DNA from: Nymphaea colorata
Lineage: Eukaryota; Streptophyta; Magnoliopsida; Nymphaeales; Nymphaeaceae
Assembly: GCF_008831285.2 (NCBI RefSeq)
Contig: NC_045145.1
Location: 24,304,802-24,368,801, forward strand
DNA: 64,000 nucleotides
Reading direction: 5' to 3'
Position numbers and translations under genes: made by a program. The notes under the pieces were generated by a model. The model was not told the DNA's origin. It did not search any database and was given only the letters and a program-made list of their open reading frames with translations. Positions 1 to 64,000 of this stretch are shown here, piece after piece (position 1 is the first letter of the stretch; every line of letters begins with the position of its first letter).

Positions 1-1120
1 AAACGATAAAGTATGGATAAAGCTCCCTCCCACAATCCCATTGATGCTCTCATTTCTTTTACACGTCCCTTGTTTTTATATATAAAATTTTAGTTGTTCA
101 ATGTATTTTTTTTATTTAGATTCATTTTGGCCTTACCCAAATTTGAGGTTGGATTTTTTGGCCCGTTCCTAAACGAAATCCTGGCTCCGCCACGGTGTGT
201 ATATATATAGTCTTTTCCACTTCGATTTTTCCCTTGTATATATAGGAATGTAGGGAGACCACTAATTTTCTTATTCATGAAATTTTAGGTCACTAGTCGG
301 CAATCAAGAATTTTGTGCTTTGCCAGTGGAGTGGATACGATAACGAAATAATGCATAACTACCCTTTTCCTGTCATTATCAATATTTTTGTCGCGTTTGT
401 GCGTCCATCTCAATCGTTTCCTGTGCATTTGTGGAAGATTTTCCTGTTCGTCCGAACAGAGAAACTCCCGCACAAGATCTTTTGTCCTGTAGTTCTAACA
501 TTGTCAAAAATATAGACCGTACTTTGAAACTGAGGGAAAAATATGTGATATTTTTTAAGATAATGATACAAGAAATCGATTCTACCAGCTAAAGTACCGT
601 TACGCTCATTTTGAGAATAGTTTTCTCACTTATGTTTTCTTTCTCATTATCTCACCCACATTATGTCTGTTGCCTTCATTCTTTTCTATCTTCAGAACAT
701 TCTCCCCATAAAGTCGTGTGTACTCTATCTATCTCAAGATGGATTACAAGCAAAAAATATAAAGAATATATGATCTGGACTTGGCCTGCAGTTGTATAAC
801 CAAACTAAATCCGAGTCTGATATCCAACTAGCTAAGATCTGAAAAGGGTAACGACCTGATTACATATGCATATTGGGTCTTATGTTAGATTCAAATTTGA
901 CGGCTAAAAGTAGGGGCCAAAACGAATTACATGAAATCTGATGAGATCGAATTCAATTAAGGCTGGATCCAATAGGGCTGATCCTTGGGCTCTAAGTCCT
1001 TACAACCTAAGAAATTGGCGACTCTGATTCCTACAGAAGACGAATATGCCAATTTAGAGTTCTCAAGAGAACCCCGTTGTTACCCTAGACCTCGAATCGA
1101 GGAGACTTATTTGTCAAGGG
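1..1120 (+). repeat. Block E, tail of an upstream duplicated unit
   Basis: This stretch is collinear with 58740-61610 and with parts of 39190-42520. Shared landmarks are the GACCACTAAT box before the short terminal exon, the run after ACTCCCGCACAAG near 465, and the TTACGCTCATTTTGAGA stretch near 600. Against the 58.7 kb copy it lacks about 1.9 kb between about 458 and 465, so it is a deletion derivative. Similarity stops near 1120. Positions 110-190 hold a short repeat ending in a GGCTCCGCCAC motif, also seen as loose relatives near 42500 and 61620. I found no intact gene apart from the short exon at 289. Confidence 0.75.
289..296 (+). CDS. Terminal coding exon of a fourth G-family membrane-protein gene (partial)
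   Basis: An acceptor (AATTTTAG) is followed by GTCACTAG. This matches the start of exon 2 in the three full copies of the family, at 3719 (minus), 39270 and 58823. In those copies the eight bases complete a Gly codon, add His and end in TAG. Exon 1 would lie before base 1 of this window, so the gene is inferred from the conserved acceptor, exon start and downstream sequence only. Whether an open exon 1 exists cannot be seen. Confidence 0.4.
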
Positions 1121-2224
1121 CAGAGCTGCATTTCTTTTGAAATCCCGGGACACTCGATGAATGGTTCAAATTCACCCCCAAAGGCGGTGGGATCCTTCCA
1201 AACGGGTGCCTTAGTGGGTGCGACCACCTGGCAGGGGCCGCCGAGCAGGTGCTACCGCCCATCACCTTTAGATGACGGCTACATATATTGCTTCAACTTT
1301 AGCTTTTATACTCTTGACAAAATGGAGAATGTGGAAAAAAGAAGGGGCCTCGCCCCCTCTTCATACCGAAATAAATGACTATCAGGTTTAACTTTTTCAC
1401 CATTTCAGGAGTTCCTCTTTTTACCGACTAAGGGAATTCTGGTTGGCACAATTTTTTTTTTTTTTTATACAAAGTAACATTTAACTATGCATATTGTGGC
1501 GTATGGTTATAATTAGGATCAAAATGGTGATAAGCCTGACATCCTACCAATTGAGACCTTTGTGGTTGTAGCGGGTGGGCCATTCCTGCCATTTCTTAGC
1601 TTTACAATGCAAACTCAAGGCCAACTGTTACTACTCGAGGCTCTTCCTCTGAGTGGAAGGGGGGATGATGCAGCGGCCTTAGTGGAAGAAGATGGTGTGA
1701 GCCAGAAAGTAACTGCGCCGCTCGCATGGGAAGAGTCTGCAGTCATCACCCTCGCTCGGCAGTCATCGCTTGTCACTCGAAGAGAGGCAGGAGGCCATGC
1801 GCAGGGAGAGCAGCTTCGTCTTCCAGCTCCTTAAATCAGAAGCCGGATAGTTAAATAAGGACCAGGGCCGGACCGGAGCTCAATATTCCAGGTACTCGAT
1901 ATTCCGGTTGTTCCATTCCATCCGTCGGATCTGTTCAAAAATATGGTAATAAATGGATCATAGGGCATCAGCAATGGTTTATAGAATGGTGTATGCCTGT
2001 ATGGTGCTTACAATGATGGTGTAAGATGCCTCTAAGAATGAGATTTGAAAAATATTTAGTCATCCTGTAGGTGCCACTGATTTCAAGAAAGATTTAGACT
2101 TAGTACTCAAATATTAAAATCTCTTCATAATAAGAATTTAGAAAAAAAGAGGAAGGAAGCTTCACTGAATGAGAGAAATGGGACTTGCGTCCACTATACG
2201 ATGTGGGGATGTGATTTCTCTTAC
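1121..2224. other. Decayed duplicated sequence with one small open frame
   Basis: No recognisable gene. The plus-strand frame at 1562-1834 (90 residues) is related at DNA level to the end of block C at about 9990-10250 and 51650-51910, which share a GAGAGCAGCTTC motif. In those copies the matching region is not open, so this is more likely repeat than gene. At 1150-1375 there is a GC-richer piece with a GGGGCCTCGCCCCC palindrome that I could not classify. Positions 1840-2160 show nothing recognisable. Confidence 0.4.
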
Positions 2225-2503
2225 CTGAGATGTAAAGCTCTGTAAGACCATTCCTCCACCTCTAAGGTCTTGATTTACATAAAGAAGCAAATATATCTGA
2301 GTTTTTAACGTGCAGCTGCCTACCAGCCGTCGACCCAACCAGGAGTGCCAACCCCTCAGGTCTTCTATAAAAACTGAAACCCATTTTTGTTGACGAATCA
2401 AACAAGATTGTCCATGATGATTAGCTAACATCAGATCTGATGCGTAACTAACAATAATTTCAAAACAGGAGCTCCCAGATGATTGTTGAAGATTTTCCAA
2501 TTT
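2225..2503 (-). pseudogene. Isolated exon of an unidentified host gene
   Basis: On the minus strand an acceptor (TTTTCTGCGTAG) at 2504 is followed by 279 bp, 93 codons in phase 0 with no stop, and then a strong donor (CAG then GTAAGAG) after 2225. The predicted peptide is mixed in composition and looks like a real protein segment. It carries motifs such as HHGQSCLIRQQK, FIEDLRGWHSWLG and LYVNQDLRGGG. I do not recognise the family. No neighbouring exon was found within about 2 kb on either side, so this is probably a captured or stranded exon rather than part of a complete gene. The open frame with both splice sites intact suggests recent arrival or chance preservation. Confidence 0.5.
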
Positions 2504-3705
2504 CTACGCAGAAAATAAGAAGTGCGTTTCAAAATGATGCCTGCCCTTTTATTATAAGAAGGGGCTGTCTCTGTGTGAGTTGGATCGCATTTTAGAGGCC
2601 TTTTCTGATCATAATCAAATTGCTTGTCAAAAATAGGTGATGGAATCAGTTGTTGTTGCTGTCTTTTTACGTTCTAAGTTCTTCGCTGCTCCCTGTAACT
2701 CTTTGATTTAAACTCTGAAAAAAGTAAAGGAGAAAAAACTCAAAATCATTCTAAAGAAAAAAAAAAAAAATTTTCCCCACAAATTGTCTATTTTTAGTCG
2801 CCCGACAATCTCCCTCCTCATCCCCCTTCCCCCTCTCCCCTCTCTGCTTGTACATCTAATTGTGGAAGCGACCCTAAAGAAGTATACATTTAATTTTGAA
2901 AATGGCCCTAAACCACACTCACTCCCTTTCCCCTCCGACTTTAGTTTCGAAACCGAGTATAAAGGGGCATTTGATAGCCTTGAGTTTTAATTCTAAAATT
3001 AAAATTTGGGAATGAAAATTCAGATCTAGTTCTCCTTTGTGTTTGACAGTCTGAAGTTTTTGTTCCAAATTTGAAGATAATGTATTCGATAAACGATAAA
3101 CTAAAATCATCAAATTGATGAATTAAAACCATCATGACATTGTGCCCTGAAGAAAATGAGAAATTCTAAAGTTTTGAAATCAAAATTCCGTATTAATGAT
3201 ACAATAGCAATTTTGGAATTTTGATTCAATGGTAAGCCCATAGTTCATGAATCAAAATTCTTTGTATTGATAGATGATATAATTCATTTATGTATTATTA
3301 CTTATTATTGTTTAAATGTTTTTTTTTTCATTCGATTTGTATGAGATGTAATTGCATTTGTTTGCTACCATGGATACACATTAAATAATAGTAGAGAAAC
3401 AAGATCTATTTTTGCAGAAAGGATTGAAAACTTGCCCATTTTTTCATCAAATTTTGTGCCATAACTCTATTTATGATAGAAGTGGCATTACTCTTAATCA
3501 ATTTCATACATCATAGTACAAATTTGCTATTAGTGATCTATTTTTCCTCATGGAACCTTTAGAGGATTACTTACACCAACTTTACGTTTATTCTTTGCTG
3601 TCTGCTACTGGTCCGCATCCATGCATGAAAAAGGGTAGTTATGTGTTATTTCGCAACACAGTGTTGCCACCAACCGAATCCCCTGGTAAAGTAAAACCGT
3701 TCAAT
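2504..3705. other. AT-rich intergenic DNA with a possible MITE
   Basis: No gene is visible. At about 2962-3235 the sequence opens with GGGGCATTTGATAGCC, reminiscent of the PIF-like ends of the two larger elements in this window, and closes with GGTAAGCCC. The inner 20-30 bp at each end are partly complementary, but no clean target duplication can be seen. Positions 3580-3705 lie just downstream of the first G gene. Confidence 0.3.
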
Positions 3706-3711
3706 TACCCA

Positions 3712-3765
3712 CTAGTGACCTGAAATTTCACGAAAAAGAATATTAGTGGTCTTCCTACAACCGTA

Positions 3766-3799
<34 letters not shown>

Positions 3800-4653
3800 A
3801 GTGATTCAATCTACCAAAATCCAAGTTATTGGGAAAATAACTATATATTAAATGAAAGTTGTTCGAAATTTATTCTGTAGATTGAATTTTATAACACGAT
3901 TGGGAAAAAAAGGCTACTAATTCCACCCAGAAACTTGGGTGAAATAGAAGGATCTTTCGAAAATTTTATGAAGAGAATTTGATGAAAAATTTGTGAAAAA
4001 AAAATGAATAATAATTCCATCCAAAAATTGGGTGCAATAGACACATCTTTTCAAAAATGTATAGAGAGATGAAATTAAGAAAGGAGGAGATGGAGATTAG
4101 ACTCATCTATACCTTGTGGTAGTTGAAGGATGATGAGATGAGCCACGCATGTTCCGACAACAATCATCAAAGAGAGTTGCATAAGGACTATAGAAATCTT
4201 CATAATTTGGTTTCGACAACCCTCATTAGTTCCAAGCCCCAAAAGAGGGGCAAATATTGAGAGCACATGCATAGAGAGAAAGAACGAAAGTGTGAGCAAG
4301 CAAAGCACCAAAATCAAAGGGAAGACAAGCCAATCTGTCGGTAGCTTCTCCACGAAGCAAATCTGCAGAAGACTAAAAATACCAGAGAACTGTATGGGCA
4401 TACAGATCTTTACCACAAACTTAAGTGGGAAACCCTCCTCCCTCTGGTTCATCGTCGAAGAGGAACTGTGCATCAAATGTCCGGGAGTGACCTCTATGTT
4501 TACTTCTGAGCTTGAATGTAAAGGCCCAGGCACAATTTCCTGCTGCTGCATTGTTGTGGAGGGAGGCATAGGTGTTGCACCATCAAAATGTGACATAACT
4601 ATCACAATGGCTTTATGCCATAAGCCTTTTAGAAGAGAAACAATTATAGACAT
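3712..4653 (-). CDS. G-family small membrane protein, copy 1 (two exons)
   Basis: Model: exon 1 from 4653 down to 4113, intron 4112-3720, exon 2 from 3719 to 3712. This gives 182 residues. An in-frame ATG at 4671 also exists, but 4653 is chosen because the AGTAAAATG context matches the starts of the other two copies. Order in the protein: conserved SLLKGLWHK near the N-terminus, a Pro/Gln-rich linker (TPMPPSTTMQQQEIV), a Ser-rich stretch, QICFVEKLPTDW, a hydrophobic segment (about residues 105-130, FPLILVLCLLTLSFF) and a second one near the C-terminus (VLMQLSLMIVVGTCVAHLIIL). I infer two membrane helices. The donor is CAAG then GTATAG; the acceptor is ATTTCAG. The 393 bp intron holds only a TG/TA microsatellite. 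The family is not one I recognise. It is likely expressed or recently so, since frame and splice sites are intact. Confidence 0.6.
3765..3799. repeat. (TG)n(TA)n microsatellite in intron of G copy 1
   Basis: A TG run is followed by a TA run of about 22 bp. The introns of G copies 2 and 3 hold much longer TA arrays at comparable positions before exon 2. Confidence 0.9.
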
Positions 4654-4711
4654 TTTACTGTCGTCTGGCACTGCAGAAACCTACAAAGCAAGGTTGGATG
4701 CTTTTAATTAA

Positions 4712-6170
4712 TTGGACATGTTCTTAGTGAAATAAAATCTGAAGTTACTGTTTTGAAAATATCAGCAACTGATGCGGAGTATGGCAATTAGTCAAAATCT
4801 TTCTCTGCATAAACATGACGAGAAACCACTAATTGTTGAAATCTTATGAGGGTCTAAAATTATGTATAAAGTCAATTCATGTGTAAAATTATGTCAGTAA
4901 TTTAAAATTAATTGGCCCGCATTTTTCCGCTTATAAAAGTCCTATTTACAGAGAAAAGATAATTGGATTTTTTTTTCAATTTTAGAAAAATAACTGACTA
5001 TCTATTGTACTAAGGGGCACACTAACACGAGTACTTTTCCTCGTTCACCAACTAAACTTATGTCTGCCAAAACTGAACTTGTCTGACTCATGAAAAACAA
5101 GATATGGAATGTGGAAAATTTCGACAGTTCTCACGATATCCCCGCACAGGTGTTAGCATGAGAGTGGCCCATGTCTGGGCTCCAGTTGTTGGCGAGTCGG
5201 AAGTGTAGATTATGTAATGAAAGTTACACGTATAGCCATTGAGTCGGTAACTATTTTTTAACAAAAAAGTGACTGTCCAGATCAAAAACTACATCTTTTT
5301 CTTTGTCACGAGATAAAAATGTTACCATAAATTACTAGATTGTTTCATTCTTTGCAAGTATTGATTCATGGGACGAAATTTTAAAAAATAACTCACTCAA
5401 TTGCGGGAAAAAATGATGTCATTAAACTGCCTGGATTGCACGTAAAAATGAAATTTTTAATTATAAATTCAAACGTAAGTAAGCTTTAAATGTGGCACAC
5501 TTCTGTTTAGACTGAGATGTTATAAATTCTTGTTATTTGTCAAAGTCATAAGTGATTTCAGCGCTAATTCATATCAACAGATCGTACGCCTATTCTTTCA
5601 GATTTAACCAAGCAAAGCCGAACAATTGAGATTTTAGAAATATATTTTTACATAATCTTGTAGATAAGGGGTTGTATAAGATCGTCGAAGACAGCATCAG
5701 GCAGTATCTTGTTTCAAAATATTAGCAATCAGAATTGGATAGTGTCCGAACCGGTTTAGTTAGTGTTGCTTTTAAACTGGAAAATATAAAAACTTGAACT
5801 TTTTAAACATTCAAGGAAAATAGAATCAACGATAAGTGGACAACTAGCCTCCCTGCGAAGTTGGAAACTCTTTTATTTGTCGTTGGGAGATGCACCGTTG
5901 AACTAATTAGCTCTGCTTATGTAATCTATCCATCCCCCGTCATTATAACATCGCCATCACCTAGCATTTTGTTCCCTCAATTTTAGACGGATACTTTGGT
6001 TTAGTCCATACAAATGGAACCTAACCATACATGTCCTCCAATTATATCTTCTAAATCGTCCACACTAACAATCCATCCTTCTCCCCCAAAGGGAAACTTT
6101 AGTAAATAACCAAATATAATATTTAGACTAAGGGTCAAGTTGGTAATTCTTCTTACATCTCCACCGTGAG
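4712..6170. other. AT-rich intergenic DNA
   Basis: Only short, low-quality open frames occur here. I saw no transposon ends, RNA gene or protein motif. The part just upstream of G copy 1 (4700-4900) would hold its promoter. It does not obviously resemble the CT-rich leaders of copies 2 and 3. Confidence 0.4.
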
Positions 6171-6173
6171 GAG

Positions 6174-6388
6174 CTCAGGTATCATATACGCCCCCAAAAT
6201 AAAGAGCCTTGAACACTAGGAGAAAAGTGCCAGGGGCCCAAGTATCATATACGTTCCCAAAATAAAGAGCCTTGAACACTAGGAGGAAAGCGCCAGGGGC
6301 CAGGTATCATATACGCCCCAAAATAAAGAGCCTTGAACACTAAGAGAAAAGCACTTAGACCTAACAAGAAAAGCACTTAGACCTAACA
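6174..6388. repeat. Tandem repeat, about 65 bp unit in three copies
   Basis: The motif GGTATCATATACGCCCC followed by AAAATAAAGAGCCTTGAACA recurs three times between 6177 and 6345 with small changes. It is followed by a second, roughly 22 bp repeat (AAAAGCACTTAGACCTAACA) present twice. No coding potential. Confidence 0.85.
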
Positions 6389-6523
6389 AGATTAAGTGAA
6401 TGCCCAAAATTATGGTCATTTTATTTTTGTCTTTCCATAAATAACCGAAGAATGGAAATGATTCATCTAAACCATCTAAACCACTTACCTGTATCCAATA
6501 TGCGGACACGCTTATTTAGATAA

Positions 6524-6928
6524 GATGTCACAATGGTACCGGTATGGGTACGGATATGGGTACGGGGGTACGAGTACGACATTTTTTAAAATCTTGGTAC
6601 GGGTACAGCGACTATTATATATAATTAATTCAAAAAAATAATTATTATATATAATTAAACCACAAGTTGTAACAAAAATGCCAATAAAAAGAGGCTCATA
6701 ATGAATAAATTATCAATGTTTTATCTTGTTAATGAGACTTCTTATGTTAAAGTATAAAAAAAACAAAAAAAAAATGAAGAATAAGTAATTTTTTTGACTT
6801 TTTTTAGTTATAATGCAGTTTGGATCTGGATCCAACCCGAATCTAGATCCAAACGTACCACGTACCACTACTGACGTACCACCGTACCTGTACGGGTACG
6901 TCACTAAAAGTGGCGTACACTGTGACAT
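6524..6928. mobile_element. TIR element with GTAC-hexamer ends, copy a
   Basis: The left end reads AGATGTCACAATGGTACCGG and continues as tandem GGGTACGG-type hexamers. The right end is the inverse: GTACC repeats, then a terminus reading ATGTCACAGTG on the minus strand. The core is very AT-rich. The same design (TATGTCAC-like tip, then GGTACG or GGTGCG hexamers) recurs at 18636, 19343, 54853 and 63085. It has no coding capacity, so it is a non-autonomous element; the superfamily is uncertain. Confidence 0.55.
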
Positions 6929-6995
6929 GATTCTGGCTCAATAACCACCATCGATATACCACTGTGACATGATTCTGGCTCAATAACCACCATCC
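6919..6995. repeat. Direct repeat at the right end of the GTAC element
   Basis: The stretch ACTGTGACATGATTCTGGCT with its continuation occurs twice with a 42 bp period, at 6919 and 6961. The first copy overlaps the element terminus. Confidence 0.8.
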
Positions 6996-7019
6996 ACATA
7001 GTCCTTTGCACAGGGCTTT

Positions 7020-7800
7020 TTTTAGATTCGTGGGATGAAATCAAGAAAACGAAAGAAGCCACGGTAGCGCGACTGCGGAAGAAATCATCCGCATAATCAA
7101 GACTCAAAGAACTCAAGAGCCTGGGTCCGCTCCTTTCCTTTCTAATCCCCGTGCCTACGTTGCCAAAGCAATCGCACGCCGACACTAAAATGAAACCCCC
7201 AAAAACGTTCAGGCGCTGTCAACGAAGAACCCCTCCCATAAAGAACCGAGATCTGCACACGGACAATCGTAAAAAGAAGCGAAACCCAAAAAAAACGCAG
7301 TCTGAGGCTCACCTTGGGGTCTGCTGCCGGAAACGCGAACCGGCGACCCCGATTCAGCAACGCAATGCCGGAGTCGAGGCGGACTCTAGGCAGGAGAAGC
7401 CAATGAAGAAGAAGGAGAAGTGGGAGGAAACATGAGGTGGGGGGAAGCCAAGATGTAGATGGAGGGGTATATGTAGGTGGAGGGGGTAGCAGTAGACGGC
7501 GCACGGACATCGTAAAAAGAAGCGAAAGCCAAAAAAGACGCAGTCAGAGGCTCACCTTGGGGTCTGCTGCCGGAAACGCGAAAGCTGCCAGGCCAAATTC
7601 CGGCGACCCCGTCAGCAACCCAATGCCGAAGTCAGGCGGACTCTAGGCAGCAGAAGCAGCTAATGAAGAAGAAGGAGAAGTGAGGGCCTCGGACAAAACG
7701 TTGTCGTTGGCTGCCAGAAGCAAGGAAGACGAAGGAGAAGTGAGGGCGTCGGACAAAAGAGCGAAGCGTCGCTAGTATGGAGGGCGTGAAGAGGGCGTGA
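7020..7800 (-). repeat. 244 bp tandem duplication containing a first-exon-like sequence
   Basis: The segment starting at 7258 (CACGGACAATCGTAAAAAG) is repeated from 7502 with indels, and a shorter third piece lies at 7680-7760. On the minus strand each copy has a CT-rich, Leu/Pro-rich open stretch ending in CAGACCCCAAG followed by GTGAGC, a good splice donor. That resembles the leader or first exon of a gene, duplicated in tandem. The minus frame 7510-7142 runs through one donor unspliced, so I do not treat it as a protein. GC content is clearly above its surroundings. No product is recognised. Confidence 0.45.
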
Positions 7801-8879
7801 AGCACCCATATATACCAATCTAATGTAGGGACATTTCAGTCAATTTAAAAAAAAAATGGACAATTTAGAGATTTCAAAATTTGGTGATACGCTCATCAAT
7901 GATGGAGGAAGGGAAGGAGACGGCAGAGAGAGACAGGATGCCATTTCGTCCCCTTCCCCTTTTCTAATTTGGTGAATGGTTGGGTGGGAAAACAAAATAT
8001 TTTCCACCTCATTGGCTGACTACGGCTGCTGTTCTGTTGTGGGGCTCGAGACTTGTCGTGGGGCCGAGACTTGTAGTGTAGTGGGGCTCGACTCAAGTTT
8101 GGCGTGGATAACGCATAATATTCGACTTGAATGACCAAGTTCAAGGAAAGCTTAAAGGGAGCTTTGATGCGCTGGCGTGGGCAGTCTACACGTACCTCCG
8201 CTACTATGTCATTGTTTTCTTCTGCCTGTTTTTGGGAATATAGTGATGTAAACCCGATCACCTTCGATATTCTAAACAACACTCCATTCTTTCCCATGCT
8301 TTGGTCAAACTTCGTATGGAAATAAATCTACATGATTCACTGTTTAAAAATATAATAAATTCCGGATTGGCAGCAAGCATTTCCCATTTTATGGTCAATC
8401 GTGAGTTCAACTTCATAAAAAATGAATTTACATGTGGGTCATTAGGTAAGAATCTAACTTTGTGATTGATAGAATTCATGTGTTTGACTTGTCACAAAGA
8501 ATACATGATTGAGTGAAGGCATCTTCAAATTTTGTGCAAAGACTTATTTCCCATATTCTTTTCATTTTTGCTTGGAGGCATAACTCAGATGGCTGGACTT
8601 AGCTCAAAATCTGTAGGAGGTTATACTCTTGTACCATAAGAAGAATGGGTACTACATACAGGTTGAAGCAGGCCAAGATCTGACCATCTATGCTGATGCA
8701 ACTTTGGATTCAAAGGGTCAAAGGAATGACCAAAACTTCGGCTCTTACCTACCCAAATGGTGTGAAGCAGGCCAATATCTTTCTATTTTCTTTTTAAAGA
8801 CAATTTTTTTCCTTTCCTCACTTTTTTTTTGTTGTAGTTCTATCAATACTTTTTTTTCTTTGTTGTAGTTATATCAACC
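7801..8879. other. Intergenic DNA, nothing recognised
   Basis: The stretch holds short frames only. A piece near 8235-8270 (ATATAGTGATGTAAACC) recurs near 55812, so this too is duplicated material. Poly-T tracts lie at 8800-8870. Confidence 0.35.
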
Positions 8880-10260
8880 ACCCAAACACGACAGAACCTG
8901 ACGGGTACACATGACTTGCAATTATAATTTATGAGGAAAAACAGAAATAATCTTTCCAACGACTTTCATCAAAAGCGACCATGTGGCCTTACTAAAGGGA
9001 GAACAAGTTGAAAGTTTCAACATTTAAGTGAAAGATCGAACGTTTAAGAGAATTGCAGAGGTGTATTACTAGTCCTGTGTAGAATGCAGAACAACTTGAA
9101 AGTTTAATATTTTGTAGAAGTGGAGAGGTTTATTATTAGTTCTGCGCACAATACTTTTTACTAGCTTGCTCCTAATTGTTCTACCGTCGGCGCAGAATAT
9201 CACAGTTCCCTCATCCTGAGTTGTCGCACTTTGCGTGAGTCGATCACTGGCCATGCCATTCCTCCTAATTTTTTGCACTCCCGTGGACTCATTTTAAATA
9301 ATTTTAATAGGAAGTTAATTTCATAAGAGCATTAGCTATAAGAAAATCAATTAACCCATTGGAATATTTAGAAGTCCGACCAGATCAGCTTCTGTTTGAC
9401 TATTTCCTGTTCGTAAAATATTTTTTGGTTTCAAGAAAATTATTTGGATCTATTTTTTAGAAAAAACTAGTGACAATATTATCGTACTGCGGAATATTTA
9501 GAAGCACAATATTGGATGACTGATATTGTGATATCAACCCTCATGAAAAAAAAAAACTCACCCCCACAATTTTCTTGAATATAATGAGTACTGTCCTCGT
9601 CAAAACTAGCCTACAATACAAATGACTTATATAAACTTTCGATGCAACCCCGTTGGGAGATGTGGTTCTCTACCTTTATTAAAATATAGTATAGCAGGTG
9701 GATTTCAACGGCACTTTGGTAGCTTGCCAGAACATTAATTAATTATTAGACAAGAGACTACACGGCTGCTGAGTGTGAGTAGCGTACAAAACCAAAGTTA
9801 AATCTGACTATACGGTTGCTGGTTTGTTCAATTATTTTCATTCTTTATTAATAAAATGGTGGGGAGCTTTTCATCATTTCACACTCACTTTGACGATCAA
9901 CACTCCTTTCTTGTTGACTAGCCAGAAAATATATCAGTGACTGTACGGGCATGCATCTGCCCTAAAGTTTGGTTGTAAATTTGCCTCGTGGTGCAGCAGT
10001 GGCCGCACAAGCTGCTAAAGGGAAGGGCTAAAGATGAAGCCTGAAAACTTAAGGTCAACTGTATCTACTGAGCTAAGTGGGAAGGGGGTGATGTTGATGG
10101 TGTCATTGAAGGTGTGAGCTAGAAATAGTTAAGGACCGTATTGCACTCAGCCTGCATGTCTCCGCAGTGAGAGCAGCTTCGCCTTCCACCTCCAGAAATC
10201 TGAGGCCAGATGGTCACCGAGCACGTATGGAGCTCAATTTTCTAGGTAAAACCTTAAGCT
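8880..10260 (+). repeat. Block C, copy 1
   Basis: Collinear with 50880-51930 and, for its middle part, with 31860-32350. Shared landmarks are CAGAACCTGACGGG, TTCCAACGACTTTCATC, the TTCTGCGCACAATAC stretch, and the final GAGAGCAGCTTC and AAAACCTTAAGCTTAA. The 51 kb copy lacks about 320 bp present here (about 9440-9765). No intact frame is shared by all copies, so I regard the block as non-coding or fully decayed. Confidence 0.8.
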
Positions 10261-10659
10261 TAATTTCCGTATGCATATTATGGTTGCTCTATTCCATTAA
10301 TTGGGTTTGTTCCCTAATTCAATTGCTCATCAACTCTCACATGAATTGCCAACCGGCCGTGCCACCACGGTCTTATTAAACTCTCACATAAATGGTTCCC
10401 TACCTTCTTATTTATAATGTACCGCCACCACCGTCTCTGTTTAGGTGGCTGGCTACATACTAGAATTTAAATTTCCTGTTAGGAAACGTTTGTTTTTTTG
10501 ACATATTTGAGGGGATCATGGGGCAATTTTTTTTAAAAAAAATTGTATATTACAATTTATGTTTTTGAAAAAACTAATTGAATTTCTCAGGAAAATCTTA
10601 TATAAAATTTGATTTTTAGGGAAATATGAAAATTGGCCACCTCAGAGACAAGTGGGACC

Positions 10660-11945
10660 CGTATTGAATACAACATCTAGGGGCATGATTGTATCTGAAT
10701 AGAATCCCATTAATTTGACAAAATAGGTTTCAAACCACTTGCATGGCTAATAACATGATCTTTTGTCCATACAAATTTCATGAAATGGCTAATTTGTCTA
10801 TCTTCATAGGTGTAATGTTCACTAGGCAACCTGAATGCCATCATCCAATGACTAGTTACTTGGTTTATCACGTGCTTGCCTAAGCATATTCTCTCCAAAC
10901 TAGACAATAAATGACCTTCCCAACCAACCAATCAAGTATCTGCTGCATTATTTAGCAATTCCTCATATTGGAACATGTTGAGCGTCCCCACAAAAGAGGC
11001 AAGACTAGATAGGACAATGGGAGACACATCTTCGGACATCCCAACAAATTGAATATATTTTCAATATGTGTTTCTACACATGAAAAGAAATAAAAATAGA
11101 TTTTTTAGGGTTAAACCAAAGCCCTGGTTTCTCCATAAATTCCTATAGATACAAATCTTAAATATGGACAATTGACTCTAACTCTCCCCTCCAACAAATT
11201 ATCATGTTATCAGCCTAATAAAGACCCAGGTCTAATAGTCTAATCCCACAAAGTTCGGCATCCATATAGATGTTTTCTCACTTTCCTGCCTCAATCTCAT
11301 AGAGAAAATTTCAATGAAGAGAATAAAAAGCACTGGGGACATTGTGTCCCCCTTCTCCTACTTTATCTCTAAAAAACTTTCTATCTCTACCATCTATATA
11401 TCACCCCTGCAAATATAGCCTATGATATACATACTGTTTTCTCTGTTAAATCATTGTAAAATTTCGAATGATTTAGAACAAGTTTCAAAATATCCATTTC
11501 ACTTTATTATAAGCTTTAGTGATGTCTAATTTTAGTAAATCAATTGACTAGAACTATTCTCGAAGCAGTAACTAATTTATGAAACAGGAAAATCTATTCT
11601 TGAATGACCTTGTCAAGGATGAAAACTCCATGGTCCAAGCTTATAGCTATTGCCATGACCTATGTCATCCTACGACAATCACTTTATATACAATTATGCA
11701 AAGAAATAAGGCAGAAATCTTTTATGTTTATTCCACATTGCATCTCTAGAATAAGAATAAGATATGTGTAGTTCACCATTTTCACCAACTTGCTACTCTT
11801 ACAAAGTGGTTTAAAACAACTTCACTGATATTTTTCCCACTATATGCCAACACTTTTTGTAGAATTAAGCTAGAAATTCAACTAGACCAAGTGCTTTGTT
11901 ACTCTTCATACTGAAACTTGCCATTTTTACTCCCTCTATATTTTG
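10660..11945 (-). pseudogene. L1-type LINE ORF2 remnant (reverse transcriptase and following domain)
   Basis: Translated on the minus strand in shifting frames, the segment shows the hallmarks of plant L1 ORF2 in order. These are a KSNKALG-like start of the polymerase region (about 11920), a DFCPISL-like motif (about 11720), a KAYNKVKW motif, then GDPMSPVLFILFIE (about 11330-11290), the decayed catalytic-site region, and WEGHLLSSLERICLGKHVIN (about 10920). Many stops and frameshifts make it dead. The same 3' piece occurs at 33165-33560. The poly-A end is not clear. Confidence 0.75.
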
Positions 11946-11949
11946 TAGT

Positions 11950-13110
11950 TTATGAAAATTGATGTTTTCTTCTTGCACAACTAGGGGCCTAATTCTCAAA
12001 ATATTTAGTACATAATTACTCCAATGGTTGTCTCAAAATAACTCTTTAAAATAATATTTACAAGTTGTATGCACTTGTTCGGGGCCCTACAATGCAATAC
12101 CGCCTATATCTAAACATCCGTGGACTGCTTTTTATAATTGTTCTTTACGTATGGAAGAATGATGTATTTTTGTCACCTTTATTCAACCACTTCATCATTG
12201 ATTTCTTCCTCCATCGCAAGTCCTCGTCCTTCTCCCATCAACCGCTTTACAAAGAACCCATTCAAATTTATCAGCCTTAAGGCCACCCCATAACTAACTT
12301 CAATTATGAGTCTAGCAGAACTCCAAACATTGAAGAACCAACATGCTTTTGAAATAGAGCTAGAAATCCAAATCTTTTCTCACCATCTCATTGAACCTTT
12401 GATTTTGTTATTTTCCCACATATTTAGCATCTGGCATAAATCTGGTGACCGTTAGCTAATTAGAAGCATACCCTCTCCCATTGAAAGCATGACATTTAAA
12501 CTGTCACCAACAAGACAACCAAATACCAACTCTCTGACCTCACCTAGTAATGGAGTAGTGCCTTTTTGGCATTCAAACAAAGACCACTACAATTTGGTCT
12601 TAGGGATGTCAATTTATCCAGAATAGGATATCTGACCAAAACGATCCAAAAAAGTTGGATATGGAAACAAATTTAATATCCAATTAAAAAATGAGATTGA
12701 ATTCAGATTTGAGAAATGACATATGATCGGATTCAGATACAGATTCTGGTCACATCTATTTTTAGACAAATATCCTATATCTAATGCTCTTACATTTTGA
12801 AAATGGTCAAAATTTGTATCAAAATGCGGATTCGGATGTGACTTTTTTTTTTAAATTTGTATTTGAATCCGAATTGGAACCCGAACATATGAATATCCGA
12901 AAAAATGTATATGATTAAAAGTATATCTGATTTCAGTCCGATCCGTTGACATCCCTATTTGGCCATAGTCATAAAACTATATTCTACTAAGTATCCATCA
13001 TTCCAATGATAAGGCCAAAACTTGGTTGAAGAACCATCCTTAACCTTCCAACAAACATTTTCATTCATTCTTCTTTGTACCCTCACAATATCTCTCCATA
13101 GGGTGGGGAC
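11950..13110 (-). pseudogene. Second L1-type LINE remnant, C-terminal region, split by a MITE
   Basis: On the minus strand about 13100-12960 reads as LWRDIVRVQRR then WKVKDGSSTKFW, the zf-RVT-like C-terminal region of plant LINE ORF2. It continues after the MITE at 12602-12956 with further decayed frame down to about 12100 (KADKFEWVL). A C-terminal region cannot precede the polymerase of the neighbouring fragment in one element, so this is a separate LINE copy. Confidence 0.6.
12602..12956. mobile_element. MITE with AGGGATGTCAA ends inside a LINE remnant
   Basis: The ends are perfectly inverted over 11 bp: AGGGATGTCAA and TTGACATCCCT. The interior is AT-rich with many ATCCGAAT/ATTCGGAT-like words on both strands. 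An 8 bp near-repeat flanks it (ATTTGGTC before, with two extra T, and ATTTGGCC after), which fits hAT-type insertion. Sequences with the same interior and TTGACATCC right end occur at about 18210-18405 and 44270-44545. Confidence 0.7.
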
Positions 13111-15233
13111 AACCTATATTTTCAATTTACATATGCAAATGTTATATATATGCAAATATTTATCTCTGCAAAAGCAAGCCCAAGAGTTATTGTTTGTGAT
13201 CACCATATCTAAGAGAACATACACAAACATTATTAAATTTCATGACATTTTCTCAGCTGTCCTTCTCCCTCTTTAGTGGGGAGAAACAACACCTTCCAAG
13301 CTACAAAATGACCCTTACAAGATCTATCGATTCACTCCATAAAAATTTCACAAAAATCTCCTCTAACTTTTTAATGGCAGTGCATGGATATTTAAAATGT
13401 TATTTACTAATAGGCATGAACTGCTTGCAAACCTGATTTTATATGTTTTTTAGTATATTTGGTGCTAAGTCTTTGTTCTTGTTCTTTAGTATATGTTGTT
13501 TCTTCCGCTATGAAGCATGTTTTTAACACACTTTTCAAGCTATTGATGGAATAAGTGAGGGATGACCTATTCAATCCTCTTTTAGGCACTCAAAGTGTTC
13601 TAGAATAATCTTTTTCTTTTTATAACTTTAAAATTAAAAAATATCATGAAGAAATACAAACCTAGAACAAATAATAAAGTTATGGTGGTAATTAATCTAA
13701 ATATGTTGTTTAAATGTCAAATGGTTTTTCAATTTTTTTATAGTTTACATGGCGAGTATTCTCAATGTTACCGAATTAGTTTATCCAAATTTATAACTCC
13801 TTCTTTAACTTTCCCAAGTAAATACTTTTCAATAAGGAAAAAAACCCATTACGTTCTTAATTCCTCCATAATAAATAAGATATAATCATTTCATTTGCAC
13901 GGAAGTTTCCATATAACCAGCAGCATATATATAAATCAGGTCCTCGCATTTGGCAGCAAGGACAATATGTGAGATGTTCATGGAACATTAACCTGAGTGC
14001 CACATAGTTCACTACCCACATAGTTACGGTTACGTTACTGCCAAATAACCCCAAGTATCAAAAATAGACCCCATGAGTATAAAAAATAGACGGTTAAATT
14101 TTAAGGCCCAAAGGGAGAATTCACCTGTGATTCCTGCGGCAGCAAACATATATGGGGGAGAGGGGCTAATTAAGAACAAAGAACGAAAGTGAGGTGTACA
14201 AGATAGCCACAAGACTAAGACAGAGGTCTCCCCACAACATGCAGACAATCCAAATCCAACGGCATTTCAAAAACGAAAGACCATCCGTGCCCGTTCCTGC
14301 AGCTGGATTGCGAGGCCATTGGGGAAACCTAGCGCTGTTATTGAGGAGAGAGAACCCATTTCGTTTCCTTTATGAATCCATAGACTATTTTCAGATAGCT
14401 TCTCTATCTGGTCAGAGGGCTCTGAGAAACAATAATCTTCTTTGATGAAGAAGCCATACCGAGGAGAAAATCAACCGCATAGGATCTAACCACGCATATA
14501 CGAAACTTAGTTTTCGATGTTTGATGACAATTTCTGCAAACCATATTGGCGACTAATCGGCTGGGAGATCCATTTTATTACCAAAGAATAAGGATTGAGT
14601 AGATCATGCGTGGGCATTGATTTTTCATCATTTCTTTGCTGATTCATTATTCGTCGAACTCGAACATGATGCAGTAACTATTTTTGAGGAAATTTCTACG
14701 CGCTTCCTTTTAAGTTTAAGTTCTTGTTTACTTTTTCTTAATCCAAAAACATGCTTGCCCGTTTTTTTTATCTAAGATCCCCATTCCAAAGCAATTAAAA
14801 TATGCACTTAAAACATGTATATATTCAACCAAAAAGTATTAGATAAAATAATAACATAAAAATATAAATCAATAAATAAACATGAAAGTGAAGATTACAT
14901 GGACAATTACAGGTACGCATACATAAAAAGGAGTCGTGTCTTAGGTATTATTTAAAAGCACAACATATATTGAAAAAGTAAACAATATTGAGGTGATTTG
15001 AGAACAACCAGTGTTATCACGGTCAGTGTGATGAATAGGCCGATTCAGATTGAATCTGTCTTTGTCCAATCACTTACATATTTGCTCCCTTCGTGGATCA
15101 TAAAAGTCAGGCTATTATTTAGGAATTGCCCCGATCTTAGTGAAAAATTGAGCAATTGAACTCCAATCCCCCGATTTTCCACCCAACTAATTATTGGGTA
15201 TCTCACAGAATGGCCGGCTTTTTACTTTTGAAA
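13111..15233. other. Intergenic DNA, nothing recognised
   Basis: I found no protein motif or transposon end. The small plus frame at 14194-14445 (83 residues) is Arg/Leu-rich and shows no family signature. At 14800-14900 the sequence is extremely AT-rich. Confidence 0.35.
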
Positions 15234-15335
15234 GGTAAATGCTCGAACTAAAACGACTGCAGGAGTGCAGATATACAATTTAAGAAAAAGAACTATTTAG
15301 ATTGTGTGTGTGTTTCTTTTATAAACTAACTATAA
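15234..15335 (+). repeat. G-gene upstream block, left half, interrupted by a transposon
   Basis: The sequence GGTAAATGCTC and the GAGTGCAGAT motif match the region upstream of G copy 2 (34557 on) and copy 3 (55898 on). The match breaks exactly at the TAA before 15336 and resumes after 17832. The 55.98 kb copy is therefore an uninterrupted version of the site. Confidence 0.8.
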
Positions 15336-16312
15336 GGGCCCGTTTGATTGTCGGGTGAAATCACAAGGAGAGGTTGAAATTTGTACGGACGGCCCGACTG
15401 AAAACACAACAACGGGGTGAAATTTCACCCATTTAACGTAAAAGGGAGCGGGTGAAATTTCACCCGCTCGACTTTGTTGTTTCGAAGCCTCATTTCACCC
15501 CGCTCGACTTCCCTTCGCAGCTCCTCCTCCCTTGCATTCCTACCTTCTCACCATCGCACCGAGGCGTCGCCGCTCCGCTCCTCCGCCGGTTCGCTTTCTC
15601 CCTTCCTCTTCTTTTGTTCTTCTTTTGATTTAGGCGTTTGATTTGCTCTTCTTCATTGCGGATTTGGGGATTTGCATTTTGGAGTTCTGATTTGGGGGTT
15701 TTGGAAGTAATCGATCTGCATGCAGTTATCCTTGTTGATTTTGGAGTTTCGATTTCGGTATTTGCAGTAGTAAATATCATGTTGATATAAATAGTACGAG
15801 TTAGACAGATAGCAAAGGAAAATCGTGAGAAGCTGACAAAAGCTTATCAAATGGTGCGTCTCTTCCCTTGCAACAATTCGGCGATGAATTTGGTGGGCAA
15901 TCACCAAGATGACACTAGTTTCTACCAAAAAACAAACATCTCTCTCGAGGGTGTAACAATGTACCTTTTGATGCCTCATATTGGAATCTTCAGGGGCCAA
16001 TTTATGCTTGGAGATTAAGCAATCACTGGGAGGATCTCAAATATTTAATTTTGAGAAATTTGCGGTCTATCCAGACTTTTCTCTCTTCACTTTCTGTTTT
16101 TCCCACACAAGAAAACTCAGTACAGTCCTTCTCATGATCGACTTGATCTTTGCTTAGCTGTGCAACAGGATTAGCTGAAGCTTGAACCCACTATGGAATC
16201 TATAAACGACACTTAGCTTGTTGAGATATATTCCATATCTATTAAGATACTTCATGAAACTAGTTCGTGGCTTGTTACAATGTGAATTTGGGGTAAGTGC
16301 AGGTTGTTGACC

Positions 16313-16975
16313 ATGAGACCAAGATGGAAAGGAAAAGGTTCGGCACAACTTGCCCTTGCTGATCCCATGTCCAAAATTGTTTCAAAGTTGCAAAGCTGCT
16401 TGACAGAATCCAAAAGCTGTGGTCACTGAGCAATGAAGTTGTTCTTTGTGAAGCCGAACCAGAACAGGCAGAACTGCTGAACCAGGCATGCTTGGCCGTC
16501 CAGTGGCAACAGTTGCAAAAGGCAGGCAGTGGTTTCAGTTGGAACTAGAAGAGGCTTTCTATCTGAGTAATGCACTCAACTGTCTTACAGTTGTCGGAGA
16601 AGATGGAAGTCCTAAAAATCCTAAAAGTCTTGGAAAATGTATGAAAGATAGGCAGAGCATGTTTTCAATGATGTACAAGGCATATTCACATCTCAGGATG
16701 AAGAACTGGGTCGTGGGTCGTGCGCCCGGGGTCACAATATGGTGTTGACTTTGTTGTATATCGTCACCACCCTGCTCTTGTTCATTCTGAGTATGCGTCT
16801 CTGGTTGTCTGGGATGGTGACGATGAATTCGGCAAAGCTAGGATGAGAGTGTGGTCTGACTGGCATTGTATGCTTAGACTTTGTGGCAGTGTTGCTAAGT
16901 CACTGTTGGTGCTTAGCAGATCTGGTGTGAATAGTTCCAATGAGTTTCATCTAATTGAAAATCATACCGTGGAAT
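16313..16975 (+). pseudogene. SEN2: tRNA-splicing endonuclease subunit Sen2-like, captured and frameshifted
   Basis: In an intact gene the product is the catalytic Sen2 subunit that cuts introns from pre-tRNA. The copy starts at ATG 16313 (MRPRWKGKGS, ALADPMSKIVS). It continues in a second frame through EVVLCEAEPEQAELL and in a third from 16488 (LGRPVATVAKGRQWFQLELE, YKAYSHLRMKNWVV). It ends in a fourth (PGSQYGVDFVVYRHHPALVH, RVWSDWHCMLRLCGSVAKSL). The YRHHPALVHSEY segment is the endonuclease core with its catalytic His. Frame arithmetic fits two 1 bp deletions (about 16425 and 16490) and a 7 bp tandem duplication of GGGTCGT at 16708-16721. Similarity ends near 16975 before the usual C-terminal end, so it is also truncated. 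No introns interrupt the homologous part. It is non-functional as read. Confidence 0.85.
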
Positions 16976-17394
16976 TCATTTCAAATTTGGTTTATCACCA
17001 GTTTGTACTGCATTTTCATGTCTGTTTATTTTGAAATTTGCTGACATATCCAAAAAAGAAGGTTCTTTTCAGTGTCTTGGCGACACTTATGAAAATTTTG
17101 TGATTTTAGGTTAAGTAAAACACAATTCCCATTTGTTCTCCAACTATGACAAATTGACAATTAAAAATACAATCAACTGTACAAAATCAGCCCTCTCTTC
17201 CTTCTGCAGTCCTTAGAGAATATGGTTAGTTGATTCCACAACATGGTGGTCAATTCAGTTCAGCATAATTTGTTTTGTTATCTCTAAGATGTGTTACAGA
17301 ACAATTTCATTCAATACGTAGTCAGAAATATCATTTCGTCATTGATTTTGTACTCCATACGCTAACCCTCTTTTCATCAATACTTGGGAAGAAT

Positions 17395-17413
17395 GTACCC
17401 CCCCCCCCCCCTC
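17395..17413. repeat. Poly-C tract inside the SEN2-carrying element
   Basis: A run of about 14 C with one flanking T. A similar C tract occurs at 61723-61740. Length may be unreliable in assembly. Confidence 0.9.
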
Positions 17414-17564
17414 TTCAAGAAAGATCTTCACTGTTCTGCGATGTGAAGACAAGGAAATGAAATCTTAATTTATGTTTTAAAGAATCTTTGTTGGGTTGGA
17501 TCAAATGGAGCTCTGCAGCTGCCTTAGTGGTTGCAGTAAAATCATTGGAGACGAGAAGAAAAAA

Positions 17565-17800
17565 ACATTTACCACGTTAAATTCTTCCTGTGCATCAAAC
17601 AAGGTTAAATTTATCACGTTAAATTCTTCTTATGTATCAAACATGGTTAAATTTACCACGTTAAATTCTTCTTGTGCATCAAAGAGTTAAATTTACCACG
17701 TTAAATTCTATATGTGCATCAAACAGGGCCTCAGATACGAAGAAGTAGAAATTTCATCCTGTAAATTTTTCCAGAAAAATTTATCATAGTAAATTTACCA
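17565..17800. repeat. Subterminal tandem repeats resembling the element's own end
   Basis: A unit of about 45-50 bp, recognisable by ACCACGTTAAATTCTTC then GTGCATCAAACA, repeats about four times. The true right end reads ACCACGTTAAATTTCACCTG followed by a CAGTCAAATGAGCCC tip, so each unit looks like a degenerate copy of the terminal inverted repeat. Subterminal repeats of this kind often serve as transposase binding sites. Confidence 0.7.
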
Positions 17801-17835
17801 CGTTAAATTTCACCTGACAGTCAAATGAGCCCTAA

Positions 17836-18060
17836 AGTAAGACCATACCATGCGTTAGGGGCAGAAAATGCAAGATCATTTCTTTTAAAGGGTAAAAGTG
17901 GAATCCAAAATATAATGGGTGTTAAGGATAATTGTGCTAAGAATTATCCTTCAATCGTTATAGATGAGACGCCAGCTTACGTTCAACAGCCAGCTTCTCC
18001 AATGCGCAATCACAGGGATACTAAATCTGCAGTTACATGAACATCCTCCATTTACTGTTT
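17836..18060 (+). repeat. G-gene upstream block, right half; no G exon follows
   Basis: This piece resumes the match to 34675-34760 and 55985-56070 (landmarks GACCATACCATGCGTT, AAAGGGTAAAAGTG). Unlike those copies, no G exon 1 follows. Block A begins about 100 bp later, so this unit has lost its gene. Confidence 0.7.
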
Positions 18061-18635
18061 TATATTGTATATGGCAAGTCTATCTTTTCAAAATTTTTAT
18101 ATAGAACAAATGAAATTTTTTAAAATTTACATGTAAATTTTTAAAAGAAATTTTTTTTAAGGTGGAGCTAGGGTCCATGCGGCCTTACCTTGGTTCCACC
18201 CCTGCAAACCAAGGTTGGCCTGATCCAAATTTAGATCTGATCACGTATTAAGTTAAATATAAATTGGAATCAGATCAGATATTATATTTAAAGACTGAAT
18301 CCAATTGATTTGTAAATCAAATATCAAATTCTTTTCATATGTAATTTTGTTAAAATGGTTAGGTCACATATTATATCTAATCATATTTATTGACATCCTT
18401 AGTCGCCACCAGGTTGCGCTGTTGCTTACAAGGAAATTAAAAGCAGAGAATGACTTTTAATGGTCTTGTTTTTCCATTTTACTGTCGTTAATTTGTGTTT
18501 TATCTTTTTAAGGGCATTACTGTCACTTTGTCCAAGGAAACACATGCATCACTCTGGATTATATAATACCACGAAAAGAAGTACTCCGTGACGTGTGTTC
18601 ATGAACACGCCATTTTGTAGTTGCTTCGAGGAAAC

Positions 18636-19281
18636 CTATGCCACCGGAGCAGGTGCTAGTACGGGTATCAAAAAACTGGTACACGTTTTCTGGTTTTTTT
18701 TTTATGCAATAACGCTAATTTTTTAAATAAAAAATTATAAATTTTGAGGAAACATAAACGTACAATCTCATAAATAAAGAGTGGTTTGTCACAAATCGAG
18801 TTGCTTTATGTTTCCTCCTTTTCTGATCGGAGGACATGAAATCGACTCATGCCGTCATGTCAACAACATCATCCACCCTCCTCCTACATAGTCTCTCTCT
18901 CTGTGCACGAAATTTGAACGCTGTATAGAGAAGGCCTCTGTTTCCTCGTCTTCCCATCCACCCTCCTACTTCCTTCACCGTAGGGCTGTACACTAGAGGG
19001 ATATGAAGAAACAGAGGCAGGCCTACTCATTTTTCATCACCGCCGACCGGTCATCCGTCGCCAGTTGCCGTCCACCGGTCGTCCGTTGCCTTTCGTAATC
19101 AAGAGGAAGAAACAGAAGTGAGAGGCGAAGAAGGAGAACCGAGCGTCGGCCGGGCGTCACGTTTGGTTTTACTTTTATTTTTCTAATATGATTTTAACCT
19201 AAAACCAAATCCAAATATACCACCCCGTACCGCCGTACCGGTACCAGTACGCCGGTCATCAAGACGGACCCGGTGACATAG
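18636..19281. mobile_element. TIR element with GTAC-hexamer ends, copy b
   Basis: The left tip is CTATGCCACCGG and the right tip, read inward on the minus strand, is CTATGTCACCGGG. Inside each tip are GGTACG-like words (GTACCGCCGTACCGGTACC at about 19225-19245). It is absent from the matching place in block A of unit 3 (about 45825), so it is a later insertion. The interior has a GC-rich stretch near 19020-19160. No protein motif. Confidence 0.65.
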
Positions 19282-19342
19282 CAAGCGTTCTTTTCCCCCA
19301 TATTGTCCTTTGTCTTTTTAAAAGTACATTTGTAGTAATAGA

Positions 19343-20179
19343 CCTATGTAACTTCGGTGCACCAGTTTTGGCCAAGCACTCGCATCGACACCGCATCGAC
19401 AGGATGCGGGTGCGGGTGTGCCCCGGTGGCGCACCCAATTGGTCAAACAAGAGTCGGGTGCGGTCAGCCACACCCGACTAAAATCATATTTTTCAGACTC
19501 GCACTCGACTTGCGTTTGACTCTAGTCGGGTGCGGTCAAAGGCGAGAAAGTCTAATTTGGTCCAATTTTTAGGTTTTATTTTTAGTTTTTAACTCTTCCC
19601 TCTTCTTCGACCTTTTCCTCTTCCTCCCTTCTTCTTCTTCTTCTTCTTCTCTTTTCTTCCTCCCTCTTCCTCGACCTTCAGCTTCATCCCTCTTCCTCCC
19701 TTCTCCTTCTTCTTCTTGCCTCTTCCTCAACCTTCAAGCTTCATCCCTCTTTGTTCATTCTTCTTCTTCTTCCCTCTTCCTCGACATTCATCCCTCTTCA
19801 TCCCTTCTTCTTCTTCTTCCCTCTTCCTCAACCATCATCCCTTCTTAATCTGAATCCCTCTTCTATACGTCGCATTTGGTGGTCGGTGGAGCTGGCGAAG
19901 TAGTCGATTGCAGTCTGCCCTGCAAGGTGACCTTCATTTGATAAATTGCAATTTTGATATCGACAAATTGCAATTTTGATCTTGTTATTTAATAATTTTA
20001 TGGTTTATAGACAATTTTTTGTCATATGCATTATATACATATTATTGTTATTATTAGAATTTAATAATAATATTAATAATAATAAAATACTCTCGCCGCA
20101 CCGTCGTACCTAAATTTTTTGAAATGTGTCGCGCCGACACCAGCACCAGCACCCGCACCCCGCACTCAGGTGACATAGG
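19343..20179. mobile_element. TIR element with GTGC-hexamer ends, copy c
   Basis: The left tip CCTATGTAACTTCGGTGC mirrors the right tip CCTATGTCACCTGAGTGC (minus strand). Next to each tip are GGTGCG or CACCCG repeats; the middle has long TTC-rich and ATT-rich runs. Flanking words TAATAGAC and GAATGGAC agree at 6 of 8 positions, a possible 8 bp target duplication. The element is missing from block A of unit 3 near 45905 and is homologous, in inverted orientation, to 54853-55608. Confidence 0.7.
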
Positions 20180-20892
20180 AATGGACATTTGAACACATCT
20201 TGGGAACCGAACTTACAATCAACTTGGCTTGATCATAGTAGGGCAGAAAGTGGGTACTTGGGGTTTGAAATGACGAAAAAAGCCTTTCATGCTCGACCTA
20301 CAAAAAATCTCAATGAGAAATAACAATGGACTGCATTGACCAAATCAAGGAATAATCAATTGTTCACCTCTATAAATTTATTTGTTTATTTTGTCCACTC
20401 AAGTGTGTTCACGTTCACGGCGGTCATATTTTCGCTTAATTAATAAATTTAAGGTCAAAAACTAATCTCGCAAGTCAGAATTAAAAAATAGATAAATTTG
20501 TCATTCATAGAAGGACCGCAGAGATACACATGAATCGTGAGTTGGGTATTAGTTGGGAGTTGGGTGTTAAAAAAGGATTTGGAGAGGCGCAACTAAACTG
20601 GCCAGCCAAGGCCAACTGTAGACATTAATTGTAATTTGTATGGGGTTGCTGTCATGATCAGCCGCTCCTTACTGCCCCCTAATTTTTTTTGGGGGCCGTT
20701 TGATGGTCTGGAAATGTGAAATTGGAAATATATCACTCATAGAAATATGTTTCCAGAAATATATTTTTATGTTTGATGAAAAAGAAATATATTTTCAAAA
20801 AGTTAATTCTTAGTTTGATAAAAACATTTTTTTTAGATTTACAAAAATTAGATAAATAACCACACCAAATAGATACATAACCAACTATATGA

Positions 20893-22190
20893 TGGTGCAG
20901 TTTCAACTCTTTATCCATCACTTTGAAGTTTGAAGGCCTTGAGAAATGAGTCTTTAAGCAACAAAAAGTTTCCTGGCTGCTTTTCCTTCTCATCCAGCTC
21001 CATGGATGACCTTGGTTCCTCATCCGTGCATGTTGTTGAGCCTTCCTCAGGTGTTACGCTACCTGCTGCGCTGATGTCAGGCAGACCATCATAATTGTCC
21101 CTATTGAAGTCCCAATGTGCACTCAGCTTGAGTGGATGGATGTCCCTCACTCTTCTGGCAACAAGATCACCAAACGGACCATGACCATCAAAAACCCCAC
21201 AGAAAATAGTATCCGTTCTTGAACCAAAATTCTGAAAAGAAAAAAAAATAGAATATTAGACAATTAGAACGAGATTCTAATATTGTTGATTGTAGAAGAA
21301 ATCAAACAGGATCAGTCTACAATTTAAAGTGAAAAAGTTGGACAGATAAATTGTACTACCAAGAGAGAGAACGCAGCACAGGACTGCACCTAAAGAAATT
21401 GCATGACCATGCAGAAAAGATTTATCCATACAAACCAAGAAAATAACTGCCACCATAATGAATTAATGTGTTATTAGAACAGAAACTGTATTCTGGCAAT
21501 AAGAAATTGCAAGGACAGCAAAACTAACTGTACCCAGCACAACAAAACAATAATTGCACCGATCATCCTATTGAATTCCAAAAATGCACCACGCTTTAAG
21601 TTTATGCAGCTCCTATTCTACTTGATTGTACATGCAGGTACTTTCTTAATTCAGACAGAAAACCTATACAACATACCGAGGATTAATCAGCAATGTAACT
21701 CCAGTCAGAAGAATTAAAAAAATGAATGATCTTACCTTCCAAAGCTTTCAGTCACAGTAATTCATAAATTTCAGGTAAGGATATCAAAAAGCAATCAATT
21801 TTATGCTCCTTGAAGCAATTAAGACCATCATCAAGGAAGAACCCAAAGTTGAAGATGAGACAAATAGTAAGCTAGCTACTTAAGAGATAGCAACAAATAA
21901 ACCCAAAATATGGTTTCATAATTCAGACGTTAACCACGGCTCAAGCAACAAAAATGTCGTGGAAGAAAGAAAAAGACAATAGAGTTTCCTACACATGACA
22001 GTTCAAATGACTGACATTATCCTCCTTTCCCTGGTATCTTCTGCAGCTGGTCCTCTCTCTTGGGATCGAAGGCAGGGTTCTTCGTCCCATTCTTCTTCTT
22101 CACACCTCTTTTCCTACTCTTTGAACTAGAAGCAGTTGGTGAATATGGGGAACGAGTGCTGCTCCCCTCCGCAGATAAACAGGACCCCAT
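20893..22190 (-). pseudogene. PP2C-type protein phosphatase (clade E-like) fragment, captured
   Basis: Intact relatives are Ser/Thr phosphatases with two bound metal ions. On the minus strand ATG at 22190 starts MGSCLSAEGS, the myristoylation-type N-terminus typical of plant clade E PP2Cs. It runs to FDPKREDQLQKIPG near 22029, where homology stops mid-exon. A second exon begins after an acceptor (TCTTTTCAG) at 21231: NFGSRTDTIFCGVFDGHGPF with the metal-binding DGHG, then RRVRDIHPLKLSAHW and a Ser/Glu-rich segment to DSFLKAFK. There a 7 bp tandem duplication (TTTGAAG on the plus strand, 20922-20935) breaks the frame; VMDKELKLH follows in the next frame and homology ends near 20893. About 795 bp of intron-like DNA separates the exons. 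Most of the phosphatase domain is missing, so it cannot encode an enzyme. Confidence 0.85.
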
Positions 22191-22341
22191 CCTGAGGGCC
22201 TTGATTATGTCTAGTATGCAATCGAGACCAACCACACAATTAAAACCCCAGCATTCAGAAGGCGAATCCGTTGGAACCAAGCTATAAAATCCCCAATTTA
22301 TTCCTTCAAGGGGATCTTCACGCTTTTGTATTCACTCAAAG

Positions 22342-22572
22342 TGTTGAAAAGTCGTGCCTTATCTTGATAAGGCAAATCAATTTTATCTAGAGCTAACCCT
22401 TGATCTTAGGTAAGATTAGCTAATCCTTGATCTTAGGCAAGGTTTGAGGTTTCTATGCTTATCGCTAATGTCAAAGAGTCTATAAATTGTATAGTGGACA
22501 ATCAATGAACTCACTCTCTTTTCTTCTCTTGTTTTCCTCTCTCTGATTATCTCCTTTCACCATACTTTAATA
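22342..22572 (+). repeat. Copia 5' LTR
   Basis: It contains a short hairpin (GCCTTATC, TT loop, GATAAGGC; 22356-22373). A 17 bp direct repeat (CCTTGATCTTAGG then YAAG at 22398 and 22425) follows, and then a TATAAAT box at 22481 that could drive element transcription. In the 3' LTR the matching box reads CAATAAAT. Confidence 0.93.
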
Positions 22573-22586
22573 TGGTATCAGAGCAG
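22573..22586 (+). other. Primer binding site, initiator Met-tRNA
   Basis: TGGTATCAGAGCAG follows the 5' LTR directly. It is complementary to the 3' end of plant initiator Met-tRNA, the usual primer for copia elements. Confidence 0.9.
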
Positions 22587-23495
22587 TGTTCATCCAAGAA
22601 GCGGCGTCAAGAAGTCTGGCCTTGTGCAACTGGAGCTCGTTCATCTTTCTTCCCAGGCATTGCTTTCTATCTTTGATGTAAAACTCACGGATATCCACCG
22701 TCGTCCTCCTCCTCGTTGTCATCGTTCCCCTTTTCCCTTATCCTTCACTATCTCCTTGTCCTTCCCGTTAGCAGACGAGCCTGTCCCTGTGGATCCAAAG
22801 CCTCATTCTTCTTCGCCTCCTGCCCTTCGCCACCAGAATGCGAACCCAATTGCGGCGGTCGAGTTTTGAAATGGGAACTTCGTCTTGAGATTTAGCGAAC
22901 TTTGGCGGATTCAGCGAGGTGAAGCCATCCTCTAGAAGGGCTTCCAGTTTCTTCAACGGCAGAGCCTTCTCCCGATCTTCTGCCACGCGCCAAGGGGAGT
23001 GCATGCGAGCGCGGGAAAGAAGAGGTGATCGACGACCACGTCTGTCCACAGCAGCAAAATTGGAGACGTTGTTAAGACCAGCCACTGCAGCTGTCAAGCA
23101 CGAACCAAAACAAAGACTGTTTATGGAAAAATACTGCCCGCCAGCGCATATCCACCAATTGCATCCCCAATTCAACACAAAGATAGGGTTTTTCCACATT
23201 ATCCGGTGACGCAATCCAACATTCCACTTTAATGTTATCTGAATGATGAATTGCATAACTAACAACATCTGTAATATTGCTGTGTGAATTAAGGAGTAAG
23301 TCTGAAGGTGTCGGGCGAATAGCTTCACTGTGCTGAGACTTCAAATTTGCGCCAGAGATTTCAAGAAGAACTGAGAGGTGACAGCAGAATTGCAAGAACA
23401 ACCTGCTGCGGCTGAAGTAGGAGACTCCAACCGTCTGCCCTTGAGGAAGATGGCAGAAAGAAGAGAGACCATTCTAAAAGAACCCAATGAAGACG
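22587..23495. other. Unusually long copia leader with unexplained sequence
   Basis: About 900 bp separate the primer site from the first gag similarity. The stretch is GC-richer than the element. Its minus strand keeps long open frames: 23328-22768 (186 residues) and 23401-23072 (109 residues, with ATG at 23401). The latter contains coherent-looking segments such as LLNSHSNITDVVSYAIHH and ASPDNVEKPYLCVELGMQL. I recognise no family. It may be a host gene piece picked up in antisense, or simply family-specific leader. Confidence 0.4.
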
Positions 23496-23499
23496 ATAT

Positions 23500-24195
23500 T
23501 AGCACAGGAAACCCGTATTATGTTCTGATGGACCAGGTACCCCTTTGGTCTCTAATATCTTGATAGGAGACAAATATATGATGTAGAGAAAGGCCATGAC
23601 GATGGCCCTTTCTGTCAAAAACAAGTTGGGGTTCGTCGACAGATCCATTACCAAGCCTGACAGCCACATCTCCCTCAAAATTACATGGGAAAGATGCAAC
23701 AACTTGGTTCAGTCTTAGATTTTAAACTCCATCCACAAAGATCTCTTGGCTAGTGTAATTCATGCCAAAACTGCTGCCCAAATTTGGAGAGATCTTGAGG
23801 CTCTATTTTCTCAAGCCAATGGCCCACGCATTTACCAAATACAATTTCAGATAATGAACTGCAAACAAAATCAGTCCTCTATTGCTGCTCATTACACAAG
23901 AATGAAGGGATTATGGGATGAATTAGCTATGTATGCTAACATCCCTGATTGTTCGTGTGGTACCATGAACGCTATTGAGAATCTTCACCAACAAGACCAA
24001 CTTATGCAGTTCTTGATGGGCCTTAATGATAGTTATGCTGCCATTAGAAGCCAACTCTTGTTGATGGACCCGCTACGTACTATAGCCAAAGCTTATTCTC
24101 TATTTATTCAGGAAGAGAAACAAAGGGATGTTAATATGGTACATGTTCAAGAAAAGGTCTATTCTTGCAACGCAGCCTCTACCATAGATGGATGA
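23500..24195 (+). pseudogene. gag: Copia gag, N-terminal part broken
   Basis: Gag forms the element's particle. The N-terminal motif appears as NPYYV near 23510, then RKAMTMALSVKNKLGFVD in another frame with a TAG (near 23584) where a conserved Trp is usual. From 23746 a 149-residue open stretch holds the UBN2-type capsid domain: AAQIWRDLEALFSQ, QFQIMNCKQNQ, HYTRMKGLWDELA, QFLMGLNDSYAAIRSQLL. The frame closes at 24195 while the zinc-knuckle frame is already open from 24188. Frameshift plus stop make gag defective. Confidence 0.88.
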
Positions 24196-25117
24196 AAGAA
24201 ACAAAAACAATCAGACCAAAGAGAGAGGAAGACCACATATGAAGTGCGAGCATTGTGGCAAAATTGGACACATCAAAGCTAAGTGTTATTTTCTTGTTGG
24301 CTTTCCTAATAGGTCTGGTTCTTCTAATGCATTGACAAAGCCAAAGGCTAACGCTGCCCTAGGAACTACATCCACTCATCAACCCAATGAGCAACTATTC
24401 AAAAAATTTCTTGACTTCATGGTTAACTCTAATCAAGGTACCAATGAACCTAGAGTCAACCTCTCAGGTAAATGCTCTTCATCCACTTCATGTCTTATTC
24501 CTAAACAATCATGGATCCTTGACACTGGTGCAACCCACCATATCACTAACCTTATCTCCAACCTTCGTGATCCCATCTCCACCAGCCACCCTCCAATCAG
24601 TCTGGCAAATGGATGCAAAGCCAACGTCACCCATATAGGTGACATAGATTTGCACCCCAACATAACACTAAAAAATGTCCTTTATGTTCATACCTTTGCA
24701 TTCAACTTGATATCTATTCCTAAACTTTGTCGTGATTCAAGATGTGAAGCAAAATTTAATGAGAACTCTTGTGTGTTGCAGGACCGTCACTTGACGATTA
24801 TGATTGGAACGGGTAGATTACAAAACGGATTGTATGTCCTAGATGAGACAAATCTCCACATAAACCTAGCTACCACCAAATCTGTTTCATGGCATCTTCG
24901 TCTCGGTTATGCTTCTGATTCCAAACTTTTGATTTTATCTCGTTTGAGTCTCATTGACATTTCTAAATTTGTTGATGCATGTGATGTTTGTATTGTTGCT
25001 AGAAACACTAGACTTCCTTTTCCCAACAGTACTATTTCAACATATGCTCCTTTTGACTTAATTCATTGTGATGTGTGGGGAAGTTATCAAACACCTTTAT
25101 TTTCTGACCATAGTTGA
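24188..25117 (+). pseudogene. pol: Copia zinc knuckle, protease and start of integrase
   Basis: A 309-residue open frame. A CX2CX4HX4C knuckle (Cys20, Cys23, His28, Cys33; nucleic-acid binding by Gag) is followed by the aspartic protease active site WILDTGATHH at residues 109-118. Then come the GAG-pre-integrase region (WHLRLGY, residues 235-241, with CDVC) and the first catalytic Asp of integrase in LIHCDVWG (about residue 295). A frameshift near 25085 moves the remainder of integrase to another frame. Confidence 0.9.
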
Positions 25118-25912
25118 TGACTTTTCCAGATCTATATGGATTAATCTTATGAGATATAAATCTGAAGTTTTTGGAGTCATTAAAAATTTTGTCGCACTTA
25201 TTGAAAATCAATTTCAAACAAGGATTAAAATTCTTAGAAGTGACAATGGGACTGAATTTTTTTCACAAGAAATGAATAACTTTCTCCATGAAAAAGGAAT
25301 TGATCGTCAACATAGTTGTGTTGAACACCACAACAAAATGGTGTGGTCGAACGCAAGCATAGAGACCTCCTAAACATGGCATGAGCATTATTTTTCAAGC
25401 TAAATTACCCATAAAATTTTCGGGAGAATGTGTCACCACTGCTGCTTACATTATCAATAAATTACCATAAAGTGCATTAAAGAATAAAACTCCATATGAA
25501 GTTTTAAACAAACGCACACCAAATTACAAACATATGCGCGTTTTTGGATGTCTATGTTATGCCTACAATATTCATAAAAATCATAAGTTTGATTTAAGGG
25601 GGAGGCGATGCATATTCCTTGGATATCCATGTGGTCAATCAGCTTACAAGGTTTATGATCTTGAAAGTGGGTCGTTGTTTGGAGACATCAGATTTTGTGA
25701 AAATAATTTTTCATATGAAAATGAAATACACACTAGGGACAATGAACAAATTGGTTCTTCCTTTACCATTCAATAATTATGTCTCAGGTGAGCATGAGTT
25801 TCTTTCAAACCCAAGCGAACTTCTGCACCATATCCCGTCCACTCTAAATGATGAGACCAACCTTGATCCTGTTCCTCAGTCAATCGAGCCTATTCATGGT
25901 GATTCAGACTAG
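25068..25912 (+). pseudogene. pol: Copia integrase core and C-terminal region, broken
   Basis: YFLTIVDDFSRSIW and SDNGTEF (second catalytic Asp) lie in 25068-25373. The conserved NGVVERKHR segment with the catalytic Glu follows only after another frameshift near 25330. The downstream MRVFGCLCYAY and FLGYPCG motifs (25534-25776) are the integrase C-terminal region typical of copia. Stop codons occur between these pieces (for example near 25382 and 25469), so no enzyme results. Confidence 0.88.
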
Positions 25913-26139
25913 CTTCGGAGATCTACGCGATCTAAACATATACCGACTCATCTTAAGGACTACAAATGCTTCTCAATCTTGCCGAGTTTCAGCCATTTGT
26001 TGAAGAGTGAGGGGACAAACCACACAAAAGGTACTCGTTACCCGATTGCACAATGTCTTGATGTCGCTAACTTCAATTTCAACTACAAGTGTTTCATGTC
26101 TTCCCTCTTTGAGCAATGTGAACCTTCATCTTTTGCTTA

Positions 26140-26914
26140 AGCCATGCAGGACCCTAGATGACGTGATGATATGAAGGCTGAAATTGATGCATTAGAAGCC
26201 AACCATACCTGGACTGTCACAAAACTTCCTTCTGGCAAAGTTCCCATAGGCTGCAAATGGGTATTCAGATGGCCTTGTCGAATGATACAAGGTCTGATTA
26301 GTTGCAAAGGGGTACACTTAAACAGAAGGAGTTGATTACAATGAGACTTTTGCTCCTGTCGCCAAGGTCTCTACTATTCGATGTCTTCTGACTATTGCGG
26401 CTATTCAAAAGTGGTACCTTTTCCAAGTAGATGTTAATAACACATTCTTACATGGTGATCTGGAGGAAGAAGTTTATATGTAGTTACCTCCTGGTTCTAG
26501 CCGCAAGGGGAGGAAGGAATGACATGTCGCCTAAACAAATCTATATATGGGCTTAAGTAGTCTTCTCGAAATTGGTTTTCCAAACTTGCCAGCTTCCTCA
26601 AAGACATGGGTTATATTCAATCCAAAGCAGATTACTCATTATTTTCCAAGATCAACACTAGAGGACGATTTGTAATAGTGTATGTGGATGACATCATCAT
26701 TGCAGGAGATGATTTGAATTCAATCAATTCTCTAAAGTACATGATGAATAAAAGATTCAAGTTGAAGGATTTAGGCAGACTCCGATATATTCTTGGCATA
26801 GAATTAGCTACTTTAAAAAATGGTATCTTCTTATCTCAAAAGAAATATCTTCTCAACATACTTCATGAGACAAGGCACATGAGAGCAAAACCATGTGAGA
26901 CACCTATCGAATAA
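26140..26914 (+). pseudogene. pol: Copia reverse transcriptase, broken
   Basis: RVT_2-type similarity begins with DMKAEIDALEANHTWTV preceded by a stop, then GCKWVFR, FQVDVNN and [11 protein letters not shown] followed by TAG. From 26606 a 102-residue frame carries the polymerase catalytic motif VIVYVDDIIIAGDD (YVDD codons at 26681-26692). It ends at a TAA near 26911. At least four disruptions are visible. Confidence 0.88.
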
Positions 26915-26974
26915 CACATAAAGCTTGACAACAAAAAGGAAGGCATCCTCAAAGATCCAAATCATTATAGAAAG

Positions 26975-27577
26975 GTGATTGGAAAACTAATATATCTGGC
27001 CATAACAAGGCCACACATTGTTCACACAGTTCACATTTTGAGCCAATTTATGAGTCAACCACGAGTGCCACATAAAGAAGCCATGAACCATTTATTGAAA
27101 TATCTAAAGGGAACTGCTGGATATGGAATTATGATGTCATCAAAGAGGCCAATTCAGCTCAAAGCATATTGTGATTCAGATTGGGCTTCATGTCCAATGA
27201 CACGAAGATCTACAAGTGGATACTGCACCATGAATAGGAATAGTCCTATCACTTGGAAAACCAAAAAACAAACAATAGTCTCTAGATCATCTGCAGAAGC
27301 AGAATACAGGTCTATGGCTCTCGTCACATGTGAGCTTATTTGGCTGAAGGCATTACTCAAAGATCTCGGGATCATCCACAAAGAGCCTATGACGTTATTC
27401 TGTGACAACCAAGCTGCAATGCATATTGTAGCCAATTCAATATTCTATGAAAGAACAAAACACATCGAAATTGATTGTCATGTAGTAAGAGATAAGATTC
27501 AGAATGGAGACATCCAAACTCAATTTTTTCCCACAACTAGACAAGTTGCGGACATGTTTACCAAGCCCTTGGAATGA
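26975..27577 (+). pseudogene. pol: Copia RNase H domain, open
   Basis: A 200-residue open stretch, the best preserved part of the element. It contains GKLIYLAITRP, LLKYLKGTAGYG, the RNase H acidic motifs AYCDSDWASC, SRSSAEAEYR and FCDNQAA, and ends DMFTKPLE, the usual pol terminus. It is cut off from the polymerase by a stop upstream, so it is not expressed as part of an intact polyprotein. Confidence 0.9.
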
Positions 27578-27633
27578 GAAGCATTCCACAACTTAAGGAG
27601 CAAGTTGACACTTGGCAATCCAGGAGCGTCAAC

Positions 27634-27644
27634 TTGAAGGGGAG
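27634..27644 (+). other. Polypurine tract
   Basis: TTGAAGGGGAG lies immediately before the 3' LTR, in the normal place for plus-strand priming. Confidence 0.85.
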
Positions 27645-27877
27645 TGTTGAAAAGACATGCCTTATCTTGATAAGGCAAATCAATTTTATCTAGATCTAAC
27701 CCTTGATCTTAGGCAAGATTAGCTAATCCTTGATCTTAGGCAAGGTTTGAGGTTTCTATGCTTATCGCTAATGTAAAAGAGGCAATAAATTTTATAGTGG
27801 ACAATCAATAAACTCACTCTCTTCTCTTCTTTCGTTTTCCTCTCTTTCTAATTATCTCCTTTCACCAAACTTTAATA
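27645..27877 (+). repeat. Copia 3' LTR
   Basis: It matches the 5' LTR over its full length with about 15 differences by eye. The hairpin and the direct repeat are kept. The TATA box is changed (CAATAAAT). Confidence 0.93.
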
Positions 27878-27882
27878 CAAAG

Positions 27883-28485
27883 GAATTCAATCATTAATGC
27901 TCCAGGTTTTCATTCTCCCTTTTATTAATAACAAAGACCCAACTTATTCCTTCAAAGTGGAGGGGCTATGGGAATCTGTCGCCCTGAATTCTGCAAGCAA
28001 AACTCCTAATCTTGATCGCAGAAAACAAATAGGTGAGGGATTGGAGAAGAAAAAGGCAGCGAAAGAATAAAAAGCTCACAGTGGTCGAAAGACGATGAGG
28101 GAGGCAGGAGGGAGGCGACGAACGGAGGCGATGCGGCAGGAGGGAGGCGATGCAGCACCGTGAGCCAGTGGCGGAGGACGAAGATGAGAAGAGGAAGACA
28201 AGGCAGCGGCACCGTGAGGCAGCGGCGGAGGCAGCAGCAGCCTGAGGTGAAGGACGGAGATGAGAAGAGGAAGACGAGGGGAGCCCGACGTGAAGAGCCC
28301 TCTCCCTTTCGAGAGGCAGCTGCTGCGATGGCGTCCCCTCTTTCCCCATCTTTCTTCCTCTCGAGGGTGGAAACATATTTCTGGAATATTTTTTTCTAAA
28401 ATCCATCCAACGGGCAAAAGAATTTTTTTTTTGTTTGATTGAAAGGAAAACTTTTAAGAATTTGAATTGTTTTTCTTCTTGAATA
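27883..28485 (-). other. Upstream or leader region of the captured PP2C copy
   Basis: This is the continuation, beyond the copia insertion, of the sequence 5' of the PP2C start. On the minus strand 28480-28000 is CT-rich, with short Ser/Pro-rich frames and no stable product, as expected for a promoter and 5' leader taken along with the gene. The last 30 bp are the element's right TIR. Confidence 0.5.
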
Positions 28486-28513
28486 GTGCATTTCCAGCCC
28501 ATCAAACGGGCCC

Positions 28514-29130
28514 TTGGTGATCGTCGGTAATTGGCAGCGGAAGGTTACAACTGCCACTTTTAGTGTAATTTGATACCAAATATATTTTGTGAGTACTTCA
28601 TAAATCTGCTTTAAAATTTTATAAAACTGTTGTAGTTTTAGTGTTACTTAAACTTGTTTTATTTTTAAAACAGATTGATGAGACTCTCACACACAGTGTG
28701 TTTCCCTGCCAAACCACCCTTAAAATTAAAGAAATACAGAAAAAAAGACACTTTGATCGACAATCGGCTCCAGTCCACGGTACCTCGAGCAATGCCTATA
28801 GTCCACATATGCCGGTTTCCACATTTCAATCGTAACAATTGGTTGCTCATTTTGCATCGAGATGCAATGCAGATGCTCGATAGTCAGTCGGCACTGATAT
28901 GTGAGCACACGCACCTGTAAATTCTATTTACTAGTTTTCAATTGCCTGTTACATACTAGAGCCCCATTTTGTCTTTTGATGAATTGGGGAGTTCGGTCAT
29001 ACTCAAATGTGGTTGGCATTATTTTAAATCTTATTGCTTTGGTGTTCTCACCAGACAAATGGCTAGACCCACCCATCGAAGTGTCAATGCCGGGAGTAGG
29101 ATTGATTCTGAGGGAGAGTGGAAGTGGTTG
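28514..29130 (+). repeat. Junction between blocks A and B, unit 2
   Basis: The first 190 bp match 46340-46500 (landmark CAAATATATTTTGTGAGT). The rest has no counterpart in the window and no recognised gene. Confidence 0.5.
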
Positions 29131-29709
29131 AGTAGAAGAGGATAAGAATGGGATCCTTTGGGGGCATTTCTTTAAAATGCGTGGTCGACCGCCCTGGATG
29201 CTGGTGTGTTCACTTTCTTTTAATAACAGTTGGTCATCAAGGAACCGATTTTTGCCCCTTAATCGATACCATTAAACTGGACTTTCGTGCAAAATATTTA
29301 AGGAGAACTATTGATGTAATAGCACTATGCAAGATCGACCAAAAAAACCTACAAATCTGCCAAAACACATAAGAGATATTGGGTGTCCAAATTCCTTGAA
29401 AATCCACTGACGCCGCCGGTAGTTTCAAGGGTTTAGATTTATTTTTCCTGCAAAAAGTAGACGATTTCAGCCAGTTTTTGGTTTGATTGAATGATGAGAA
29501 CCTAAAAAACCTAGTGAAAGCACATAATCCCCCAAGAATCATAAGAATATCTCGTAGAAATCATTCGGTTTTCATGAATACAGCAGAATACTATGAAAAC
29601 AATAAAAAAATGATTTTTTGGCATCAAAGACGTGTCTGGATGTGATTTTGCTCTTTTAAAATGCTTGGGTTCCCATCTATCCACGTTTAGCCATTAAATC
29701 AGTGCACCA

Positions 29710-29975
29710 CATCGTCATTTTAAACCTTAAAATATCATGACTTTTTGGGTTGACAACTGGCTGCCGTGATCTTCTTTTTCACGTTTACCGCCGGATTCCG
29801 ACGACCTTCTCCATCAAAACTAACAGGAAGAGAGAGAGGGGGAGAGATCGTGGTATTTGATATGTCGGGGGGACGGAAGAGTGGAACGAGGAGAAGGGAG
29901 GTTGGTTCGTCGACCCTTGCTTTTTTTGTCTTTTTCCTTTTGCTAAGACAGGTTAAAGTAGGTGTTTTCCATCGT
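29710..29975. other. 260 bp insertion with 6 bp flanking repeat
   Basis: Between CATCGT at 29710 and CATCGT at 29970 lies sequence missing from the paralogue at 47648, where CATCGT occurs once. It could be a small inserted element with a 6 bp target duplication, or a deletion in the paralogue between short repeats. No inverted ends are evident. Confidence 0.6.
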
Positions 29976-30002
29976 GCTTTCACCTACTCGGCGACTAACT
30001 CC

Positions 30003-30063
30003 ATGGCCAGGTATGCTCTCTCTTCTCTCTGGTTGTCTGTCCCTCTCTCCGTTGTCGACCAAG
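30003..30063 (+). pseudogene. Conserved candidate first exon in block B
   Basis: ATGGCCAGG opens a 61 bp stretch (MARYALSSLWLSV in this copy) that ends CCAAG then GTATCC, a usable donor. The paralogue at 47680-47740 keeps the ATG, length, frame and donor. No downstream exon could be joined with confidence, and the third partial copy at 51.95 kb lacks this part. Product unknown. Confidence 0.35.
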
Positions 30064-31860
30064 GTATCCCCTCTCCCTAACCAATCGCAACCTCTCATGA
30101 AACTTTGTCAAGCTTCTACAGTCTAGGAGCTTTCCCAATCTGTTGCAATCTCTACCATCGATTGCAAATGCTTAGAGTGGGTCGAACAAGCCACAGATTT
30201 CACGAGAAGAAACAACACAAAAGAATGCAAAAGACGGAAGCGGGGGGTGTAGGCAGGTGAATTTTGTGCACTTAAATCCCGAATGGCTCCAGGTAGCATT
30301 TCCTCTCGTTGCTGGACGGAAAGAACGGCTTTTGAAGAGAGAGGTCAAGTGAAGGATAAAGAGCAAGCGCAAGGAGGTTATTGGAAGAGTGAAGGAAGTC
30401 TAAAATACTTTTTTTGGCCAGATATGGCTCTGCCATTGTCACTCACTGTCTGCCTTAACCATGTCTGGTTAATTTGCTCCCTACTTCAATTCATCGACAT
30501 GATTGGAAAGGCATCGCTTCATAAATTGCCAACAGGATAGAGCTTCAGCCCCATGGCTTGGAGATTAGAGTTGAGAAACTCTCAAGCGGAGGAGGGTCGA
30601 ATCGTTCATCAATGGAGGATGTTAGCAAAATCACAGGGATAGCCTCCTTTTCTCTGTTGGAAAGGTCGATCTACAGCTGCCCTTATCATAGTTTCCTTAT
30701 TTCATAATCAACATTTTTTTACCTTGTTTATCGCGTGGGATTCTTGTGTGATCTTCTTACTTAAAATGGTCTGGCCTGTACTCATACCTTCTCTCAAAAT
30801 CATCACAGAAAATAAAGTGAGAGCTCCCTTACTCTCGTGGAAGTAGGCATCAAAATGCCTAACCACTTATATGCTTGAGTGTTTCTTTGCTCTTCCATTC
30901 TAGTTTTCATGTTTTTAACAGTTTTTAACAAAGGAGTCCGTACCTTATCAGAATTGTCAGAAGGGAAAGAAGAGTCATGCAGTTGACTAGGTCTGGTTCA
31001 TCTCAGAGATCTGAAGGTTAAGTGTGAGACTCGGGTAAGTTTCAATTGAAGTGTCCAATCTGTATATAGTTCAACGTTTTTAATATGCATGGAACACTTT
31101 TTTGAAACTCAACCTTTCCCGCATCTCCAAATTGGAATAATCGGTATGATAAATCCACCGACCTTGGGACTTATTTCTCATGGATTTGCTCTTAGGACAG
31201 AAGTTGGGCACCAAAAAGTAAGATCTATCCCAATCAGGCCCCAAGTTTTTCAGTTTCATGGACTGAAAAGCCCGATATAGCAGATTTCTTTTAAATCTTA
31301 GTTTACAAATGTGTGATAATGTTGGTCTGGTTTTGCAGAGGGAGAAGGAAAAAATAAAGCAGCAGAAAGTTTGGAGATCCAGCTTACGGATGGAAGGGAG
31401 GCGTCTTAGTTGCCATCAGCAGGCCAAAGCAACCGGTACTTGACCATAACGATCTTGTGGCACAGGTAATTAATTAGAAGAGTTCAATACTTGCTTATCT
31501 TCTTACCATTGAAATCCAATTCTACAACCGCGCAAATAGTTTGTTCTATAAGCTAAAGCTTGGCCTGCGGCAGATGAAAACTAATTAAAAATAATGATAA
31601 ACATTGTCGATTACATTTAACAAAGAAAAGTATACATGAAAAGGAAAAAGTCTAAAGACAAAGTGGGAATTTATTCTCAAAAATTTTACCTGCATGTACA
31701 GTCATTGTTATATTTTCTGGCTTGTCAACAAGAAAGGAGTGTTGAATGTATGATCAAGTTCTCGACCATTAGGTGTATCATTCTAAACCAACTTGCACTT
31801 AACCTGCTCTCTTCCGTTGGTGGGCTTCACTCACCTTAGCAGTCAGATCCTCCTCCTATA

Positions 31861-32350
31861 CCTGAAAGTTTATTGTTTTATAGAAGGGCAGAGGTCTATT
31901 ATTAGTTCTGCGCACAATACTTTTTACTAGCTTGTTCCCAATTGTTCTTCCTAGTTTTTTGCACTCCCATGGACTCATTTTAAATAATTTTGAATAGGGA
32001 GTTAATTTCATAGGAGCATTAGCTTTAAGAAAATCACTCAACCCATTGGAAGATTTAAAAGTCCCACCAGATCCGCTTCTATTTGATTATCTTCTGTTCG
32101 TAAAATATTTTTTGGTTTCAAGGAAATTATTTTGGATCTATTTTTTAGAAAAAGCTAGTGGCAATATTATCGTATGACTGAATATTTAGAAGCACTGGAA
32201 GACTGATATTGTGATATCCACCCTCAGGAAAAATCTCACCGCCACAATTTTCTCGGAATATAATGAGTACTGTCCTCGTCAAAACTATCCTACAGTACAA
32301 ATAATTATTAGATAAACTTCCGGGAGATATGGCTTTCTACCTTTATTAAA
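31861..32350 (+). repeat. Block C, partial copy in unit 2
   Basis: It matches 9100-9670 and 51065-51410 (landmarks TTCTGCGCACAATAC, ATTTTTTGGTTTCAAG). Non-coding. Confidence 0.8.
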
Positions 32351-33164
32351 ATTATTACATAAATAAAAACATGACGACCCTCACGGTTTGTTAGTCAATA
32401 TGCAACATGTGATTATTTCATACTTTAAAATAGGAGAATAATTTAATATATTTAAAAATCAATTAGAGTGCAAAATTAAAAATGAATATAAAGCTGCATC
32501 TGCTCCAAATTGATATATCGTCAAGAGTCCGATACGATGCATAGCATACTACAAGGGTAGGCATGGGCATCTACGGTGGTTCGCTCGTAGTTAGCTTTCC
32601 AAGTTAAGCATCCACCTCTTGGTTTTGGTGGTGCGTACTTTCGCATCACGTGAGCTCATGATTTATATTGTTTTCCTTTCCCTGATTTTGGTACCAATCA
32701 AATCCATGGGAGATCAATTGTTTTCCATCTATGTATAATTCAGAGGCTGTTTGGCACCAGTTATGAATTGCAATGTTCACTGAAACTGCCCCCAAAACAT
32801 ATTCAGATTCATGAAACTATGTAACATAGTGTTTCATTATTCTACTTGAAAAAGAATTACTGGATGGTAACAACCTATTATGGGAAGGGTCTATTTGACA
32901 AACCCAACACTATGTAAATGTTCCATAAATATGACCCAGAAATTGGCAAATTCATGGAACAACTTGAAAAGTGTTTGATGGATCTACCTCAATTTCTCAC
33001 ACAAATGCATGAAATGGTTATAGACAGTTTCATTTGTCAAACAAGCCCTTAATATACTTAGGAACTTGGGATCCAATGTTCTCCTAAAGTCATGCATCAA
33101 GCCTTAGTATACTTGGAAGTAATAGAATACTCCTTGTCTAAAAGAAAAAGTTATAGTTTAGCAG
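32351..33164. other. Intergenic DNA with a probable MITE (about 32745-33050)
   Basis: GAGGCTGTTTGGCACCAG near 32743 is roughly mirrored by TTTGTCAAACAAGCCCT near 33035, as in PIF-type MITEs. I could not fix a target duplication. The remaining sequence shows nothing recognisable. Confidence 0.4.
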
Positions 33165-33560
33165 GTGAATACAACGTCTAGGGGCATGATTGTATCTGCA
33201 TAGAATCCCATTATTTTGATAAAAATAGTTTCCAAACCACTTGGATCGCTAATAACGTTATCTTTTGTCTTTACAAATTTCAATGGAATGGCTAATTTGT
33301 GTATCTTCATAGGTTTAATGTTCACTAGGCAACCTAAATGCAATCATCCAATGACTAGTTAGTTGGTTTATCACATGCTTGCCTAAACATATTCTCTCCA
33401 AGCTAGACAGCAAATGACCTTCCCATCCAGCCAGTCAAGTAGCTGCTTCATTATTTACTAACTCCTCGTAGTGGAACATGTTGAGCGTCCCCACAAAAGA
33501 GGCAGAACTAGATAGGCCAATGGGAGATACATCTTTAGACCATCCCAACAATCCCAACAG
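33165..33560 (-). pseudogene. LINE ORF2 3' fragment, second copy
   Basis: Closely matches 10660-11050 on the same strand, including the region translating to the post-polymerase WEGHLLSSLERI segment. Both are preceded by block C, so this piece was carried along in the large duplication rather than inserted twice. Confidence 0.75.
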
Positions 33561-34071
33561 ATTGAGTATAGATAGTTTAATAGCAGCGCAGTCGCAATGC
33601 GTGATTATTTTTTTAATAATTTTTTTAAATACGAAACAAATATAATTTGAAATATAATGAAATAAAGTAAAGTAAGATAAAATGGATAAACAAATAAACA
33701 AATAAAAAGCTGTTGTTCATATAAAAAAACATAAGTGTAAAAGAAATGCTTTTTGTTACAAATGGGGGACGACTCCGTTTTGAGTGACTTCAGACTAGTT
33801 TTAGATACGGATATAATGGGTGGTTTAGGTTTAAAAGCACCTCTTCGCATGAAAAACATAAAACAAAAGGAAAGTTCACGCATGCATGTGCGACGCTCAT
33901 AACATCAAATTTTGTGGTTTTGATCTCAGTCTTAGATTTTAAGTTTCAAATGCTTAATTTGGATCTAGATTTTGGTTTTGGGTCTAATTTGGATTCGATA
34001 ATTGGATTTTGGATTTAAATTTCGTGTTTGGGCACAGACAAGAATTCATTTTGGATTGAATAGTCGCGAAT
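33561..34071. other. AT-rich intergenic DNA
   Basis: Nothing recognised. 33900-34060 is made of degenerate TTTGGATTT/TTTTGGGTT-like words. Confidence 0.35.
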
Positions 34072-34311
34072 AAGGTTGGGCATCGGGTCGGGCCCGGGCC
34101 CTACAGCCATGCCCGGGTCGGCCCGGCCCGTTAGGCCCGGTAAGTAAAAAAATATATATATATTTTTTCAATTTTTTTGTTTTGATAATATGTTTTTATT
34201 CTTAATAAATATATTTATATTGAAAAAATATTATTTTATAATTAAAAATATTTTTTTAATTTAAATGGGCCAGGCCGGGCCGGGCCGGCCCGGCCAGATA
34301 CCCACCCTTAA
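34072..34311. mobile_element. MITE with GGGCC-rich ends and AT core
   Basis: The ends are inverted: AAGGTTGGGCATCGGGTCGG at the left, AAGGGTGGGTATCTGGCCGG at the right (minus strand). Both run into alternating GGGCC/GGCCC words, while the middle 100 bp is almost pure A/T. The flanks TCGCGAAT (34064-34071) and TCGCGAAC (34312-34319) match at 7 of 8 positions, consistent with an 8 bp hAT-type target duplication. Confidence 0.75.
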
Positions 34312-34556
34312 TCGCGAACTTGTTTTGGGTTTAGGATTTGGCTTAGGGTTTAAAAATAAAATACAATCTTTTGAAAAAAAAATTATGGTGATAATACACG
34401 GTTCGCTGATGATTTATTGGAAGATAATCATGAGTTATGATTTGTCAAATGGCTAACACTCCTCCTGTAATCCATGATTTTAAAAGACTGATGGATTATT
34501 GATGACAAAAACGAAGCAAAACAGTATCATAGTGTAACCCTCATTTTACTTTTGTA

Positions 34557-35130
34557 AGGTAAATGCTCCAAGTAAAAGGATTGCCTAATTGCAAAAGGGT
34601 TGCTAGAGTGCAGATATACCGAAAAATAACTATTAGGTTGAGTCTTTCTTTTTCATAAAAAGAACTGTAAATAGAGGAGACCGTGCGTTGTAGCATTAAG
34701 GTTAGAAAATGCAAGACCCGTTCCCTAAAAGGGTAGAAGTGAAACCTGAAATATATGAAATACGATGGTCGTCACTAAGCAGACGCAAGGCGTATGTCAG
34801 AGACTCTCACCTGTCCTGCTGCCTCTCTGGGGGTGACCTCACCTGTCCTGCTGCCTCTCTACATGACTGGGGTGTGGCTGTCTCACCTGCCTCTCTCAAG
34901 AGAGGCTCCCCCGTACTTCTATTTCTCTCTTCCCCCACCTCCCCCGTACTTCGATCTCTCTCTCCCCGACCCCCTCCCCCGTACTTCCATCTCTCTTTCT
35001 CTCCCCCTTTGTTTGTATGTGTTCCTCAAGACAACGATTTTGACTAATTGCCGTACTCAGCCTCCTCTTCACGTCACGCCCAATTGATTGAAGCTTCCAA
35101 CCTTCTTTTGCCCCACCCAACCACAGTAAA
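34557..35130 (+). promoter_or_regulatory. Upstream region and leader of G copy 2
   Basis: The part 34557-34760 is shared with copy 3 (55898-56090) and with the disrupted third site. At 34800-34865 a CTCACCTGTCCTGCTGCCTC stretch is repeated twice. At 34910-35000 a CCCCCGTACTTC plus CT-run unit repeats three times; copy 3 has a single CCCCGTACTTTC at 56685. The CT-rich stretch followed by TTTGTTTGT and CGATTTTGA is conserved with copy 3 and is probably 5' leader. No clear TATA box. Confidence 0.45.
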
Positions 35131-36607
35131 ATGTTTAGAATTGCTTTTCTTCTAAAAGGATTATGGTTTCAAGCCACCATGACAATTATATCGCGACTTA
35201 ATAGCGAAACACCTATGCCTTTACCCTCCACAACACCGCAGCGGCAAGAAATTATGCCTGGCATTTTACATCAAGGCACAGCAATCAACATAGAGATCAC
35301 TCGCGAGACACTTAGGTTTGCAGCAAAAATTTATATGCCCATACAGTTCTCTGGTATTCTTTCCCTTATACAGATTTGCTTCGTGGAGAAGCTACCAGCA
35401 GATTGGCTCGTCTTCCCTTTGATTTTGGTGCTTTGCATGCTGACACTTTCATTTTTGCTTTCGACGTATGTTCTCCCAATATCTCTTCCTATTCTGGGAC
35501 TTGGAACCAATGAGGACAGTCGAAACCATATTATGAAGATTTATGTAGTCCTTATGCAGCTCTCTTTGATGATTGTCGTTGGAACGTGCGTGACTCATCT
35601 AATTATCCTTCAACTGTCACAAGGTAAATGAGTCTAATCTTCGTCCCTTCAACTGTCACAAGGTAAATGAGTCTAATCTTCGTCCCTCCTCACTTAATTT
35701 CATCTTTCCATACATTTTTGAAAAGATGCGTCTATTTCACCCAAATTTTTGCATGGAATTAATATCCTTTTTTTTGCCCAATTTTGTCATAAATTTCATT
35801 TTACATACTAAATTATTTTTATGTTTTATATTCTAGAACGTTTCCCTATTAATATTCTTCCAATGTTTCTGAAATGTACTTCATTGGACTTGACCATGTC
35901 CAGACTTTTCTTAACATGACATTTAAAAAAAAAATCAACTTTTATATGAAATTTTAAAACATTAATTTTGCCCTTCTAGTGAAAATAAAATTTAAAAAAA
36001 ACAAATTTTCTTTTGTACACCGACACAGCAGTTATGTGGACAGCGCATAGCTAGAATGTGAAGACAAAAAACATATAAAGCAAATCTAGGTTTTTAAAGG
36101 CAATACTAGTTTTTGTACTTTTTAACACAACAAGGTAATACTTATTGTAAAAAAAAAATTGAACGACAAGTTTAGAATATCTATTGTTAATTAGGTTATT
36201 ATAAATTGAAACCTGAGTCTGTTCTTTGCTTTAGTGAGGTATGGGTGAAAGCTAAAGAAAATTTACGGGACCACCCAATGAAGTTGGCGGCATTGAAGTG
36301 GTTGTTGAATGAAAAAGATTTTAAGGGTGCGAATTGGAACAAAATTGCATGTTAGGATCTTATAAGCAACGAAAAAAAAAAATCACTAGTTCGGCTCTGT
36401 CACTACTATATATAATGAAGTTCACTATTAGCTTTTTGTTATCATTCTAGTAGATCTAGTAGCTATCTGTTTTTCTAGCTGATGCTGCAAAGTCGCAGAT
36501 CTGCCTATAGATTAATTGAGGAATTTTTATGAAATGGAAAGCAAAGTCGTAGATCTGCCTGTAGATTAATTGGAAAGTGAATTTGCAGATACCAGACAAA
36601 CTTTCAG

Positions 36608-36646
<39 letters not shown>

Positions 36647-37509
36647 GAAAATCTAATTGTGACTTTGGTTTTTAGGAGTCACCCGACCATCTAATCAGGG
36701 TCATAGTATTTAACATGATGGAGGGGTAAGAACAAAACAAGGAAAAAATGGTGATGGTCTTTTTGTCATCTAATATTAGTTCAGATTTTTTTTTCTTGTT
36801 TTTCTTTCAATAATCCATCCACATCAGATGAACATACATAATTAAATAACTTTGTAACTCTGGATAACTAAAGTCATTATTCACTCACTGTGTGTATATA
36901 TAAATGTGTTGATGCTAGACAGATAAAGAAAATCCCTAGCTTTTCATAATACATTACTAGATATTATGCATTCCGTGATATTATGCATTCTGTGGTGTGT
37001 TTCAGCATGAGGTGGCCATGATTGTTTAGTTAGAATCATTTGATCCAACATGATGAATGGTTAAGAAAAAAATAAGGAGAAAAAATTTATCGGTATTTCT
37101 CCTTATTTTTTTCTTACCAATAGTCATGTTGGATCAAATGATTCTAACTAAACAATCATGGCCACCTCATGCTGAAACACACCATGGAACGCATAATATA
37201 CAGTAATGTATTGTGAAAAGCTAGGGATTTTCTTTATCTGTCTGGCATCAACACATTTATATATACACAGTGAGTGAATAATGACTTTAGTTATCCAGAG
37301 TCACATAGTTATTTAATTATGCATGTTCATCTGATGTAGATGGATTATTGAAAGAAAAACAAAAAAAAAGTGTGAACTAATATTAGATGACGAAAAGACC
37401 ATCACCATTTTTTCCTTGTTTTGTTCTTACCCATCCATCATGTTAAATACTATGACCCTGATTAGATGGTTGGGTGACTCCGAAAAACCAAAGTCACAAT
37501 TAGATTTCC

Positions 37510-37546
<37 letters not shown>

Positions 37547-37954
37547 CTGAAAGTTTGTCTTGTATATGCAAATACGCTTTCCTATTAATCTATAGGCAGA
37601 TCTACGACTTTGCTTTCCATTTCATAAAAATTTCTCAATTAATCTACAGGCAGATATGCGACTTTGCACCATCAGCGAGAAAAACAAATAGCTACTAGAT
37701 CTACTAGGGATATTATGCTTTCCATGCTGTGTTTCAGCATGAGGTGGCCATGATTGTTTAGTTAGAATCATTTGATCCAACATGATGAATGGTTAAAAAA
37801 AAAGGAGAAAAAATTTATCGGTATTATCGTCATCTAATGTTAGTTTACATAATTTTCTTTTTGTTTTTTCATCATCTAATATTAGTTCATAATTTTGTCT
37901 CTTTGTTTTTATTTCAAACATCCATATGTTTATGGATGATCTTAGTTGTGTATG

Positions 37955-38021
<67 letters not shown>

Positions 38022-39277
38022 CCAATTTCATATGACATTTTTTTCCACCAAGAACGTTTTGTGAAACTCCTTGGCCTCCAAACTTGAAGTGTCCTGCTTT
38101 TACGTGATTCACAGGCTTCAACAAACAATCAATATTTCACTTTCATGATCAAAGGTGTAGCTTGTAGTAGCCGTTCTTAGTCAATCATTCATAATATAAA
38201 AAAAAAAACATTTTCTTTCTTGGTAAATCTACCAAGGGCTATAGTCATAGTGATCCTCCTATTTAACTACTTCAACCATTTTTGAATATGAAGGTTTGAG
38301 CATCTATAGATGATTCCCCATCCACTACCCTTTTCCAAATTTTTGGTCTCGAATATACAATACGGATCCTTCCTTTGCAGTCTATCAAACTGACCTTTGC
38401 AACCCAACCCCTGTTTCTCAAGTTCATAATTGGTCTCTTGCTTTTTTTCATTTTTTTTATCTATTTTATCTACTAAACAAAAAAAATTAATATAATAAAA
38501 ATTTGACTCTTGACAGTGATATATGTTGTATATGTATATCTTATTGGTGAAACAATATATAGAATACAAAATGGAAAGAAGACTAGGCGAAAATTAAAAA
38601 ATAAGGAAGATCAGCATATGAGATATAAATAATGACTCATAAATCAAGTTCGGGTTCGAATTCCATACATTATCTATATCCTTATATACATATAATTCTA
38701 GATGGGATTGCAGATCAAATTACGATTATAATCTTATACTTATAATAAGAAGAAGATAACTTTCTTGACCAATCCCTTTGTCCCTTGCTCTTCGAGAAAC
38801 AGAAAGGACATTTTCGAGTTTGAATTTGTCCATTTGGAATCGGGTTTCTTTTCTTTCCTTCCCTTTTTCATTTATTTCCTTTCATCGTTTCAAACTTTAT
38901 TTTTCTATAGTAGCCTAGTTTCCAATTAGTTTAGTATAGGAATGATTTGTAAGGTGTCCCATATGTAGAAATCCATATTATTTATGTCATTCAAAAGATC
39001 CTTCTTTGTTTACTTTCTTCTTACTACGGAAAAGTTCTTCCCCAACAAGTGGATCCCGCTCTAATAGCTCTGAATAAATCAAATACATGCATTAAGATAT
39101 GAAGGCTTCTTATTCCACAACAACAAAAATACTTTTTCATTCTTTCTTATACTAGGGAATTCTGCTTGGAACTATATGTATAATTTGTTTGTGTGTTGCA
39201 CTTTGATTTTTCCCATGCATATATAGGGATGGAGGGAGACCACTAATTTTCTTGTTCCTGAAATTTCAGGTCACTAG
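35131..39277 (+). CDS. G-family small membrane protein, copy 2 (two exons, large intron)
   Basis: Model: exon 1 35131-35623, intron of 3646 bp, exon 2 39270-39277; 166 residues. The start context CAGTAAAATG matches the other copies. The N-terminus is MFRIAFLLKGLWF, followed by the Pro/Gln linker (PLPSTTPQRQEI). Relative to copies 1 and 3 about 15 residues of the Ser-rich segment are missing, in frame. Then QICFVEKLPADW and two hydrophobic segments, VFPLILVLCMLTLSFLL and VVLMQLSLMIVVGTCV. The donor is CAAG then GTAAAT, the acceptor ATTTCAG. The intron holds a 1.26 kb foldback, long TA arrays and plastid DNA; whether it is spliced efficiently is unknown. If not, an in-frame TGA 7 bases beyond the donor gives almost the same protein. 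Confidence 0.6.
36449..37706. repeat. 1.26 kb near-perfect foldback in the intron of G copy 2
   Basis: The left arm 36449-37080 and right arm 37098-37706 are inverted copies around a 17 bp loop. Matching landmarks from outside in are AGTAGATCTAGTAGCT, the TA array (36609-36643 against 37513-37544), ATCTAATTGTGACTTTG, GGTGATGGTC, ATTCACTCACTG and AGGTGGCCATGATTG. Differences are few. A transcript would form a very long hairpin. Related single-arm sequence lies in the same intron at 37720-37860 and in the intron of G copy 3 at 57880-58300, so the foldback arose by inverted duplication of intron sequence. Confidence 0.9.
37707..37860 (+). repeat. Extra partial copy of the foldback arm
   Basis: Repeats the inner left-arm sequence (landmarks TTTCAGCATGAGGTGGCCAT, TTGATCCAACATGATGAATG) directly after the foldback, in left-arm orientation. 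Confidence 0.85.
37957..38019. repeat. (TA)n array in G copy 2 intron
   Basis: About 31 TA units. Confidence 0.95.
38150..39130 (-). other. psbD: Plastid-derived DNA (NUPT): psbD start and its upstream spacer
   Basis: On the minus strand, GGAGGATCACT is followed by an ATG at about 38243 and MTIALGRFTKKEN, the N-terminus of photosystem II D2, with its ribosome-binding sequence. The coding part decays within about 60-90 bp. Upstream on that strand (up to about 39130) lies sequence with the feel of the plastid trnT-psbD spacer, including CAAATTTTTGGTCTCGAA- and GGGTTCGAATTCC-type words. I infer one insertion of about 0.9-1 kb. It sits inside the intron of G copy 2 and is absent from copies 1 and 3, so it arrived after the duplication. 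It is not expected to be functional in the nucleus. Confidence 0.75.
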
Positions 39278-39345
39278 TGGGCAATTGAGAATTTTGTGCT
39301 TTGCCAGGCAATGCGATAAGGAAATAATGCATAACTACCCTTTTC

Positions 39346-39794
39346 GGATTGATAATCAAAAGGGGCTTGTGCAGAAGGTTTTCATAAATAATTATATTAG
39401 GACAGATAAATCTTATGGATTCAGGGCCCTGATTACCATGGAGGATCATTCATTATTGCTGCTACAGCAAGGGGAGATTGTATGGTCTAGGGAGGAAGGA
39501 CTTGCCTCAATCATGGATACTACGACATCCGAACTACCAGTGGAAAAAGAAGGTGTTTCAGTTGCCAAAGTTGAGGAGAATCTGTTTGAGTGGCTCAAGG
39601 TATTTCCAAGAGTTCCCTATTTTCCAGTTTAGCTTTGCCTTGGCTTCAAACGTCTGTGGTTTTGTTCTTGGGGAGTTTTATTTTCCATTGCTGAAAAAAA
39701 AAGTCTCTCCATTTGTTTTGCTGTTTCTTTCTGTTTGAGTCACTTTAACCCTGATTAAGTGGTCACTTGTTGATGTACTTCAATAAGACATTGT
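39346..39794 (+). pseudogene. EMC1: EMC1 fragment (ER membrane protein complex subunit 1): one exon with intron flanks
   Basis: EMC1 is the large luminal beta-propeller subunit of the ER insertase. Here an acceptor (GGGGCTTGTGCAG) is followed by a 225 bp exon, 39375-39599, 75 codons without a stop. Segments KVFINNYIRTDKSYGFRAL, MEDHSLLLLQQGEIVWSRE and TTSELPVEKEGVSVAKVEEN are characteristic of plant EMC1. The exon ends TGGCTCAAG then GTATTT, a donor, and about 190 bp of presumed intron follows. No other EMC1 exon is nearby. The fragment fills the left breakpoint of the 1.4 kb inversion in this block and shows no transposon ends. I recognise the family from memory of its conserved motifs. Confidence 0.8.
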
Positions 39795-41375
39795 ACATTG
39801 ATATGTGGATGCATCCATGATTTTTCAAATACGACGCACACAGAGATCTGTCAGCAATAAAAAAAGTCACCTAATTAACTTTAACAACTAAGACTTTTCT
39901 GCTTAGTTAAAAGCATCGGCCATAACTTTATTTTTGCCAGGTTAGTAACTTTATTTAAGAACATGAGAATTATCCAGTTTCAAATTTAATATACTGAGGA
40001 CTTTCCTGCATAACTTTCACAAGATGTTTCCCCTTAACATTGACATTAAAAAAACTATTGTTCACATAGATAAGGTATCTTATTCACCTTACTCATCAGC
40101 TCAGCTAATTAATAAGGTTGTGCTTCGTTAACAGAAGATTTTTTGATGAATGGCACAAAGTTAAATTAGCCGTAAGTATTTTTCAATCACATTGCCAAAT
40201 GATCACCATGTGCTCTTCGGATCAAAATTTCCTTTTAATTTAGTAACTTAATTAGTACCACGTCACTTAGCTATAGCAGGAACCCTTAAACTAAAGTTGT
40301 TGACCTGGCAAATACAAGTATGTATAGGCTGAAGTTTGACGTCCTATTTATACTTAATTTCATCCGGGCCTTATTAACCGCTGCGACTTCATGTGAAACG
40401 ATTTTGCTTAAGGACATGGTGAGAATGTTATTCTTTTAAAATTCATGAATGTGAATAACTATGTAAGCAGTCCTGTTAAAGTCCCATAAGGAAGATCACT
40501 TCACCAACGTCCATAAACTTGCCTTGGGAGACACAGAAAGAATCGAGAATTATATTAATGCCATCTTAGGGTTCAGTATGTCAAACGACAGAAAATATTC
40601 CAGGGTCTGTGATCTTTTTTTTGCAAGTTGGCCTTCGTTTTTTACAACTTCGTATCTAAAAATTAAGTGTTTTACAAGAATAATCACATAAATGCAAAAT
40701 TGTCTGTTAAATTTGGGACAATGACATGCACCTTGTTCCTGCAAAAGGACCAGAATTCCAAGGCTTGGGGCGGAGTACTTATAGCAAGCATTACTTGCCA
40801 TCACATATATAAGGAGATCATATTTAAACAAAAATGCTCCCTTTTTTTCATCTTGCACATACATTCTGGAGGAAGCTCCAGTTCATAATCAAATGACTAA
40901 TTAAAATTGCAGTCGGCAGAGTTGGATATATAGTCAGACTGTCACTAAATAAAAAAAAAAGTCTGAATGATCAATTTCCATGCCTTTCAATTCAAGAACT
41001 CGATACATTCTTCCAGAACCTACAAATCATACATTAGCAAGAAGCAAACATGATACATAGATGTTGGGGTGGTGTTGTTGAGGACGATAACCACAGGCGT
41101 ACGGTAGAATCAGCTAGCTCATATTAATTATAATTATTGTCAAAACTGCGTACATCTATTTGAAATATTATCCATTCGTGATTCATCTGTTCTGCAATAG
41201 CAGGAAAAGCTTCCACAAATGCACAGGAAACGATTGAGATAAACACACCAACAAAACAAAAAATATGGACGACAGAAAAGAATAATTGTAAAGTTGGTTA
41301 AGTACCCCTCTACACGTTCCATGACCAAATTAGATCAGTCATTGCAAATTTATATCCATGGTAGCATATAGACGC

Positions 41376-41378
<3 letters not shown>

Positions 41379-41437
<59 letters not shown>

Positions 41438-41447
41438 TGTGTGTGTG
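41379..41447. repeat. (TA)n(TG)n array
   Basis: About 28 TA units, then about 7 TG units. The matching array in unit 3 (60447-60472) is far shorter. Confidence 0.95.
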
Positions 41448-43130
41448 AATTATCTACTAATACAAATTGTTGGGACGATGCATAAGGTTGTTCTACAGGA
41501 GATGATGAGGCGGAGAGGAGAGTAAGAGACTTCCTCCCACACGTTGAAGGCTGATTACTTGGGCGTATATTTGTAAATTGTTTTTTTAAATAATGTGGAC
41601 TTTATATTCCAAGTTGTGGAGCAAAGAACTAATATACATAGCTGAAAATTTTCAAATGAATTCGATCTTCTACAACATGGACGGGAAGTTCTTGTAGATT
41701 TTTGGACGCATATAGATTTTGAGTTTATAAATTTCGGGTGATTCAATTTCTTCTGATTGATCGATTCCAGCTGTGTTTTGCAATACCCCCAGCACTCCTT
41801 TCCTGACCACCGAGAGAGCCCGTCCGCTGATTCAAACACGTCCTATATATGGCTTTCTCTTTTAAAAACTTGGACTTGGATATAGATCCACTCGGCCTTG
41901 AATGAAAACCAAAACTACCCCAAGATTCAGACTCAACTCCTGAAACTCCCCCACAAGGAGATATTTTGTCCTGCAGTTCTTCCAGCAAAAGTACTGAGGG
42001 AAAAATATATCATATTTTTTAAGATAATCTGATACAAGAACTGGATTCTTCCAGCAAAAGTACTGTTACGGGGATTTTGAGACTAGTTTTCTTACTTATC
42101 TTTCCTTTCTCATTATTTGACCTACATTATCTATGTTGCCTTCATTTACTATTATTTTCTATCATCAGAACATTCTCCCCATATCTCAAGATGGATTACC
42201 AGCAAAACGTATAAATAATATATTTAATTACCAATCTAATGCTAAACACATGTGTTAGATCCAAATTTGACGGCTAAACGTAGGGTCCAAAACAGATTAC
42301 ATGAAATCTGTTGAGGTCGAATTCAATTAACGCTAGATCCGATAGGGCTTATCCTTGGGCCTTCACTCGTTACAACCTAAGAAATTGACTACTCTGATTT
42401 CTTACAAGTTACAATCCAAGAGAAGACTAAGATGCTAATTTAGAGTACTCAAGGGAACTCCTTTGTTAACCTAGACATCAAATAGAGAAGACCGAGTTGT
42501 CAAGCGCAGGGGCTGGAGCTAGGAATTTTTTGTCGCAGGGGCTAAACTATAGTTTTAAAATTTTAATAAGAGCTGAAATAGAAATTTTCAAACTTTTTTA
42601 TATATAATAAACTAAAATTTTTTAGATTTACATATAAAATTTTGAAGTTTTTAAAATCTGAGGAGGGGAAGGGTTAAGGCCCTGCAGTTTTCCCCTTCCC
42701 TTCGCCCTTGGTGAAGGGGTCCCACTTATATTTCAAACCACGTCATATGGTTTGAAATAGCAAAGGTTCAGGTGAGAGGTAGGGAATACCACTATATGAG
42801 CAAGAGGCTGAACCATCTCAAAACCTAGGTGGTCTTACAATACATCATTCAACTTAAGTACCGTGCATTGCCATCGTTTACAATGTAGAAGAGGAGTAGC
42901 ACCCATGAAAATAGAACTGAAGACACTTCGATCACACATCACTCAACCCAACCTGCTACGCTACATCCCTCCTGACCTGAAAAAAAGCATCGGTTACAAG
43001 TGAGCTTCCAAACAAAGGATCTATCTTGCAGTCAAAAATTCATGGTAATCAAGACCACAGGCTCAGAAGCCGCAGGTGCATGCGCTTCAAGAGATGCAGA
43101 TTTCTGGATTTCATACAATTAACCCTACCC

Positions 43131-45239
43131 ACAACCAGTTGTGCATCTTATTATACAGAGACAATCATACAACCGAACTTAGACAATTTTATTCTCATTG
43201 CAAAAAAATGGCTTTATCAATTTGGATGCAATACCAGTGTAGCAATTGCCGCAGCGGTCTTAGAAAGGGCCGGAATTCCTTGTTCATTCTTGGGCTTAAC
43301 ATCGGGACCCACTGTCATCGCCAGATCGAGGCTCTTTCGTTAAATAGGAACCAATTGCACGAGCATTCGTAGGTCTGTGACTCGATTTCGGCTAACTGGT
43401 CAAGCCCGTACCTAGATCCAAAACCATCGATTAAGCCTGGTAAGGTTTGAATAAAGTAACTCTTATTAAATCTGAAACGAAATATTATGTCGCAAATATT
43501 AGATTCTTGATACAAAATTTCAACAATTATATACTTCGCAAATTTTATCAAGATCTACAAACAAGTCTTCCTTGAAATTTATATGCTTAATTAACAAAAT
43601 TTTAGTTTAACGGGTAGATAAAATTCATCATTTAACGGGTAAATGTATAGGAACCAAAACCGGGTGATCCGCAGAATTTAACGGGTAAATAAGTTTCTCT
43701 AATGTTCATGTTCATTGAAAGAAGGGAAGCATTCATACCGCGATTTTCATCAAATATTCCATGTGGATTGTTCTATATAGAAAAACTCGAAACATTCGTA
43801 CTTATGAGATAGTTCAGAAGTCCACTATTATTTGTGATTTTATTGGATTCTTGATACCAAATTTTGTTATCAAGAGAAAACAAAAGGTTTTTTTTTTAAA
43901 TCGACAAAAAAAAATCAGTGGAAAGTGGACGGCTTTAACTTTCACCGCCTTCACATCTGGAATTGTACAATTAACTGTTAGTCTTTGGATAACAAAAAAA
44001 ATTTTGGTTCCGACTGGTGCGAGTACTCTCTTAGAAATATGCTGTCCTGATCACTACAGAAATGTTTGACCGATTGAAAAATTTCACACCAACATTGGCA
44101 GGATGAAAAATTTTACAACTTTTCACTTTATTAAGTGCCTTTTAACGCTGCTTAGTTGATCTTTAAGCAAAAGTTTGACGGCAGCCCTGTATCAGCAAGA
44201 TGAGGCCGCACTAAAGCCAATACGGTATTAGTGAAGCTGGTTATATGCATAGGCATGTATATTATACATTCATTTCTGAATCTGAACCTGAATTTTGAAC
44301 TGAATTTGGCCAATTTCGAAATATAAGGACATTGAATATATGATATTTATTTCAAAATGAATCTTATCAGAATCCTATTAGATATTTATGTATATCCAAC
44401 TCCAAATCCTATCGAGCATTTCTTAAATCTGAATTGGATCTGATTTCTTGATCGGATGTTAGTTTTTTTTTTCATATCTGATTTTCTTCAAACGGTTCAA
44501 TCAGATATCGGATGCAAATCTAATACATTGACATCCCTAACCGCAATACACGTTCCACCCCTACAAAGCTACAAAACTCTCATTAAAGGAGATGGATCTT
44601 GCAGTACCAGAGGAGGAACCGGCTGTTAAGATGAGTGGTGCCACCAGCCGGATATCCTGGCAAGGTCTCCAAGTAATAAAGGAAAAGAAACTTTTCAAAA
44701 CCAACCGTGAAAGAATTCGAACCTGCTTATATCAAAACCAGCCGGTAGCTCTTGATTTCGTATGACACATATGAAGGAAAACAGTACACGCTAAACGATG
44801 GGGAAAACAAAAATAAAGATCAATGCTGGTTAAGAAAAAGAAAATCAATTATTATAAAAGCTTTATATACAGAAAAAAAAAGTAAACGAATTTTTCAAAT
44901 ATTATGTTCGCTTAATCATATAAAAGAAATAAAAGGAAAATAAAAAAACTAGGCAAGTTAGTTGGTCTGCAAGAAAGTTTCAGTTTCAAAAAATGTCCCA
45001 TGCATATTAAAAGCACCGTGAACCATATGGAGATTGGACACTTCAATTGAAGGTTACCGACTTGAAAAAGGATACGCTATCCAAATCTAAATTCACGAAT
45101 TGAAATCCTTTCGAAATCTAATTTTTTTTAATAATGTTGGAATGCAAATCTGACTTTTAAACCAAATCCAAACCACTAGGGGCAGAATCATATTTTTTTG
45201 ATGAGGCAGTCTGAATTAAAGTTTTTAAATTTTAACTAG
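43131..45239. other. Inter-unit DNA with small repeats
   Basis: 43131-43560 shows nothing I can name; the plus frame 43026-43343 has no family signature. 43870-44170 is an inverted copy of the D-block repeat (49465-49800 and 53830-54120; landmark ATCACTACAGAAATGTTTGA). 44270-44545 resembles the interior and right end (TTGACATCCCTA) of the MITE at 12602. 44580-45240 is unclassified. Confidence 0.45.
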
Positions 45240-46500
45240 AGCTAAAATATCATTTTTCAAAATTTTTTAAAATTTACTTGTAAATTTTTAAAAGAATTTC
45301 TTTTGAGGTTGAACTAGGGCCCATGTACGCCCTAGATTGGCTCTGTCCTGCAAACCACAGTCTGGATGTTAAATTTTGCCTGATCCAAATTTAGATGTGA
45401 CCACGTATTAAGTTAAATATAAATTGGAATCGGATCAGATATCATTTTTAAAGACTGAATCCAATTGATTTGTTAATCAAATGTCAAATTCATTTTTAAT
45501 CAAATGTCAAATTCATTTCGTATCTAATTTTGTTAAAATGGTTAGGTCACATATTACGTCGTTGCGCTTTTGCTTACAAGGAAATTAAAAGCAGACAACG
45601 ACTATTGTGTTCTTATTTTTTCATTTTACAGTCGTAAAAAGGCTTAATTTGTGTTTTATCTTTTTAAGGGCATTACTGTCACTTCGTCCACCGAAACGCA
45701 TGCATCACCTGTATATGCTCGGCATTATATAATACTGTGCATTCAACGGCGAACAAAAAGTACTCCGTGATGTGTGTTCGTGGGCAGAACACACCATGGT
45801 TTGTTAGGCGCCCTCACCAAACACGTCGTTGCGTTCTTTCCCCCATATTGTCCCTTTAAGATACTGTCCTTTGTCTTTTTAAGAGTACGTTTGTAAGTTT
45901 AGACAGTTAAACACATCTTAGGAACCGAACACACAATCAGCTTGGCTTGAGCACAGCAGGACAGAAAGTGGGTGCTTGGGGTTTGAAATGACGAAAAAGC
46001 CGTTCATGCTTGACCTATAAAAAAATCTCAATATTGAGAAATGACAATGTACTGCGTTGACCAAATCAAGGAATAATCAATTGTTCACCGCTATAAATTT
46101 ATTTGTTTATTTTGTCCACTCAAGTGCGATCACGTTCACGGCGGTCATAATTTCGCTTAATTAATAAATTTAACGTCAAAGACTAATCTCACAAGTCAGA
46201 ATTAAAAAATAGATAAACTTGGTAATCGGAGAAGGACCGCAGAGATACACATGAATCGTGAGTTGGATATTAGTTTTGAGTTAGGTGTTAGTTCTAAGTC
46301 ACAAAACGAATTGAAGGATATGTTGAGACGCAACCAAATTTCTCTGGTCGTCCGTAACCAGCAGCGAAGGTTCCAGAACTTTTAGCTTAATTTGATAACA
46401 AATATATTTTGTGAGTGTTTTATAAATCTACTTCAAAATTTTATAATAGAATAGTAATTGTTTTATTTTTTAAAAAAAAAAAGATTGATGAGACTGACAG
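45240..46500 (+). repeat. Block A, copy in unit 3
   Basis: Matches 18160-20640 without the two GTAC/GTGC-end elements, and 28514-28700 at its right end without the PP2C carrier. It therefore serves as the empty-site reference for three insertions. Confidence 0.8.
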
Positions 46501-47028
46501 TTTATTGTGCATATAACCAACTTTGAAGGGAGAGATGATCACTCCCCGACTTTATACTTTTGCTCTTAGGAGCTTTTGTTGTGCACCTGCATGCCTCCAC
46601 AATTAATATCAACATGTAACACCTGTGTGTATGTATAACGGTTTGTGTATATGAATAATGTTGGATTTAGATGTTCGACATTGTATCAACATTCATTTAT
46701 CTCACTCTTATAGTGAAGAGAACATTTTGTGTAGACCAAATCGTGTTATAGACAATTTATATATTGTATACATAAAACTGGTCGATTCGTATGCCAATCA
46801 CATAAGAAAAAAAAAATCTCTACCACATTTCACAACCGCTAAGCATGACTTATTATTACTATTTATAGGTAAATGGCAACATTACATTAAAACTTAAACA
46901 TTCATCGGTAAAAGGATGAAAATCGTTACTGAAGCCACTAATACCAGTTTAATGACAGTTTTTCAGCAATAAATTTTTAAATTTCAATCATCCTGCAATA
47001 TCCAGCATATGATAGTATTGAATTTGTT

Positions 47029-47062
<34 letters not shown>

Positions 47063-47079
47063 AACCAGTGTTTCCCAAA
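46501..47079. other. Intergenic DNA between blocks A and B, unit 3
   Basis: No gene recognised. A TA array followed by GA repeats lies at 47030-47063 just before block B. Confidence 0.4.
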
Positions 47080-49200
47080 CGGATAAGAATGGATCCTTTG
47101 GGGGCATTTCTTTAAAATGCGTGGTCGACCGCCATGGATGCTGGTGTGTCTACTTTCTTTTAGTAACAGTTGGTGATCAAGGAACCGATTTTTACCCCCT
47201 AATCGATACCATTAAACTGGATTTTTGTGCAAAATATTTAGGGAGAACTATTGATGTAGTAGCACTAAGCAAGATCGACCAAAAAAACCTACAAATCTGC
47301 CAAAACACACAAGAGATATTGGGTGTCCAAATTCCTTTAAAATCCACTGACGCCGCCGGTAGTTTCAAGGGTTCAGTTTTGTTTTTCCAGCAAACAATAG
47401 ATTATTTCCGCCAGTTTTTGGTTTGATTGAATGATGAGAACCTAAAAAACCTAGTGAAAGCACATAATCCACCAAGAATCATAAGAATATCTCGTAGAAA
47501 TCATTCCATTTTCATAAATACAGCAGAATAGTAAGAAAACAAAAAAAAAATGATTTTTTGACATCAAATACGTGTCTGGATGTGATTTTTCTCTTTTAAA
47601 ATGCTTGGGTTCCCATCTGTCCACGTTTAGCCATTAAATCAGTCCACATCGTGCTCTCACCTGCTCGGCGACTAACGCCATGGCCAGGTACGCTGTCCCT
47701 TCTCTCTGGTTGTCTGTCCCTCTCTCTATTGTCGGCCAAGGTATCCCCTCTCCCTAACCAATCGCACCCTCTCTTGAACTTCGCCAAGTTTCTACAGTGT
47801 AGGAGCTTTCCAAATCTGTTGCAATCTCTACCATCGATTGCAAATGCTTAGAGTGGGTCGAACAAGCCACAGATTTCACGAGAAGAAACAACACAAAAGA
47901 AGGCAAGAGACGGAGGCGGGGGTTGGGCAGGTGAATTTTGTGACCTTAACTCCCGAATGGCCCGAAGTAGCATTTCCTCTCGTTGCCGGGCGGAAAGAAC
48001 AGCTTTTGCAGAGAGACGTCAAGTGAAGGATAAAGGGGAAGCTGGTAGGGAGCGGGAACGCTATTGCTAGAGTGAAGCCAAGTCTAGAATACTTTTTTGG
48101 TCCTGCCATTGTCAGTTATTGTCTGCCTTGCTTGATTTTCAAACCATGTCTGCTTAATTTGCTCCCTACTTCAATTTCATCAACATGATTGGAAAGGCAT
48201 CGTTTCATAAATTGCCAACAGGATCGAGCTCCAGCCCCATGGCTTGGAGCTTAGACTTGAGAAACTCTCAAGCGGAGGAGGGTCGAATCGTTCATCAATG
48301 GAGGAAGAAGAATCATGCAGTTGACTAGTTCTGGTTCATCTCAGAGACCTGAAGGTTAAGTGTGAGACTCTGTAAGTTTCAATTGAAGTGTTCAATCTGT
48401 ATATAGTTCACGATGTTTTTAATATGCATGGAACACTTTTTTGAAACTCAACCTTTCTAGCATCTCTAAATTGGAATAATCGGTACGATAAATCCATCGA
48501 CCTTGGGACTTATTTGACATGGATTTGCTCTTAGAACAGAAGTTGGGCACCAAAAAGTAAAACAGAAGTTGGGCACCAAAAAGTAAAGATCTATCCCAAT
48601 CAGGCCCCAACTTTTTCAGTTTCATGGACAGAAAAGCCCGACATAGCTGATTTGTTGATTAATCAATATATGTTCAGCTTAGATTTTAGTTTACAAATGT
48701 GTGATAACGTTGGGACTGATTTTGCAGAGGGAGAAGGAAAAATGAAGCAGCAGAAAGTTTGGAGATCTGGCTTACGGATGGAAGGGAGGCGTCTTAGTTG
48801 CCATCTGCAGGCAAAACCGGTACTTGACCACCATCAAACGATCTTGTGGCACAGGTAATTAATTAGGAGAGTTCCCTACTTACTTTTCTTCTTACCATTG
48901 AAATCCAATTCTAGAACCGCGCAAATAGTTTGTTCTATAAGCTTAAAGCTTGGCCTGCGGCAGATGAAAACTATTGAAAAATAAAGATAAATATTGTCTA
49001 TTACAATTAACAAAGAAAAGTATACATATGGAAAAGGAAAAAGTTTAAAGAGAAAGTGGAAACTTATTCGAAAATTAAGCATGCATATACAGTAATTGAT
49101 ATATTTTCTGGCTAGTCAACAAGAAAGAAGTGTTGAATGTATAATCAAATTCTCGACTAGAAGGTGTATTATTGTAAACCAACTTAGGCTAATTTTTTTC
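47080..49200 (+). repeat. Block B, first copy in unit 3
   Basis: Collinear with 29131-31860. It keeps a 101-residue plus frame at 47121-47426 (VDRHGCWCVYFLLVT, TDFYPLIDTIKLDF, KIDQKNLQICQNTQEILGV) that is truncated by a stop in the unit 2 copy. It also keeps the candidate first exon at 47680-47740. Relative to unit 2 it lacks 260 bp at 47648 and about 360 bp near 48305. No product can be named. Confidence 0.75.
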
Positions 49201-49439
49201 CTTTTCATTCTTTTACATGATCAAGCAAACATAATATTTGAAAAGTTCCTTGTTCTTTTTTTCTTTATATAAATAAGCCTTTATAGCAATTGCTTTTCTT
49301 TTTGTTTTCTTTTCATTTTCATCTTTTAGCATCTTCTGTTCGACCTTCATATGTGTCACATATAAGAGTCATGTACATGGGCTTACGCATAGTACACAAA
49401 TGTACAAGCCTATGCATATACTATAACTAGCTTTGCAAC

Positions 49440-50760
49440 ATCAGCATCCCTATCTGACTCAGGTAAGGCTGTTAACAAACTTTTGCTTAAAAATTAACTA
49501 TTCGACGTTGAAAAGGTTCTTAGTAAAGCGAAAAGTAGTAAAAATTTTCATACTGCCAAGTGTTAATATTGAGAACAGTGTGAAATATTTCAATGGGTCA
49601 AACATTTCCGTAGTGATCAAGGCCGCATATTTTTAAGATAGCAGGCGCGCCAGTTGAAACCATTTTGTTTTTCCAAAGACGAACTGTTATTTGTAAGATT
49701 TCAGATGTCAAGGCTGGAGAAAGTTGAATCCGCCAATTTTGCACCAAACTTTTGTTTGTTAATAAAAAAAACGACCCCTTCGTTTTACTCTTGATAATAA
49801 ATTTGGCATCAGACACCATACGATATAACACAGAGAAAATAAGCAAGCTATCATTGAGATTCACCCATTTGCCCAAGCGGGAGGTAAACTATCTTTTCAC
49901 TAGGGATGGGCAACGAATCCCGATCACGTATCATGTTTTCTGGTTCCCAACTTACATCGGGTCGAGTATGGAACCCGGAAGATGTTAGGAATGAGTTCTC
50001 TTTCTCTCACAATATCAAGCATAGATGAAGAAGAAAAAGAAAGAAAACAGACGGCTGCACAAGTTTTTTTACTAATTCAGAATCAAGAATACAAGATACC
50101 CCACTCAAATCTCGAACGGGGATTAGGGAAATACTACAAAATGGTAACATTGCAATAATAACATTAAGAAAAATTAGGGAAGCCTATTAAGTAGGCATCA
50201 AATGTCACACTCTAATAAAATACACTAAGACGCGGTTTGGCAACTGTAATGGAATGTTACTGTTTCATGCATGCATCTGACCTAAAAGTTAGATTAAATG
50301 CATGGAACACTTCTTAAAATATCCTAGAAACCTGCCTCAATTTCTAGGACACATACATGGAACAATAACAACTTATTATCATTGACAGACAGTGCTTAAG
50401 AGTGCATTGGGTTTTGGAGTGTTTGAATGCCAAAACCCAATTTTGACAAAATCTGGTTTTGTAGAAAGAAGTGAAAAAATCTAACCCCCTCCAGCTATTC
50501 ATGAAAATCCAAGTTTTGTGTGCGTCATGCCAAAAAAAAGAAAGAGAAAAACCAAGTTTGCAAAACTCATTATAAAAGCTTTCACAAAACGATAAGAATG
50601 TCATCTAAAAAAAACCCCTTATAGTTTTCATCTAACCCCACAAATTCCAAATCAGATTTAGAGTCATGCAATTGTTGACCCAAACAGGTGCCGGGTACCC
50701 AGTTCCTTCTGGATCATAGACTGGGCCTCAGGGCTAATCCATCAAGCGACCGGTCTTAGC
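49440..50760 (+). repeat. Block D, first copy
   Basis: Matches 53830-54760 directly. Contains the sequence also found inverted at 43870-44170 and, at about 50395-50650, a piece beginning TTGGGTTTTGGAGTG and reading CCAAAACCCAATTTTG just inside, repeated at about 54418-54660. The minus frame 49876-49598 is open for 92 residues, but the matching frames in the other two copies diverge, so I do not call it a gene. Confidence 0.75.
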
Positions 50761-50829
50761 CCTAACCCTTTTTTTTTTTTTTTTCAATATTCGACTTTGG
50801 CATGATTTTTTCCTATATCAAACCGGTCA

Positions 50830-51930
50830 AGTGTATTTTTTCCTTTCCTTACTTTTTTTTCTTCTTTTTTTGTAGTTATATCAATGACAGAACCTGACGG
50901 GAAAAACAGAAATAACCTTTCCAACGACTTTCATCAAAAGCGTCCATGTGGCCTTACTAAATGCAGAACAAGCCGAAACTTTCAACATTTAAGTGAAAGT
51001 TCGAACGTTTAAGAGAATTGCAGAGACATAATAATAGTCCTGTGTAGAATGCAGAACAACGTGGAACTTTAATATTTTATAGAAGTGCAGAGGTCTATTA
51101 TTAGTTCTGCTCACAATACTTTTTACTAGCTTGCTCTTAATTGTTCTATCCGCGTAGAATATCACAGAATTCCCTCACCCTGAGTTGTCGCTCGTGAGTC
51201 GATCACTGGCCATGCCATTCCTTCTAATTTTTCGCACTCCCATGGACTCATTTTAAATAATTTAAATAGGAAGTTAATTTCATAAGAGCATTAGTTATAA
51301 AAAAATCAATTAACCCATTGGAAGATTGAGAAGTCCGACCAGATCAGCTTCTATTTGACTATCTCCTGTTCGTAAAATATTTTTTGGTTTCAAGGAAATT
51401 ATTTGGATCTAACACGGCTGCTGGGTGTGAGTAGTGTACAAAACCAAAGTTAAATCCGATTATACGGTTGCTGGTTTGTTTAATTATTTCTATTCTTTAT
51501 TAATAAAATGGTAGGGAGCTTTTCATCATTTGGCACTCACATTGACGATAAAACTCCTCGACATTATCTAGTTGTCCAATATTTCAAAGCCTTCTCTTCA
51601 GACTTCAGTACTTGGGCTATCAGTTGGTAGTAAATTTGCCTCGTAGAGCCGCAGTGGCAGCAGAAGCTGCTAAAGGGAAGGGCTAAAGATGACGCTTGCA
51701 AGCTTAAGACCAACTGTATCTACTGAGCTGAGTGGGAAGCGGGGTGATGTTGATGCCTTCATTGAAGAAGATGGTGTGGGCTAGAAATAGTTGAGGACCG
51801 AATTGCACAGCCTGCATGTCTCTGCAGGGAGAGCAGCTTCTCCTTCTACCTCCAGAAATCTGAGGCCAGATGGTGACCAAGCATGTATGCAGCTCAATTT
51901 TCTAGGTAAAACCTTAAGCTTAATTTCCAT
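50830..51930 (+). repeat. Block C, copy in unit 3
   Basis: Matches 8880-10260 except for a deletion of about 320 bp at 51411, where ATTTGGATCTA joins ACACGGCTGCTG. Confidence 0.8.
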
Positions 51931-51949
51931 ATGCACATCTCCAGAAAGA

Positions 51950-53300
51950 TGGCTTGAGATGAAACGAAGGCAAGAGACGGAAGTGGGGGTGTGGGCAGGT
52001 GAATTTTATGCCCTTAACTCCCGAATGGCTCGAAGTAGCATTTCCTCTCGTTGCCGGACGGAAAGAACAGCTTTTGCAGAGAGAGGTCAAGTGAAGGCAA
52101 AAGGGCAAGCTGGTAGGGGGCAGGGAGGCTATTGGGAGAGTGAAGCTAAGTCTAGAATACTTTTTTGGCCACGTATGTCTCCGCTATTGTCAGTTACAGT
52201 CTGCCTTGCTTAATTTCCAAACCAATTTGCTCCCTACTTCAATTTCATCAACATGATTGGAAAGGCATCGTTTCATAAATTGCCAACAGGATCAAGCTCC
52301 AGCCCCATGGCTTGGAGAATAGACTTGAGAAACTCTTAAGCGGAGGAGTGTCGAATCGTTCATCAATGGAGAAGTCCGTACCTTATCAAAAGAGGAAGAA
52401 GAATCATACAGTTGACTAGTTCTGGTTCATCTCAGGGATCTGAAGGTTAAGTGTGAGACTCTGGTAAGTTTCAATTGAAGTGTCCAATCTGTATATAGTT
52501 CACGATGGTTTTAATATGCATGGAACACTTCTTTGAAACTCAAACTTTCTTGCATCTCTAAATTGCAAAAATCGGTAAGATAAATCCATCGAACTTGGGA
52601 CTCATTTGTCATGGATTTGCTCTTAGGACAGAAGTTGGGCACGGAAAAAGTAAGATCTAACCCAATCAGGCCCCAAGTTTTTCAGTTTCATGGACGGAAA
52701 AGCCCGATATAGCTGATTTGTTGATCAATCAATATATGTTCAGCTGAGATCTTAGTTTACAAATGTGTGATAATGTTGGTCTGATTTTGCAGACGGAGAA
52801 GAAAAAATGAAGCAGCAGAAAGTTTGGAGATCCGTTTTACTGATGGAAGGGTGGCGTCTTAGTTGCCATCAGCAGGCTAAAGCAACCCGTACGTGACCAC
52901 CATCAAACGATCTTGTGGCACAGGTAATTAATTAGGAGAGTTCAATACTTGCTTCTCTTCATAGCATTGAAATCCAATTCTAGATCCGCGCAAATACTTT
53001 GCTCTAAGCTACAGCTTCACCATTCCAATGGCCTGCGGCAGATGGAAACTATTGAAATATAATGATAAATACTGTCGATTACAATTAACAAAGAAAAGTA
53101 TACATATGGAAAAGGAAAAAAAGTAAAGAGAAAGTGGGAATTTATTTGAAAATTATACATGCATGTAGAGTCATTGATATATTTTCTAGCTAGTCAACAC
53201 GAAAGAAGTGTTGAATGTATAATCAAATTCTCGACTATTAGGTGTATTATTGTAAACCAACTTGGCTAATTTTTTCCTGATCAAGCAAACATAATATTTG
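51950..53300 (+). repeat. Block B, second and partial copy in unit 3
   Basis: Begins inside block B (matching 47885) and is followed by a second block D, so B-D is locally duplicated. The plus frame 51791-52213 spans the C-B junction and is a chance fusion. Confidence 0.75.
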
Positions 53301-53829
53301 AAAAGTTCCTTTTCTTTTTGTGTTTATATAAATAAGCCTTTATAGTAATTGCTTTTCTTTTTGTTTCCCTTTCATTTTCAACTTTTAGCACCTTCTGTTT
53401 TTTCCTTCATATGTGTCACATATAAGAAATCAAGAGCCAGGGGTTCGGTTATTTCACGGTTAGTTTTGAAAGTTTCTTCTCCTTCATTACCTAGAAATCT
53501 TGCGATGATCCTCAGCTCGCAAACCTGGTTATATGTACAGGGGCTCTGGTGAATGCAAGTACCCTTAAAAGTGGGTGAAAGAGCCAATGCAAGTGGGCGA
53601 AAAGGCCACTTGTCTTTTTCTTAAAGGTTGCGCACCATGCAAACCGTGCACTTAACTGCTCTTCTTTGGTGGGCTTCACTCACCTTAGCAGTCGGATCAT
53701 CCTCCTATACCTGAAGATCCATCTTCTTTAAGAAGAGTTTTGTAGCTTAAAACATGAGAGGTGATTATACGCACCAAGGTGCACCATACAGCCTCAATGC
53801 ATGACAAGTGTTCTCTTGGCCGAGTGGCT

Positions 53830-54760
53830 TTTTAACAAACTTTTGCTTAAAAATTAACTATTCAACGTTAAAAGATACTTCATACGGTGAGAAGTAGTAA
53901 AAATTTTCATACTGCCAAGTTCCAATATTGAGGACAGTGTGAATTGTTTCAATCGGTCAAACATTTGCATAGCGATCAAGGCAGAATATTTTCAAGATAG
54001 TAGGCGCACCAGTTGGAACCATTTTGTTTTTCCAAGGACCACAGTTATTCGTAAGATTTCAGACATCAAGGCTGGAGAAAGTTGAATCCGCCTATTTTGC
54101 ACCAAATTTTTGCTTGTTAATAATTAAAAAAAAAAAACCGCCTATTAAGTAGGCATCATAAGTTCTAATAAAATATCTTGGGCGGAGTTGAGACCAAGCC
54201 CTTGACCCTAACCCGAAGTGCAGGCGGTTACCTGCACGAGGTCCCCGCCCTGGGCTCGAGGTTTGGCAACAGTAACAGCCACCCGCCTTGGGCTCGAGGT
54301 TTGGCAACAGTAACAGCCATCTGCCCTAAAAGTTAGGTTTTAAATATAAACCTGCTTCAATTTCTAGGACAGTGGAACAATAACAACTTGTTACTATTGA
54401 CAGGCAGTTCTCTTAAGCATTGGGTTTTGGAGGTTTTGAATGCCAAAACCCAATTTTGACAAAATATGGTTTCGTAGGAAGAAGTGAAAAATCTAACCCT
54501 CTCAACCTATTCATGAAAATCCAAGTTTTGTGTGCGTCATGCCAAAAAAAAAAAAAAAAAAAAAGTTTGCAAAACTCATATGAAAACTTTCACAAAACGA
54601 TAAGAGTGCCATCTAAAAACACCCCCTTATAAGTTTTCACTTAGTCCCACAAATTTCAGTCAAACTTAGTCCCACAAATTTCAGTCATGCAATTGTTGAC
54701 CCAAACAGGGGGTACCTGTTCCTTTGTATCATATACAGTGGGCCTTTTCTCAAACTAACA
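53830..54760 (+). repeat. Block D, second copy
   Basis: Direct copy of 49440-50760 with internal losses. A short GC-rich tandem repeat with the core GGGCTCGAGGTTTGGCAACA (at 54254 and 54291) is private to this copy. Confidence 0.75.
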
Positions 54761-54852
54761 CGTAAAAATTACGCAGGGCCTCCTTAGTTTTTATTTATTA
54801 ATATACAACTTCCCCTAAAAGTTTAAATTCAAAAATTATCGGCACTTTTAGT

Positions 54853-55608
54853 TATGTTACTTGAGTGCGGGGTGTGGGTGCCAGTACGGTACATCTCAAA
54901 AAATTTAGGTGCAGCGGTGCGGGAAGAGTATTTTATTATTATTATTATTATTATTATCATCTTCTTTTATGGTTTTACCTTCAAAGTTCAAAATAAAAAA
55001 TTTCAAATATAACAAATTTAAAATTAGATAGTCGACAAATGCACATGCACTTGAATAACACAATTATACAAGTACATATTAATTTACACAACCTGATTCA
55101 TATACAAAAATCAAAATTAATTCAGTTAGTCTCCATCCACCAGTAGTTTTGAAAGTTTGACGACCAACAAAAAAAAACATTCCAATAAAATCGAACTGAT
55201 GTTAAGTAGCTAAAATCAGTTTCATTATTAGGGAAAACTAAAAAAACATACAAGTTCGCCATTTGTTTTATATTGTATAACAAATGACAACTAAAATTAG
55301 TTTAAAATTAGTAACAGGACATTGACAAAATTTTCTAACATATATTGCAAAGCACATTTAGGAGGAGCGAGGAAGACGCATGCGAGAGATGCGGGTGGTT
55401 GACTTTGTTAAAAATTAAGAAAAACCTAAAAAATTGGATGAAAATAGACCGACTTGCATTTGACCGCACCCGAGTCGGGTGCGAGTCGAAAAAAGACAAT
55501 TTTAGTTGAGTGCGGTCAACCGCACCTGACTCTTGTTTGACTGTTTTGAGTGTACACCAAAAGGGCACCAAAACCCGCACTGCATCGACACGGGTGCAAG
55601 AACAGGAC
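54853..55608 (-). mobile_element. TIR element with GTGC-hexamer ends, copy d
   Basis: Inverted homologue of 19343-20179. It shares the tip TTACTTGAGTGCGGGGTG, the ATT microsatellite next to GAGTATTTTATT, the phrase AAATTTAGGTGCAGCGG, and at the other end CACCCGAGTCGGGTGCG and TTGCACCCG. No coding capacity. Confidence 0.7.
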
Positions 55609-56879
55609 TATATATATAAATATATATTGGTATAATGAAATGACATAGGGATACTAATCCGATTAATGATCAGAGCATCAATGCATGAAGTAGTGATGGG
55701 AGGCATGTGAAAAATTGTACGATTGCACGGCAATTGCCCATGTAAACTCACATGTGGCTTCACCATTGAATAAGACAATACGTCATTTTTTTTTTCTCCC
55801 TTTTGTTCGAAATATAGTGATGTAAACCTGATCACCTTCTATATTTTAAAACGATGGAGATCGGTATCACGGTATGGCCAGCTTTTTACTTTTGAAAGGC
55901 AAATGCTCAAAGTAACAGGATTGCCAGAGTGCAGATTTACTATTTAAGAAAAATCACTATTAGGTTGGTTTTTTTATAAACTTACTATAAAGTATGGCAA
56001 GACCGTGCCTTGGGGACAAAAAAGTTTCTGACCCCAAAAATGCATACCTAAAAGGGTAAAAAGTGAATCCCCAAATACAGTGGTTAATGACAAATACCCC
56101 TCGTTCACATAAAAAAAAGGATAATTTTTTGGTAAGATAAAAATGAAAATAAAAAATAAAATAACTATAAAGCACCTTTTTTTTAATTATAAAAACATCT
56201 CTTTCCACATTAACGACACGCACCACCTTGAGTGCCGAACCAACCAAAGAAAAATTGGAGATCACTTGTTTAAACTGGTGGTACACTTTTATATATATAT
56301 ATTTTAAATCTCCATTTAAAAGTATAAAACTTTTGGCCACACCAAACCAGCAGCTACAGTGTAGCTCGGCCTTCCTTTTTAATATCATATTTAAAGTTGG
56401 AAAACGAAAGTAGGTGTAAACTTTTGATTTGAGGCTCTTACCAAAAAAAATCATCAACGTGGCACCATTTAAAATTATGAAAAAAAATTTGTTCCTCAAA
56501 GAAAAACTTTTCGTTTATATCCGCGCCGCGCCGCGCCGTCGTCTGCCTGGCAGTAGAGAGATCAGAGGAGGGAGGAAGGAAGGAGGCTGGTCGAGAAATA
56601 GAGGGACCAAGACGGAGGAAGAGGAATTTGTGAAGGACGTGAAGCGCGTCATACTAAAGGTAATGGCGGCCGTCTTTCTCTCTCCCCGTACTTTCATTTC
56701 TCCCTCCCTCCCACTTTGTTTGTGTTTGTGTGCGCAAGAACGATTTTGAATTGCCATACTCCGCCTCAGTTGTTGATACTTTCTAAACCGTAACTGCAGG
56801 TTTTATTCTATTGAGCACACGCCCAAGTGGTTGGAACCTTCCAACCTTACTTTGTAGGTTTCTGCGCCGCGACTGTAAA
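55609..56879 (+). promoter_or_regulatory. Upstream region and leader of G copy 3
   Basis: From 55898 it is homologous to the upstream region of copy 2. It includes the uninterrupted CTTACTATAAAGTATGG site, the empty site for the SEN2 carrier. A GCCGCGCCGCGCC stretch at 56523 and a CT-rich segment with TTTGTTTGTG and CGATTTTGAATTGCC (56690-56760) precede the start. GCTTTGTAG then GTTTCTGC, conserved with copy 1 just upstream of the ATG, might be a 5' leader splice acceptor. Confidence 0.45.
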
Positions 56880-58649
56880 ATGTTTGAAATTGCTTCTCTT
56901 TTAAAAGGCTTATGGCATCAAGCCTCCGTGATAATTATATCACGGCTTAATAGCACAACATCTATGCCTCTTCCCACAACACCACAGCGGCAGGAAATTG
57001 TGCCTGAATCCACAAGGATAATTATTTCACAGCTTGAAGGTGCAACACCTATGCCTCCCTCCGCAACACCGCAACAGCAGGAAATTGTGTCTGGGTCTTT
57101 ACATCCAAACTCAGAAGTAAACATAGAGATCACTCCTGAATTGACGCACAGTTCCTCTTCGACGATGAACCAGAGTGAGGAGGGTCTCCCACTTAAGTTT
57201 GTTGTAAAAACGTGTATGTCCATACAGTCCGGTATTTTTACTTTTCTGCAGATTTGCTTTGTGGAGAAGCTGCCGGCAGATTGGCTCGTCTTACCTTTGA
57301 TTTTGGTGCTTTGCTTGCTCACACTTTCGTTCTTTCTCTCTGCGAATGCGCTCTCAATATTTACTCCTTTTATGGGACTTGAAACTAATGAGGGCCGTCG
57401 AAACCAAATTATGAAGATTTCTGTAGTCCTTATGCAACTCTCTTTGATGATTGCCGTCGGAACATGTGTGGCTCATCTCATCATCCTTCAACAGCCAGGT
57501 ATATATGAATCTAATCTCCGTCTCCTCCTTTCTTAATTTCATCTCCCTATACATTTTTGAAAAGATGTGTCTATTTCACCCATTTTTTTTGCATGAAATT
57601 AGTATCCCTTTTTCCCCAATCTTGTCATAAAATTCAACCACAACTTTTATTTAACTTATAATTCTTTCCTTAGAACTTGGGTTATTTGTCAGAAGTTAAA
57701 ACCTGCTGGAGGACCACCATATATATCGGTGGCAAAGATATCGGGGAGGCAAAACTTACTACTCAGAGTGGCAAGATAATGCTACCTGTATATTAAATGG
57801 AAAGCAAAGTTGCATATACTGCATGATCTACTTGTAGATTAATTAAAAATACAAGACAATATATATATATATATATATATAGGAAAATCTAATTGAGACT
57901 TTGGCTTCCCAGAATCACTCAATCATCGAATCAGGGTCGAATCAGTGTCGTAGGATTTAACATAATGGAAGGGCAAGAAAAAAACAAGAAAAAAAAAAGG
58001 TGATGACATTTTTGTGATATAATATTAGTTCATACTTTTGTTTCTTGTTTTTCTTTCAACCATCTATCTACGTCAGATCGACAAGCCTAATACTAAGTAA
58101 CTCTAGATAACTAAATAAAGAAAATCCTCTAGCATTTCATAGTACAGTACTGGATATTATGCATTGGGTGGTGTGCTTCATCATAAGGTATTAAGGTGGC
58201 CATGATTGTTTAGTTAGTCATTTGATCCAACATGATGAATGGTTATGTGAGAAAAATAAGGAGAAAAATTTTATGGGCATTTTCATGATCTAGTGTTAGT
58301 TCATATATTTTTCTTGTTCTTTTCACAACCCTCCATCTATTTTTGACAAACAAACCTCGTTGGATGGCTGGCATACTCTAGATTGCCATGGTCATCATTT
58401 ATTCACTCATATATATATATATATATATATCACTTTTGAGAGTCACTCAATTAGCTAATCAAAACCATCTAATCCAACATAATGGATGGTTAGATGAAAA
58501 ATATAATGAGTATTTTCATCATCTATCACAATTCTATCTCATTGTTCTAATTTCAAACATCCATATGCTTATGGATGGTCTCGGTTAGGGGGACTTTGAA
58601 AAGTAAAGTTATCATTCAAAGGAAAAGTCAAAGTGCAACACACAAACAG

Positions 58650-58738
<89 letters not shown>

Positions 58739-58830
58739 TGTTTGTGTGTTGCACTTTGATTTTTCCGTTGCATATATAAGAATGTAGGAAGACCACTAAT
58801 GTTTTTTTTCTTGAAATTTCAGGTCATTAG
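56880..58830 (+). CDS. G-family small membrane protein, copy 3 (two exons)
   Basis: Model: exon 1 56880-57498, intron of 1324 bp, exon 2 58823-58830; 208 residues. The frame is open upstream to 56811, but 56880 fits the conserved TGTAAAATG start. N-terminus MFEIASLLKGLWHQ. Residues of about 18-75 are a tandem duplication: an 87 bp unit (29 residues, recognisable by PTTPQRQEIV and SATPQQQEIV) starts at 56931 and again at 57018. Copies 1 and 2 have it once. The Ser-rich segment, KFVVKTCMSIQ, QICFVEKLPADW and two hydrophobic segments (LPLILVLCLLTLSFFL; VLMQLSLMIAVGTCVAHLIIL) follow. The donor is CCAG then GTATAT, the acceptor ATTTCAG. Intact frame, likely the best-preserved copy. Function unknown; membrane location is inferred. 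Confidence 0.62.
57856..58430. repeat. Single-arm relative of the foldback, with TA arrays, in G copy 3 intron
   Basis: 57880-58300 matches one arm of 36449-37706 (ATCTAATTGAGACTTTG, GGTGATGACA, AAGGTGGCCATGATTG, CCAACATGATGAATGG). This is the non-inverted form. TA arrays lie at 57859-57880 and 58410-58430. Confidence 0.8.
58621..58766. repeat. (TA)n array bounded by 30 bp inverted repeats
   Basis: 58621-58650 (ending GCAACACACAAACAGT) and 58737-58766 (ACTGTTTGTGTGTTGC and on) are inverted copies with one mismatch in 30. Between them is about 85 bp of pure TA. The whole can fold into one hairpin. It lies just before exon 2 of G copy 3. In the copy 2 intron only the right-hand repeat (about 39185-39212) is present. 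Confidence 0.85.
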
Positions 58831-61800
58831 TGGGCAATTGAGAATTTTGTGCTTTGCCAGGGGAGGCGATAAGGAAATAATGCATAGCTTTCCTTTTCCC
58901 GTGATCGTCCATATTTTTTTGTTTGCGTTCGTGCGTTTATCTCAATCGTTTTCTGTGCATTTGTGGAAGCATTTCCTGTTGGTGCAGAACAGATGAATCA
59001 TGAATGAATAATATTGCAAACAGATGTACGCAGTGTTGACAATAATTATAATTAATATTAGCATCATCTACGCTGTTGCAAGATTTGTAGATTCTGTCGA
59101 GTTATTGAGTTGAAAGCCATGGAAATTGATCATTCATAGTGATTTTTTTGGTCTTTACTGAAAGTCTGACTATATAATATCCAACTCTGCCGACCGCATT
59201 TTTAATTAGCCATTTGATTATGAACTGGAACTGCCTCCAGAATGTATGTGCAAGATGGAAAAAAGCGAGCATTTTTGTTTAAATATGATCTCCTTATATA
59301 TGTGATGGGAGGTAATGCTTGCTATATTTACTCCGCCCCAACTCCAGGAATTCTGGTCCTTTTGCAGGAAGAAGCTCAAGGTGCATATTATTGCCTCAAT
59401 AATTTAACAGATAACTTTGCATTTATATGATTATGCTTGTAAAACACTTAATCCTTAGTTACGGAGTTGTAAAAAAACGAAGGCCAACTTACGAAAGAAG
59501 ATCAAAGAGTCTGGAATATTTTCTGTCGTTTGACATACTTTAAGATGGCATTAATATAATTCTCCATTCGTTTTGTATCTCCCAAGACAAGTTTACGGAC
59601 GTTGGTGAAGTGATCTTCCTCGTGGGACATTTACAGAACTGCGTACATAGTGATTCACATTCATGAATTTCAAAAGAATAACATACTCACCATGCCCTTA
59701 TGCAAAATCGTTTAACATTGAAGTCATATCAGTTAACATTTTGGGGATAAGGCTTGGACGAAATTAAGTATAAATGCGATGTCAAACTTCACCTTATACA
59801 TACTCATATTTTCCAAGTCTACAACTTTAGTTTAAGGGTTCCTGTTATACCTAAATCTATTGTAACTAATTAAGTTACTAAATTAAAAGGAAATTTTGAT
59901 CCGAAGAACACCTAGTGATCATTTGCCATTCATCAAAAAAGTCTTCTGTTAACGAAGCACGACCTTATTAATTACCCGAGCTGATGAGATAAGGTGAATA
60001 AGATACCTTATCTATGTGAACAATAGTTTTTTTAATGTCAATGTTAAGGAGAAACGTCTTTTGAAGGTTACGCAGGAAAGTCTTCAGTATATTAAATTTA
60101 AAACTGGATAATTCTCATGTTCTTAAATAAGTTACTAACTTGGCAAAAATAAAGTTATAGCCAATGCTTTTAACAAAGTACAAAAGTCTTAGTTGCCAAA
60201 GTTAATTAGGCGACTTTTTTTATTGCTGACAGATCTCTGTGTGCGTCGTATTTGAAAAATCATGGATGCATGTGGATCAGTAGCTGACAGAAAAGAATAA
60301 TCGTAAAGTTGGTTAAGTACCCCTCTAAACGTTCCATGACAAAATCAGATCACTCATTGCAAATTTATATCCATGGTAGCATAAAAATGCAATTACCTCT
60401 CATGCAAATCGAATGAAAGAAAAAATAATTTTTACAGTGATAACTATATATATATATGTGTATGTGTGTGTGAATTATCTACTAATACAAATTGTTGGGA
60501 CGATGCATAAGGACTATAGAGGAGAGTCAGAGACTCGCTCCCACACGTTGAAGGCTGATTACTTGGGCGTATATTTGTAAAGTGTTTTTTTAAATAATGT
60601 TGACTTTATATTCCAAGTTGTGGAGGAAAGAACTAATATACATACCTGAAAATTTTCAAATGAATTCGATCTTCTACAACCTGGACGGTAAGTTCTTATA
60701 GATTTTGGGCGCACATAGATTTTGACTTTATAAATTTTGGGAGATTCAATTTCTTCTGAGAGATCAAGTCAAACCCCGTCCACTGATTCAAACACGCCCT
60801 ATATGTGGCTTTCTCTTTTAAAAATTTGGATTTGGATATAGATCCATTCAAACCCTAAATCAAAATCAAAACCAAAACTACTCCAGGATTCAGATTTGAC
60901 ACTGAAACTCCCGCACAAGGAGATATTTTGTCCTGCAGTTCTAACATTGACAAAAATATAGACCGTACTTTGATACTGAGGGAAAAATATGTCATGTTTT
61001 TTAAGATAATCTGATACAAGAACTGTATTATACCAGCTAAAGTACTGTTACGCGCATTTTGAGACTAGTTTTCTCACTTATCTTTTCTAAGTTTTCTTTC
61101 TCATTATTTCACCTACATTATCTCTGTTGCCTTCATTTAGTCTTCTTTTCTATCTTCAGGACATTCTCCCCATAAAGTCGTGTATACTCTTATCTATCTC
61201 AAAATGGATTACAAGCAAAAGGTTTAAAGAATATATTAAATACAAATCTAATTATAGACACATGTATTGGGATTTATTAAAGATATTCAGATATGATGAC
61301 TATCTGATTTGGACTTGGCATGCAGATGTATAACCAAACTAAATCCGAGTCTGACTGACATCCAACTAACTAAGATATGAAAAGGGTTGCTACCTGATTA
61401 CGTATGCATATTGGGTCTTATTATGTTAGATCCAAATTTGACGGCTAAAAGTAGGGTCCAAAACAGATTACATGAAATCTGATGAGATCGAATTCAATTA
61501 AGGCTAGATCCGATAGGGCTGATCCTTGGGCTCTCACTCATTAGAACAGTTCTCAAGGGAACCCCTTTCTTACCCTAGACCTCAAATCGACGAGATTGAT
61601 TTGTCAAGGGCAGGGGTGAAGGTAGGAATTTTTTGTTGCATGGGCCAAAATATAGTTTTAAAATTTTAAATAAGGACTGAAATAAAAAAAATTCAAATTT
61701 TATTTATATTAAAATTTCAAAGTCCCCCCCCCCCCCCCCCTTTGCCCCTTCAGGTGAGAGGGAGAGAATACAATGGTCTTACAATACATCATTCAACTTA

Positions 61801-62130
61801 TGTGGTGCACAATGCCACCGTTTGTAGCATAAAAGAGTAGAGTAGTAGCACACATGAAAATTGAATTGAATTGAAACCCCCTTTGACCGCACAGCACCCA
61901 ATCCAACCTGCTATGTTACCTCCCTTGTGACTTGAAAAAGCATAGGTTGCAAGTTAGCTTCCAAACAAAGGATCTATCTTGCAGTAAAAAATCACGGTAA
62001 TTGAGAGCATAAAATCTTAATTACATCCCACCATCTCATGAACTTTGCAGACCCAGAAGCCGCAGGTGCATGCTCTTCAAGAGATGAGAGTTCTGGATTT
62101 CTTACTAATAACCCTACCCACAACATTTCT
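58740..62130 (+). repeat. Block E, copy in unit 3 (uninverted reference)
   Basis: Longest uninterrupted version of block E. 58740-58995 matches 190-455 and 39190-39345; 58905-60282 is inverted in unit 2; 60282-62130 matches 41270-43130; 60900-61610 matches 470-1120. The short plus and minus frames inside are not conserved between copies. A C18 tract lies at 61723-61740. Confidence 0.85.
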
Positions 62131-63025
62131 GCAATAAATAGAGGGAGAGAGAGAGAAAGGAGGTGAAATCCTCTCACCATCTCACCCTCTGTCCAGTCAA
62201 AGCCGTCTGATTCAATACATCGGATGGGTGTCTGATAAAACACACCCATCTGCTTATCCGGAGGATTTCTTCATCCAAACCTACATATATTGACTGCTTA
62301 GTTCCTAATGGAGGGCCACACTACGCCAAGAAATGACGGAGAGCAATGCCAAACGCCTTACCGATCAGTATATATTGCAAGCTTGACCTGCCATTACATA
62401 TATATAACAAGATATTTATAGAAATTCACATTTTTCCATCTTGCAGGTGCATAGAATACTGTTGCAGTTCCAGTTCATAAACAGATGAGCGGACAATGCA
62501 TTCTGCGCAGTTAGACACATATTCATACCGTCACAAAACCAAAGCAACAACACTAACTGTGGTTCTGTGAATAATCAGTTTCCATTCCTTTGAATTCAAA
62601 AACTGGGTACATTCTTCCGGAAACTAGAAACTTGCAACAGTAGAAGGAAATCATGATACACGTTGCAGTTTTATTGTTACGCAGAATAACCATTGAATCA
62701 TCTGGCTAAAGCAAAAGTGCGCATATAGAACTGCTACATAATGCAATATTATTCGTGCAAGATTAACTCCAAACAAAAGTTCTCAGGTGAACAAACGAGG
62801 GTCATAGTGTGAAAATTAAAAAGTTTAATTCATGCTCCACAATCAGCCCCATTTAGGACTCATCAAAGTTGACCAAATCCTTTCCTATCCAAAATTTAGG
62901 ATTTCAATTTTGTTCATTATACCATTTACATTCAAGAAACACATACAAAGCTGTATTTTCATATTTTGTTCAATAGTTTTTCTTTAGAAATTATAAATTT
63001 TGAATCATGAATTTTTATTTTATGT

Positions 63026-63066
<41 letters not shown>

Positions 63067-64000
63067 ATGTATGTATGTATACATACACACAACCGTACTC
63101 TTGTACCTAAATTTTTTAAACATAGTCCGAACCAAAACCCATACCAGCACTAGTACTGGCACCCATATCCGTACCTATGCAACAGCCCAAAACCTAACCT
63201 AGCTTCAGCCAGTTCAAACCCTCCAAGCCTAATCTGAGTCCAACTTGGACAAAACCCACATTCCAAAACTCCAGATCTCCAATCTGGATCTCAGTATCAT
63301 GTTCCAGATCTACAACTTGTATCTCTTCATATCCAAATCTTCATTTTAGAGCTATGAATTCAGAACTCTGATCCAGAATCCTAGAACTTTCACTGGATCG
63401 ATATCACACTTTGAATCCCAGATCTCGACTTAGATCCAACGTCCTGATATATTGAACTAGATACCTTGAGTTTGGCACCATTTTCCTGCACATTCTATGC
63501 GCATCTCATTCGACTAACTTTTCTAGGTCACATATTTGCATTAATTTCTCTCCAGTTTCATCAGTGGAACTCGATCTTTTCTTCAGAACTCCTTCTGATA
63601 CATATCTAGATCAATTCCCAAACATTAAAAATTGTTTTCATGGAAAGTTTTGCATGAAATATTTTCCTAAGTTTACGTATTTAAGGAAGGTCTAAGGGGG
63701 ACCTAGGTTTTGACGCTTAAAAGTTTAGTCATGCATCTAATTTGGAAGAGACATTCTTTTATCTGAGCAGATATAAAAAGGGATCATTCCCTCCCGGAAC
63801 CTAGACTCCGAGGGCTGCTAAATAGCATAGTAGAAATTTGTTGAAATTTTCAAGTGAGTTCTTAACAATTAACAATTGGGCCATGAAAAAATAAAATTTT
63901 ATTTTGATTCCAAGATTCTCCTTTGAGCGTTGGCTCAAGATGTACTAGCGATATGCCAGGCAGTTTGACTTAAGCTCTAGCGAGTCAGGTTCGTATCCAG
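62131..64000. other. End of window: duplicated and unclassified DNA
   Basis: 62340-62560 resembles 40760-40960, so part of block E recurs. A TA array with TATG units lies at 63028-63090. 63085-63180 is the right end only of a GTAC/GTGC-type element (CGTACCTAAATTTTTT-like core, then CACC and GTACC words and a CTATGCAAC tip). 63190-63600 is pyrimidine-rich and repetitive. I see no gene to 64000. Confidence 0.45.

Follow-up and report, generated by a model that had tools for sequence, protein, structure and literature searches.

An apparently undescribed multi-copy family of predicted membrane proteins in the water lily Nymphaea colorata, with signs of constraint in the core of its open copies

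The window analysed here is a 64,000-nucleotide stretch of the Nymphaea colorata genome (C8:24304802-24368801, C8 being the window's own chromosome) from an assembly of 407.8 Mb in 783 contigs; a published account (PMC7015852) gives 409 Mb and 804 scaffolds for the genome. A sequence-only reading of the window had described three dispersed copies of one gene-like unit, and all three are present, copy 1 on the minus strand and the other two on the plus strand. Together with associated features they occupy the following window positions:

215 to 1123, plus strand: a fourth remnant (G0), consisting of exon 2 and downstream sequence only, with its acceptor at 279-288
3645 to 3719, minus strand: copy 1, predicted exon 2, lying 3' of a TTTCAG acceptor; downstream edge approximate
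4113 to 4653, minus strand: copy 1 (G1), exon 1, running from its ATG through 180 codons and one extra base to the predicted donor
35131 to 35623, plus strand: copy 2 (G2), exon 1, running from its ATG through 164 codons and one extra base to the predicted donor
35607 to 35687, plus strand: tandem duplication in copy 2, with a period of 39 and 42 matching bases, by which the splice-donor region is present twice
36447 to 37707: palindrome of 1.26 kb in the copy 2 intron, arms 90% identical
39270 to 39345, plus strand: copy 2, predicted exon 2, where homology to copy 3 stops at the start of an EMC1 piece
56880 to 57498, plus strand: copy 3 (G3), exon 1, running from its ATG through 206 codons and one extra base to the predicted donor
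58823 to 58898, plus strand: copy 3, predicted exon 2; downstream edge approximate

In a comparison of the window with itself by BLAST, positions 3975-4603 of copy 1 match 57017-57635 of copy 3 (87%, E 0) and 3975-4664 match 35120-35797 of copy 2 (72%, E 6e-130), and the three proteins share 67-79% identity over aligned residues. Because the copies align as DNA duplicates, a chance origin is excluded. Exon 1 stays open to the first stop for 192, 166 and 218 codons in copies 1, 2 and 3, respectively, so that the earlier estimate of 166-208 residues was about right, and it encodes practically the whole protein. Each copy closes exon 1 with a GT donor and carries a distant TTTCAG|GTCA acceptor, kept in all three as TTTCAG|GTCAnTAG and preceded by a T-rich tract and a CTAAT sequence, which we take to resemble a plant branch point. 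If the exons are joined as predicted, each product would end in Gly-His-stop; since the joined frame of copy 1 would stop at once, exon 2 would be mostly 3' untranslated region.

The surroundings of the copies bear out the description of introns and flanks as decayed, inverted and invaded, as seen in the palindrome of the copy 2 intron, an inversion behind copy 2 detected by self-BLAST, and open frames between the copies that we take to be Copia-like. The palindrome arms are related to part of the copy 3 intron (57782-58323), and self-BLAST places the window copies within longer duplicated units. Adjoining exon 2 of copy 2, at the inversion break, is a copy of a real exon of EMC1 (ER membrane protein complex subunit 1), a protein outside the family; this piece is 474 bases long and a 99.4% copy of a site on another chromosome. 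The frame at 39207-39632 behind copy 2, considered as a further family exon, is mostly this EMC1 piece and was rejected. A scan of ten open frames for other genes in the window gave no Pfam match above cut-off. For the remnant G0, no exon 1 was found in 24.287-24.307 Mb, except for a minus-strand copy at 24.291 Mb. The sequence-only reading had missed the remnant, this open relative (13 kb to the left of the window), the third of the hydrophobic core segments described below, and the genome-wide family.

Hydropathy profiles of four proteins (copies 1 and 2, the 24.291-Mb copy and one member of the D group described below) show three hydrophobic core segments in each, and copies 1 and 2 have an extra hydrophobic stretch at the N-terminus. 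The layout begins, in copies 1 and 2, with this short N-terminal stretch; it continues with a linker of Pro, Gln, Ser and Thr that changes freely, and with the three-segment core, in which a short E-K-L-P-x-D-W turn joins the first two segments. From this anatomy our guess is that the product would sit in a membrane as an anchor, its linker being free.

No member scanned resembled a named family at accepted thresholds, in agreement with the earlier failure to recognise one. Seven members (three from the window, four others) had no Pfam-A match above the gathering cut-off, the best sub-threshold match being E 0.023 for the 24.291-Mb copy; the three window proteins had no NCBIfam match above the curated cut-off; and PDB sequences gave no match at E 0.001. 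Two weak matches to the hydrophobic stretch of copy 3, Pfam DctQ (PF04290; E 0.14, 12.5 bits against a cut-off of 28.3) and an NCBIfam ArgB-like model (NF002210; E 0.058, 13.1 bits against a cut-off of 282), probably reflect composition only. Outside the plant's own genome, relatives were sought in prokaryote genomes, where one scan returned 52 pattern stretches and confirmed no bacterial relative, and three core motif strings had no match in one open-access literature library. These database searches are consistent with an undescribed family, and the family is probably lineage-restricted. It could instead be a distant member of a named plant membrane family that has diverged past sequence detection, given that small, fast-changing membrane proteins are frequently missed by profile searches, and that the linker gave a weak alignment with designed ankyrin repeats, at a best whole-sequence E of 0.0012 but with significance in none of the single stretches. 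That match disappeared with a nine-row profile, no Pfam ankyrin model was found among the members scanned, and an ankyrin origin of the linker was therefore rejected; with the Pfam and NCBIfam results also against it, we regard a hidden named family as fairly improbable.

The multi-copy character of the family extends far beyond the window. A copy 1 query gave at least 85 matches in its own 408-Mb genome, with 60 of the matches listed at C8:22.8-24.5 Mb and 25 elsewhere, and a D-type query gave at least 65; these matches, together with the hydropathy profiles, support the view of a multi-copy protein predicted to insert into membranes. The relatives lie on several chromosomes, some arrayed in tandem, others arranged as segmental copies or in inverted pairs, and were sorted into four groups, G, H, D and E. 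Group G contains the window copies, two inverted copies that form a pair at C8:22.80 Mb, a copy at 24.24 Mb that is frameshifted, an array at C8:24.20-24.22 Mb made up mostly of half-length copies, and arrays with a 1.5-kb period at C3:7.50 Mb and C8:3.60 Mb; the periods of three arrays exceed the 500-base limit of the tandem-repeat finder and were taken from self-BLAST. Group H is the single open copy at C8:24.291 Mb (minus strand), which has the same acceptor. Group D lies mainly at C8:23.49-23.99 Mb, with a few copies elsewhere, and group E at C8:23.06 Mb, C8:23.85 Mb and on C5. The acceptor and the bases that follow are common to the G copies, the 24.291-Mb copy and four closely similar D loci; two acceptor-like matches at other loci lack the AG, a point against the reading favoured below. 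Of seven D and E copies compared, six share the same CTT-TGA end.

Inverted structures recur throughout the family. Among 13 D loci examined, five are unbroken palindromes, six have interrupted inverted arms and two are without long arms; these five, and the G pair at 22.80 Mb, which is likewise an unbroken palindrome, are 1.6-2.8 kb long. Palindromes of this kind, and copies on several chromosomes, might suggest that the open frames lie within a mobile element, for instance of a foldback type with long inverted arms. However, the ends differ in the three palindromes inspected (L018, L024 and L025), which gives a transposon with shared ends no support from these three, no mobile-element domain was present in the members scanned, and the window copies are part of longer duplicated units, leaving a mobile element as a very improbable source.

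Exon 1 has kept its frame through repeated changes in length, as had been claimed. When the three copies are aligned in pairs, each of the 12 gaps has a length divisible by three, as compared to 18 of 79 in ten window duplicates taken as noncoding. Because events are shared between pairs, the 12 are not independent; if they represent 5-7 separate events, all of these would be in frame at the noncoding rate with a probability of 6e-4 to 3e-5. The 29-residue gain reported for copy 3 is present as an 87-base internal duplication. The chance of remaining stop-free by substitution alone is 0.38, 0.14 and 0.40 for the three window copies, and thus the absence of stops alone is weak evidence. A family that is dead throughout, the pseudogene cloud of an old gene spread as passenger DNA with the open window frames as lucky survivors, is a rival reading here: the product of these values, a joint chance of about 0.02 for all three copies, is counted in its favour, as are internal stops in five of the nine near full-length G places (a count that includes copy 2, which the search had split in two). 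The four places without an internal stop are copies 1-3 and a 22.80-Mb copy. The in-frame gaps of exon 1, in contrast, speak against a dead family.

Substitution rates give a divided picture. For copies 1 and 3, exon 1 (K 0.115) has changed more slowly than its flanks (0.198 and 0.176) and exon 2 (0.332). The two pairs that include copy 2 show no such slowing: K is 0.214 and 0.199 in exon 1, as compared to 0.141 and 0.135 in the adjoining 170 bases of intron. The copy 2 rates speak against constraint and suggest a mosaic origin or gene conversion, either of which could bias dN/dS (omega). Similarly, the first unit of the copy 3 duplication is nearer to copy 2 (82% versus 75%) and the second nearer to copy 1 (84.5% versus 78.6%), a mosaic pattern as after unequal recombination. 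Recombination between copies is indicated by both observations, and any single tree of the family is therefore only approximate.

Over the whole of exon 1, omega is 1.03 (95% interval 0.55-2.01) for copies 1 and 3, 0.70 (0.45-1.11) for copies 1 and 2, and 0.61 (0.41-1.00) for copies 2 and 3, and none of the three window pairs differs from 1 at the 5% level. A single omega for the whole exon of 11 copies is 0.89, also not different from 1. In this set, one D row was removed, copy 3 residues 1-45 and the C-terminal tails were cut, stop codons were treated as missing, and frameshifted copies entered by their in-frame stretch only; codon fits were made without D and E rows, and the pairwise fits used the same trimmed set. 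The linker evolves freely (omega 1.08, p 0.63, on 10 of the 11 copies), and a signal of positive selection in the linker of pair 1-3 (omega 3.8, p 0.04) was not upheld on these 10 copies.

A signal of constraint is seen instead in the membrane core of about 100 residues. By pair, core omega is 0.65 for copies 1 and 3, 0.37 for copies 1 and 2, and 0.54 for copies 2 and 3, only the second being clearly below 1 (p 0.003). The earlier reading named a dN/dS near 1 as evidence against constraint; such a value is found for the whole exon of pair 1-3, but not for the core of pair 1-2. On a four-copy tree, copy 2 has the lowest core omega of the window copies (0.28, p 0.011) and is constrained, copy 1 gives 0.36 (p 0.10), not clearly below 1, and copy 3 gives 1.46 (p 0.60), with no constraint detected. 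The claim of a family under constraint is therefore supported in part, for the core of the open copies taken together, but neither for exon 1 as a whole nor for copy 3.

The contrast between open and broken copies also speaks against a dead family. On a joint tree of the core, open-frame tips have an omega of 0.46 and other branches 1.37 (2dL 12.6, nominal p 0.0004), where open copies are copies 1-3, the 24.291-Mb copy and one copy at 22.80 Mb, and a 24.205-Mb copy open only in its C-terminal part is classed as broken. Taken alone, the five open copies give 0.54 (p 0.002) and the six broken copies 1.30 (p 0.21), as compared to 0.83 (p 0.22) for all 11. A wider core set comprised the 39 of 75 matches that cover at least 80% of the core. 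Nine of these, near-identical, frameshifted or stop-rich and some of them broken copies, were dropped before branch fits. One omega fitted to the resulting 30-copy tree of all four groups is 0.845, a value that does not fall below 1 at the 5% level (2dL 3.3). Its 51 ordinary branches together give 0.97, which, with the whole-exon value of pair 1-3, fits a dead family; five deep branches give 0.68, not below 1 (2dL 2.0), and copy 2 and the 24.291-Mb copy give 0.29 and 0.36. A scan of all 58 branches ranked copy 2 first by nominal p (p 0.0036, omega 0.29), followed by the D stem (p 0.0075, omega 0.27) and the 24.291-Mb copy (p 0.013, omega 0.34); none of the 58 survives Bonferroni correction. 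With evidence on both sides, we consider a wholly dead family unlikely, yet deserving of real weight.

The reading we favour, and think probable with due reservation, is that of a probably lineage-restricted family of small membrane proteins evolving by birth and death, with few live members. Tandem, segmental and inverted duplication, for the most part along a single chromosome arm, would enlarge the family; many of the new copies would drift neutrally and then break, and selection on the core would retain a few, among them copy 2, the 24.291-Mb relative and perhaps copy 1. The core may anchor or assemble in the membrane, with the linker as a spacer. The leading candidate for a live gene in the window is copy 2, with copy 1 a possible one; copy 3 is probably on its way out. 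An improbable extension of these ideas is a lineage-private cluster that re-seeds itself by inverted and tandem duplication, its core selected and its linker free, whose head-to-head copies, if transcribed through, would give a hairpin RNA that could silence the family; such a cluster could be a fast-turning recognition locus or a dosage-controlled one.

Lineage-specific, or orphan, plant gene families under birth-and-death evolution are a known general category, with which the present family shares the lack of any detectable match to a family, clustered copies, many of them decayed, and few under constraint. It differs in its recurrent head-to-head inverted pairs and in the confinement of constraint to a membrane core. 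Inverted duplication is a recurrent route of copy making in this family. If dead, the family would be an ordinary pseudogene cloud; if live, it would add an unnamed membrane-protein family in water lily, an early-branching lineage of flowering plants, and would offer a compact natural contrast in which open copies with a constrained core lie beside broken copies that drift freely.

Further sequence features lie in and around the second window copy of the membrane-protein gene (copy 2, predicted exons at 35131..35623 and 39270..39345 of the forward strand), elsewhere in the window, and at other loci carrying members of its wider family. These features, in window positions unless a chromosome or locus is named, are:

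36447-37707, palindrome of 1.26 kb with 90% identical arms, within the copy-2 intron
39343-39814, copied exon and flank of EMC1 (ER membrane protein complex subunit 1), 474 bases, 99.4% identical to C1:29.63 Mb
22340-27877, retroelement-like open frames, from frame translations
29140-32352, 47081-49771, 50900-54745 and 8935-11047, members of a second dispersed repeat family, from self-BLAST
C8:24.204-24.224 Mb (loci L028 and L029), family copies, most of them half-length, arrayed in tandem
L010, L011, L014, L018, L024 and L025, family copies in head-to-head inverted pairs

The inverted pairs form palindromes of 1.6-2.8 kb whose arms are 79-95% identical, and in the tandem array, where offsets lie near 0.66-0.8 kb, many copies end near residue 110.

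Within the window, the retroelement-like frames, whose translations resemble those of a Copia-type element, have a direct repeat of about 235 bases on either side, and the two repeat units are 93% identical. Members of the second repeat family, about 82-93% identical to one another, are interspersed among the three gene copies, and this family looks noncoding because its aligned copies differ by numerous 1-base gaps.

The EMC1 piece behind copy 2 derives from a different chromosome, and its site is also the left break of an inversion of ~1.4 kb. Overlaps at the junctions, of about 3, 6 and 2 bases, resemble those of templated end-joining repair.
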